Shown here piece after piece: positions 1 through 64,000 of a DNA stretch of 64,000 bases. The stretch lies in the NCBI GenBank assembly GCA_026874595.1, contig CM049306.1:81866142-81930141 (forward strand), read 5' to 3'. The notes below the pieces were generated by a model. It had not been told where the DNA came from and did no database searches. It saw only the letters and a program-made list of their open reading frames with translations. Numbering within the stretch: the first letter of the stretch is position 1; the number at the start of each line of letters is the position of its first letter. A program made the translations under genes and the position numbers. This DNA is from Sipunculus nudus. Taxonomy: Eukaryota; Annelida; Sipuncula; Golfingiida; Sipunculidae.

Positions 1-1561
1 GGATAGAACACTGTCTTTAAGATTTGATCTGACAAGAGGAGCAGATCGAAGAAGAAGGAAGGTGAAGGTACGGTTAAGATGTGAAAGTACCAAGGTATTC
101 ATGCTCACGCCTACATATATATACTATACTGTACATACCATATAGATCCAATGGGTTGAACAGATAATCATGCACAGGTAATCCAAAAGGCAATCACCAA
201 ACAAGGTCAATATATCTCACAGGAATGGACTACAATGTACCACCAAAGATCTCTATTCTGAGTAATCCAATGAATAAGACCATGCAAGTAATCATAAGAC
301 ACAGGACCATGCAGTGAGGCGTGACACACCAAAAAAAGCAACTGAGTGCTAAACACAATCCTGAAAGATCCAGTGACCTCTTAACAACAAGGATGTGAGC
401 AATTCTTAGACCCGGCCCACATGTTAAGTAAACACCTCACCATATCTATCTACAGACCTGACCTCTCTATTGAGGTCACACACTTGGGCTGATAACACAG
501 ATCATAGAGTAAAACCATATCTATATGAATATTCATAGAATATGTATATGAATATTCATAACATATTCAAAAAGAGGCAGGTAAACAAAGCCACATGGCT
601 GTAACTGTATCTGAAAATATATTTCTTATGTTTATATAAGCAACAATAGACTGTCAGAAACCATCAGCCTGCCAAGAAGGTGGGTCCTGTGAACACAGAT
701 GTGAGTCAATATATACAAAGACTGCTGAAATGAGGTGGAATTGTACCTAATCTAGGGAATGTTGAGTTTGGCCTGCAGCTGTTTATGATTAATTTTTGTA
801 GCTGCACATTAGCTGTAGGGCCTCAAAATTATCATTTTGATTAAAGGTCCCAGTGAAATCCAACACCAGAGAAACAACTTTTCAAAAATTCTATATTATT
901 GACAAAAGAAATCAGCATTGCCAAATTAAGTTGAATATAGAAAGCCCTGTTCAATATAAACCACAAAAATCTCAACTCCCATAATTCCTCATATAAATTC
1001 TGATACTAAACAATGTTTTTGTAAAAGAGTAATAACAAAAATTTCCCTGAACATAATATACCAGTAATGGTTTTTTAGTTGCTTTGGAAAGGTACTTCAC
1101 CTCCAAGGAGATAATGTTAGTCACTGGACAAGCCAAATGGTGTAAATTTGTAGGCCTGCTCATGTGGAAGGACCTAACCAAACAAACGCTGCACCCCAGG
1201 ACAGGCATCCTTACACCTGCTGATGTCACAGGAAGTTGACAGCATCCATCATCATAAATATTACCATAGTTCCATCAGGTTAATGTAAGGGTGAAATGAA
1301 AACAGCTCACTTCTATAGGTGTTAAATGAGTTTTATATATCATTTGAAAATTTTGGACTCATAAAAACTGTTTAAGTATATGCTGATATTCTAAAATATG
1401 AAACTGTTACAAGCATATTCCACTATGGTCTTATGTATATAGGCAGGTGCTCTGTTGTGATTATCTGTGTAAAAAACCCTGGTTATATGCTCTGGAGTAA
1501 TATACTGTATTTATGCCGCTGTTTTTATGTACTACATCATGTGGTTAATTAAGGCACTTAC
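1..1561 (-). other. FRMD4 intron (partial), no further exon seen
   Basis: AT-rich sequence downstream of the last visible exon. I see no splice-bounded conserved FERM block, no long reading frame and no clear transposon end. Confidence 0.5.
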
Positions 1562-1641
1562 TCTGTGTAATCTCCAAAGGTAGCCTGTAAGACATACGCT
1601 GCCAACTCAAAAGCTGTCTCACTGTCACACTCTAAATCACC
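1562..1641 (-). CDS. FRMD4A: FRMD4 exon: F2 lobe, last exon visible
   Basis: This 80-bp exon lies between acceptor CTTTTTCAG and donor GTAAGTG. It gives 26 codons plus two bases: GDLECDSETAFELAAYVL then QATFGDYT. The family motif is D-x-D/E-S-E-x-x-F-x-L-A-x-x-x-L-Q-x-x-x-G-D-Y/F, the second helix pair of the F2 lobe. It leaves in phase 2 into an exon beyond position 1. I searched 1-1555 on the minus strand for the next conserved block (LPALP ... HPSLAYCED) and did not find it. Confidence 0.92.
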
Positions 1642-4600
1642 CTGAAAAAGAAAATTAACAAAATGAGGATACAAATATAGAGTAATGCATGTGCAGCATG
1701 CTGCATTTAGTGTAAAAGGAGTAACATGCAGCCTAACTAAACTGTTATAAAATCCATATCACTGTACCTATATCTGACTATCACCATAATCCCTAGCTAA
1801 CATTAACTACTGACTGAGCTAGAAAATTTATACCTAGAATATTGATTGAGAAGGGGTAGTCCACTGGTAGTCCATTAACTACCGACTTAAGTATGACCTG
1901 AAAAATTTATACCTACAATATTGATTGAGAAAGGGTAGTCCACTGGTAGTCTTATACACCAATATTTATTTATAATGAAACTAAGATCTTTAACTATGAC
2001 TAACTGCCACTGTAGGCACTATGGCAAAACTGGTGGGAAAGGTCATGAGTGAAAGAAATTGCACAAGGTTCAGAAATATGTTACCCTCTTTATATACCTA
2101 ATTCCACCTTATACACAGGATTGACTAAAATGTCAGATTTTACAAGATGTCCAAAAAGTAAATTAGGCTGAATGCAAGTATGTACTGCTAAAGAAGTTAT
2201 ATATTTTGGTATAAATACAGGTTGAGCATATTAGGCTACTGATAAACAATGACAAACAGCAAAACACGTTTCAGCAAAATCTATAACATCCATGAAAACA
2301 AGACAATCTGGTAACAGGACAGGACAGCTAACCACAGATGATGAGAGCGTGATTGTGGTTTTTATTATCTGGGTCAGCTGCAACACACTGTCTGCTTTGA
2401 TTCCTGCAAGAGATCACCTGTCAGTCACACAGTAAGCCCTCGTCATCTTAACATTAGCCTACAGGGAAGGTGGCCGAGGTTGAAATATTACATGAGAATC
2501 AAACCAGCCACATACAAGGTATGTGGTTACCTGACACAGGTGTGATGATTAATGGGTCTTACCTTAGCTATTGCTTGTTTTGCTTGCAGGTAGAAGAGCT
2601 CTACTGTGGCATTATCCCTCAGGTATGCTATGCTCTCTATGAAGAACCTGGAATGTATAACACATTAATCATATGAAATCCATACCAACATATGTGTGCT
2701 ACATTAAAATCTATACAGGCTCCGAGATATCAACAGGCCCTGTAAACAAGAAACAAGGGACCTATGGGTCACGGCGCTCAGCTGTAATATATATTAAAAA
2801 AAGTATGATTTAGAAATGAGGCACATGCTGGTTTTATTTGGTAATGAAAATAAGCTGTATTATGAGTTGTTGTTGTTTAGCTTATGTATGATTTTGATAG
2901 TACTTTGGAGACAGGAAAGAGGATTAATTTATTTTATTAACAAATGGAGTGCAATTGTCACACAGATTTTGACTTGGCCATATAACTTATAAGCAGAACA
3001 TATAATATAAGAGTTTAACTATTTATTAAAAAAATTACAAATATTGTCCCAAATATAAGAGAATAGTATGATTTTTTTCAAATAAAATATAACTGAAATG
3101 ATTATTAAAATAATATTAAAGAATATATTCATGAATGCATTCATTAATACATTTTGAAAGTATTTGCACTAGTATTCATATACTTCATTTTTACCTGAAT
3201 TCCCATTCTTATGAAAGAAATTTTATAATGGAGTACATATTCATATACGTGTTTAAATACAATTGCAAAGTATTCGCACCATGTCTGGTATTTATTCAGT
3301 TTTCACCAAACAATGATGCTGAGAATCCAGAATATACAAAATTCACACATTTAAATAATGATCATAAGTACCTGGTTTTATGGCTTTTATTTATATTTAA
3401 AAAAAAATGTAATATATTCACTTTGGACTAATTTCCCATCAATGTACTAACTATAGACACAGTAGGAATCTAGATAATAATATTATCAACTGCATCATTG
3501 TCTATCATTTATTTCCTTCATATAATCCCTAATGATTAGTAATGAATAATATGATTTACTTTTTTATCATTAAAATTGAACTGAAAAATACCATAGGTGA
3601 CTGCATGGTGTTATTTGGAATACGTGACATTCTATCCATCGATACAAGATTCTTATATCATCAGTAACTGCAAGTTAATTTCCTGTTATTATCAACTAAC
3701 AAATTCCTTTTCTATTTTTCTTTAATTTGTTATTAAAAACCAATAAAAATTTATTAATTTATTGTTTATTGTTATGTTGTTGGTTAAAACTACTAGATGA
3801 GTTGGGTTGGACACCTGGATCAACTGTGGCTGGCCATTACATAATAAGCTGCCTGGAGCCCCAGTTTATGACTCGCCTCAAGCATGCATAATTTGCTGAA
3901 AGTTCAACAAGGTCAACATACAGGTGACTCAAGAGGTGCTACAGAGAGCCAAGGTCTGACATGGTCTCATAAAAACATTAATAAAAGCTACAATTTTTGG
4001 CCAATTTCTTTCAGCTTTTTAAACTAAAAAGTTGAAATCTTTATGTGTGCATGATATGAAAATTATCTCAACAGGTACTAATTTTATATTTATACTAATA
4101 ACTTATAAAATTTGAAAAAATCAGAACTAATTTTGGGTATTCAATTGAATCTTGATTAAATAATGTTACATCTCTGATAAAAATCTCTAGCTTCAGCAAT
4201 CCTCTTGTTAAGGGAGTAAATATTTTTCTTGATTTTTTACAAAGTGCATTATGTTTGGGCCCATAACTTAAAACAATTACGCAATACTGACATCATTTCT
4301 GGCATGTTCATAGAGAATGTATAGAAAAATATGTATATTATATATGATTAAAGTCAGATCAGTGGTTTTGATATTAGGCAGTCTTGAAGTGTAACAATGG
4401 GTTTTTAATGGAAAAATTAAGTTTTTCATTAATATCTTGAAGGTATTAAGTCCTAGTGACCAAATTCTTGGCATGGTAGGGGATTTTTGAGACATCTAAT
4501 TGCATGCCAAATTTTATGAACTGAGAGCTGAAGCTGGGGAGCTGAGCACTTGCAAACTGCATGACACTAGCTTCATGTAAACAATATGTTACATGGTGCT

Positions 4601-5384
4601 TGAAAACTTGAATAAAATCTACAGTTTTTGATCAACTGGTTTCAAATTTTCGGTGTTTACAGACAAAATGCTAAAAAAAACATGCTGTGAAAATTAAATC
4701 CACAGTACTAACAGGAAAAAAATGTGCCATGGTCAAAATTGGGCAAAATTTAAGGTACCAATTTTTTATTTTTGTTAATATTTTAAAAAATTTAAAAGAT
4801 TTTGATCTAATTTTGGGTATACAATTTAATTTTGATTAATTAAAGTTATATTACTAGAAAAAAAGTTTATAGCTTTAACATGTTTTGTGTTAAGTGATCA
4901 AATATCTTTCCTGATTTTTTACAAAATGCATTATGTTTGGGCCCATAACTTTTTAAATTTACATAATACAGACATAATTTCTGGCATGTACATAGGAACT
5001 ATATAGAGGAATAATTATGGTAAATATGATGAAAAACAGATGAGTGGTTTTGATATTAGGCAGTCCTGAAGTGTAAAAATAGGTTTTTAATAAAATATTG
5101 AGGTTTTTCCTTAATTTCTAAAAGGAACGAAGTAGCAAAGACCCAGTTTTCGGCTTGGTAGGAGATCTTGGGGACATCTAACATTATGCCGAATTTTGGA
5201 TTCCTAGGTCTTACGGTTTCAAAACGTGCCACATCTACGGACGGACGGACGGACAGACGGACGGACAATGGACCACGACTATAGCTCAGATGACTTATAG
5301 TCAGCTGAGCTAAAAACTATAAGGTAAGCCAGTAACACATGTACAGGATCACATACAGTATACTTGATCTACCTTCTCTCTCTT

Positions 5385-5431
<47 letters not shown>

Positions 5432-8400
5432 ACTTCAAACACACAAATACACAAGAATGAATAAGATTCCAAAATACTGCATAAAACCATATAGAGTAGA
5501 ACCTGTCTGAAAGACCACCTATGCAATAAGACCTTCCTCGGGTGTACAAAAAGCATTCCCATTGGTTATAACTGACCTGTCTAATAAGACCACCTGCATA
5601 TTAAGACCACTTTTTGCTATTCCCATAGGTGGTCTCATAACACAGGTTTCACTGTACTTATAACATTTCCTTTGTCAAATTAAAGGGACAAAGACCACAT
5701 TGTCCAGATGTGTGTAATGTCTATCTACCTGTTTTTCTCTGTATGGGCTATACATTTCAATGAATACATGTACAAATTTGCTACAGAGAAATATGTTGAT
5801 TCAGTTAGAATTTTGTTAGAATCAGTTAGAATCTCCAGATAATGATGTAAAATTCTTTTTAGTTTGTACATCTGTTTCTCAACAAGGAACTGTCACTTAC
5901 AGCAAGGACTATTAATTTTCAGAGGTAGCCTGCATTAAAATCCTGACTTGGTGACAGTGAGTATTCCTTGACCTCTGTCTTGTTCTTCATGTTTAATAAG
6001 TATTGTATTTGGAATTTAAAAACAAAATAACCTCAAAAATTTGAATCAGAATCCTTCTTTAAAAACACAACGTGAATTCTGTGTGTTCTTTTGACTGAAC
6101 GAGTTTGACATATGACCTGGTAACACTGTGCTGACCTGTATATATGCTATAGATCTGTATGTTCACCTGTACCAGTATACTATATCTGTATGACCACCTG
6201 TATATACTACATCAGTATGACCACTGTATCTGTAAGGTATCTGTACATCATCAGGGTTAGTGCCTGACCTATCTGGACTTGACAGAGTGATCTGACAAGG
6301 ACCACTTACAGTGGTAGTGGCTTATCTCATGTTGCCAGGATCATGTGCTTGTGTAAAGAAACCACGCCACGTCAGTCATTACAGAACTCTTGTTCCTCAA
6401 GCCATTCACTCCCAGGTGTCAGAATGCTGAGGCCTTCATTCAGAACAAAACCCACATCAAGCTGAGGACCAGACTCTTACCAATATATAGTGGTCGACAT
6501 TTTGTTTGTGATAATTTTTAAAATTGCCATATTCCCAAAAAGGGCAATTATCACAAAAATGAAACCATGTAAATAAGACACACTAACTGTTAGTGGTACA
6601 AATTTTAAAAAAAATGATAATCGATGACTGAAAAATGAAAACGACCGATCATCGATTATGACTCAATTACTCTATGTACTTTCTTGACTACCCTGAAATC
6701 TGATGTAAACTAGTAACTAAAATACTGACCCCAGTAAAAAGTGTGACATGAACATTGGTACTGATGATTGTTGGCTGCACAAGGTTCCATTTTAATTGAT
6801 GCTGTTTGTATATATCTGACAGGATCAGATTTTTTGCATGTACATGCATGCATAATCATTTTTAATCACTCATGCAAAAATGCTATCGATTTTGAAAGAA
6901 AACTCCTTATCATCGAATAAATCGATTAATTGGCACACCACTTCTAACTATACCAGTAAACTTTGTTTATAGGTTATGACCTCATTAGCATCTCGTAAAA
7001 ATTACAAATGCCTGCAGCCCTGCAAAGGAATAGTCTGATATTATTAATATTAACAGACCTTTTTATAACTATCCATAAATCACAGATTCTTTACATTAAC
7101 TGCCTATATTAAACAGGATTTCCATTTGTTTGATGTTCCCAGGGTGCTTCCTCACATTGAAAAGATTTTCCTAAACATATTAAATCATTCGTACAATAAA
7201 GATAATCTCTGTATTTTCTGTAAGGTGACATTACACTTCATGCAGTCCATTCCCTCCTAGTTTGCCAAAATGTTCACCATGTCGCAAAAGGGATGGAGAA
7301 GCAAAGAGGTGTACATCTCTGTCTCCTTTTGTAGTTCTCACACTTCACTCTAGTCTGTGCACTCATTTTTACACTAAATACTAATGTCTCATTTATTATT
7401 ATGGCATATGTACGTAAGTTATTTATAGCCACTGAGCAGTTTTAGCCTGTTTTGGGAGTTGTCTTTACATGCCTGATTTAAGAGTCATCATACCTGAGCA
7501 CACGAGGTAATTTATTCAGAATATTTAATTAGACATCTACAGACAGAGTTTAATATATAAAGTAACACACTAGTTCATCCATGATTTTGTTAAAACAGTT
7601 CAATCTTTCGTTTGCCCTAGGGCCAAGATAGCCAAAGATATGTAATATGACAGGTTTAAAAACACCTGAAACACTATCACATGTATAATTCACAGTTACT
7701 GTGTTGTATTATACCTGGCCCTCTGTGTATTCCTGGGTTAATATTAACATTCAATACACTTAATGGTAAGCAAATTTTTATATTATTAGGGAGTAAAGCG
7801 TAATTAAATAGCCCAGTCATCTATCTGAGCTTTATAAACTAAAGGTAATCCCTGGAGCTTTTATTAAAATAGGCCAGAAAACATGGATATCACTGCACAC
7901 AGGCTGCTTGTTTGGTTTAAACCAATGTGTTTATAATATGTGGGGGCCTGCCAAAATAATCAAAACAAATCCAACAAGGGTATATGGCATCAATCAGATA
8001 AGCCTGAGCTTTGCAGTGGCATTTTGCAACAAGTTAAAACTATCTTCTACCTCTGCAGATATGCAACCTACCACCTTAGTTACGTTTTTCCAGTTTGTCA
8101 ACTTCGTTTTGTTTACAAACATGTTGCTTATAAACATGTTCATACATCCTTCACAAAGGTTTTAAGAACATGTCACAACCAAAATTATCCCTTAGATCAT
8201 TAATTTATACACAGAGAGAGCCAGATATCAAATTAATTCTTTTTCAAAAGGTAGGTGAATGGGCACCTTGAACAGATGTACATTGTCGTGGTGGCTACCT
8301 TTTGGCCTTACTCTGAGCTTGGGGCTTATTTCTGTCAGTGCTGTCTGAAGAATTCAATATAAAAAGGTCTATGGCAGGTGTTGCCATGGCAACTGTCTCC

Positions 8401-11400
8401 AGGGTTATGCCAGTCAAATAAAGACTATGTCATCAAGTTATATGTGTCTTGGTTCATAACATTTTTCCCAATGCAATAAAATTGATCTAATATGAACCTT
8501 TGAGCTTTGCAATTTTGTTTGGATTATGCATGGTGAGATAAACAAAAAAAATTCATGTACAGTTACACCACTATTCCCTGTCTGAGTCATGAACTGAAGA
8601 TATATGTCAAATTTTAAAAATAATAGAGCTATTAATTAGGGTACTATGAATAAATTACAATAGATATATTGATCAAACTGTTAAAATTTAATTCAAAGCA
8701 AATGGCCTTTCTTGTTTATAGAAAGATAAACAAACTTTTGTAAAATTTCATTATATTTATAAAACAATTGGATGGTGTCTGTTTCTGAACAATGAAATTT
8801 AATTTTTCACATTTTATATATCACTGCAACATAAACATGAAATATTAGACTAATATAATTAGTCTAATATTAATTAAATGTTGGATATCACTTTCCATAA
8901 GAATGATTGAATTATGAAAATGTTTTGATACAGGGAGATCTAAAGATACTGAAACAATATATGAGCCTCCCCCTTAGGGCTTCTCTTGTGATGTCACGGC
9001 AATTGCAGAATTCTGGTTGGATTTTGTATAACAATGCACCAGAGCACTGGGTATTGTTTCAGCCTTAATGTTTTTATAATCATCATAATAACAATAATCA
9101 CTTACCTGACTGAGAAGTAGAGTATAAGTGAGCCTGTCCTCTTGGGGAACTCGTGTTCAAGTACCTTCCTGTCCAGGTGCAACCAATTGAAGTGGCCACT
9201 GTAACGAAAAAGTCCAGATCAACATGAGAGCTCTCCAAAATAGCTAAAAAACCTAGAAATTACCACCACAAATGGGACCTTGATAAAGTGGTTATATTTT
9301 CCAGGGAGTCCTCTGAGGTCTCATATAAGGAACACAAAGAAATCAGGACCATGAACAAGTGGTTGTTATTTTGGAGGTGGTCACTAAACAGAGGTGATGA
9401 TCAGGTGAGGTTTTACTGCAACACACTCTTTCTCATTCTGTTACAAGCATCAGGTGAGTACACTGCAACATGAGTCAGCAGGGCTCGACATTAATGGTTA
9501 ACCACTTGCCCAGGGCAAGTAAAAGTTTCAGAAAACAATTATAGGGCAAAGTGGGTTCATACTTGCCTGACTGGGCAAATGGGTGCAACATAAACCTGTG
9601 CACAGAGATCTGAATCTTGGCTAATCTTAAGTTAGCCACTTCTTTTTCAGGAGTAGGGAAGTCATACTGTAATACCTCTAGCTTAAATTACCTGCATGTT
9701 TTTATCTGTGCAAATGCCAAAGATAAATATTATTAACAAACAAACATTTGATTATATGTATATTGTTGAAAAATAATCATGTGGATCACATATTTTGTGG
9801 TTGTGGCAACAATCATTGATTTTTGTGGGACAAGTAAATATTCATGTAGACAAATAAAAGCTAGTTGTCACTTGCCCTACTTGGCAAGTACTTTCAAAAG
9901 TAAATATTGTCAAGCCCTGACCAGTCTGCTTCATATTGCCTAAAAAAAGTCACATGAAAAAATACTGGTGGCATGTGTCATCAGCAAGACTAGAGACAAA
10001 ATTACATGTGAAGATTATTTTTGTCTCCTAGATAATTAAATTCTGTAGCAGTACTTTTGCATTGGCCATGGCACTGCATCAGCTATAAAAACATTCACAT
10101 CACAGAATTACTTGAGATACTGGGGCTTCATCAGCTCAACAAACTTAATCTGCGTCGTTTGTGTAATTAATTTTGAACAGTTGATATAGGCTCCACAACA
10201 GATTGTTAAAAGCTAATGCCTGAGAACCTTCACCTTGCACTTAGTGAACTCAAAATTAATAATGAAATTTGATACATGTGAGTGATAATATAGCTGCGGC
10301 AAATTCATATGAAAAGACAGACTTTCACATCTGACTTCTATTGTAGTTATAAAATATCATCCACATAATTATTGTATAAAAATTGCGAAAAAAATTAGTT
10401 TTTTAGTGCCCTAAAGGATTCAAAGTTTGAGTCTTTTTTAACAGCTTCTTTTATTTAAACCCCATAAAAAATTAACCCTTTACCTACAAATCACTGGATC
10501 ACTGATGTAATTTTAATCATAGGAATATTATGAACAAATCTGGTAAAAATTCTCGAAATATAATGTCAATTAAAAATCCTCTTATTAGCCGACATCACTA
10601 GAGATATTTTGTTGACATTTAACTTACTTCCTCTTCTTAGATACCTGATTTCTTTGAAACATGAATGTATTTCATCCAAATATAATTAGTAAATATGACA
10701 CCTGGGTGTAATTTGACAAAACACATACATTAGCCTGACATTTGTATCCAAGGATGATATTCCTCCTGAATCTCAACATACATAAATCAGTGAGACAGCT
10801 GATATACAATCAAACAACTTCTGAAGACTACCTCAAAGTAAGCAAAGGTTAAACAACCAAAATAATCTAGCAGCTTAAAGCAACATCCTCACTTCTGTGG
10901 GCGTTTTCTAGTTGTGAATACCATGCAGATACACACAAAAAATCCAAACTCCACCCCACTGCTGTCTTACACAAAAGGCTTCCTGTTTAACTTAATAGTC
11001 AGTGACCTCTGACAGACAAACGCAATATGATAGGGCTGTAGTGTTTACTGACCTTAGGGACATAAAAGCTAACTCGGAGATGTGCCCCTTTGGGTGTCCT
11101 TAAATAGCATCCGCTTTTGAGAAAAACTGGCAGAGACTTGCTCTTTATGATGGGCAAGGCCATGTAGGCATAACAGGCTCTCACCGGGGTGACCTGAGCT
11201 GACCTCCCCATCTGGTCAATATTACCCACTCTGATGCACCAACCAAGCTGCTATGTCAACAGGAAAGAAGACGATGTGGCCAATACTTCCTCCGGGTCTT
11301 TTGATCGTTGCTTTGTCCCATGTTTGTTTGGGAGGGATGCTATGCAAACTTGAGCCACCTTAAAGATCACACAACTAGACAGGCACTTGGTAGAGCACAC

Positions 11401-14400
11401 ACCTCTGCCAAGATAAACAATCCTGCTAAATCCACCCTTTTATCCCCCCCCCCCTTCCTAAAAAATTGAATATGGTTGAAAATAAGTTACTTAAACTTAC
11501 ACTTATATTACAGCCAAGGTGGATCTGTAGAGCCACAGTGTCATTCTCTATATCTTCATAATTTTCAATTTAAATACTATGTCCTTTTCAAATTATTGTT
11601 TTGAGTTGGTTTAAGGGTGTTGTTCCCAGTTTATAACACAGTCACTCAGTGCATCAGGTGATTAACTCAGATGGACTAAGTTGAATACTGTGCCTTCTTT
11701 ATTACCACATAACAATATCATAACATTTGAGAATTAATAAAGATTTCTTTTTTTTATTTTAACAACTGTATTTCAAATGATAATCTTTGAAAGCGAGTAA
11801 ATTTGAACTGCCTAACACAAACATCGAGGTAAGACACTCATCCATTGACAGTAGGACATTCTTTGTTAATTCTGACCACATCAAGCAAGACATACAAGTG
11901 ACAGCCAAGGTAATCACAGATGATGGCAATGTTATCAGACCTTATTAAGTGTTAAGTATTAAGTATTAAGTATTCAGTGTTGACCCAGCAATTAAGTCCT
12001 GCTTTTACTTTAATACAACACAGCAAACTTTCAAACTATTTAAAAATTGCACCTACCTGCAAAGGTGAATATAAAATTAAATACTCCTCAAACCTTCAGA
12101 ATGAGTAACTATACTAGTGTGCTGATAAGGTTAATCCAAAGTCAATATGAAACTCATTGATACCAGATAAAGATTTTGTATCAGCTCAATATGAACCCTT
12201 GCTCATCCGCAGAAGTACTTTACTGTACTGTGTACATGGAAGGTGGTCTCCTTCTGTGGTATAACTCAAGGTTGATAATTGGCAGCGTGAGACAGCACTG
12301 GTCTGACTCAGGTACAGCTCATACAGCGCTGCTGACTGTACAAACAGCGGTACATTAAGCGCTGATCTACACACCAGTACTGTGTTGTAACATATACCTG
12401 TGACCCCTCCCCTCTAGGATTTTGTGACTAACCCCAGACAGCCTCAGCTGACTGTAATTAACTCAGGTGAGAGCTGCCTGGCTTCTGTTTTATCGTTCAC
12501 AGCATCCTCTACCAGACAGATGACTGGATATACCAAGAACGAAGGATTATGGAAGGAACACATTTACTACCAAAAAACTGTTTGCGGATTTGACTGTGAT
12601 AATTGAATACTTTGACAGATATAAGTGTCTAAGCACCTTCACAGATGTACCAGTACCATGCCATATTGCTATATTTCTTGACAGATGAACTGGTACTATA
12701 AGAGACAGTGGATGCCTTGGCAAGTATAATGGTGCCATGATTGATTACTGTGTGCCTTAACTGATACCATGATGGTTGACTTACTGTGCTGAATGAACTG
12801 GTGCAAATACTTTGACACACTGCTGAGACTGGCACCATGACAGATTGCAGGATGACTTGAAACACGGACTGGCACCATGACAGATTGCAGGATGCCTTGA
12901 GACATGGACTGGCCCCATAACATATTGCAGGATGCCTTGAAACATGGACTGGCACCATGACAGATTGCAGGATGCCTTGAAGCATGGATTGGCACCATGG
13001 CAGATTGAAAGATGCCTTGAAACATGGACTGGCACCATGACAGATTGCAGGATGCCTTGAAACATGGACTGGCACCATGACAGATTGCAGGATGCCTTGA
13101 GACATGGACTGACACCATGACAGATTGCAGGATGCCTTGAAGCATGGATTGGCACCATGACAGATTGAAAGATGCCTTGAAACATGGACTGACACCATGA
13201 CAGATTGCAGGATGCCTTGAAACATGGACAGGCACCATGACAGAATGCAGGATGCCTTGAGACATGGACTGACACCATGACAGATTGCAGGATGCCATGA
13301 AGCATGGACTGGCACCATGACAAATTGCAGGATGCCTTGAGACATGGACTGACACTAAGACATTGCAGGACGCCTTGAAGCATGGATTGGCACCATGATA
13401 GATTGAAAGATGCCTTGAAACATGGACTGGCACCATGACAGATTGCAGGATGCCTTGAGATATGGACTGACACCATAACAGATTGCAGGATGCCTTGAAA
13501 CATGGACTGGCACCATGACATATTGCAGGATGCATTGAAACATGGACTGGCACCATGACAGACTGCAGGATGCCTTGAAACATGGACAGGCACCATGACA
13601 GACTGCAGGATGCCTTGGAACATGGACTGGCACCATGACAGATTGCAGGATGCCTTGGAACATGAACTGGCACCATGACAGATTGCAGGATGCCTTGAAG
13701 AATGGATTGGCACCATGACAGATTGAAAGATGCCTTGAAACATAGACTGGCACCATGACAGATTGCTGGATGTCTTGAGATATGGACTGACACCATGACA
13801 GATTGCAGGATGCCTTGAAGCATGGATTGGCACCATGACAGATTGAAAGATGCCTTGAAACATGGACTGACACCATGACAGATTGCAGGATGCCTTGAAG
13901 CATGGACTGGCACCATGACAGATTGCAGGATGCCTTGAGACATGGACTGACACCATGAGAGATTGCAGGATGCCTTGAAGCATGGATTGGCACCATGACA
14001 GATTGCAGGATGCCTTGGAACATGGACTGGCACCATGACAGATTGCAGGATGCCTTGGAACATGAACTGGCACCATGACAGATTGCAGGATGCCTTGAAG
14101 AATGGATTGGCACCATGACGGATTGAAAGATGCCTTGAAACATAGACTGGCACCATGACAGATTGCTGGATGTCTTGAGATATGGACTGACACCATGACA
14201 GATTGCAGGATGCCTTGAAGCATGGATTGGCACCATGACAGATTGAAAGATGCCTTGAAACATCGACTGGCACCATGACAGACTGCAGGATGCCTTAAAA
14301 CATGGACAGGCACCATGACCAAGCCTCGTCAGATAAACTTGCACCATGACAGATTGGCAAGGTTTATCTATGAAGGTTCAGTAGCCAGTCTGGCAGATAT

Positions 14401-17400
14401 AATAAATAATGAGTGGTATCACAGGTAAGCATTGCACCCTGACATTGCACTGAATACCCTGAAAGAAACTTTAGCTTAATTTATGAAGCAGACACAATTT
14501 TACAGACACTGAAGCCATAATATAAAGATCTATAGACATTTCCCAGTATGTTAGGATGATGTTTGTTTCTAATGTTACTGTTCTCTTTCCAATCAATCAT
14601 TGGTTAGCTCATCACCTGAAGCGTATATTCTGTCACTTTCCCCTTAATTAATAACATCAATAGCTGGGTTGACTCTGCTTCACTACCTATATACTTTATC
14701 ATTTTTCCTTTAAAGAAATCTTGATTCAACATTACCTATCCCATGCAGTTATGATCCCCTAATGAGTTCCATAAGTGTCAATCTAAGCACCCGATGAACT
14801 GTCCTCTTGAATATGTTTATCCTAATGTATTAGAACCTTATCAAATAACAGGCCTGAGTCACCTGATGTCAAAACGTCCACATGTCTATCCTACACGTAT
14901 TCAAGGTCCCCTCAGTATATTATCTGCTACCTACCTGATATGGTTGGTTGTGTTCTGGTGGAAGGAGTCAGGACCGGAAGTGGTCGTTATTCCTTATTAT
15001 TCCATGTGCAGAGGACTATATCCACCTCCACTTGAATAAGTAAATACCTGCAGGGGATCGCTGTCCCTTATAGCTCGGCCACGACCTGCTGTTGACACAG
15101 ACCTGCTCTCGTGGTGATCTTGGCCATAAATAACACCACACAGTGTGTGTTTCCTGTGTGGAACTGGTTTACTACCCCCTGGTATTGCTTGGTTTGCTGT
15201 AGACAGCAGCAGTGAATATTCAATCTACCATGAGATATGGTTTATACTGGATTGATGCTAGGTAAACAGGACATGTGTAATAATTGGATAGTTCAAATAT
15301 TATGGGTAACCATGCATGAAAATCACTGGTGCATGTAAGTGTTATTTGCATAAGTCATACTGTATGTAATGACAATACAGGTGGGGTCATCTCACACCAG
15401 GTGACCAAAGGTGACACAGGTCAAGGCTTGGTAATCATTCACTGGCTAATTTATTCTTTTGATCACACCTTATACAATGTTACTCACATGTGACATCGAT
15501 ACATTGCTAAGTGAAACTGATCACTGGGTTAGGCTATACCTCACCCAGACATATAACAACCAATATTATTGTAAGTAATCATGAGCTACTCAGCGTTCTG
15601 AGTGTGATTATTATACTATATACAATCAAACCCAGTACTATTGTGTACATATATGAACAGTGATATAATGTTATGACTTCCAAGGTAATAACCTCAGCAC
15701 CCATTCAACCTGTTTTGATTTTATCAATTTTATAATATTCAGGACCTGACACTAAGTGTACTACACCAGGTGTATCCTACATCCTCCAACCAAGACATTT
15801 GTCCAAAATCATACCACCATGATGCGTCATCACTGCATCCTGTGCCTACTAATAATTTTTTTAAAGATTTTTTTTGGTGGAGGTAACTGCCTCCATTTTA
15901 AAATGCTGACTTGTCTAGATCTTAATCTAAATATTTACATCTGCAGAGTTCCCCTTCAGTTTAGCACTATGTGACAGAGTGGTAGCACTCACTTCCTGTC
16001 ATTTTATTTTATATCCTGGGGTCACCAAGATCCAGTGTTTACTGCATATGCTGGTCCTTGGTGTGTGATCATTCGCATTGCTGGGTCATCACATCAAAGG
16101 ATCCCCTAAAGATGCACTCATTTTCTAGTGATACACAGCTGTGGGGCAGAGCCTTCCCATTATGTCTGCAGTGCGCTCAACCTAAGTAGGAGCTGGCTCG
16201 GGAAAATCTGACCACTCCTAAGCTAAGATTTGAACTCAGGACCTTCTGGCTTTAAATCCTGTGCTCTGCCACAAAAGTTAGGTAGTGACTACTAATCATA
16301 CTATACATGTAAAGATATATCTTAATTGTCAATAGGAAATAAAACATATCACACACAAACAAAGCCATTTAGATTAATTTTATGACAATCACGTCCACTG
16401 ACAATCATTATTTATGACCACTTGTAATACTAATTTTAACCACTCATTTTAAACACATGTACTGCTGTCTTTAAGAATCTCATCACTGATACATAAGGCT
16501 GTTACATGTTCTCATGTAATTTGTTATCTTCCCACAACATATTAAATGTAAATGTAAAGATGGGTAATGCCTGGGAGGAATCTTGTCTGGTAAAACATAC
16601 AATGTCATCTGGGACCTCATGGCCAGCCTAAACTAGCCTTTACAGTTATCAATATTCTGACAAGCCCCACAGCTAGACCAATTAGGCTCTGGCTGGTCTT
16701 TTTCTGGATCAGACTAAATCCCCAAAATGATTATGAATCAGCTGAGTTGTCTCTGTAAATGTATAAGCATATTAATAAAAGAAGTTGCAGCTTCTTGTTC
16801 TGTCTCTATAGATCTACTCTGCACATCTTAAAACTGGAACACTGACAGGTGATGGAGGGCCCAGCAGAAGGCTGATAGCCTTTGATTGTGGGCTGAGTGA
16901 TGCTTGAAAAATTATATTCAGGACCTGATTTTATGTAGAGACAGAGGAGACTGATCCTTAACAAAATTTAAGCAATCTAACATATATTTTAATGTTTGGA
17001 TCACTGATAGTTGTGTATGTAAATGTATACACCAGAAAGCGGAGCATCCCCAAGTAACAGGGACATTGTTACACTGGGTGTATAAACTGTACGCCTGGTC
17101 AGTGTGTAATTTAGTGCGATGATCCAGTGAATCTTTCCCTATTGATTGAGCTACATTTGGACAATGGAAAATTTTGTAGTAAAACTTTGCCTTAAAATGT
17201 GTCCACAAGTTTTCAAAAGAAGTGGGTCATGTAGTCTTGACCTTTGACCTCCAAATCAATAGGGTTCTACTTTTAACCCTATTGGCAGATAAGCCATACA
17301 TGAAAGATGGAGGGCTTTTGTGACAACTTTGGCTTTAGATGTGCCAAAATGCTTTATTACAGAAATGGGTGATGTAACCTTGACCTTTGACCTAGTGACC

Positions 17401-20400
17401 CTAAATTCATAGTTTTTTTTACTTTAGTAGTGGGCCATTAATGTATGCTAATTTGAAACCAACCTGTCAATCCAAACTGCAGATATCATCTGGAAACAAA
17501 TCTGTGGATCATGACAGACAGACCAATGGGCAGGGTAGTTACTCTAGGGCATTTACTTTTTGAAATGATAAAGTTAAATCCTATCTTTTCCTATGAGGTA
17601 AGAATCCTTTCAAAGTCTCTGTTAAATGCATCTTGTTTCATTTAACAAAACCTGCTAATGCTTGCTAACTTTGCCCATACAAATACATGACCATAACACA
17701 AAGAGAGCATACTCATGGGAAAGGTCTATAACACTTGTTAAAATTTTATTGTGATCTAATGACACACCAAATTGGTGTAATTGCAAGCTGTGAGTACACA
17801 AGAATAAATGGAATAGTTCTAACAGAGAATTAAGAAAACATACTGATGAAGTGGACAGATGTTTGGTCATCACTCCAGTTGAACAAAATGAACTTTGTGG
17901 ACATAACTTACAGTTACTATTCTATAATAATAATAAATATAATTTAATATTTATATTGCACTCATACCAGGTTCAAATACTGATTTTTCTGTTCATACAT
18001 TTGAGACAGCATCTGTTAGACAAAGATGGTAACTCACGTTTCATCTTGGAATGCTAGACCGAAGTATTCCTTTTCCTTCAGGTTGAAATGAGACGCCACC
18101 AAGTCCAGTAATTCTTCTGTGTACAACTTTGGCTGTGGATAAAAGAGGATTTTTATTCAGACATTACTCTGTAACATATTAAATGAAACAAATATACAAG
18201 GGTACTTAATACTGTTTTTTTTTTAATTTATAATGGACACAAATATTGAGACAGAGAGTTAAATTGTCATTATGGCTTAGTAATTCTGATTGGAAGTGGT
18301 TGGGACATCAAGAACTGCAAATGACATTAAATGACACTCTGGCGCCATCTGGTGTTCAAAGGTGGAGTGAATTCAGCTGATGATTATTAGTTGATGTATC
18401 TAGCACCAGATGGCAGCACAGACTGAAGAAGCCTGGGAAAATATGCACTCAGACATCATGGAGAATACAGGTTGAGCAAGCCCTTACACCAGTCTGCCCA
18501 ATAAATTAAATGGGAAGTTTATTGAAGTAACCCTTTCCCTTTATGTATTATACCAAGTATCACAATTTCAATTGATTACTGAATAAGACTGAGCTAGGTT
18601 CAAGCTGTGGTGTGGAAACTGGTATTCACTTTTAAAATGATATCATATCAACCGTGTTACAAGCTTCTTGATAAATTAATTTTTTTTTTCAGCTGAGTAT
18701 TATGTTAACAGGGCATTATTTTGAGGTAGCCGATCACAAGTATAATCAAAAGACTGGTCAGTGATGTCTCAGAAACACTAATGATGTAGAATTCCCTTTT
18801 GCATGTACACCAGATACCTCATCTTCATGCAAAAAGTCCTTTTTTCTATATGTGTGTGTATACACAGGCAGAAGTGATTCACCAGGGTATCAATATGATA
18901 CTGGTATTGTCAGATGTCAATGTATTTATCTGCTGGAAATATATAACTGTCTAACAAATAGTCAGACATTAAACCAGTGACCTCATGCATTTACTAATGG
19001 TCCGGTGAACTTTAAACAAAGAAGAGCTCAATGACTTTGAATATGAATTCTGATGTTACTTACATGTAATTTATTGTGTATCATATTGTGATTGAAGTAT
19101 CATGTTATGTATCATATTGTGAGATAAGATATAGGTGCATGATACAGGGATGAACTACAGGGGGCTAAAACAACATTTTTAAGCAGAAAAATGTGGGTTC
19201 ATTGCCTAATAGATACTCAGATAGTGGACCTACTTATTTATTTTTACGAATTTCCAAGTTTCAGCCTGTGAACCCATTTATTTTTGACAAAGTGAACCTG
19301 CTTTTAGTATTTTTGTCAATGATGCCGCTTAAAACTTCCAGAAAATAAGTCAAAGATGTGAAACTTATTTTTTACTGCATATTTGAATATTTCTAACTTA
19401 TAAAATACTTTTATATATTATTCATACTAGTATACAGTAAAGCCTATTAGGTGTTGATTCAAAATTTTTTAAGAGAAAAAGTGGGTTCACTTCAATATTT
19501 ATGATTAACCCACATTTGTCAATGACGTCATGTGCACATACCCATCAAGAAAAATAAGTAAAGAAATTAACAAGTGACCCATGGGTCATGACGCTCAGCA
19601 GACTGACATGTGACAATTTGTCCTTGCACAGGCAACTAATTACAATAATGTAGGTGGCATTATTGTTCATGTATATTAGCTTAAGTTCATCAAGACCCAT
19701 AATTGATGACAATCCAACCAGCCTTTCCTGAGGAATCTGGCAATTCATGTGTATTTTGCATTATTTCTGGGGTGCTCAAACATACCCTAAAACCCTGAGA
19801 ATAAAGGTCACAATGACTGAATTTCAGGTTTCTGGGGAGAACTTTTGAGGAACTCTCAGGATATCAAGTTAGAAGATTCTGGGCCCAATGGTTATGATTT
19901 GTGCCCCACTTTGGTTTCAAATTTTCAGTTATTCTGAGGGGTGCTTATAAGCCCCATAGCTCACAAAATATGGGTAACAGAGACCTAATTTCACGTTTCC
20001 TAGGATACTTTTCATGGACTTCCCTTTATTTTAAGTTAGAAGATTTCAGATCCAATGGTTATGATTTGTGCCCTGCTTGGTTTCAAATTTTTAATTATGC
20101 TGGGGGGTGCTTATGAGCCCCATAGCTCAGAGAGTATGGGTAACAGAGACCTAATTTCAAGGTTCCAAGGATATTTTTCAGATCTCCCTGGATGTCAAGT
20201 TAGAAGATTTTAGGACAAATGGTTACAATTTGTGCCCTGTTAACAGGCAAACGCATCTAAAGAGGTCTCAAAAACAGAGAAAAAAAATTGTAGAAATCGT
20301 AAAATTACAGGTGGCACCACCAGACTGCAGAAACTGATAAAAAAACATTCCATGAGCAATATCCATGCAAAGAATCATGGTGATCAGTGCAATAGTTGTT

Positions 20401-23400
20401 CAGATACTTAAGCTTTTGTTTCAAATTTTCCATTATTCTGGAGGGTACTTCAGAGCCCTATAGTTCAGAGTAAATGGGTAACAGAGACCACAGAGACTTT
20501 TCATGGGCCTCCCTGCATGTCAAGAGAAAAGATTCTAAGTCCAGCCGTTACAATTTGTGCCATGTTTACAGATGAACATATCTTTTAAGGTCTCAAAAAT
20601 GAAAAAATTCGTAAAAATTGATTAAATACAGGTGGCACCACCAGACTATAGAAACTGATGGAACATTCCATGATCAATATCCATGCAAAGAATCATGGTG
20701 ATCAATGCATTTCAGAGCTTCAGAGCCCCAAAGTTCAAGAGTTTATGGGTAACAGAGACCTAACTTCAGGTTTCCAAGGAGACTTTTCATTGGCCTCTCT
20801 GCATGTCAAGAGAGAAGATTCTAGGTCCAGTCGTTACGATTTGTGCCTTGTTAACTGATGACCTCATCTTTTAAGGTCTAAAAAATCGAGAAAAAAATTG
20901 AGAAAAATAAAAAAAATATAGGTAGCCCCGCCAGTCTGCAGAAACTGATGAAACACTCCATGATCAATATCTATGCACAGAATCATGGTGATCAATGCAT
21001 AAGTTGTTCAGATACTTCAGCTTTTGTATCTAATTTTCCATTATTCTGGGGGGGGGGGGGGGGTACTTCGGAGCCCCATAGCTCAGAGTTTATGGGTAAC
21101 AGAGACCAAATTTCAGGTTTCCACAGAGACTTTTTATGGGCCTCCCTGCATGTCAAGAGAGAAGATTCTAGGTCCAGTTGTTATGATTTGTGCCTTGTTA
21201 ACAGATGACCACATCTCAAGGTCTCAAAAACAGAGAAAAAAAATTGTAAAAATAAAAAAAAAATACAGGTGGCGCCACCAGTCTGCAGAAACTGATGAAA
21301 CATTCCATGACCAATATCCATGCAAAGAATCATGGTTATCAATGCATCATTTGTTCAGATCCTGGAGCTTTTGTATCAAATTATCTATTATTCTGAGGGG
21401 TACCTCAGAGCCCTATAGCTCGAAGAATATGGGTAACAGAGACCAAATTTTAGGTTTCCTAGGAGACTTTTCATGGACCTCCCTGCATATTAAAAGAGAA
21501 GATTCTAGGTCCAGTCGTTAAGATTTGTGCCCTGTTTACAGATGATCACATCTTTTAAGGTCTCAAAAATAGAGAAAAAATTTGTAAAAAATCGAAAAAA
21601 TACAGGTGGCTCAACCAGTCTGCAGAAACTAATGAAACACTCCATGATCAATATCCATGCAAAGAATCATGGTGATCAATGCATTATTTGTTCAGATATT
21701 TGAGCTTTTGTATCAAATTTTTCATTATTCTGGGGGGGTACTTTGGAGCCCCATAGCTTGAAGAATATGGGTAACAGAGACTTAATTCCAGGTTTCCAAA
21801 AAGTCTTTTCATGGACCTCTCTGGATGTAAAGTTAGAAGATTCCACGTCCAGTGGTTATGATTTGTGCCTTGTTAACAGACAGACAGTCGGACGGCCGGA
21901 CGGCCGACGGACAAAGAGTGATGGCTATAGCTCAGATGACTTACAGTCAGCTGAGCTAAAAATGACACTTAATTTTTCTCTGTACCTTATACAATTGATA
22001 AAATTTTAATATATTATTTATAGTAATGTATATTAGAAGCCTACTAGGCACTGAACCAACATTTAAAAAAAAAGTGGGTCTTTTAGCCCCCTGAACTTCA
22101 TCCCCATATATTGCACCTATATCTGAGATAATGATTCGTTACAGCCCTGTTGTACACTATCAATGATTCAAGAAATATATCAACATTATCTGGAAACATA
22201 TCAACATAATCTGGACATATATCAACATCATCTGGAGATATATCGACATAATCGGGAGATATATCCATATAATCTGGAGATCTATCAACATCGTCTGGAG
22301 ATATATCCACATAATCTGGAGATATATCACATAATCTGGAGATATATCACATAATCTGGAGATAAATCACATAATCTGGAGATATATCACATAATCTGGA
22401 GATATATCCACATCTTCTGGAGATATATCATCATAATCTGGAGATATATCATCATAATCTGGAGATATATCATCATAATCTGGAGATATATCAATATAAC
22501 CTTGCATTTCAATCACTGTGACGGTGAAAAAATTACCAAGGTGTAACACTGCTAATTGTGCTAAGGTGTATTGTATTTTGCTCATCAAGAAATGTTGATT
22601 AGTACAATATTAGAGAGCTTTTGATATTATATGTATAGCTATATAATACTCATCAGTATAATACATTAATATATTTTAAGTTGTTTTTCAGGATGTAACA
22701 ATAAAGATTTTTTCCCCATTAATATATAACAAGTGACCCATGGGTCATGACGCTCAGCTGCCAAGCATGACCTGCGACATCATGGGCTGTGATTCACAAC
22801 TAGTAAAATTGTTGCAGAACCTATATGCCAATTTTGTTTAAACTTTCTACATTGCCATAAATTCTTATCATATATGTCTGGTTAAAACATAGTGAACTAG
22901 ATATTTCTTGGCACCGCAGGTGCCAGAGTATCCCCAGACATAGTAGGCCCCCCCTCCCCCTTTAAGAATAGGCCCCCATTTTTAGCAGCATATACTGACA
23001 CTTGGCAAGCAATTATTGTTTCTTCCATCTATCAATCCACAATCTTTTTGAAGATGTTGGTCCTGTGACCTTGACCTTTGACCTCAGGACCCAAAAATCA
23101 ATTGGGGTCTTGCTTTTTCAATGGGACATATATAAGTAAGTTTGAAATCTATACCTCAATAAAAGCAGGATTATCATCCAGAAACTAATTTGATGGCTCC
23201 TGTGGCCTTGACCTTTGACCTTGTGACCCCAAAATTGATATTGATCATCCACTTTTATATATAAATCAATAGAGGTCTAGATTTATTGATGGGCCATATA
23301 TAAGTCAGGTTTGAAATCCATATATTAATCCAAGCTTGCATTATCATCTCAGGAACTAATTTTTGGACATATGGCTCCTGTGACTTTCACCTTTGACCTT

Positions 23401-26400
23401 GTGACCTCACAATTGACAGGCGTCTTCCTCTATTGGAAGGGGAACTGTATGTGCAAGATGAAATGTCCGAGATGAAATGTTTGGCTGAAAATGCATCCAC
23501 ATCTTTTTGAAGATGTGTCCTGTGACCTTGACCTTTGACCTCATGATCCCAAATTCAATTCGGGTCTTGCTTTTCCAATGGGACATATACAAGTCCAAGT
23601 TTGAAATCCATACATCAATAAAAGCAGGCATAATCATCCAGAAACTAATTTTTGGACAGATGGCTCCTGTGACCTTCACCTTTGACCTTGTGACCTCAAA
23701 ATTAATAGGGGTCTTCCTCTATTGGCAGATGAACTATATGTGCAAGATGAAAGGTCTGAGATGAAATGTTTGGCTGAAAATGCATCCACAATCTTTTTAA
23801 AGATGTGTCCTGTGACCTTGACCTTTGACCTCATGACCCCAAAATCAATTGGAGTCTTGCTTTTTCAATGGGACATATATAAGTCAAGTTTGAAATCAAT
23901 ACATCAATAAAAGCAGGAATTATCATCCAGAAACAAATTTTTTGACATATAGCTCCTGTGGCCTTGACCTTTGTTCTTGTGACCCCAAAATTGATATGGA
24001 TCATCCACTATTGGCAAGTGAGCTATATATTCAAGATGGAAGACCTTGAAAGTTTGGCTTAAAATGCATCCACAGTATCTTGTAAGATGCAAGTCCAGTG
24101 ACCTTGACCTTAGACCTCATGACCCTAGAACCTATAGGGTTCTAACTTTAGTAGTGGGCCATACATAAGTCATGTTTGAAATCCATATGGCTATCAACAC
24201 TGGAGATATCATAAGAGGTGTGTGATTTTCACCAAATATGGACACATTAAAGGTCAAGGCCACTCTCATGGTAATGGTCATGACCCAAATGTAAACAGAC
24301 CTCATCCCATAGCCCATCTCTCTACATGTGCATAATATGAAAGAAATCTGTCCATTAGTTTTTGACTTATAATGCTTACAGTACTGTCAAGTGGCAATTA
24401 TGGGGGTATTAAAAGGCATAAAAACAAGAAAAGGATAATAGGTGGCGCCACCAGTTTCCTGTATATCACAAGGCTATCCTAGATCTTCGGTCACCTTAAT
24501 TTTTAGACCAGTCCATGCAAGCTTACTTGAGATATTTAAGAATTTGTGTTATTTTCACTAATAATGGACCTATTCACGGTCAAGGTCATTCCCCTAGCAT
24601 AGGTCATGACCCCATTTTAAATAGGCTTCGTCCCCTTACCTTTACCTATACAAATGTAAAGTTTGAAAAAAATCAGTGAAATATTTTTTGAGTTATCCCA
24701 CTCACAAGGTTTTTCTGCGGCACAATGATGGTCTGAGGCAAAATGTATGGTTGTTGAGCTATCAGGAACTAATCCCACAGCTTGCTCGATACCTGTCAGT
24801 CTCAAAAGGAATACCATACAGGCCACACTTAAGATAAAAATATAGCAAAAGATCAAGGAAATCCATGCAAGAATTATTGTAAAACGGGTGCTTCCATATT
24901 AATTTTTATTCAATACAAGTCAACTGTACTGAGCTTTCATAAATGATGGTCATATTTATTAAGAAATCTTTGACCCAATGCAAGATAACATTAATATACA
25001 TCCCACTGCATTCACTTTAATAGTTCTTGAGATAATGTTCTAAAAGGAATTTAAAGATGGCTTCCTGGTGGCCATATTGGATTTCTGACAGGTCGGAAAT
25101 TGAACAACAATCATCCTCTAAAAGGGACCAAACATCATAAAAAAATCACAGAAACTGCCCTGGCAAAAGGACTTCTGAAATGGCAACCTGGCAGAGATAA
25201 TGGTTTTCTGACAAGTCTGACATTTGATATCACACATCCTCCAATAAGACACTAAACTTAAAAGAAAAGAAATGCAGAAAGCATCACTAAGAGTCTTGTA
25301 ATCAAATAAAGCCATCCTAAATCCAGGTAAAGACCCACATATTATTAGAACAAACACTTGCTGGAATATCTGATGATTTGTATAATAATATTCAGATATC
25401 TAGAAAACTAAGTTTATTGCTATGATTCTATGATATAAACTGCAAAATGTTCCCATCATTTTATAAATCAGTAGCTAAACCTTAACACTTAACTCTCATA
25501 GTCTTAATGCCTGGCCAAAGCATTCCGGCAACAGTGTATTTGTTATGCACTAATGATATATCCTTATCACTCCATGAGCTGATACAAAAGGGAGTCATAT
25601 ATCACAAGTGTCACTAACAATTATGGGCTCATAGTGACATGTACCAGTTGTGAGTGCCATGGTTATATATACAAGAAAACAAGAAAAATAGAGATGGTCT
25701 ACAAAATAAGTTATTGTGAACATCCCTGACCTATGACCTTGGCCTTTTGCCCACATGTCAACTGGATTCTTTCTAAATGATGGGTAACTACTTACCACTT
25801 ACATCTGGCCGGGTGTAATTACTTGGCAACCAATGAGTGAATTACTTAGACCTGCAACCTTTAGCCTCCTGACCTCAAAATCAATTAGTTATTTCTCCAT
25901 GCAAAAAGACCAATAAATATGAAGTTTGAATCAAATTCAGTGATGCATAGATGTGGCATATGTGAAAGACTGAAGGTTTGGGTTGAACGGTTTCACTTGA
26001 AATATGTTCACAAGCATTTAGAACAATATTGTGACCTTGACCTTTGACCTTTTGAACTCAACATCAATAGGCTTCTTCACATATTGCTAGGCAAGCCATA
26101 TAAGACAGATGGAAAGTATAGAATGAAAAGTTTGCCTTAAAATGACTCCAAGCAAGAAGAGGGTGCTGTGAACTTGACCTTTGACCTCAAAATCAACAGG
26201 TCTTTTCCCCTGTTGGCAGAGAAGCGATATCAGTGCTGAAAGGTTTGGAATGAAAGGTCTAGCTTGAAATGTGTCCACAACCTTTTCAAAGAAGTGGATC
26301 CTGTGACCCTGACCTTTGACCTTGTGACCTCAACATCTATAGGATTCTTCTCCCACTTAGTAGGTGAGCTATATGTGAAAGATCAAAGAATTGGGATGAA

Positions 26401-28539
26401 AGGTTTGGCTTAAAATGCATCCTGAGGCTTTTCAAAGAAGTTGGTTCTGTGACCTTGACCTTTGACCTTGTGACCTCAAAATAATTATGGTTCTTCCCCT
26501 GTTGGTAGGTGAGCTGTATGTGAAAGATGGAAGGTTTTGGATGAAAATTTTGGCTAAAAGAAGTATTTCTGGGGGGTGCAAACACACCCCATAACTTCGA
26601 GAATATAGGTCGCAGTGACCTAATTTCAGGTTTGCAAGGAGATCTTTTTAGAACCTCTAAGACTGCATAGGATTCATGGCCCTAGCCCCTATGGTTACAA
26701 TTTGTGCCCTGCTAACGGACGGACGGCCGGACGGACGGCCTGACGGACAGACGGAAGGACGCCGGACAAAGACCCATCGCTATAGCCCAGCATGACTGAA
26801 AGTCAGCTGAGCTAAAAATCATGTTCAATGTTTGCACTTTTGCAGCTCTAATTGTTTACAAACAAAATATCAGGAAAGTGTCATGAAGTTAAAAAGAATA
26901 ACCCGTGGACGGTCATCACTAGAGCAAGGAAGTTATAAGTCAGCTAAGCTAAAGTTCAGAAAAATTGTTTCAACAAATTACAAGCAAGCAGGTCACAAAG
27001 TAGTACATTTGTCCTTGGTGGATGTGTATGGAATCCAGGATTGTTGGTTTTATAACTGTAGTGTGAGGGCAGTGTCTAATTAAACACAGGCATGTAGGAA
27101 GTGTATCATCTGTACATCCTGAATAAAACCCCTCACCACGCTCACATGAGTGTTCCTACTTCATGGGGTGTTTCCCAGCCCTGACACAAGGATAACCATG
27201 ACAGGATATACACAGGAGAAGGGAAGGGCCCTGGGAGATTCCTGTATCTTTCAGCATTGGCATAAGAAATAACCAAGGCCATAATCAACTTCAAAACAAC
27301 AAGTCAGCTTAATGAATATTTGTGTGGGACTGCAAACTTCTAACTCACTTTGACAAGACCAAGTAGGGATTCCAGCCTGAGCAACCTTACGTGTATAATA
27401 AGATCCTAGAATCCCAACAGAAAATCCCCCCACCCACTAAGTTGGAAGGACCATTTATTAAAGCACGCTTTATTTATAATAATTTTTTTACCATTTTCAA
27501 AGCCAAATGAAAAACCTGCTAAGGGACAGGGATGCAGACTGAATATTGTCACCAACTCAGCTCTTTCTCCCATCCCTTATTTTACCTAACCTTAATATGT
27601 ATAAGGCCTTCCTAAGCCTCATGATTTCAAATAAAGTCTTGGTACTATGGTTCAATGGCTTTAGCTGGGTAAATCTGAAAGGTATAACTCAAAGATGGTT
27701 GAATGTAGGTTTAAGTACCCAAGAGACAATCCTGAGTAAGATACTTCTACAATTAAACACCATTCTTTTCCCACAAATAATCTATAAAGCAGCATTGCTT
27801 TGAAAACCAACCCCTGCTCAAGGATCCCTTTTAAAAAAAATCCACAACCCAAAAAGAATCCATTGATGTATAAGTATGGATTCAGTACTTAGCAACCATG
27901 AGTCAGATTGATCAATTCTGCAATGTTTGTTTGGGGAGCATGTGAAGGAAGGAATGTAAATCAATAAAGAAGGAAAACACTGACAATAAATCTTGAAATT
28001 AAAATTACTAGCAGTACACCTATAATTACAACATGTAACCTGAGACATCCAGGTTTTAGTGTGCACACAAAATGGTAGCCCCCACAGGCTGTTTCCAGAA
28101 ATAAACCTGTCAGGGTTCAATAAGGGTGCCGGAATGCAACAATAAAGAACCCCAGGAAAGCATCCAGGGAAGAATCCATCTGCAGAGTTTGGTGGCAATG
28201 GGATGTGTATATGTAAAGTTTAGATGGGACAAACACTTTTCTCGACCAAGCCCAAATCCTCAAATTATAGTAGAATGTCTAAACAAGGTTGTAGAAAGGG
28301 TGTTTGCCTATCATTTTTTTCTCTTTTTCTTTTATTGAAACAATAACATGATGCCTGTTAATAACATGACATCCTCTTGTGTAATGTGATATTTATTACA
28401 AATTAGGTTACAGTAATAAGCTAATTTGTGCATTATAATCCTATTAAAGTGATCCTTAAAAAAAGTTTTTTACCTGGATAAGAATCTCCAGCTGTCGGTC
28501 GTCCAGAAGAATTATCTGGCTCTTGCGGCCCTCGGCCAT
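1562..28539 (-). CDS. FRMD4A: FRMD4A/B-like FERM scaffold gene, 5' coding part (five exons, continues off left edge)
   Basis: Five minus-strand exons (28474-28539, 18038-18132, 9106-9198, 2563-2647, 1562-1641) splice in frame into about 139 codons. The protein starts MAEGRKSQIILLDD and runs through motifs such as LLDLVASHFNLKEKEYFG, WLHLDRKVLEHEFPK and FFIESIAYLRDNATVELF to FELAAYVLQATFGDYT. From memory this follows vertebrate FRMD4A and FRMD4B without a gap: FERM F1 (ubiquitin-like) lobe, then the start of the F2 (acyl-CoA-binding-like) lobe. Vertebrate FRMD4 proteins are scaffolds at epithelial junctions that bind cytohesin/Arf6 and Par3; that role is family knowledge, not visible here. The rest of F2, F3 and the C-terminal region lie beyond position 1. 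FRMD4A versus FRMD4B cannot be decided, and an invertebrate may have one co-orthologue. Every donor is GT and every acceptor AG. Confidence 0.9.
1803..1950. repeat. Two-copy direct repeat, period about 79 bp
   Basis: A block containing ATTGATTGAGAA and GGTAGTCCACTGGTAGTC occurs twice, at about 1840 and 1919, with similar flanks. It is a small local tandem duplication in an intron of the FRMD4 gene. Confidence 0.6.
2563..2647 (-). CDS. FRMD4A: FRMD4 exon: F1/F2 junction
   Basis: This 85-bp exon lies between acceptor CATTCCAG and donor GTAAGA. One base completes Arg, then 28 codons read FFIESIAYLRDNATVELF and YLQAKQAIAK. The vertebrate FRMD4 counterpart is FYIESISYLKDNATIELFF followed by an Ala-Lys helix, so this is the start of the FERM F2 helical lobe. 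It leaves in phase 0. It is only 921 bp from the next exon, the shortest intron seen. Confidence 0.93.
2754..5316 (+). mobile_element. Pearl-like (Helentron-associated) repeat C
   Basis: The right end has the same signature as elements A and B: a GGAC/ACGG run (5237-5266), then CTATAGCTCAG, then a hairpin (5283-5311) with arms AGCTCAGATGACT and AGTCAGCTGAGCT, then TAAAAA. A possible left end at 2754 (CAAGGGACCTATGGGTCACG) resembles the left ends of A and B but is more diverged, so the left limit is uncertain. The middle is very AT-rich and includes a 682-bp tandem duplication. No protein is encoded. From memory, bivalve pearl elements have a repeated core, an ACGG-type microsatellite and short terminal motifs, which fits. 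Confidence 0.6.
4006..5165 (+). repeat. 682-bp tandem duplication inside element C
   Basis: Several landmarks recur at exactly 682 bp: ATGTTTGGGCCCATAACTT at 4251 and 4933, and AGTGGTTTTGATATTAGGCA at 4361 and 5043. Longer surrounding blocks, such as ACTAATTTTGGGTAT-type sequence and the GGCATGGTAGG / GGCTTGGTAGG block, recur in the same order. Divergence between copies suggests an old duplication. Confidence 0.75.
5384..5430. repeat. (TA)n(TG)n microsatellite
   Basis: A short run of TA dinucleotides passes directly into about 18 TG dinucleotides. It lies just right of pearl-like element C. Confidence 0.95.
5494..5654. mobile_element. 161-bp pogo/Tigger-like MITE with TA target duplication
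   Basis: The left end reads TA|GAGTAGAACCTGTCTGAAAG and the right end, reverse-complemented, reads TA|CAGTGAAACCTGTGTTATG. Both are followed by (A)GACCACCTA, giving imperfect inverted repeats of about 30 bp flanked by TA (5492-5493, 5655-5656). Repeated AAGACCAC motifs lie inside. CAGTNNAACCT termini and TA duplications are typical of pogo/Tigger-class non-autonomous elements. Confidence 0.8.
5660..9105 (-). other. FRMD4 intron, mostly unremarkable
   Basis: AT-rich intron. It holds an imperfect repeat of CTGTATGACCACCTGTATA-type units at about 6130-6240, an inverted repeat with arms ATAATCGATGA at 6617-6627 and 6649-6659, and a 31-bp palindrome at 8841-8871. I see no exon or long reading frame. 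Confidence 0.5.
8841..8871. repeat. Perfect 31-bp palindrome
   Basis: Arms AATATTAGACTAAT and ATTAGTCTAATATT are exact reverse complements separated by ATA. It lies in AT-rich intron sequence and could form a cruciform; no function is evident. Confidence 0.9.
9106..9198 (-). CDS. FRMD4A: FRMD4 exon: end of F1 lobe
   Basis: This 93-bp exon lies between acceptor TTTCGTTACAG and donor GTAAGTG. It encodes the second half of the F1 lobe: GHFNWLHLDRKVLEHEF, then PKRTGSLILYFSV, and a split Arg codon. The family pattern is W-L-x-L-D-R-x-V-L-E/D-H-x-F/L-P-K-K-x-G-P-x-x-L-x-F-x-V-R-F. One base enters from the previous exon and two leave to the next. Basic residues RK and PKR sit where vertebrate FRMD4 has RR and PKK. 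Confidence 0.93.
9479..9919. mobile_element. hAT-like MITE, about 440 bp
   Basis: The left end starts CAGGGCTCGACATTAATGG and the right end, reverse-complemented, starts CAGGGCTTGACAATATTTA. Both then carry ACTTGCC and GGCAAGTA-type blocks (about 9505-9525 and 9872-9892), giving inverted repeats of about 45 bp with gaps. CAGGGCTCGA termini are typical of hAT elements. The expected 8-bp target duplication is not intact (TGAGTCAG versus ACCAGTCT), so it is probably old. It sits about 280 bp upstream of the FRMD4 exon at 9106 on the minus strand. Confidence 0.7.
9930..12600 (-). other. FRMD4 intron, no feature recognised
   Basis: No conserved exon, RNA gene or clean transposon end was seen. A short tandem run of TTAAGTA occurs near 11944-11970 and a C9 run near 11446. 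Confidence 0.45.
12620..12828. repeat. Degenerate left flank of the 40-bp minisatellite
   Basis: Fragments resembling the array unit (GACAGATGAACTGGTACTAT, GGATGCCTTGGCAAGTATAA, TGGTGCCATGAT) recur at irregular spacing before the regular array. They look like decayed older copies, as expected at a minisatellite edge. Confidence 0.6.
12829..14320. repeat. 40-bp minisatellite, about 37 copies, with a 400-bp higher-order repeat
   Basis: The unit is GGCACCATGACAGATTGCAG followed by GATGCCTTGAAACATGGACT (40 bp), with small variants: CAGATTGAAAGATG, AGCATGGATT, GACATGGACTGACACC and TATGGACTGA. A block of variant units at about 13600-13860 recurs at 14000-14260, exactly 400 bp (10 units) later, including the rare variants GAAGAATGG, CATAGACTGG and GATTGCTGGATGTCTTGAGA. 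On the minus strand the consensus has no stop codon in any frame, which accounts for the overlapping open frames of 330-526 codons. I do not regard these as genes. Confidence 0.95.
14345..15980 (-). other. FRMD4 intron, no feature recognised
   Basis: Ordinary intron sequence with only short chance reading frames and no clear repeat ends. Confidence 0.45.
15983..16275 (-). mobile_element. tRNA-derived SINE, copy 1 (full-length, about 290 bp)
   Basis: Read on the minus strand, the 5' end is tRNA-like. It has an A-box-like TGGCAGAGCACAGG (about 16258-16271) and, after GATTTAAAGCCAGAAGGTC, a B-box-like GAGTTCAAATC (about 16227-16237). The body contains AATGAGTGCATCTTTAGGGG and ATGACCCAGCAATGCGAATG. 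A second copy with the same order and length lies at 33825-34114. The spacing of the boxes fits an RNA polymerase III promoter. Confidence 0.75.
17225..17545 (+). mobile_element. Relic of the pearl-like B core repeat
   Basis: Two CTTGACCTTTGACCT cores (17236-17250 and 17379-17393, spacing 143 bp) and the phrases GTAGTGGGCCAT and GATATCATCTGGAAAC match phrases of element B. The ACGG run is reduced to GACAGACAGACC and the terminal hairpin is absent, so this is a truncated or decayed copy. Confidence 0.65.
18038..18132 (-). CDS. FRMD4A: FRMD4 exon: F1 lobe
   Basis: This 95-bp exon has acceptor TTTTATCCACAG and donor GTGAGT. It encodes 31 codons plus two bases: PKLYTEELLDLVASHF, then NLKEKEYFGLAFQDE. 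The stretch LLDLVASHFNLKEKEYFG is essentially identical to vertebrate FRMD4A/B, which makes this the strongest single identification in the window. It enters in phase 0 after the shared start exon and leaves in phase 2; the leftover AC plus T of the next exon completes Thr of DETGH. Confidence 0.95.
18335..18356 (-). promoter_or_regulatory. CTCF-like motif (minus strand)
   Basis: The minus strand reads ACACCAGATGGCGCCAGAG, a close fit to the bilaterian CTCF core CCASYAGRKGGCRS. It lies about 200 bp upstream of the FRMD4 exon at 18038-18132 and about 60 bp from an oppositely oriented motif at 18402. The call is by motif only. Confidence 0.5.
18402..18420 (+). promoter_or_regulatory. CTCF-like motif (plus strand)
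   Basis: AGCACCAGATGGCAGCACA matches the CTCF core CCAGATGGCAGCAC. With the motif at 18335-18356 it forms a divergent pair in one intron. The call is by motif only. Confidence 0.5.
18421..19570 (-). other. FRMD4 intron, no feature recognised
   Basis: No exon or repeat end seen. The phrase AAAAATGTGGGTTCA near 19188 recurs in variant form near 19478 and 22068, suggesting a low-copy dispersed repeat around element A. Confidence 0.4.
19571..21962 (+). mobile_element. Pearl-like (Helentron-associated) repeat A with 340-bp tandem core
   Basis: The left end is CAAGTGACCCATGGGTCATG followed by ACGCTCAGC, the same as element B. The core is a tandem array of units averaging about 340 bp, marked by GGGTAACAGAGACC (about 19973, 20137, 20476, 20749, 21097, 21430, 21769) and by AGGTGGCACCACCAG-type blocks. 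The right end has a GACAGACAGTCGGACGGCCGG run (21879-21914), the hairpin AGCTCAGATGACT-TAC-AGTCAGCTGAGCT (21929-21956) and TAAAAA. No transposase is encoded. Reading frames of up to 165 codons follow the tandem units and are not credible genes. Confidence 0.75.
21048..21063. repeat. G16 homopolymer in element A
   Basis: An uninterrupted run of about 16 G replaces the shorter G run present in sister units (for example near 21732). It is a likely slippage hotspot. Confidence 0.9.
22163..22500. repeat. 20/21-bp minisatellite between elements A and B
   Basis: Units of the form GATATATC-AACATAATCTGGA repeat about 16 times. The left and right parts are 21-bp units (for example GATATATCATCATAATCTGGA) and the middle (about 22320-22400) is 20-bp units lacking one base. 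On the minus strand the 21-bp units read as heptapeptide DISPDYV/D, broken by the 20-bp block, so coding is unlikely. Confidence 0.9.
22730..26818 (+). mobile_element. Pearl-like (Helentron-associated) repeat B with about 145-bp CTTGACCTTTGACC core
   Basis: The left end is CAAGTGACCCATGGGTCATG then ACGCTCAGCTG. The core holds two tandem blocks (about 23060-24130 and 26030-26480) of 140-150-bp units, each with GTGACCTTGACCTTTGACC, AATCAATAGGGGTCTT-type sequence and AGATGAAAGGTTTGGCTTAAA-type sequence. The right end has a long ACGG/GGAC run (26714-26768), a decayed hairpin (26784-26813) and TAAAAA. No protein is encoded. It lies in the same orientation as A and C. The middle (24540-26000) is diverged and may include other insertions. 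Confidence 0.75.
26819..28473 (-). other. FRMD4 intron flanking element B
   Basis: A partial copy of the pearl-like terminus (AAGTCAGCTAAGCTAAAG, 26937-26954) lies just right of element B. The rest has no recognised exon. A minus-strand frame at 27818-28198 (126 codons) and a plus-strand frame at 27546-27803 show no family I know. Confidence 0.4.
28474..28539 (-). CDS. FRMD4A: FRMD4 shared exon with the conserved start (22 codons)
   Basis: This exon is 66 bp and starts with ATG directly after a TTTTTTTCAG acceptor. It ends at CTTATCCAG followed by GTAAAA. The translation MAEGRKSQIILLDDRQLEI plus LIQ matches the M-T-E-G-R-R/H-C-Q-V-H-L-L-D-D-R start block of vertebrate FRMD4A/B, the first strand-turn-strand of the FERM F1 lobe. 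Because the acceptor touches the ATG, an exon must lie upstream. It may be a 5'UTR exon, so that this ATG initiates, or a coding exon ending in phase 0. In vertebrates this methionine is likewise preceded by isoform-specific sequence. Confidence 0.9.
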
Positions 28540-31037
28540 CTGAAAAAAACAAATAACACACATAAGTGTGAATGAAACATGGTCACCTTATATAAGGACA
28601 GCTTGTTAAGCAAGAATGTGCTGGAGAAACAGCTGCTAACCACGAAATGTCAATGACTGCCATGTGGTTTTTCAAACCTTCATTCCAGAGAGCTTTTCTC
28701 ACAGCATAGCAACAAATGTAACCTGTGAAGAAATATCATTAATATGTTTTATGACTTACCATAACTTATGGATATACAAACATGCAATATGAATGTGAAT
28801 GGTTAGTGTAATGTGCCCCTTTGTCCATTCACATGAAATGCAAAGGATTTTTTTTATTACACCAAACTGATGGCTGCTGTCTGAGCATAAATATAATTAA
28901 TTTTTCATTCTCTTTTTTCCCTGAATTGAATTAATCCTACTCAGTGACATTTTCTCTTAAAGTATTCCATTATATCCAATTTTAAACAGTATAAATCATA
29001 AAGACATGGGCAGTTTTCTGGTCTAGTAATAACAATGGTTATTTGAAGAGATTTTTTAACATTGTAAACTGCATGTGTTCTGCCATTTTTTTTTAAAATA
29101 ATAGCCCTATTGTTATATATAATCCATAAGAGGCCATGATTCCGGATGTATAAAAAACCAAAACCTCCACACATACAATCTAATATCCTCTTTTGTATCC
29201 TTAGACCCATATTAAAGCAGATTTTAACTGGAATCTTTCTCAAGTGATAATTAAGAGACAAAGGGACACGGTGAAACTGGTCACAAAGCAAACTGGTCCA
29301 TCTCCATACAATGCTGTATTGTACAGCTGATAATGTTAGGAAAGAATTTTTAAATAAGCCCTGGTTATTATACAATTATACAATTTGCCATGCTCAAGCA
29401 AAAGTACATCGCTGGATGTATAATTTACAGATGTTACATTCATATACTGTACAAATCTATGTAGTGAAATCAAATGCTATCAGTAAAACAAGGACACAAA
29501 TATAAATTAGAAGTTTTAGCTTCCAAGTGAAAGTTTATACCCCCCCCAGGAAGTGAAGTCTTATAAAGAACCTTTTTGAGCCACATACAACATTTTTTCC
29601 CACCACCAAGATATATGTTTCTCTCTATTTCCTCTCACTCTTAGTGCTGATGTATGTATGGAGCATTTCTTTGAAAACAAAAATATATGCAACCCTGTAT
29701 ATTTATTATTTCAGATGTGTACATCTGATAAGAAAGTGCTTCGTTGTGGTTGTGCCCATACTTTTATTGTTAGCGCAACTTTTTAGTGCGGTGCATTTCC
29801 CTTACTGCAGCCTAACTAGCCATCACCAATAAGGTCTGAATACACTATTTCATTGATGAACAAAACTGAACTGGACAAAACCACCTGTGACAAAACCCAC
29901 ACTTTGACTTGTCTCAAAGGAACCAGCAGAAAGCTTTGAAGTGCCCAAGGTTTAACACAAGCAGTTTTTGCTTGGTCATAATTTAAGGATACTTTGCAAC
30001 TTCTGGACTATCTATGACTTTCACATAAGCAGGGTAATTCAACATATATATACACATTCTGCACCGGTTTAACTATAATTTCCTCAAACAACCCCAAACA
30101 AAATGCTTATCATTTAACATTATTTTAGGTGTCATCATTTGATTCAATTTTTTAAACCTAAACACTAAAATATTTATTTTTTTTTTATTTGAAACAAACA
30201 TTACTGGCACAGCATCATATTGATTCCATTTCAGATTTTATCATCATATTCTTCTAGTCCCAAATCTAGTTCTATCTATATTACTCACAACTGTAAATCA
30301 GGAAACTCTAATTCAGAGGGAGTTTGTATGAGTTTTTAATGTAAGAAAGGCATCATTAAAGAGCAAATGGGTCTGTAATGCTACTTAAAAGTGCAATAAT
30401 GTCTAATAAGTCTCCTGTAAACAAACAGGGGTCTGATTAATGTTGGGTGTTTCACTGGTTTATTCCCAATAACTGAGCCTGCAATAAGACACTTCCCAAA
30501 TAAATGAGTAGCAATTGGCTGAGTTCATTTTGATGGGTTTCTGATTAGACTGGTGTTAACTGGGTATTAAAACTAGCTGCAGCTGTATTAAATGACCATA
30601 GTGAAGCCTCTCAAACGAATTATGCCAAATTTTCATTCCCAGTAATCAACTGATTTTCTTGATGCCATAGACAATGCAATCAACATTAGATGTGGAAAAT
30701 TTATCAGATTAATAAATGGTTTTAAAATGTACCAAAACTTTTAAATAGTCTTTTAAGCAATGTCCTGTAACTATGTCCTGCAAATACTACAAACATTTTT
30801 AAACATTTTTGCTCAAAATAAATGGCATAAAACTCATCTATTACATGTATGTCTGAGTGTATATATATCTGAGTGCGTGTTAAATATCACCCATAAGGCA
30901 AGCCAAGCATTTCAAAATAAAGATGTCCTTTTTTCACTGTCAATTTATTTAAATAAACTTGTGCATTTACACTGGAACTGATAAGTTCAGGAACATCTGA
31001 AAAGTTAAACTATGTAAGTTTGATCCTGTCCCTGAAG
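28540..31037 (-). other. Upstream FRMD4 intron, no feature recognised
   Basis: AT-rich sequence just upstream of the shared start exon. A 144-codon minus-strand frame at 28941-29375 resembles nothing I recognise and has no splice context. Confidence 0.4.
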
Positions 31038-31170
31038 GTTCCATAAAGGTAAGAAGAGTTCTCAACTCAGAGACTTACACAAAAAGTTGTTCATAGCAGA
31101 TGATGACATTTTATATACGGTCCAAAGATGTCAGCCCCTGAGTTGAGAATTTTACTAACCTTTATGGAAT
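31038..31170. mobile_element. 133-bp palindromic MITE-like element
   Basis: The left arm TTCCATAAAGGTAAGAAGAG then TTCTCAACTCAG pairs with the right arm CTGAGTTGAGAATTTTACTA then ACCTTTATGGAA, over about 32 bp with few mismatches and a loop of about 67 bp. Such foldback structure is typical of a small non-autonomous DNA element. The flanking target duplication is unclear. Confidence 0.65.
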
Positions 31171-32082
31171 AATTGTCAGACAGTACATTCAGCAGTCTTC
31201 TGTATTAATAGTCATGCAATAAAATACTGCCAAACATATTATCATATTAAAACTGCAGTTATTATCCAAATTTTTAACAACAGTTACAATACCTAATCTC
31301 ATTCTTTGAACTGACGTACTGAATGATAAACACCTTCTTTTCCATGTTTAATTCTGTACAGTTTATATCTATGATGAGAATACTTATCCTGTTAGATAAT
31401 AACCTGAATACACTGTGTGGTCCCCAAATGCCAACTCAATGATATCCGTCAGTTATAAAGCTCTTATACAAAGAAGCTCAAATATATATACGCATATAGC
31501 AGGAAGTATTAAGTGTACTTAAATAATTGTATATGATGTTATGATTTGTTGCATAAAAGCCTTATTGTTTATTGAAACTTACACAGAGTACAGTGGGAAG
31601 TAAAATATTAATACAGTAACCATTGTGGCATTTAGAGGAATATGAAAACACCACAGCAAATGTCTGAATACACCTGTGGTTGGATTCATATTCCAGAGGT
31701 TAACATTTCCCAATTTTCACTGACATATATTTTCACTTTTTTATGAGGGTTCAACTATCAAGATCGCACCATACTGTATGCAAATAATTTGAAAGATTTG
31801 ATTATTCATAATCCTAATCTTAGATTAACTGTAACAAATAATATTAATTTTTGTCAATAAAAACACTCTTTCGATTTTTTACTTGCATTCTACAGCGGCT
31901 ACAGTATAGCCTCGACCACTAGACTACATCCTTGCCATAATAAAATCAACAACTTTAACTCAAGAAAAAGACTGCTTTAACTGACACTGATGAATGGTGA
32001 TTCTTGTATCCAGGAATTGTATTTTATAAAGGTGGAAATATCATCTAATATTTCAGATAGTACCCTTGTTATCAGTACTTAC

Positions 32083-32158
32083 CAGGCGTGAGAGAAGATG
32101 AACCAGGGCTCGTTTCATGTTAAAATTCAAGGCTGGACCAGCATGCCCAAATATCCTG
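32083..32158 (-). CDS. Candidate alternative first coding exon of FRMD4 (MKRALVHLLSRL)
   Basis: The block ends at GCCTG|GTAAGTACTG, a strong donor. ATG at 32118 opens 12 codons, MKRALVHLLSRL, ending in phase 0, as needed to join the shared exon at 28474-28539, 3.5 kb downstream. The same frame is open back to an AG at 32159-32160 (TTTTTATAG), so this could instead be an internal exon with additional residues. Vertebrate FRMD4A/B also have short variable leaders before M-T-E-G-R. There is no transcript support here. Confidence 0.4.
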
Positions 32159-32159
32159 C

Positions 32160-33824
32160 TATAAAAACTGTCTGGGTAATAACTTCAGAACAAGTCCTGC
32201 ATGGAATACAGTCCACCTACTGATTCTGTTGCATTAATAAATAGTCTCAGCTATTTCCTGCTGTGTGCAGTCTCCTTGACTTGAAACAAAGATAGAGACA
32301 CATGTTCACTTGATGTTTTCCAAAGTGCCAAATCAGCAAATACACCTGTTTCTAACCTCCATTCATTCAGCTAGTTGAGTTAAAATGTAAAATTTTATCT
32401 GATGTCCTGATGAATGTGACAGAACTTTTTTAACCTTGGCACTGTTGGTGTTTACACAACCCTCACCAGGTGTCACCTGTTGTCTATGCTTGTGACAATA
32501 AATTGGTTCCTATCAGAGGAAACAATGTTTACTAGAGGATCAATACACTCCTCTTTTTGCGTAATCCAAGCAGCATCGGTGAATCCCATCAGGACCCTTT
32601 CCATGAAATTGTAAGGCCTGACTTTCTTAATAAAACTGTCCAAATATTTGGTTTAATGCCCCATGATGTCAGTATTTCACAGCCTGCATCTATGCCCTCA
32701 TATCAACAGGTGTCACTGCTTGTCACTGCAAGATGAAAATCCTGCAGTATCCAATAGCAGTGCTGAATAATGCATAAATACAGTCACAGATTTAAACCAG
32801 CTTTGTCAGCAGTGTGCTCTATTGGTCGTACATTGTATATGCGGAGGGTTTTATTGTGGGCTGGTCTGAATTTGCTTTACAGTCATGTGATGTGGAAGTG
32901 GGTGAAATTGAACCACCAGCGAGTCTCACCCTAAAAAATAAAGGTGTCTCTAAAAACTCTGCGAGGATGAGACCCCACCACACATGGATGCATGGGAAAG
33001 CAATAACAGATAAAATAAAGGAATCTGATATGAGCGGCACCGCCTGACAAATCTCATAGTTTATGCCATGCGATGTGTTTGTTGTATATCCTAGTAGGGT
33101 TCATCCCTCCCACCAGAGCTGTTTGTACTTCACAGATGTGGAAACCAACGAGTGAGACAAATACCGTCAAAACAACATCCTCCTCCCGCTACCTCAGCCA
33201 TCACTTAACCTCTGACCTTTTTTATCTTTCGCTCTGATCCTAAACTGTCTATTTCATGGCAGATTTATCCAGAAAAGTGTTCCCCGGAAAAATGACCCCT
33301 CAAGCTATAAAACTGCTGTTGGGTCAGAGGTTTCAGGCTATTTTTATTATTATAATAGGATAGAATCCACAGCTTGCAATGTCTGCTACATAAAGACAAT
33401 GATAGCTATAAGGTGATGATTATATAAAACTGGCCATGGCCATGATCTGTATTGTGTTTTTATTAATTTTGTTTTCCAATTAAGATTCTTGATACATTAA
33501 GCAATTTTTTTATTGTATCCATGAATAATATAATTCACGTAAGATCAAATCCCACAGCTGTTTTAAAGCAAACCTTGAAGACTCCAACAAGGTTTTCAGC
33601 AATCATGGTTTAATTTTATATTGGCAGATCTTGAAAGCTTAAACAAGAGAGCCACTGTGATTCTTGTGGCATTTATACTGAATATCATCAGTCTGATATA
33701 TAACCCTCTGTTTTTCTACACTGTTTGCTTGAGATATCTGCCTACATTTATTCATGAGCACTAGCTTAACAAAGCATGTACATCTGCTGAATTCTATTCT
33801 GTTTTCAGATTACATGACAGGGCA
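32160..33824 (-). other. Upstream region, no feature recognised
   Basis: No exon or repeat ends recognised apart from the candidate exon at its left edge. The short overlapping frames on both strands at 32814-33047 have no splice or family support. Confidence 0.4.
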
Positions 33825-34114
33825 GTAGCGTAGGTTTCTTCTCATTTTCTATTCTGGTGTCAATCAGGCCCTGTGACCACTGCACCTGCAGGTCCTGGGT
33901 GTGTAATCATTACTTTGCTTGGTCATACCCATGAGAAACTCATGAAAGGTGCACTCGTTTGTGAGTGAAACATGGCCATGGGGTAATGCCTTCCCATGAA
34001 GCCTGCAAGTGCTCACCTTGGGTGGGGAGTGACCATGAAAAATCTCATTGCTCTGACTGAGTTTCAACCTCATGATCTCCTGGCTTTGAGTCCTGTGCTC
34101 TCCCTCTAGACCAA
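33825..34114 (-). mobile_element. tRNA-derived SINE, copy 2
   Basis: This is the same layout and length as the copy at 15983-16275. On the minus strand an A-box-like AGGGAGAGCACAGGACTC comes first, then CCAGGAGATCATGAGGTTGA (B-box region), then a body with AACGAGTGCACCTTTCATGA and ATGACCAAGCAAAGTAATGA. The copies are clearly diverged. Both are inserted in the orientation of the FRMD4 gene. Confidence 0.75.
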
Positions 34115-35517
34115 AGATGCCAGTTTTATCTAACCCTCTACATGCAATATCCTACATCCCTTCTTACTGAAAGTTCATAATTAAGAATAACTTGTCTCGT
34201 TGACAGAATCATCTCTTTATAGTTCTCCTTTATAGGCACTAACAAACCAGTTTCAAACCATTTTGAGCCATGCATTAATAGCAAACAGTTCCGAAGCAGC
34301 TTCATGTGTTAAGGCCTACATATCAAGCAATCTTTAGCTCACTACCTTACCCTTGGAATGGAAAAAGACACTTTTTCTGCTAAGTGTGAAACCTGTGATT
34401 ATGAAATACTCATATTTCTGTTCCATATGTGACAGCTACAGAAAAGTAAAGGCACTGACAAAACATTTTACAAAATTAATCATACTATAATCCAATCAAC
34501 ACCTGTCACAAGATCCTTAACCATGTTACTGAACAGTTGCTGCAGTAAACAATTACTTCCTCAGATGTTTATTTAACTCAAATGCTATATGGGTCATTGT
34601 AAGATTTCTTCTTCTAAATTACTGATGGGGTGCCTAATTCATTCCTAGAAAGGTAATCTAAAACTTTGAAGGGCATACTTGGTTGGAACAGCTAGACTAT
34701 AGTTTAAGCTTACAAAGAATGATACCAGTAATTCAGACGGATATTTGCTCTGGCAGTGGGATCAGATTTAGTAATTACACAAACCCTGGATGTTTTTTCA
34801 CATGGTGGCCCTGGACAGTTCATCTATAGCTTGCACTGTTCTATTGGAACCAGACAGGAGGCAAGAACCACATCAGTCACTCTGATAATGTCATTCCTAA
34901 ATACCTACTTACCAGGCCCTGACCACATCATAGTGATGCCTAAACTGTCATATTCTGACCAGATAATTAACCACTCGATGTTCATACCACAAATATGACC
35001 AAGCTCACGTTTACCATTATATTAGAAGTTCACTCTTGTTTTAAGTTACTTTTGTCTAGGTTATCTGATTATATTCTTAACACTTTAAACAGAGACTGAC
35101 ACTGTAATTTTGAAGTGAAGAAGTGCTGAGATAATAAATACACATGTAAATTTAACTTTGAGTTGTAGTGTTCAAGCAGTGATGTGCACACATTTCATAA
35201 CAAGAATCTGTTGCATAAACAATTTAAGCTGTGTACAGGTTTAAATACCATTGTTACAATGTCTTCATTGTTACTACAGTGACACACACATGCCTTATAA
35301 CTTAGTCCAAAATATTACTGTAATCACTTAACTGCAAAAGACTTGAGAATTCTTCTGATCCAAAAATGTTTTTACTTTGGGTCATTTGATGTTAATGAGA
35401 TTGTTGGGCAGAAAGAATTGTATATTATATAAGAGGAAACCAATAACATGCCAATCAGAGCATTTAAGAACTGAACTGAATAACTAAGGTAAAAGAACTG
35501 AGTCACAAGGTGTTTAA
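34115..35517 (-). other. Upstream region, no feature recognised
   Basis: Ordinary AT-rich sequence without splice-bounded frames or clear repeat ends. Confidence 0.4.
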
Positions 35518-35922
35518 AGGAGCCCAATCACATATAAAGCATGTTAAATTAACACGAAAAATAGCGTGTTCTCTGTAAAATTATTTGGTACCAGCCAAAA
35601 TTTTTTCCCTGATACAGTTGGCCAACTCCTGTACAGGAGTGTTAAAAACAGTGGACCGGGCACAATCCTAGGTGTCAACATAAACACAGCACATCAGACT
35701 GTGTGCACTGCCTTGGCCAAAACATGTCAATAAGGAGATGTTTGTAAATAGACACACGTTGACTGTATTTACAAACATGCAAATCCATTACAAGGTGTTA
35801 AACAGCTCAAAGAGAGGTATTGAGACCATGTGCTAGATAGTTTTGCTCTGAATTTTGTATAAAGCAAACATGAACTGATAGTGTGAAAGAATAAGTATAA
35901 TATTGCTCCTGATTATGTCCCT
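35518..35922 (+). mobile_element. TTAA-type non-autonomous element, copy 1 (about 405 bp)
   Basis: It is flanked by TTAA at 35514-35517 and 35923-35926, with ends AGGAGCCCAATC and, reverse-complemented, AGGGACATAATC. Internal phrases AACTGATAGTGTGAAAGAAT, TACAAGGTGTTAAACAGC and AGTGGACCGGGCAC recur in reverse order and on the opposite strand at 47496-47954. TTAA duplication and AGGGACA-type ends suggest piggyBac- or Kolobok-class mobilisation. No transposase is encoded. Confidence 0.75.
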
Positions 35923-35926
35923 TTAA

Positions 35927-38900
35927 CCTGATACCATCATCACTGAAGTTCAGTGATCAGGAGTGTGAACAAATTCATACCACATACTGACTGGCTGCTG
36001 ATCTCATTAATACAAGCATTCCATTTGATAACTCATCTGTGAAATTTGATATAAATTTACAGAGACCAAGTTTCCCTCCATTTTGTCTGATCTCGGAATT
36101 CACCATCCCAGTCAGGACACAGAATCATGAAAGTAGGAAGTAGAATGCTAAGCACTACACAGGCTGCCCCAGAGGCTGGCCAAATAATTTCACAGCCCAG
36201 GAGCCATACTGGCAATTTAATCCCCTAAGCACATGTTATAATCTCCCATCTTATTATGGCCCGAGGCCGGGAGAAGTGGCTTAATTAATTGTTTGCAGGA
36301 GACTTCAGGACACTGCTTGTGTGCACAGTGTTAGTAGTTGTTTCTGTGGTCATTCTAAATTACTGTTATCAGTTCATTCTCTCTAAGCACATACAGCAAG
36401 TAGGATTTAAGAGAGCAAATAAATTTTTTATTACACTTGAAAATGCATTTCTTGTATAACTGTTCAAGGGATAAGTGAAATCAGGTCAGTTTCCAATTTA
36501 GCAGTAATAGTTGTACAATTCATCCCCCTTGCTGCAAAATAATTAAATTACACTGGACAAAATGAAACGACAAGTAAATTTAAACTGTACTGCTTTTCGT
36601 TAGCAGTGTATAATATATTTTCAGACATAATAATAAAAGAGCATGGAATTCTTATTAAATATGAATATTTTTACTCCAAGGGTTAAAACCTTTTAATTAA
36701 TTTTTTTTTTAAAATACATATTAAATATTAAGATTAAGATAATAATGGAGAATACTACACAGTACAAAATATTATTTTACAGAACCATGTCTGTGCATCT
36801 ACACATCACCACTGAATTATTGGAAATACCCAATGCATTAATTAAAGATTATTGAACCTCTTGAATGATTTGGTACCAGGTTAAGCCAATGCCCAGGCTG
36901 ACACTGACTCCCTGCTGTTCTTACTACACTAACCACACAGCCTCAGGGCTCTGCACACATCTCTGCATCTGTTACTGTTCTCAGCAAACCAACCCAGCCT
37001 GCCAGCTGTACAGTCAGAGAGATCAGCAGAAAATAAGCCCTGACACAGACCATGACAACATAGAATAAACACTGACAACTGTAATATAGGATGCTACGGC
37101 CACAATGACCATCGACATAGCAAAAAGTTATAGTCAATGTGAATGGAAAACACACAAAATGGGCAAATACTGTGAGAGAAGATTATTATACAAGTATGAA
37201 ATATCAATACTGTCTCAATAGTCCTTGTGCAAAAACATGAAGTTAAGCAGTGAATCTGATGAAGTCAAAGTACATTAAACATGTTTTTTAATATAGCATA
37301 ACAATAAAAATGTACGTTAGCTGTATCTGAAAATCAAGACAGGTTCAAGGTTAAACTTAAAGGTTCTAATCATGGTCTTCCCTTCCCTGAGTCATTCAGT
37401 AAAAAAAAAACAAGAAAATACAACTTATGTGACACTGGATTTACTAATCGTAATTACTCTTTATGTTTTGAAGAAAGATGATGTCCAAAAATGTGCATTA
37501 AGTGAAACTGACATTGTTTTGATTATTAACAAGTTCTGAATCTTCTCCTGGGTGTCAAGTACAGTGATTTCCCAGGGTCCTTTGTGACAGTAACAAAAAA
37601 TGAAAATGGGTACACACATTCAACATATGTACAAAATTATAGATTAAGCCCCTGCATATGTTTTTGAGGTCCCTCTCTATGTACAATGTTATGAATGTGT
37701 CTCATGTATGCCTGGTAATAGGCATCACCCTGCTGCATATGACAGAATTTAGCTAATTATACATGTACAGATATTCTGAATGAGCAAGTTCCCAGTAAAT
37801 CTGAAATTCTGTGACTGACTGTATATAATAGATGCAATAGAATCAATGTCAATAACCTTTAATGTCACCAAATTAATTCCTGCTGACTATGTGAAATAAA
37901 TCTATTGGATGAAAATGGCATGTGATGCCAGCGTTATGATAGATCCTATTACAGCAGTGCATGCTAAAGAGTCAGGTTAATTTACCTATGTTTAATTAAC
38001 ATCATAGTGTTCAACTGTTAAGAGTTCACCTGGGACTACCAATTCCGTAAGTACAGTGCTTACCTCTCATCAAACAACACAACTTCTGTGATGTTATCCT
38101 GGAGTACCCCCTCACCACTTGATGTTCACCTGTACAGATGAAGGTGAGAGGGAGCGTACTCTTGGCACGGATATCGACACTCGGTAGCAGATTTAATCAA
38201 ATACAGCATGCCGTTACCTATGTACATTTTGCATGGTTTGTGGCTCAGCTCCTACAGTGTGTTAGTACTGCCAGTATCCAAGGTACTCTCACACCTGTAG
38301 CCAGAGCCGAACTGATCAGAATCACAGCTCCATGATGCTGCACATATTATCACCCCCTCCCTCCCCAGGTACCCCATATGTTAACCTCTTCTCCTTTGAT
38401 AGCCTCCACACAGAAGCACTGGCTACCTGAGCATGACAGCCGTGAAAATAACTGTTCTGGTCACCTGGAGATTAATCATCTCACCACCTGCATAAACCTA
38501 CCCGATTTCCTCCGTAAACATCACAGTCCCAGGTACATATCCCTAAATAAGCTTAAAAAGACTGATGGTGCCAAACTATGATGCTTCCCATTTCACGAAA
38601 TGTATATATATTAAACTAATGTGAAACAGGTAGCCACAGCTCATGCATGCATTATGTGCTGGTACATGCATGAGGGGACTGACCAGTTTCATTAGCATAT
38701 TTACTCACTCATGCCGAACACTATGAGGAGACCACAAACAGGTCAAGCGTGCCATTATATTCATGGGACAAAGGGTCTGTAAGCATTCATACATAAGAAC
38801 TCTCCCAGCTGATTACATCTATGAAGGTCCATATGTTTAGTACCCTGAGGGTACAGCACATTGACTTTAAAGACATTCCTCTTGCACAATATGGCATATT

Positions 38901-41594
38901 ATATGCTGGGTATGTATCAGTTCGCATTTTATACATATGGTCAGTGATATGAACAGCACAAACTAATAAAGATTTGTGAAATAATTACTAGAATACTGTG
39001 GGGTCTGGGCAACTATTTTTGTAAGAAGGTGTAGCTGATTGCAAGTTAGTGCAAAAGTTGATATTAATTCCCTGTAGGCTACATATGTTTTAACAACATT
39101 CTTATTAACACTATAGGATAAAACTAAGTTCCTTTTGTAACATTTGAAATGAAAACAAATCATTCACAGACATATTTGTCGTTTGAATGAATAAATGATG
39201 TGAAACTAATGAACCATCAAACCTATCCCATCCCACTGCATTGCCCTATCAGTTTGTACCAAAGAGACAGAAATACAATGATAAAGTCAGCGTCTGTTTG
39301 CTGCTATTTGACAAAACAGCTTTACACTGGAACTGGTGCTCAGCACAGGAAGCCACAGAAAATGAGCTACTGACTACCCAAGCAAACTGAACGCATGTAG
39401 CTTACATTCCTTCAAATTAAATAACTATTTCTTAAATTAAAATCATCCAACTGTCCCAACATCAGATACTGTGATACCTCTCCTCATGGGCACCACTGTA
39501 TCACAGACACTTGAAGCAGCCAATGAGTAGACTTCACTTAGAGGCCGGTGACCTCTCTTATACAGACACCTCTGTATTATAGGTAGAAATGGTCGTGTAA
39601 GTATCTGTCATTGTGAACTCTGTAGACATTTTGTAATTTTTTTTAAATCAGGAAACCTCTTCACCCTAAAAAGCCTGGTCCATTCATATCAGAATATGAT
39701 GTTCTGAAAGATTATTGAGAAATGTAAATATAATGAGATCTCATAAGCCCATACATCAAAAAGATCAATTATTCCAAATTTTATTTTTCATCAAAATATG
39801 AAAACAATGGGATTTCTGATTAGATTCTGTGTCAGCTAATTCTTGCTTTCCCTGAAAAAGTCGAATTATCTGAATGTATTCTTTGACCCCTGAGCTGTTC
39901 AGATTTATAACTAAGGCACAACATGTATTGACTTGCATATGACTTTGGACCAGCAGGATCATGTGGCTGCTACATACTGGGATTGCCTGACTGTCTGGAG
40001 CCCCACAGTCCAGCCAGTTTGTGCTGTATCCTATGTCTTGGTGAGAATATTAATAAGTACAGCTGGTCAGACGCTGGCTAATGCTGCAGCAACGCAGCCT
40101 AGCTGCATCCCAAGAGCTGAGATGCTATCTTCTAAATTACTGTCCCTGTCACAATGAAGTATGATGGTCATCAAGTAATGCTAACTCAATATCCTGCTGA
40201 GGCTGAACTTAGGACAAGTACAACATGCATAGATCAATGTAAAACCAGGATGAGATGCACTGAGTGATGAAGCACAGCCTTGATGGTAAAACTGAGTCAA
40301 CGCTTTCCCTTTTAATCTTAAATTGCAAGGGGAAATATAAGTAAATTTTGAAGGATGGTATGTGACAAAAAACATGTGCATATGATAAGTTATGCAAATC
40401 ATAAATTAGATATATATATATATATACACGTCTTCCCATGTATGGATACATTTTTGTGTGGTTCATGACCAAACTAGAATAAAACAGAAAAACATAAAAA
40501 ATGTAAAATTTATACCATATCTGCTCATAATAAACACTGTCAGCCCAAATAATGACTCTTTTGAGGTATATGTAATATTAAACGTGTTGGACATTTATAG
40601 CTTTCCCACTATACACATGAAAAATATTTAATACATTTAAGGAGTTGTAAGGACAATAACTCCCAGCTGAATCATGGAGACATTAGAAAAATATGATGGC
40701 CATGACAAGGCTCAAACACATGAAGTTTCAGGACATTTCCTGGACATTTTCAGGACCTTTTTGCTATTTCCCAAGACAAAATAATTTTAATAGCATGATA
40801 CAGTTGAATGAATATGCAATAAAGGTCACACAGAGTTCATGGATAGGTCAATTAGGTTTTCATTAAACGTTTGGGTCAGTCTAAAAATATGCATGATTAT
40901 AAACATTTTTAATAATGGCATACATAACAACATACAAACACTTTTGATTCACTGGATGTGACCCAATTAATATATTCAAATCTGATCTAACCAGTTTTCC
41001 AGGGCTCTTTCACAGGGGACACATGCTCAATAACAATAAAATATTTTCAGCAGGACACCCAGAAATTCAAAGACATATATTAACCCAGCTTGGTATGCTA
41101 ACTGTCACTGCTAAAGCTGAGATTATAGATCAGTATATTGACAGTTCCTCCTCGTTTTACTGCAAGAAACATGTTTTACTTCTGCTTCAGTTCTTTTGAA
41201 TGAAAATGGTATTATTGACCAGGCTAAAGGTATAATCTATTAACAGTAGATCTGAATCATAAATGTCTGAGAACTCCTGTATGATTTCCATATACACAAC
41301 AAGCTATTTTTTCTACCTTTCTGAAATTTGTATAACAGTACTACACACTGACAAGCTTCAATATTATGACCATCACTACTGTGTGGTAAATCACATTTTC
41401 TACATGTCTATAGAGGAAAGAATCTGTCAGGGTTTGATCGGGACACAGAAATATGACACAAAGGTAATCCAAGGATAATTCAAACATGTGCATCTATCTG
41501 TAGAGAGAGTTCTGCCTTGATTGGACCTGTAGTGGCAGAGAAAAGGGCAGAATCACACATGGGCAAAGGTGGCATATTTTAGTAGGATACTTAC
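35927..41594 (-). other. Upstream region with a weak exon-like block
   Basis: Mostly ordinary sequence. On the minus strand 38055-38123 has acceptor CTGTACAG and donor GAGAG|GTAAGC, but phase 0 has a stop right at the donor, so at best it is an untranslated exon. AC-rich short frames at 36865-37155 have no support. Confidence 0.35.
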
Positions 41595-41687
41595 TATTAC
41601 TGAGTCTTCTTCTGAGTGAAGACAAGCATCAAAGGCCTGTATCCAACAAGCCATGTTGGTCAACATACCCCCAGTGTCCCCCTCCAT
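41595..41687 (-). CDS. Candidate alternative first coding exon of FRMD4 (MEGDTGG...)
   Basis: A minus-strand frame from ATG at 41687 gives 31 codons, MEGDTGGMLTNMACWI then QAFDACLHSEEDSVI, ending at ATA|GTAAGTATCC in phase 0. Two further in-frame ATGs lie at 41666 and 41654. An in-frame TAA lies a few codons upstream, consistent with a first coding exon. Spliced to 28474-28539 it would place an acidic, cysteine-containing leader before MAEGRK. I do not recognise the leader in any family. Confidence 0.35.
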
Positions 41688-41689
41688 CA

Positions 41690-43236
41690 AAACTGTACAC
41701 TCACTGATTTATCAACTCGAGATAGGTTCCATCTCCAGCACATATGGTGTAGGTGATCTTCTCAACTATTTTCATCACATACTGAATCCTTCCTTTTTTT
41801 CCATCTTATATATATGACATAAGACCATAACAAGTTCCATACTCAAGTTGAGGAAATCAAAATACACAGTAGTATTAGATATCCTTGGTACTGAAATCAG
41901 TGTCCAAGAAATTATCTAAATATGATACTTGCATCAGCAGGCACACAAATAGTCAGTAAAAATCATCATGGATATTCATATACTGATATACACAGGTGTA
42001 ACTGACCTCTTTGCTCTTCTCAAATGATTGGTATAATACTATTAGAGCAAAAAATCCAAAGCCGACTAATATTTCATCTTCTTGCAGTTATCCCAACAAC
42101 AGACAGGCCAGTGTGTCCTCATATACATTTAAAATACCTAACTCATCCACATAAACTGGCTAATAAAGATAAACTAACCAGCCCATGGATAAATTAGTTA
42201 ATATAAATTTTGTTAAACAGACAGCAGTTTCCTTGTTCTAATTATTGAAGTAATCCTGTTGCTTGTTATCTAACTTCCTTTCTCCTTGTCATTATTAAAC
42301 CTTCACAGCTGGCAGTAATCATGTTAATTACCAGCTGATTGTTCAGTTTGTTTTGGTGCTGCATGAATCAGTTCCTGGTGCCAGAAAAACAACTTCTGTG
42401 CCAGTTATACAGACTTTAGGCATGTTTCCATTTTTATTACTCTATTTCCACCAAGAGTCTTTATTCATATAGTTTTCAACACATCTGGAAGGAGGTTTCT
42501 TGAGTGTTGAAACCACTCTTATTCCTGATACCCAGATGGTCGTTATATTGATATAAAAGATGCATTGTTCATACCGTCCTATTTGTCTGAATGAAGAGTC
42601 TGGTATCATCATTTTACCTTAAAGTCAACTGGTGTATCTAACATCTTAACCTCAGATCCAGGAGCTTGTGATGCTCTGTCACCATGGAAACAAACTGATA
42701 ATGGTGCACTCATTTGAGCACTGATGAAGCATATGTCCATGCCTTTACTATGGGAATGTATAAGTTTTCCTCAAATCAAGAACATTTGTACCATGCTACC
42801 TCTTTTATAATCTATATTTTTGTGACATGCCTATTATCCCTGTATGTTTCATTCATCTGCTAATGTTTACCAACCCAACTCCTTCAAACTGAATTACTGT
42901 ACCTATTTATACTGGTGTTTGCATTCTTGCAAAGTCCTGTATTTGATCTCAAACTAACATCCTGTCTAGTTAAAAAGCATTTATCTGAATTTCATCTCTT
43001 TGTCATTTTGTTTATTTTCTAATTCCATAATCTTAATATTTCCTATTTCAATTGTCTTTGATTTCCACATAAATCATATAATTGCAGCAACATTTTAGTA
43101 TCCTGTTAATCTTATCACAAACACATGAAATCCTGCCGCCTCTTAGTAATTATCCTACAGGTGTTAGGCTTACTAAAAGAATTTTTATTTTACAGATCAG
43201 AAGCCAATTATATCTTTATGTGTGTCACACTAGTTT
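41690..43236 (-). other. Upstream region, no feature recognised
   Basis: AT-rich sequence with no splice-bounded frame and no clear repeat ends. Confidence 0.4.
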
Positions 43237-43690
43237 TTTGTTATCCTGTTACTAAGCATGTTATGCTTTTGCCATGCTCATTTTCCTGTTTTCCTGTTTT
43301 ATCCTTGTATCACCTTTGTGATAATATCTATAAGACAGCTATTATTGTGTCATGTTAATTATGTCCATAGACCCATTATTCTTGTGTCATGTTCATAATG
43401 TGTCCTCAAGCCTGTTATTCTCATGTATTTCTTATTATAATACCCTTAACCCTGTTATCCTTGTGTCAAACTTGTGTCATTTGTGATAATATCCTTACCC
43501 CTGCTTTTCATGTCACATTTGCGGTATTCATTTTATACCTGTTATCCTTGTAGTGTCACACTTTTATCTTGCTTGGAAGCCTCTTATCCTGATATCACAA
43601 TTATTATCGTAGACCAATAAACCTGTTATCCTAGTGTCACAATTATTGTTATCCTTTTGTCCACATATCTCTTATCCTCATCTTTTATTG
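43237..43690. repeat. Degenerate tandem repeat, period about 50-60 bp
   Basis: The phrase CTGTTATCCTTGTGTCA, with variants such as CCTCTTATCCTGATATCACA and CCTGTTATCCTAGTGTCACA, recurs about eight times between 43237 and 43690 at irregular spacing. It is an old, diverged tandem array. Confidence 0.7.
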
Positions 43691-43734
43691 ATGATGTATC
43701 ATCCTATTTACTTCTTGTCAGTGTTAGAAAAGGA

Positions 43735-43975
43735 TAAAGTAGAGCTCTGCATCCCCATGCTGCTGCTGGTGAACAGGTGGGCTCCAGAGGCTGTGTTTGC
43801 ACCTGCCATCAGGCTCTTCCAGGAGGGCTGGTCATGGCTGCCTGCTCTGTGTAACAGCACAGCTGAAAGATCTCAGATAGATGCCAGTACCAGGCCTGCC
43901 CTGGACCCCTACTCAATGTCCCCATCTGCTGGTCATTGCAGCCCTGGTAATGACTGTGCCTGGAGATGACTTTGT
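43735..43975. other. GC-richer block of unknown nature
   Basis: This stretch is clearly less AT-rich than its surroundings and is open in one plus-strand frame (part of 43634-43969, with WAPEAVFAPAIRLFQEGW). I see no splice pair that would make it an exon and recognise no family. It also contains CCCATCTGCTGGTCATTG, a weak CTCF-like sequence on the minus strand. Confidence 0.35.
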
Positions 43976-44606
43976 GCTGACCTCTTTGAGTAAGACCACC
44001 TCTCAGGTGGAGCTCGTCACATCAGTGGAGAAGCCAAAACACTACCTAAACATCACATGGCTTTGTTTCTTCAGACATGTTTTCTCTATTTAGCAAATTA
44101 CAACTTCACAGAAAGAGTTTTGACGCAAATGATACAGGCTTACTATGACAGATATTCCTTCTGTACAATCGTAAAACCATTCGTCTTGCAGATTTGGTGC
44201 TCTGACATGATGTTAAGCTAGAAGTTCATTTTTTTCATCAGACTTCCTGGTGATTCATCTGGAGTATAAATAGTCATATGAAGGATTGAGTAGACCAATA
44301 TGATGCTGATAACCAGTCTACAGTGAGCTCACAGCCATAACAGGGTGTGGTAACCCAGGGTACAGCAGAGTAGTTGTGATACCAGGTGTGGCTGGCTAGT
44401 TATGCGGATGAGGACCAGTCTATTGCAATCCCGATATTACAGGTCACATGAATATAGTCTCCTCAGGACTAGATGTGTACCTGTATTGCATCTGTACCTG
44501 ATGTTCCTCTCTGGCTCTGTATCAAACAGCATCCCAGTGCTGTATCAGTACTGCAGCAGCCAGCATCAACAGTCCATCCTCACAGTCAGCTGATCAGTAT
44601 TCTTAC

Positions 44607-44783
44607 CTGCCAAAAGCTTCCTACCGTAAAATCTCCACTTAAAACCGCACGTCCGATAAAAACCGCACCCAGACTTTGCCGAAATCCTTGGTGAGACACC
44701 GTGAGGGGCTCAAATACCAAGAACCCCCCTTTAAAACCGCACCAACTCTCGCTACGGAATGATTTGACACAAGACACAATCAA
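44607..44783 (-). CDS. Candidate transposon-derived first exon
   Basis: On the minus strand, ATG at 44783 inside the CpG-rich transposon opens 59 codons (MIVSCVKSFRSESWC ... FTVGSFWQ) that cross the transposon end and stop at CAG|GTAAGAATA in phase 0. It could splice to the shared FRMD4 exon. The frame may also be chance, since the element end and donor are close together. I recognise no domain. Confidence 0.2.
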
Positions 44784-46048
44784 GCTATCCTCTAGAAATC
44801 AACACGCGTAGGTTGAGACACGGCCATTCCTGTCCACTATAAAAATCCTTGGGCATTTGATTTAAACACATCAAACACTTTTTTGCAGGGTCACTCATGC
44901 ATGGAGTTTGGGAAGACGCAAGGGCCGGTGAACCTCTGCGTGTTTATACAGACTTTATATGCCGTGCCGTATTCTTGTTTGCTACTGATTTCCCATTATA
45001 TTTTGGAAAAAAATATTCTGCTGATCAGTTTCAAGTCACTGTATATTTTATTTCTAAAGGTAATATTTTGAAATCTTAATCTATGATGAAAATTCTATTT
45101 TCTTGAATTACTCGGAAGATTCTAATCATTTTCATACCGGTTACTTCGGTATGATCATCGTCACATCATACGTTGACATCGCTCCATGTCAAAGTTTGTT
45201 GATGCGTTTGAAAACATCGCTGGTCAACTTAACTTAATATAAAAAATAACTGAATTTACCTTGTCGAGATATGCACGTATAGGAGGTATAGGAAACATGA
45301 CACGTGAAAACGAGTGATTTTAAAGTAAAATTAAAGTGGCCAGTCGAGGTAAGCAAGTTTTTTTTCCTAAAGCAAGTTTCCGTGGGGGGAGCCATCTTGT
45401 CAAGGCAGCGTTCCCGCAAGGCACACTGGGACGGAATAGGTGGCTGTTCTGTTTACCACCCACCGCGTACAGCCGTTAAAAATATTCTTAGCAGAATACC
45501 GGGGTGTTTCAGCACATGGCGGCACTCAAACTTCGTTTTAAAACGATCGTCCGCCATTGTGTGACTCTTTACGATGTCAGCTTTTTATTCATTTTATGTT
45601 TTAAACAAATAATCGTTGCTAAAAAATGCCGCAAATGGGTTTAATGTAGACATTTATTTCAATTTTGCTTGACCATGCCAAACGAAGTGGGCCGCTATGT
45701 GTTACAGCGGGGGTGTTATAAACGTAGTATTTGGTGACAATTACCAAGATTTTTATAACAAGTTATATATCGCACGAAAGATAATCAGCAATATTTAATT
45801 TACAAACAACAAATAATCGTAAATAATACGTTTACACACGGCTCCCATGCATGCGAGACTGCTGCTATAAGGGCGGCCTTTGAAAGTCGCCATATGATCG
45901 CCCACTCGCGGGCCCAAAACGATGTATGTCAGGAAGATAATCAGGAAACCCTTCTAGTATAAACCGCACAGTGCTTTCAGGAAAAAAACATGATTTAAAG
46001 ATTTTGAATTTCTTGATTAAACCGCGGTTTTAAGTGGAGATTTTACGG
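44624..46048. mobile_element. 1,425-bp pogo/Tigger-like DNA transposon, non-autonomous, CpG-rich
   Basis: Perfect 25-bp terminal inverted repeats (44624-44648 and 46024-46048) begin CCGTAAAATCTCCAC and are flanked by TA on both sides (44622-44623, 46049-46050). AAACCGCA-type subterminal motifs recur near both ends (44642, 44659, 44733, 45962, 46018), like the repeated subterminal motifs of pogo/Tigger elements. The interior has far more CpG than the flanks. The longest frames are 60-86 codons (44897-45079, 45304-45564) and I recognise no transposase or DDE motif. Perfect repeats suggest a fairly recent insertion. Confidence 0.88.
45391..45560. promoter_or_regulatory. Cluster of YY1-like motifs in CpG-rich transposon interior
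   Basis: GCCATCTTG (45391), ACATGGCGG (about 45514) and CCGCCATTGTG (about 45551) all match the YY1 core AANATGGCSG on one strand or the other, within 170 bp of CpG-rich sequence. YY1 sites near CpG-rich starts are common in animal promoters. Whether this element drives transcription is inference. Confidence 0.35.
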
Positions 46049-46050
46049 TA

Positions 46051-46613
46051 GGTGCTGTTTAGATATCTGCTAAAGATGCTGTGTGTTAGCTTCTTAACCA
46101 TTGTTTGAAGAAATACTCCCCTTGTAAAGAAGCAGTAGGAACAAAAGATGCCAACACTGTAGCAAGGGCACACCGAAAGAAGACTGGGTCCATGATTTCT
46201 TAGTCACTTGATTAAAATCTGTTCCACAAATGACTGTTAACCAATATACTGTGGTTTCCTTTTTATTGGCAGGGGTTTTAATTTATTGATATTTGTGAAA
46301 CGGAAATTATCATGAAAATTAAAACTACGTGAATAAGAGGTCCCATCTCTGAGATTAAGTGAAAAGGAAAAAGATTGCTATATTATGTCAAGTCTTTCAA
46401 ATTATCTGCCAATAATGAAGAATTATTTTATTTGTTCCATGTTCCCTTGGATCCCAATCCAATCATTATGATTTTGCCAATCATATTATTTATTAAATAT
46501 AATTAATTCAAATAATGTCCGACATGCTCTGGGTAGATTGTTATGGTGACTTCGCATAATTTAATCCATCCAAATATGAAGCGAACCACAGTTTATAGAA
46601 CAAATGGTATACT

Positions 46614-46656
<43 letters not shown>

Positions 46657-47040
46657 TATATATGTCTGGAGCATAATTAAAGGTTTACACGTAAGCTGAA
46701 GCAAACATCAGAAGACAGATTCAGCACAAGAAAAGTTGGGAAACAGAAAAAATATGGGACATGACGGTCATGACCTGGATCACATCAGACCGACTTCACT
46801 TACTCAACTAAGCTCGTATGGGAATTCAGATTTATTTGTTGTAATTCTTAATTTTACTTTTCCAAGCAAAGGACTATGATGGTCATTTGTTATTACTGTA
46901 AAATATTACATTTGACAGAAGGTAACTACATGGTAAGAATATGTTATGATTAAGAATTCTGATTACAAGGTTTTTAGGCATCTGTTTGGGAAATATTTAA
47001 TATTTAATAGTTATGATATCAGAGCAAATCTCTCCACTTT
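46051..47040. other. Upstream region with (TA)n
   Basis: AT-rich sequence; a TA dinucleotide run with one interruption lies at 46620-46664. No other feature seen. Confidence 0.5.
46620..46664. repeat. (TA)n microsatellite
   Basis: About 22 TA dinucleotides with one interruption (TAAATA). Confidence 0.95.
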
Positions 47041-47125
47041 GTCTTCGAGACTGTAGCAGGGATTAATACAGGGAACTTCCATTGTAAAGTCAAATGTCTT
47101 AACCAGTAGGCTACCTCCTAACTCA
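47041..47125 (-). mobile_element. tRNA-like SINE fragment
   Basis: On the minus strand TAGCCTACTGGTTAAGACAT resembles a tRNA A-box region, followed at tRNA-like distance by a degenerate B-box (TGTATTAATCCCTGC). There is no evidence of a functional tRNA fold. Confidence 0.4.
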
Positions 47126-47495
47126 AACTATTCTTTTTATTCTGTTTTTTGTTACATGTGGAAATATTTTAATGATGCTCCTGTTATTCCTATTTTAGTG
47201 CCTACAATGTAAATATCCCCACAATGCTCTCGCAGTTATCCTAATGATAAACAATTCTTTGCTGCTTGATTTATGGTGTTTAACCATAAATGTTGATTAT
47301 GAATCAGGTTTTAACAGTCTCACTTATCATATTCTCACTTATTTGAAGAAATTTACACTTCCTGCTTAAAATATGATTTCCAAATGACAACAATGAGATA
47401 GCCATATGATAATTCACATTTCCAGGACAACTATCACATCTAATAATTTCAAAGAATATATTAAGAATTAAGGAAGTAAAGTTGTGTTTTTTTAA

Positions 47496-47954
47496 AGGAC
47501 ATAATTATAAGCTAGATCATGCCTATTCTTTCACACTATCAGTTCAGCTTTGCTTTATAAATACACATGTTTAACCAGGAAAAACATCCCATCACACAGT
47601 CTCAGTACCTTGCATATGGCTGTTTAACACCTTGTTAAGGTTTTGCGTGTTGGTAAACACAGTCCTGGTGTGTCTGTTTACCATAACAAGGCCACCTGAC
47701 TGGAGGTCTGATTCTGAGCTGCAACACCTGATGTTTCATCCAGCGGGATGCATTACATCTTTTTGGCCAAGTCAGTCAGGGCATCTCCTGATTTACATGT
47801 GTTGTGGCCCGGTGGTGGTCCACTGTTTTTAAGACTCATTTACAGGAGTATGCAAACTGTTTAAGAACAATATTCTGGCAGGTCAAATTTATTTTAAAGG
47901 GAAGAAGCCATTTTTTGTGTTATTTCATCATGCTGTACAGATGATTAGGCCTCT
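47496..47954 (-). mobile_element. TTAA-type non-autonomous element, copy 2 (inverted)
   Basis: This is the reverse-complement of the element at 35518-35922. AGGACATAATTATAAG follows TTAA at 47492-47495, then ATTCTTTCACACTATCAGTT, GCTGTTTAACACCTTGTTA, TTTGGCCAAGTCAG, GGTCCACTGTTTTTAA, and a right end GATTAGGCCTCTTTAG matching GATTGGGCTCCTTTAA of copy 1. The TTAA at the right end has become TTAG. About 50 bp of extra length indicates indels. Confidence 0.7.
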
Positions 47955-50066
47955 TTAGGTTACTTGTCCAGAACAGTGTCAGCAAGCAACTGCACTAGGA
48001 TAAAGTATTATATAAACCAGCATGTCACTCACATTATAAATGCATTAAGACCTGTATCTAGGGTAAAGCTGAATGCTGTATGAAGAGATGAATATGTATT
48101 AATAAGTGGCTGGTTGACTGGCTCTTGTACACTGCTACAGCATGTCAGGCCCTTTGCTGACAGCCACAACACACATGCCAGCGCTGCTCAGCCAGACCCT
48201 TGTACCTGGCTGTCAGTCAGTAAGACAGCTGTCTGTCTGCTATAACAGGTAAACCTCCACGCCCCTACACAGCACATGGATCATGGCAGACACACACCTG
48301 GATCTAATCAGTACTGTGCCTGAATCTAATTACCAATTAAGGTACCATACAGTCAAGGTGATACCTTGCACATTTTATTTAAATCAGTAAGAAGTTAACA
48401 TTTTATAAAAAAAATTTTAATCAAGATTTAAACACAAGTAAACCATATAAGAATTACAAGAGATACTTATCAGCTGTTTAAAATAAATCTACTCTAAACT
48501 GTCATCATGACACTGTAGGCCAGAAATATCGACTTTAGTAAAATTTTATCCCCCCCCCCCCCCCCCCCCCGTAAATGTTGTTGTTGGACTGAAACAAAAC
48601 TCCATCAAAACATCTATTCCACAGGATGGACAATTTTATAAAGGTTAACTACAACTATAATTACTTTTGAGTTTTAACACAATGCTGAGTTACAACCACT
48701 GTAATAAGGTATGAATCAAAACTTAAACCATCAGTTTCAGTGCTGCTTTATAGCATTAAAATTGCAACAAAACAAATGTCAAACTTTAAGTAAAAACTGT
48801 TATGACAAGTAATCAAATGTCAATTTAAATACCATAAGCAACTTCACTAGACCTTACTCTAAAACTGATAACTCATTAAAATACCTTATTCAACTAAGTT
48901 GGAGTATCTCAGCTGAATAATTTAAGTGGTCATTTAAGCCTGACTATGTAAGTGACATCTGAGTGGAGTTACAGCTACTTTCATTCTCAAAGTAAACATT
49001 ATATGTGATACATGTGCAGTACTGTTCACTGGAAACACAAACAAAAACCTGGTGTTTCAGAGCATGTACACAAGCTGTAATAAAGAGTAATTACCTTAAA
49101 ACCTTCAGTCACTTGTCTGTATTATCCACGTTTTATTATCAGGGTTGTATGCACAGGAGAACATGTAATTACTCCCCTCAATGACTAGTGCGGTAAAATC
49201 ATGCTCTTTTCATGAGAGCAACTGAAGTGAAGCGAAAGCTTTTTAGTCATCAAAAACAAGGAAAGCTGGTTATCTGTCCTGGTCATCTGTTCAATAGGGT
49301 ATCTGAGCATCAGACTCTATGGGAGCTCGACAAACTAAGCTCTGAATGTGGGATGTGACATGTTAAGATCTTATGTGATGGGAACTAAATGACAACTTCA
49401 CAATCCTGCGATCTGTGATGTTATAAGAGACAAGTCCCATGCACTAACGGAACAGGGGAGAACCAAATGTTTAGCCCACCAACTCTGTGTCAATTGGATA
49501 TTATTTGACCAGGAAGTTAAAAAAGTGATGCTGATAGTCATACTAAATCCTGAGAATCAAAACCAATAATGAATATATCATTCAATATCTGAGATTATTT
49601 CTTGGAAAAAATTGAAATTTAGAGCAATCTGAAATCAAACCAGATTATAATATAATTCATTTATCTGCTGGCAGAAATGTGAAAACCAAATGAAACTAAA
49701 ATGTTTACAGTTGGGATGTTTTTACAAAAACAAATTGAAATGGCATGTTATTTACTGTTTCTTTTGAAAGATTTATCATAGTGAAGAATAAAATCAGATT
49801 AAATGATTCAAGAGCTACTTAAAATGTTCCAAAATTTGAAATAAAAGACATCCATTGATGAGGGTAATCCTATTAGAGTAACAGGTGCCACATACAAATG
49901 TTATGAATCTTCCCCATTAAGCTGAAAATACTGATGAATGAAAGTAAAATGAAAGTACAATTATATTGTATACAGAGTTGAACATCTGTTACATTTCAGC
50001 AGAATTACACTTCAGGTGGTGTTTATGACCAATTTATATCCACCATTAAAAGATGTGGCTTTCCCA
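47955..50066. other. Upstream region, no feature recognised
   Basis: Ordinary AT-rich sequence apart from the C21 tract at 48550-48570. Confidence 0.45.
48550..48570. repeat. C21 homopolymer
   Basis: A run of about 21 C. Its true length is uncertain because such tracts are prone to sequencing and polymerase slippage. Confidence 0.9.
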
Positions 50067-50067
50067 A

Positions 50068-50086
50068 CCCAACAGGGGGCACCTGG
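50068..50086 (+). promoter_or_regulatory. CTCF-like motif
   Basis: CCCAACAGGGGGCACCTGG fits the CTCF core CCAnnAGGGGGCRC well. A second, weaker site lies 60 bp right in the same orientation. Confidence 0.5.
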
Positions 50087-50126
50087 CCCTCTGTCACTGG
50101 TGTCAGCATATTTGGTTCAAACAACT

Positions 50127-50144
50127 CCCAAAAGAGGGCAGCAC
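50127..50144 (+). promoter_or_regulatory. CTCF-like motif (weaker)
   Basis: CCCAAAAGAGGGCAGCAC fits the CTCF core with one or two deviations and is in tandem with the site at 50068-50086. Confidence 0.4.
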
Positions 50145-52250
50145 AGTGGGACTTATTAAGAATGGAAATGAAATGAACAAAACTGACATGAGAGCATTGG
50201 TTCTCCAGCACCCTTTCAAGCTACTGATTTCATGTATTAAAACTCATTTTTAATTACCACTAATAAAATTAATGCAATGTTTATGTAAGGATTAATTTTC
50301 CTGCTGTCTATGGCACAGATGTCTATTGTCTTCAAACTAATACTTACCTGTATATAAAGAAAGTCTAACAAAAGACCAGCTATACAATGTCATTATGTAT
50401 TGTCTATATCATTAAAATATGACTAAAAATATAGACATTTTAGGTGTTTGTACTGACCTGGCCTGCTGGTGCTGCTGTTGACTATGGTCTCCCAGACTGA
50501 GTCAATACACTGTCCCAGGACACAGACAGTTCATTGGTTTACGGCCAGCTAGCGTGACACACTGCCAGTAAACCTCCCACCCCTGCCCATTGTTGATGCA
50601 CCCTTGCGGGATGCTCAACCAAGCAGTCACCATGGTAACAGACTATCCCTAGCACAAAACGCCCCAAATGCACTGACCTGAACATCCCAGGTCAAGGTCA
50701 AATAATTAAACTCTGGCACTCTCCCCCTTCCCCTTTCATTAAGATCCACCCTTGTCAATGTTACCATTACAGCCAGGGGAGATCGTAAATAAAAGATTCA
50801 AAGCACAGTTCTAACCGCATCTCTGTCTGACTGATAATGCAAGTCATTATCTGTGTTTAATTTATTCACAATCTGCCATTTCCTATACACAATAGCACTA
50901 AAACTGACAATGCCAACTGTCATTAATCTGATGTTTCACATGTTGATATTCTCATGCATATGCAAATTAAGGTCACTCTGTCATGACCTTAGGTTCATTA
51001 CACAATGGATAAACATAAATCAATCGGGCGTGTCATTAGAATGTTTGCCTGAAGCTTTTTTGGGTTAAGCACATAATGCATTTGCAAATCTATACATAAG
51101 CTTATCACATCAAGTCAGAGCACCAGTGCATTATCTATAATTTAGACAGTCAACTGCCCTGCTTAATAATGCATATAGACATCTCAATAATGCACCTATT
51201 TCTGAATCTAAATTCTAATGCTAATTCTATGAAACATATATGACAACAGAGATAATAAAATTATGAAATTAACTTGCAGAAATCTTGTTCAACAGTAAAC
51301 ATTAAAATTCCCAAGTTGTAGTTTGGTACAAGTTTTTGTATAAGATACTTATAAATACAGAAATGATAAATACAGTACTTATTATGAATTATATATGTCT
51401 GTGTGCATGCATAAAAGTGAGCACGTCTCCCTTTGGGTATTCCAGGCAGCACTTAAATCATTAACATTGCCTTTATCAAGATAAATTACTCTCTTGCTGT
51501 AGCAGCCAGAATGACCAGATGACAGGGGCTGGAAGTAATTGCTGGGGATTCCTAGTAATCACAGGTATGTGTGTCCAGTGCTGGAACCATCTGGAATCAC
51601 TACCACACATCATCACTAGACCCAGCTCTCAGATTATAAACCAGGTCCATACCTCCCACCTCAGATTCTTTTTTTTTTTATTTATATGTAAAACTGTATA
51701 TCAATTTAGTCACACTGCTTTCTGTATCCAGTATGACAGATATCTGGAGTACCTGTCTGTACGGCCTTCATCATCTGACATGACTCTCCAAGACTGGAGG
51801 GCAGAAGTGCTGCCTACTGAATGAGTATATATGTGCCCATAAACTTATGTTTACCATGTATACCACAAGATTATGGGCTCACAATATATTGGGTGACAAT
51901 AAATTTTATAAGGTAAACTGTAAAAATAATGTTCAAGCACTATTCAACTATTGTCAAAGACAAATGACCAAAAAATTAAGCAAGTGCTACAACAAGAAAA
52001 ATGCTAGCTATAAAAAATATACACAATAGAAAAAACTAATGACACCTGTGTTCTGCTACCCATAAATTTTGAAACACAGACTAAATAAATGATAAGCTGC
52101 TTTTCTCTTACAAACAGAAAAACTATGGAGCATCCTACCTTGTTTATGTGAACTGTCTGTCAGTATTAATAATAATATAAGATCAATGACCTTTTATACT
52201 GAAAGGTCGGGGGGGGGGGAGAGATAATAGCATTTTTTCCCTAATATCTT
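50145..52250. other. Upstream region with a weak donor-bounded block
   Basis: On the minus strand the sequence up to 50458 ends CAGGCCAG|GTCAGTAC, but its only ATG reads nine codons to a stop, so at most it is an untranslated exon. G-run at 52209-52219. Nothing else recognised. Confidence 0.35.
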
Positions 52251-52299
52251 CAAAGATAGAGTGATTCTTTTGACATACTCCTTACACATGGCAAATGCA

Positions 52300-52665
52300 A
52301 AACTCTTTCCAAAAAGTTTTCAATCGCAAAGCAATCAAATCCGTTTTTTGCCAAACTGTTTTAATCCACATTTCAATGTGGGTTGAAAAGTTTTCAATGT
52401 GGATTGAGCTTTCCAACAGCAATAAAATGTGAACTAAACCTGTTTTGCCAAACCAAACATTACTCTAGAAAAAAGTGACGTCACGCACGTAGTCTGTTGT
52501 TGTATATGATGTCATTGTTTGGGAGGCATGATGCTGCATGCATATGACATCCTGGTTTTAGCTCAAACTGTTTTGGTTTATTTACAGTGTGAAACCGCCA
52601 AAGCAGTTTCTGCAATCTGCATTAGCCAAAACAGTTTTGGTGCAGTTGTCATGTGAAAGGGATAA
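52300..52665. mobile_element. Possible MITE with repeated AAACTGTTTTGG motifs
   Basis: Motifs GCCAAACTGTTTTAATCC, CCTGTTTTGCCAAACC, CAAACTGTTTTGGTTTA and CCAAAACAGTTTTGGTGC recur on both strands within about 300 bp, giving partial inverted symmetry. The middle contains a full cAMP-response palindrome TGACGTCA (52476-52483). Ends and target duplication are not clear. Confidence 0.4.
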
Positions 52666-52669
52666 TGGA

Positions 52670-54552
52670 GTGATTTAGTAGGCATGTATACGGTGAAACA
52701 TTTAATTCATGCTGTTGGCAAATACTGTATATCAGCCTGTGATATGTCACATGACATGTTGCAGCTGGAAACAGTGATGACACACTTCTATAAATCACAT
52801 TTATCAACACTAAACAAATGTTTACCCACATACATGCTCACATACCAACTGAAAACCTGAAGTCATTTGAAACAACTTGAAAACCTGACTAATTTATGGA
52901 TGCCATGACAAAGCACCTTTCATATCTGTTTACTGGCAGTGTTCTTCTATGGTAAACTGTAACAGTATAAATGTATAATGCATTTTTAAGTAAAGACTTT
53001 ACTGCATACATTACAACAAAAAGTCAACTATCAGTTACTCCCTGGGAGTCCCTCCTTGTTCTCTAAGAAGTAAAAGGTTTTATTTTGAAAATCTTGCTCG
53101 GAGCAGTTCCTTCCTAAAATGTCCAGATTCTAAGGTGGCTCTGATTGAAAACTGTGCCAAAATTGATTTCCAGTTCTTTCCTTCTTATTTAGTCTTTGGA
53201 ACTAATTACTGAGCTTGACTCTTCCCATGAGGTCTTTATTGTTGTGACTGCAAACAATATGCAGCACAGACTTCACTACAATGGACTAGGTAGAAATCAA
53301 TTAATCCTGCAATATTCAGAATGGTTCTTTCATGATGCTGTTATAAACTATTGTTGGTGTCCCACTATACTACAAGTCCAAGACCTAGGAAACAGGGACA
53401 TCAGTCCTGCATGCTGGCCATCCTTTAGGCTGTTATACCAGGCAGATTTGCTGTGCATTATTTGCTCAGACACTATCTGACACTCTGTCTCGAACTGGGA
53501 CCAGCACTGGAACACTTGTCCTTTAGCAAGACCAAGGGATTTGCCAAGTAACACTGGATCTGACAAATAACATCCATTAGGGTAACAGAAGTAAAGTGAT
53601 TTGATGATATAGTTTAAACAAATTACCTTTATACACAGTTATTCTGTATCAGGTGATTATTTAAGAGAGCAGCCACTAGGTAACAAAAACCCCTGCAAAT
53701 GCCACTTCTACCTGTATCATTATCAAATATTAAATGAGCAATTCCTTCCAAAAGGCACACCTTAAAAAGTCCTCTAACAGGACAAAATATCTCCTAAAGA
53801 GGGAAATGCCAGTGGCATGTCATTAAAGGTATTCCCTAAAGACAAATCTTACAGTCTTCTTATAAAGTTAAAATTTCTCCCCAGAGGTAGCACTTTTTTG
53901 TAAGTAGACGAATGGATGAAACTGCCACTCCAATTCATAAACCAATAAAGTTGCAAGTATCAAGATAAATAAACAAAATTTAATCAAGATTCTTCCTTCA
54001 CTTCTTAAGGTATCTGGTACAACCACTAACAGACATACAAAGGGGCGGATGAAAAAAAGGTGAAAAATCCATGTTTTTATTCCATAGGTAAACAGATACC
54101 CAGGAAAACTGGTTCATCAATTTCCAGTTTGACACAGTTTGAATGTTATTTCAGTGAGCATTAATTGCAATTAACATGGTGGAACTAAGACACCAGCATG
54201 TCCTTTATACATGTACATACATAGTATCAAGCTCCTTAACACAAATAAACCAGAGCTGATCACCCAGTGAATATGATGTTAAGACAAGACAAAATATAAC
54301 AGATTGACTACCAAAGTTCTCTTTCGGGCATTTCTTCCAATTTCTTAACTCTTCCTTTAATTTCCTGACCTTTTCCCGACTAGAAAATCATTTTTCAGAT
54401 TTTCCCTGATTTCTAGGATGGCTAAGAAATCCGTACACTGTACAGGTATGTCGGGATTTCTGGACACAAAGTTGACAGCAGGATCCCGATACATGGTCAG
54501 TACAACACTTTTGACACAGGATCGGGACCGGGAGTGAGGGTGTACTACTCAC
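52670..54552. other. Upstream region, no feature recognised
   Basis: Ordinary AT-rich sequence with no supported gene or repeat. Confidence 0.4.
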
Positions 54553-54699
54553 CGAAGACCGCATTTCAAACAATTTGGTCAGCTGCCTGACGGAGCTGAC
54601 CGAGCCGCTCCGCATCAGGTACAACATGGACATCGCACCTTTCTCCAGCTGTGCCAAGCTGCCAAAACTTTTACTCCGCTTGTGTGTCATGGTTAACAT
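54553..54699 (-). CDS. Candidate alternative first coding exon of FRMD4 (MLTMTHKRSKSF...)
   Basis: A minus-strand frame from ATG at 54699 gives 49 codons: MLTMTHKRSKSFGSLAQLEK, then GAMSMLYLMRSGSVSS, then VRQLTKLFEMRSS. It ends at TCTTCG|GTGAGTAG in phase 0. Composition is protein-like: a basic/serine segment RSKSFGSL resembling a kinase or 14-3-3 type site, then a hydrophobic-basic stretch. The surrounding 54.54-54.83 kb is CpG-richer than its flanks, as around a promoter. In-frame joining to MAEGRK would give a longer isoform. It could instead belong to an unrelated minus-strand transcript. Confidence 0.4.
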
Positions 54700-56290
54700 G
54701 GTTGGTGTTTCTGGTCTGCTTTCGCCGAGTTACAAATCCACTACACAAATACTGAGGATAGTCCGAGTTACTACAAGGAACCTCCTGACCTGGTCAGGTC
54801 TACAGAAGGTAGTGGCCGCACACAGCTGCCGGGCCCTGGTCATAATCCACAGCAGCCTGAACCTGGAGTGGTTTAGTGAACTGTATCAAGTCACTAGTCT
54901 CTGTGAAGTCCTATGTAAGATATATAGGATTCTGACTATTAGAGTTGAGACCCTGATTTTACAGGCATCTTAGGATCTGAAGCATGGCAATCAATGCACC
55001 AGGTAATGAGCTAAGCCTTGTTTTCAGGTACACAGGCATCCTCAAATCTTTTCCCAGCTTGCTATTTCTGTATCAGCAGCACACACAGCCCCTGCTCTTG
55101 AAAGCATGTGGTATGGCACACCGAATGTATAGGCTGCAGGGCTGTACACAGTTTACTTCAGTACAGCACCCCAGCCAGGACGGACAGCGGTATCTTCCAA
55201 CACTGTCTACAGGCTCCATTAGCCGTACCACAAGTTCCTGGGAACCTGTCTGAACCCTGATAAAATTGGTTCTGCCCCCATGCCCTGGGGCACTTTGTTG
55301 TGGTAAATCTTGTTCAGTTCCTGTTAGTTATCTGAAAGCTCTTGTCTTGGCCACACAGCCAGAAATCAGTCACCTAAATATAGGCCAACATGAAAAAGTC
55401 AGAACTAGCCTTCACAATACAGACATGCATATGCATAATATGCATGTGTGTATGTGCATGTATACTAAACCTGAAGCCTTGAACAAATGAAATATGAGTT
55501 GTTGTTTTTTTTTTTTGGGGGGGGGGGGGGGGCAGAGGAGGAGGGTTCAGCATGATACAAAACCTGTAGCCATCATAGCATACAGCAGCCTCCAGTTAAT
55601 CTCCCATCAGTGGTCTGGGATATTTAGCTGTAGATAACATGAGTGCTCTAAACACAGATTGACAAATATCCATCCCCACGCCAACCCCCTCCCCACACAC
55701 TAAACACCAGACAGTGACCAAACAGCACACCATGTTACACCACACAGGTTCATCTCAGTTCCACAGCCACAAGGAATGCTCATCAAAGCAAGGATCCAAA
55801 CAAATTTAATTATATGAGTGAAAAGAAACTGTCAAACTTGGATTTTACATGTAGCAGAAATTAAAGGATCATGCTAAAAAGCATTGTGAACCGACATTAA
55901 TAGATAGATATATATATCACTTTAATTTGCAGGAAAACCAAACGAAAGTGATTTGCAATGTATCAGTACATGAGATGTTTGTTGTAAGTATACACTTTCC
56001 TGTACTTTTATTTTTAGTGTAATATTTTTCATTCAGTATGACTACTAGGGCAGTAGTGCCAGTGCATATATATGAACATACATGTATACAGTTACTTATG
56101 CCTATCTGATATTATTACTATAAGTGCTGCAATTTTTAAGTTCCTATTACAGCAATATGAAATTTTTTTCCTCATATTTATTCATTAGAATCATAATATA
56201 CTTAGATTTTGGTAATTTTACAAATTTGAACTGTAAGATTAACATCAAATCTTTTGTTTATAGGTTTATACAGGCTGTATTTATAAAAAA
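54700..56290. other. Upstream region, no gene supported
   Basis: The plus-strand frame at 54575-54973 is antisense to the candidate exon and has no splice support. A T12-G16 tract lies at 55505-55532. The rest is unremarkable. Confidence 0.4.
55505..55532. repeat. T12-G16 homopolymer pair
   Basis: A run of T passes directly into a run of about 16 G. Confidence 0.9.
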
Positions 56291-56292
56291 AA

Positions 56293-56313
56293 CATCCACT
56301 AGGGGGCAGTGTA
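56293..56313 (+). promoter_or_regulatory. CTCF-like motif (strong)
   Basis: TCCACTAGGGGGCAGTGTA is essentially the consensus CTCF core CCACTAGGGGGCAG. It is the best match in the window. Confidence 0.6.
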
Positions 56314-56319
56314 GGTCAG

Positions 56320-58565
56320 ATCATGTTTAATTTGTTCCAGCAGTGACAATGTTTACCTTTGTGTACAGAAAAGACAAATACATGGGAAACCCTGCCTGTG
56401 TGCCAACTTAAACACCAGCCTGTGTATTTTGTTAATTGTACACTTGTAGGCCATAAAACCTGGCAGGTTGTGTAAACACCAGACAAGGAATGAAACAGCA
56501 GTGCACCAGAGACCCCAGTCAGAAGACAAGGCCAGCATTATCCCTTAGTTTCAAATGAATTTTGTCACAGACACTTTCTTAAAAAAAAAAATCACTAATT
56601 GAAAAGACAGAGTAAGTGAAAAGTGGTCCATAAAAGATGACAATCATACATACAAAGTGATTTCAAGGTCCATTGATGATTTTGGAGCTAATAACAATTT
56701 TTCGACTTTCAATGTAACTTAGCTAAAAATTTCAATCAGTTATTTTGTTATGAATGTGATGAACAAATGAAGATTCCTGTATACTTCTGGTTCCAAGATC
56801 AGCCAGTAGATGTCACCACTTGTCAACAAGCCTATTTCACACAACTTCTGTTTTATCACTTTCAGACATCAGCTATGTTACCAGTACATGAATGACCTCA
56901 ATGAGAAACAAGCGACATGGGTCACAAGGTTCATGATATATAGGAATAATTAAATGGTGCCGCATTCAACGCTTGGTAGAGTAATTATGAATTTAGCAAG
57001 AACAAAACATCAGAGTATTTTTAGCACAAGAGGATATACTTAGATCCCAGGGTTATATCTCTCAGTTCTGACATATCCCTTCAGAAGCCGTTTTTGTAAT
57101 GTCTTACCAGACAATCACTGTCTAACCATTTTTAATTCAAAAGCATGATTCACTGAATTTTTTAGTATATTCTTTTCTCTCAGATCTTCTTCTCATATAC
57201 ATACAAATATAGATTTATTAGTTGCCTAAATGCTGAAATGAAAGGTTGCAGATTATTTTCAACATTGTGAAAAATGTATCAATGCAATTTTCTGACACTC
57301 AGTTCATAATTTGTTTCATATCAATATATAAATAGTAAATTCAGTAAAATCAGGCAAGTAGCGAAAGGTGGCATTCATCCTTAAGTTGTGTAATAAGGCT
57401 TTCAAGAGGATGCTAAGATTTTTGATAGTAACCTTATCATTAGCTCACATGCGGGTGTACATTTTAACTGAAACTATGTTCTGACTGATAACAATATGTT
57501 ATTTGGTACAAAATGCTAATCTGTCAGTGGAACTCCATTTCAAATGAAATATTATACTGAATGTTACAGGATAAGGATGAAGAAGAGGGTCACAGTGACT
57601 TCATTTTACATGGAACATTTCCTGTCAGTGTTCTCTGATGCTGGCACAGAAAGGATGCTCATTAGTTCATATATTCAATTACACAGCATGATCTGCAAAC
57701 AAACTATCTTTCTAGGCCCAAGGTTGTTCATATCAGAACCTGCACTCAGTGACCTGTGACCAGGAAGGGGCATGATTCCCTTATCAGTAAACAAACATGT
57801 ATCAATGTTTGTAAAACCCTGATATATTCCCCATGTTAACAGACCCCCAATCTGTGTTATCACACAAACAACTAGTGTTTGTCACTGACGTAAATTAAGC
57901 ATCAAGCACTGTTTATCAACCTTGGCGATCTGAATTTGATTCAGCGCATGGTTATTTCATGGACCCTCTCACCCAGGATGCAGATAACAGTCTCCGATAG
58001 TAACTAATCAGGGGGTGAACCGGTGCTTGCTGTTAGCGCGCAGCCTTGGTTGTCATGACACTGTACTTCCTTGTGCCTATCAGCGCTGGCAGTGACAGGA
58101 TGGAAGTGTTGTCTAACAAGCGCAGCCTCCAATATCACAAGCCACATGTCAGACTAAACAGTCCCCTACAAGGTCATCATGTCACCAAGTACACCCTTAA
58201 TGAAAATGAACAGCAAGAAATCCCTTATCAGTTTTAATAAGACATCAGATAAGATATAGCAATAACACCCGATCTCATTTCTAATTCTAACAATGTAACC
58301 TCAACTTCAGAGTCTTCAGTACTAATAAAGATACCCAGCCAAATATATTTTATTATGAATAGGTCTATGGCCTAGTGTTTGGAATGTCTTTTTGAATGCG
58401 GATTAATTTGAAAAAACATAAGTCTTGTGAACAAATAATATATTATTAATTTAATAAACCTTCTAAATTTCAGATTTTCTATGCACAAAAATAGAAATAA
58501 TTCTAAATTAACAACCTGTGGTTGATACATACAAGCAGCTTTCTGAGTTTTATAGATAACTGAAT
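56320..58565. other. Upstream region, no feature recognised
   Basis: Ordinary AT-rich sequence; a small CpG-richer patch at about 58015-58110 has no donor-bounded frame that I can support. Confidence 0.4.
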
Positions 58566-58587
58566 ATATCCATTCTGCCATTGAAAT

Positions 58588-58662
58588 GCTGGCAGGGGTT
58601 GAACCAGATTTTTCCAATCCAGAGTCAAATTCCTTATTCACTTGGCTAAATGCTACCACTCT
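58588..58662 (-). mobile_element. tRNA-like SINE fragment with good B-box
   Basis: On the minus strand TAGCCAAGTGAATAAGG (A-box region) is followed about 30 bp later by TGGTTCAACCCCTGCC, a good RNA polymerase III B-box. There is no intact tRNA acceptor stem, so a SINE head is more likely than a functional tRNA. Confidence 0.5.
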
Positions 58663-59184
58663 CAACAAAGAGTAACTTTCCTGCATGCTATATCCCAGTG
58701 ACGATACAAGTCGATCATGTTAACAGCTGGTCACGGTGGGAAAATAACAACACAGTGACAGCAAAAGTCTCAATGGCAAACTGATATACAACCTACTTCA
58801 TTTGAGACTGTTCAAGAAGCACCTCTGAGTATACCTGAGTGTTTGTGATAAGCTGAAGCACCACCACCACATTAAACATTCCTGAAAAAAGTCTGATCAT
58901 TTTTTTTGCCATGCAAGTACTCACATCTTGTAATTTTTCATTAAACATAAATGATGAATTATTCAAGATGCTACATACTTTTTTAAGTTATCCAAACCCA
59001 TGACCGTATATGACTACTGTAGAACACAGTATCTGAAGGCAGGTACATACCTTACTACACCCATGCGGTTAGTTAATAATGACTTAAGTATCACGGATGA
59101 ATGGATTTTGAGGTGGTATATTAGATGGGCTTGGTGGACACAGGGGGTGGGGTGTGACTAGTACATTCAATTTTGTTTACTTAC

Positions 59185-59301
59185 AGACACTACACTGCCC
59201 CGGTCCTGCTGACCGCTCCATGTGCGTGACCGCTGAACCGGCTTGGTTCTCCTCATTTTCCGTGTCTCAGGAGCGCCTGATGTGTAAAAGTAACGGTACA
59301 T
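59185..59301 (-). CDS. Candidate alternative first coding exon of FRMD4 (MYRYFYTSGAPETR...)
   Basis: A minus-strand frame from ATG at 59301 gives 39 codons: MYRYFYTSGAPETRKMRRTK, then PVQRSRTWSGQQDRGSVVS. It ends at GTGTCT|GTAAGTAAAC, a strong donor, in phase 0. The block has several CpGs, unlike its flanks. The leader is basic (RKMRRTKPVQRSR), with RSRTWS resembling a basophilic kinase or 14-3-3 type site. Its fit to the phase of the shared exon suggests a distal FRMD4 isoform; a different gene is possible. Confidence 0.4.
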
Positions 59302-61800
59302 ACGAGGTCCTTGAGCATGATAACCACTCTCTACTTTGACAGACATACCAGAGTTCCCTTAAACAAGAGATCCATACACAGTGGTACTGTTTCACAGGAA
59401 GCACTGCTTTCTCTTGGTCCTGTACCAGCTCTCCTAGCACAGTGCTGTAACAGCCTGTGCATGTTATGCTACAAAGTCTAAATCCCTCACACATGTGACC
59501 TGAGCTCTGATCTCCCAACAGCCAAATACTAGCAATTAACAGCTGCTCTATATTTGGACAAAGGTTGAACAGGCCGACCAACAAATTATAACCAAGCTCA
59601 TACGTAATGAGCCCCAGGTACTTTCAAATATTGGTGAAGCAATATATCTAACAACTTCACCCAGCAAACTTCATGGAACTGGAAACACTCACTCATTGTG
59701 GGGTTACTGTGTGCATTAGTCATATATCAGGTGATATTGGTCTTGACATATAACCATCAAACAACTTTCAGTTTGTCAGCATCATGCTGGTTGTTATTAA
59801 TAACACTGTAAATTTTAATATTACTGTCCAGACATGACCATTCCTCACCAAGGTCTGGCTTCATGATAGCTACCAGTTTTGGAAATCACACAGATCAAAA
59901 CTTTGAAGATACAGAGCAACAGTTAAACAACCAATTTGGGAAAGTCTAGTGCTGGTTTAATTAGTGATTCATGAGGTTTTAAATTTACAATATTTATGAA
60001 AGTAAAAATTATTATAAAACAATTTAGTTTTTCCATGATGAAAGCATTTGATATAAAAGGGTTGCATGTATATTACACCAGACTAAAATTCCTAGTTGAC
60101 TGCAGTTGAAGACTTACAAGCCGGTCTGCTGGATTGGAAATACAATTTATGAAAACTCTCCTAATGTGCACTGTATACTGCAGACCCTTGAGGTGGTCCC
60201 ATGAGATGTATAAGCAGGAATGTAACCTTTGTTATATAATCACATATCTATAAAGGACAACACTCAGATCTACCAATGTCCATAACTTGGAAGATCTACT
60301 GTAGTTCTAATTCCGGGGAATATGCTGTGCGTAAATTGCTGTTCATATATATACACTTTACACACAAGACCACATAAAAAAAACAAATTGTTCAATAAAC
60401 TTTAAAACAAACAAGACAAATTTCTTTTTTTTCTTTAAATTTAAAAGTCAAGACAAATTATATGGAAATATGTAAAAAAAATTGGCAAAGAGCACTAAAA
60501 AGTGCTTCAGATTTGAAATGATGCTTTTGAGCAACACATAATTTTTACCATTTCCTGTACCTTTATGAATATTTTGAAGGTATAGGAGCAAGGGCATTAA
60601 TTGGCAAAAATACCAAAGACTTGGCGCTCAATCACAGAAAAAAATATATTTCAAACTGATATATGCGAAAAACTGGAGTAAATCTGTAGATTTTACTTTT
60701 TTGTGTAAATTAATTATGAATATTTCATCTAAAGGCACTGGAGAAGAGTCTCCTATCAAGGTCAATAAGTTTTTTTTTAATATTTCTGAAAATGAAATGC
60801 AGTTAAGGCAGGTTTACATTGTTAATTCACTTTAGATGAGCTGACCTGGCATTTATATTGATTCTAGGAACAATATGATTAAATATTGCTTACCAAACCT
60901 TGAAAAGATGACCACAGACATCATAAATTTGCAGTATTCATTAAATTTTGAACTGTTACTGTAAGCAAATAAATATCTGTGCAAGCAAGGCATGCAATAT
61001 AAAAATTAATACTAAAGACAGATAAAGAAAAGATTCTAATGCAATCATAAATTAGCAATCATATAATGTAACCATAAAATGAAATCATAATTATAGACTA
61101 AAAGCTTTGGCTAATCATACACATGTAAATACAAAAGAATGTCTTAATCAGATATTTGTACAACATTGAAGTCTGACAAAGATCTAAATTTTTGTTATAC
61201 TGCTGTATTTAAAGCTTATAGGTTCTGTTCTGGTGCAATCATGAAAATGAAACCCTTGTGAAAATGTTCAAAATGTAGAAAAAAATGTGAAATTTCAGCC
61301 TTCAGGATATAAAGTTATATGCTGTAATACGGTATGTAATATAACTTTCGTGTAATGTAATATAACATTGTTTTTACTATGTGATTTTGACTGTTCATGG
61401 CGATGATAAATTTTATATTGGTCAATTTGGTTTAAACTCTAATTTAGATAAATTTGTCTTATCATTCAGTTTTCTGCAAGGTTAGAGTCAAAGACATAAT
61501 CTTCAGTTCTGAACATTGGCAGAATACGTCAAGAAACATCTGGACCGGAAATATTTATAATTATTTCCGGCTCAGAGGTGTAAAATCAAAGCATAAAAAA
61601 GATGACATGGAAACTGGATTGGATGTCATGGGATCTTGAACTGATCATAAAAGGCGGTCCTCCGTTTCGTTGTGTTTATGGTACATGTGATGAAACACCA
61701 CGAAACACCCACTGAACTTGAAATTTGAGCCAAAAAGTAACACCAGTCAATGAATAACTATCTGTTGAATATATCAATGCAATATTGTATCATAAATTTA
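59302..61800. other. Upstream region, no feature recognised
   Basis: Ordinary AT-rich sequence. Confidence 0.4.
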
Positions 61801-62200
61801 TGACATAAAGATAAATGAGTATTTTGTGTCATAGTCAGTTCACCAGCGGACACGACAGTAAGTTTTGCTGGCTATGGCATTACCCCATAGTGGCGCAGTT
61901 CAAAATCAAGCTAAGCACCTGTCAGGTTTGTTGCGGATCCACAACTGTGATACGATCACACGTTGTTGACGGAGAGGAGCAGAGCGGATCGGAATCACAC
62001 GTCTTGGGCCAAGACAACTGTCAGGTGTACAAAACACACTTGCTTTCTTTCATTTTACAAAGTATTGGCACAGTACTACATTGGTATGGTCAACAGATGA
62101 TAACTGATATCAGTGTTTTGAGTGTTTGGGGGGACCCTCATAAAAGGTGTTCAAGACAGGAACAGTATTGTAAACATTAATATGTAGATACAGGCTGAGG
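61801..62200 (+). other. CpG-richer block with a 121-codon plus-strand frame
   Basis: A frame from 61815 to 62180 is open on the plus strand and the first part carries several CpGs. A donor-like GACA|GTAAGTTTTG occurs at 61856-61859 after only about 15 codons. I recognise no domain. It may be the start of a divergent transcript or chance. Confidence 0.25.
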
Positions 62201-62519
62201 TTGAAGAATGTAATATCTTGTAGAACAGTAGAAATGTGGTCACATACCAGCATACTGATGTAGACCTAATGAGAAATGTTTTGGATCATGATAAACTGAC
62301 AGTGATATTGTGATAACCAGAGCGAAGAGAATACGAAATATTCATTTTTACAGAAGGGCAGCGGGTCTTTTCGGACATTAACTTAATATAAGATGATTAA
62401 CTAGGACAGTCTACAAAAAAACCCTTTTCAAATCTTAGCAAATTATAAAACTGATAAAGATACATATTTTGCAGGAATACTGAATACAACTGGTCCTATC
62501 ACCAAGATATAACGCTGAA

Positions 62520-62720
62520 CTGGGGCAGCATCAACACAGCGAACAAGAAAACGTGCAGGCGATCTCGCTGATCAAGCGATCGTCTGCTCAACATTACCAG
62601 CCAAAACACGCTTTTGTTGGGCAGGAATTTAACATAAACATCATATGATACCAATCAACTTACTGTGTAACTGCTGGCCGCCGAATCCAGCCTGCTAGCT
62701 TATCGTGGACCCGCATGCTT
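62520..62720 (-). promoter_or_regulatory. CpG-rich candidate distal promoter and 5'UTR exon
   Basis: This patch is CpG-richer than most of the window. On the minus strand it ends GTTACACA|GTAAGTTG (exon edge 62664). ATGs upstream of the donor either stop within a dozen codons or end in the wrong phase for the shared FRMD4 exon, so if used it would be an untranslated first exon with initiation at MAEGRK. Inference only. Confidence 0.3.
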
Positions 62721-64000
62721 CATTGTACATGTTTGGATTTGTTTTCAAATAAAGCCGAAAATGAGCAATATCTACAAATTGGACAAACAGGGTCACTGAA
62801 ATAATGGGATCACTGATTTGCGTTGCGCTGTTCCTTGATCAGCGTGAGCATGATTTCCGGTGTGATAGCATTCATTACATTAGGACCAAATAACATGCAT
62901 ACGCGCTTTTGGTTTAAATTGTAAAGGGAATACAAAAATAGGGTCAACTGAATCATTGCGATGGGGCTTACTAATTTCTTTACTTTGACAATAAATTCAC
63001 TTGTAATAATTGCCTTTTCCAACGTTTACCAACGTTTACTCTTATCATAATTTAATGGCTCCAGTTTTCAGGTTTAATCAGATACTAATACATAAATCTA
63101 TTAAAATAATATTATTATTGCCAATATAGGATTCTAATATTGAGATATTAGCGATTCAACAATTCACAAAAATGACTTATTTGTGATATTATTTGTCAGT
63201 AGTTGTGTAAAAGACATAAAGATTTCTCATATTTCGTAACAAGCATCTAAAAACATGAAAAGATAAAATGTCGGGTAATCACACAGGTGGCGCCATCTGC
63301 TGGACACGGCTTTACTCAAAAATCGAGAGGAATGTGAACGCAAGAGTTATTGAAACAATTCAAAGCTCACCAACTGAAAAATATCAGTGGTCCTAACTAA
63401 AATTTGGTGTCGTTTGTTTTTCCAATCTCGATACTACAAAGTATAACTGCTAATTTGTTCACTGAATGAGAGAGAAAGAAGATATGGTTAGCCACAGAAT
63501 GCAATGGATGTATTTGTATTTTAACGTATTTTATTCATTAGGATATCTTTTAACGATAACATATACAAATTTAACGTGTGAGGCTCATGAACCTTCGTGA
63601 ACATCATTGGACGACGCACAGTAGGTAGTTAGTCTTTCTCTCCCCAGATGGTGCATCTGTCTAAGTGGATGGAGACATATATTATCTGAAGATATTGTTA
63701 CAATTAAATTTTGAGACCGATTCTGTGTTCTGGCTGAAACGCAAATTACTTAGTTTAAAAAAATTCATAAATGGACACAGGGAATTTATTGTGGGACTGA
63801 TATCAAAATTGCAGCAGAGATAATATTATTATATCCTACATTTGATGATATGTTTGAATTCTTTTCTGGCCATATCTTCTGATTTACTACACGCTGTGCC
63901 TATGTATGCAAGTGTAAGTGTGAACTCAAACAAGAATCTTCAAGTGAAGCTGGCATACGCGTGACTGTTGGTCAGATATTGAAGGGTATCGTCAAGCGGA
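62721..64000. other. Right edge, no gene supported
   Basis: AT-rich sequence with a CTCF-like site at 63284. No exon recognised. Confidence 0.4.
63284..63303 (-). promoter_or_regulatory. CTCF-like motif (strong, minus strand)
   Basis: The minus strand reads CCAGCAGATGGCGCCACCTG, an excellent match to the CTCF core CCAGCAGRTGGCGC. It lies about 0.6 kb beyond the CpG-rich block at 62.5-62.7 kb. Confidence 0.55.

Follow-up and report, generated by a model that had tools for sequence, protein, structure and literature searches.

How does translation of the FRMD4-like gene in this part of the Sipunculus nudus genome begin, and does the DNA upstream of its first FERM exon contain alternative first exons that would place different N-termini before the same domain? 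The first-pass annotation of the window (the whole stretch of 64,000 nucleotides analysed here) had proposed four such exons. We examined what supports the gene, which of the four frames stand out from chance, and how else the region could be organised.

On its minus strand, the window directly reveals five exons from the 5' part of a gene that resembles FRMD4A/B; these exons encode FERM subdomain F1 and the start of F2. They correspond to five minus-strand pieces, found in order with E values of at most 0.001, in a tblastn search of the window with human FRMD4A. The other five pieces listed had E values above 4 and were treated as chance. The E values below refer to this search.

28474 to 28539, minus strand: shared first FERM exon (MAEGRKSQIILLDDRQLEILIQ), the ATG of which abuts its acceptor; donor GTAAAA
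18038 to 18132, minus strand: FRMD4-like exon 2 (E 3e-12)
9106 to 9198, minus strand: FRMD4-like exon 3 (E 5e-11)
2563 to 2647, minus strand: FRMD4-like exon 4 (E 5e-8)
1562 to 1641, minus strand: FRMD4-like exon 5 (E 0.001)

AG acceptors and GT donors are present at these exons, and a single reading frame is held through the four junctions. The 139-aa product of the joined exons matches the Pfam families FERM_N (2.4e-19) and FERM_M (4.4e-13), both above the curated cut-offs. The FERM_M match covers positions 5-49 of 112; the remainder of F2 falls outside the five exons found, and the gene leaves the window at base 1. Together with the tblastn pieces, these matches bear out the earlier identification of the gene as FRMD4-like. 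Identity to human FRMD4A, the only FERM reference used, ranges from 62 to 85% in four exons (85% over 33 aa in the best piece and 62-66% in the three others) and is 33% in the fifth piece, a distance that by itself would point to a probable invertebrate. Searches against solved structures returned radixin, ezrin, moesin, FARP and others, with no FRMD4 among the 44 matches listed, and no relatives of the joined protein were found in prokaryote genome contigs. By the comparison with human FRMD4A, the gene would appear to be an FRMD4 rather than another FERM gene. As annotated, the ATG of the shared exon at 28539-28474 does touch the acceptor, which reads TTTTTTTCAG directly before it.

Upstream of this exon, the four annotated frames are present on the minus strand: each starts at an ATG, stays open and reaches a GTRAGT donor in phase 0, all of which is directly observed.

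32083 to 32118, minus strand: 12-aa frame with a good donor and a chance-level coding score, too short to judge
41595 to 41687, minus strand: 31-aa frame, probably not an exon, with a chance-level coding score and no CpG
54553 to 54699, minus strand: probable alternative first coding exon with a 49-aa leader (MLTMTHKRSKSFGS...); donor TCG/GTGAGT
59185 to 59346, minus strand: probable alternative first coding exon with a 54-aa leader; donor TCT/GTAAGT

The fourth frame had been started at 59301, but an in-frame ATG lies upstream at 59346, which lengthens the leader to 54 aa. The leaders are mutually unrelated, as had been claimed, with none of six pairwise comparisons beating shuffled sequences. 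The requirement for phase 0 holds for a coding leader but not for an untranslated one. The donors are strong on the intron side (GTRAGT), but the exonic sides of those at 41595 and 59185 are poor when scored with a metazoan donor matrix: the values are 6.7 at 32083, 5.2 at 54553, 1.9 at 41595 (ATA/GTAAGT) and 0.8 at 59185, compared with 2.8 for the donor of the proven exon at 28474. The four frames are not a full series either, since like frames at 41705-41743 (donor GTGAGT) and 34017-34073 (the top donor matrix score of all, 7.4) had not been listed.

The number of such frames is hardly evidence for exons. In the 35.5 kb that lie 5' of the shared exon, the minus strand has five phase-0 frames of 30 nt or longer that end at GTRAGT, one of them not in the original list, versus one on the plus strand. 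Markov sequences yielded means of 3.3 (order-1) and 2.6 (order-3), with five frames reached in 24 and 9 of 100 sequences, respectively; in block shuffles the means were 3.3-3.4, with five frames reached in 24.5% and 23.5% (200 each). The count is therefore near chance. The length of the frames is a little unusual: three have at least 90 nt, a number reached in 6 of 100 Markov sequences in each model, and two have at least 140 nt, as did 3 of 100 order-1 and 2 of 100 order-3 sequences.

A clearer distinction came from coding composition, scored by comparing average amino-acid frequencies with local triplets and taking the best ATG for each donor. Both strands and three phases together supplied 143 ATG-to-GTRWG frames, of which the 59185 frame ranked first (11.6 from 59346, 9.0 from 59301) and the 54553 frame second (9.0 from 54690, 8.4 from 54699), both belonging to the class that the alternative-exon hypothesis needs (28 of the 143 frames). 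The next scores were 7.4 for a frame inside a mobile element, 7.0 for a frame at 62664 and 6.2 for a plus-strand frame adjoining the 54553 leader. For comparison, second-best scores in order-3 Markov sequences had a 99th percentile of 5.1. Dinucleotide block shuffles that keep the local composition (blocks of 200 or 500 bases, 200 trials each) in no case yielded a pair of GTRAGT frames scoring 9.0 or more (0/200 with either block size), and one such frame of at least 11.6 occurred in 0% and 0.5% of them. With looser donors, the second-best value of 9.0 was matched in 2.5% and 0.5% of the shuffles, and 11.6 was reached in 7% (200-base blocks) and 2% (500-base blocks). The composition of these two frames thus directly exceeds local chance, being rarely or never matched by local shuffles. 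The CpG counts of the two leaders are ordinary after GC matching (0.11 each, and 0.14 for the 162-nt frame). Scores of 3.0 and 2.3 place 41595 and 32083, respectively, within the null, so the coding composition sought in an alternative first exon was found only at 54553 and 59185. A low score is in itself no ground to exclude an exon, because this crude model gives the five proven exons scores of 7.9, 9.3, -0.2, 2.8 and -2.0.

On this composition, the proposal of alternative coding first exons can be carried forward for 54553 and 59185, but not for 41595 and 32083, which remain at chance level and are most likely chance frames. We judge the chances to be about even that the former two are alternative coding first exons that add basic, Ser/Thr-rich N-termini ahead of the FERM domain. 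The 49-aa leader has 8 K+R against 2 D+E, and the 54-aa leader 11 against 3. Both contain an R-S-K/R-S/T site, which we take to be a possible target of basophilic kinases. Nothing in Pfam matched either leader up to an E value of 10, the 54-aa form being tested up to 0.1, and a Pfam search that covered the three leaders longer than 12 aa gave no credible match. Searches of the PDB with the two leaders gave insignificant matches only (E 0.77 and 0.25), and viral contigs contained no relative of them, which was hardly to be expected there.

Cues around the start sites do not set these two frames apart. A purine occupies position -3 of the ATGs at 54699, 54690 (context AACCATGA) and 59346, and a TATA-like motif lies 227 nt before 54699. 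However, the ATG at 32118 also has an A at -3, and 41687 is preceded by TATA-like motifs at 125-127 nt; the ATG at 59301 lacks an A there, and TATA-like motifs are absent within 600 nt of 59346 and of 32118. Scans for bacterial-type promoters, Rfam families and tRNAs gave nothing useful. Joining 59185 to the 54553 exon as one frame was considered and rejected, as the nearby AGs before ATG 54699 are, by eye, not in phase 0.

The view that all four listed frames are alternative first exons, as originally proposed, is the hardest to credit of the explanations that we weighed. Every frame does reach a GTRAGT in phase 0, proven exons of this gene sometimes score low as well, the donor at 32083 is good, and TATA-like motifs precede 41687. 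However, the scores of 41595 and 32083 are of a size that chance readily supplies, since 21.5% and 23% of local shuffles contain a top GTRAGT frame with a score of 3.0 or higher; 41595 has no CpG, and more frames of like kind exist that had not been listed. Improbable too, if somewhat less so, is that 54553 and 59185 are real exons of something else, either internal exons with an acceptor or parts of another transcript on the same strand. Three acceptor-like AGs with 11 pyrimidines in 16 positions, located 41, 100 and 211 nt before ATG 54699, would suit this explanation, the proven acceptor at 28539 having 12 of 16. Against it, no acceptor above that threshold was found within 300 nt of 59346, and no other gene was recognised in a Pfam scan of 20 stop-free stretches, namely the 59185 leader and 19 of the 35 open frames with 90 aa or more (including 15 of the 16 upstream of 28.5 kb); 18 of the 20 gave no family at 0.1 and two gave matches below the curated cut-offs, although shorter exons would escape such a scan.

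A weightier alternative, which we nevertheless consider rather unlikely, is that all four frames are chance, that every first exon of the gene is untranslated, with one main promoter in 61.4-64 kb, and that translation always starts from MAEGR in 28539. The near-chance number of frames is in keeping with this, and the ATG of the shared exon works without a leader. It is opposed by the two frames whose composition lies above that of local shuffles. Much of the remaining evidence on this explanation concerns the CpG landscape, for which the following features are relevant.

61401 to 64000: CpG-richer stretch (o/e 0.76) that may be a promoter or the gene's 5' flank
62664 to 62716, minus strand: frame within the CpG-richer stretch that ends ACA/GTAAGT in phase 2 and could be an untranslated first exon
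44620 to 46052: mobile element of 1433 bp (CpG o/e 1.16) whose 29-bp terminal inverted repeats are perfect

Between 1 and 61.4 kb the window is CpG-poor: leaving the mobile element aside, its three long stretches there have an o/e of 0.18-0.23. The value of 0.76 beyond 61.4 kb is of the kind seen where a methylated gene body ends, or at an unmethylated promoter, and a GTAAGT donor lies inside this stretch at 62664. Invertebrate methylation is found mainly in gene bodies, according to the accessible part of PMC3985014, and the CpG step near 61.4 kb could therefore mark the 5' edge of a transcribed unit, in which case 59185 and 54553 would lie inside that unit. Alternatively, a promoter could occupy 61.4-64 kb, or the stretch could be a second young insertion that is cut by the window end; a search of 60.5-64 kb turned up 12 pairs of inverted repeats, each 14-23 nt long, all of them imperfect and none resembling the ends of the element at 45 kb. 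The methylation reading of 61.4-64 kb is not clean, because TpG/CpA is still 1.32 there and the patch at 62001-62500 inside it has an o/e of only 0.26. Both values count against the explanation by chance frames and a single promoter region, as do the end of the window at 64 kb and the smaller CpG peaks elsewhere, for example at 4801-5300 (0.91) and 54301-54800 (0.67).

The CpG island at 44.6-46.1 kb was also considered as a promoter and was set aside, because perfect 29-bp inverted repeats bound it 1433 bp apart; most simply, it is a mobile element. Other repeats are found in the window as well. A minisatellite at 12827-14319 comprises 37 copies of a 40-bp unit and is spanned by long, repetitive open frames on the minus strand, the longest with 532 codons. 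Tandem arrays occupy 20718-21880 (337-bp units) and 23289-24187 (289-bp units), and diverged copies of their units recur at other places in the window, 26.0-26.8 kb among them. An inverted pair of dispersed repeats, at 35515-35926 and 47492-47957, shares 75-76% identity in two pieces.

If 54553 and 59185 are alternative coding first exons, transcription would begin at two or more promoters ahead of the first FERM exon, with one start near 54.7-54.9 kb and another near 59.4 kb or further up. The phase-0 donor of either coding first exon would be spliced to 28539, so that the leader reads into MAEGR, and the predicted products would carry a basic, Ser/Thr-rich tail of 49 or 54 aa before the same FERM domain. 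Where the leader is untranslated, translation would begin at the methionine of MAEGR. The tails may have a regulatory or targeting role. The 26-31 kb between the leaders and the shared exon are long but not absurd, since three of the four introns of this gene measure 6.5-10.3 kb. The candidate junctions to 28539 of first interest would accordingly be two, from 54553 and 59185, instead of four. The architecture with two leaders is probably of an ordinary kind, with an evolutionary angle.

In vertebrate FRMD4A and FRMD4B (GRSP1), leaders of unrelated sequence join just before MTEGR. The gene described here resembles them in that the FERM part starts at a methionine, with MAEGR in place of MTEGR. 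In leader sequence there is little resemblance: seven of eight comparisons between the leaders found here and vertebrate leaders were not above shuffles. The eighth, between the 59185 leader and the FRMD4B leader, aligned RTWSGQQD with RTWCGLQD near the end of each leader at a score of 35, which was reached in 0.27% of 20,000 shuffles. The same score was reached by 5 of the 2114 open frames of the window, the 59185 frame itself included, and because four other frames do as well the match is only a lead. It is a long shot that a multi-promoter architecture with phase-0 coding leaders is an ancient FRMD4 property, common to an invertebrate and vertebrates, and that 59185 may even keep a remnant shared with the FRMD4B leader (RTW.G.QD just before the junction). 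A literature search that included molluscs and invertebrates returned no work that is, on its face, about invertebrate FRMD4 genes.

The vertebrate parallel drawn by the first-pass annotation holds at the level of promoters. According to the accessible part of PMC5470264, mouse Frmd4a showed 852 TSS switching events during cerebellar development, the most of all genes, so that multiple promoters are known in the FRMD4 family; in what is accessible of PMC8499053, Frmd4a serves as a positive-control example of alternative isoform expression. FRMD4A and FRMD4B carry a CUPID domain and appear to bind cytohesins, as stated in the accessible part of PMC6226287. If both leaders are real, promoter choice would set which of the basic, phosphorylatable tails a cytohesin-linked protein carries in front of its FERM domain, and the heavy promoter switching of mouse Frmd4a would seem to be old. 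Compared with alternative-promoter first exons as a general class, the candidates described here differ in being known from sequence alone, but they share the arrangement of several ATG-bearing candidates upstream of one shared, in-phase acceptor.
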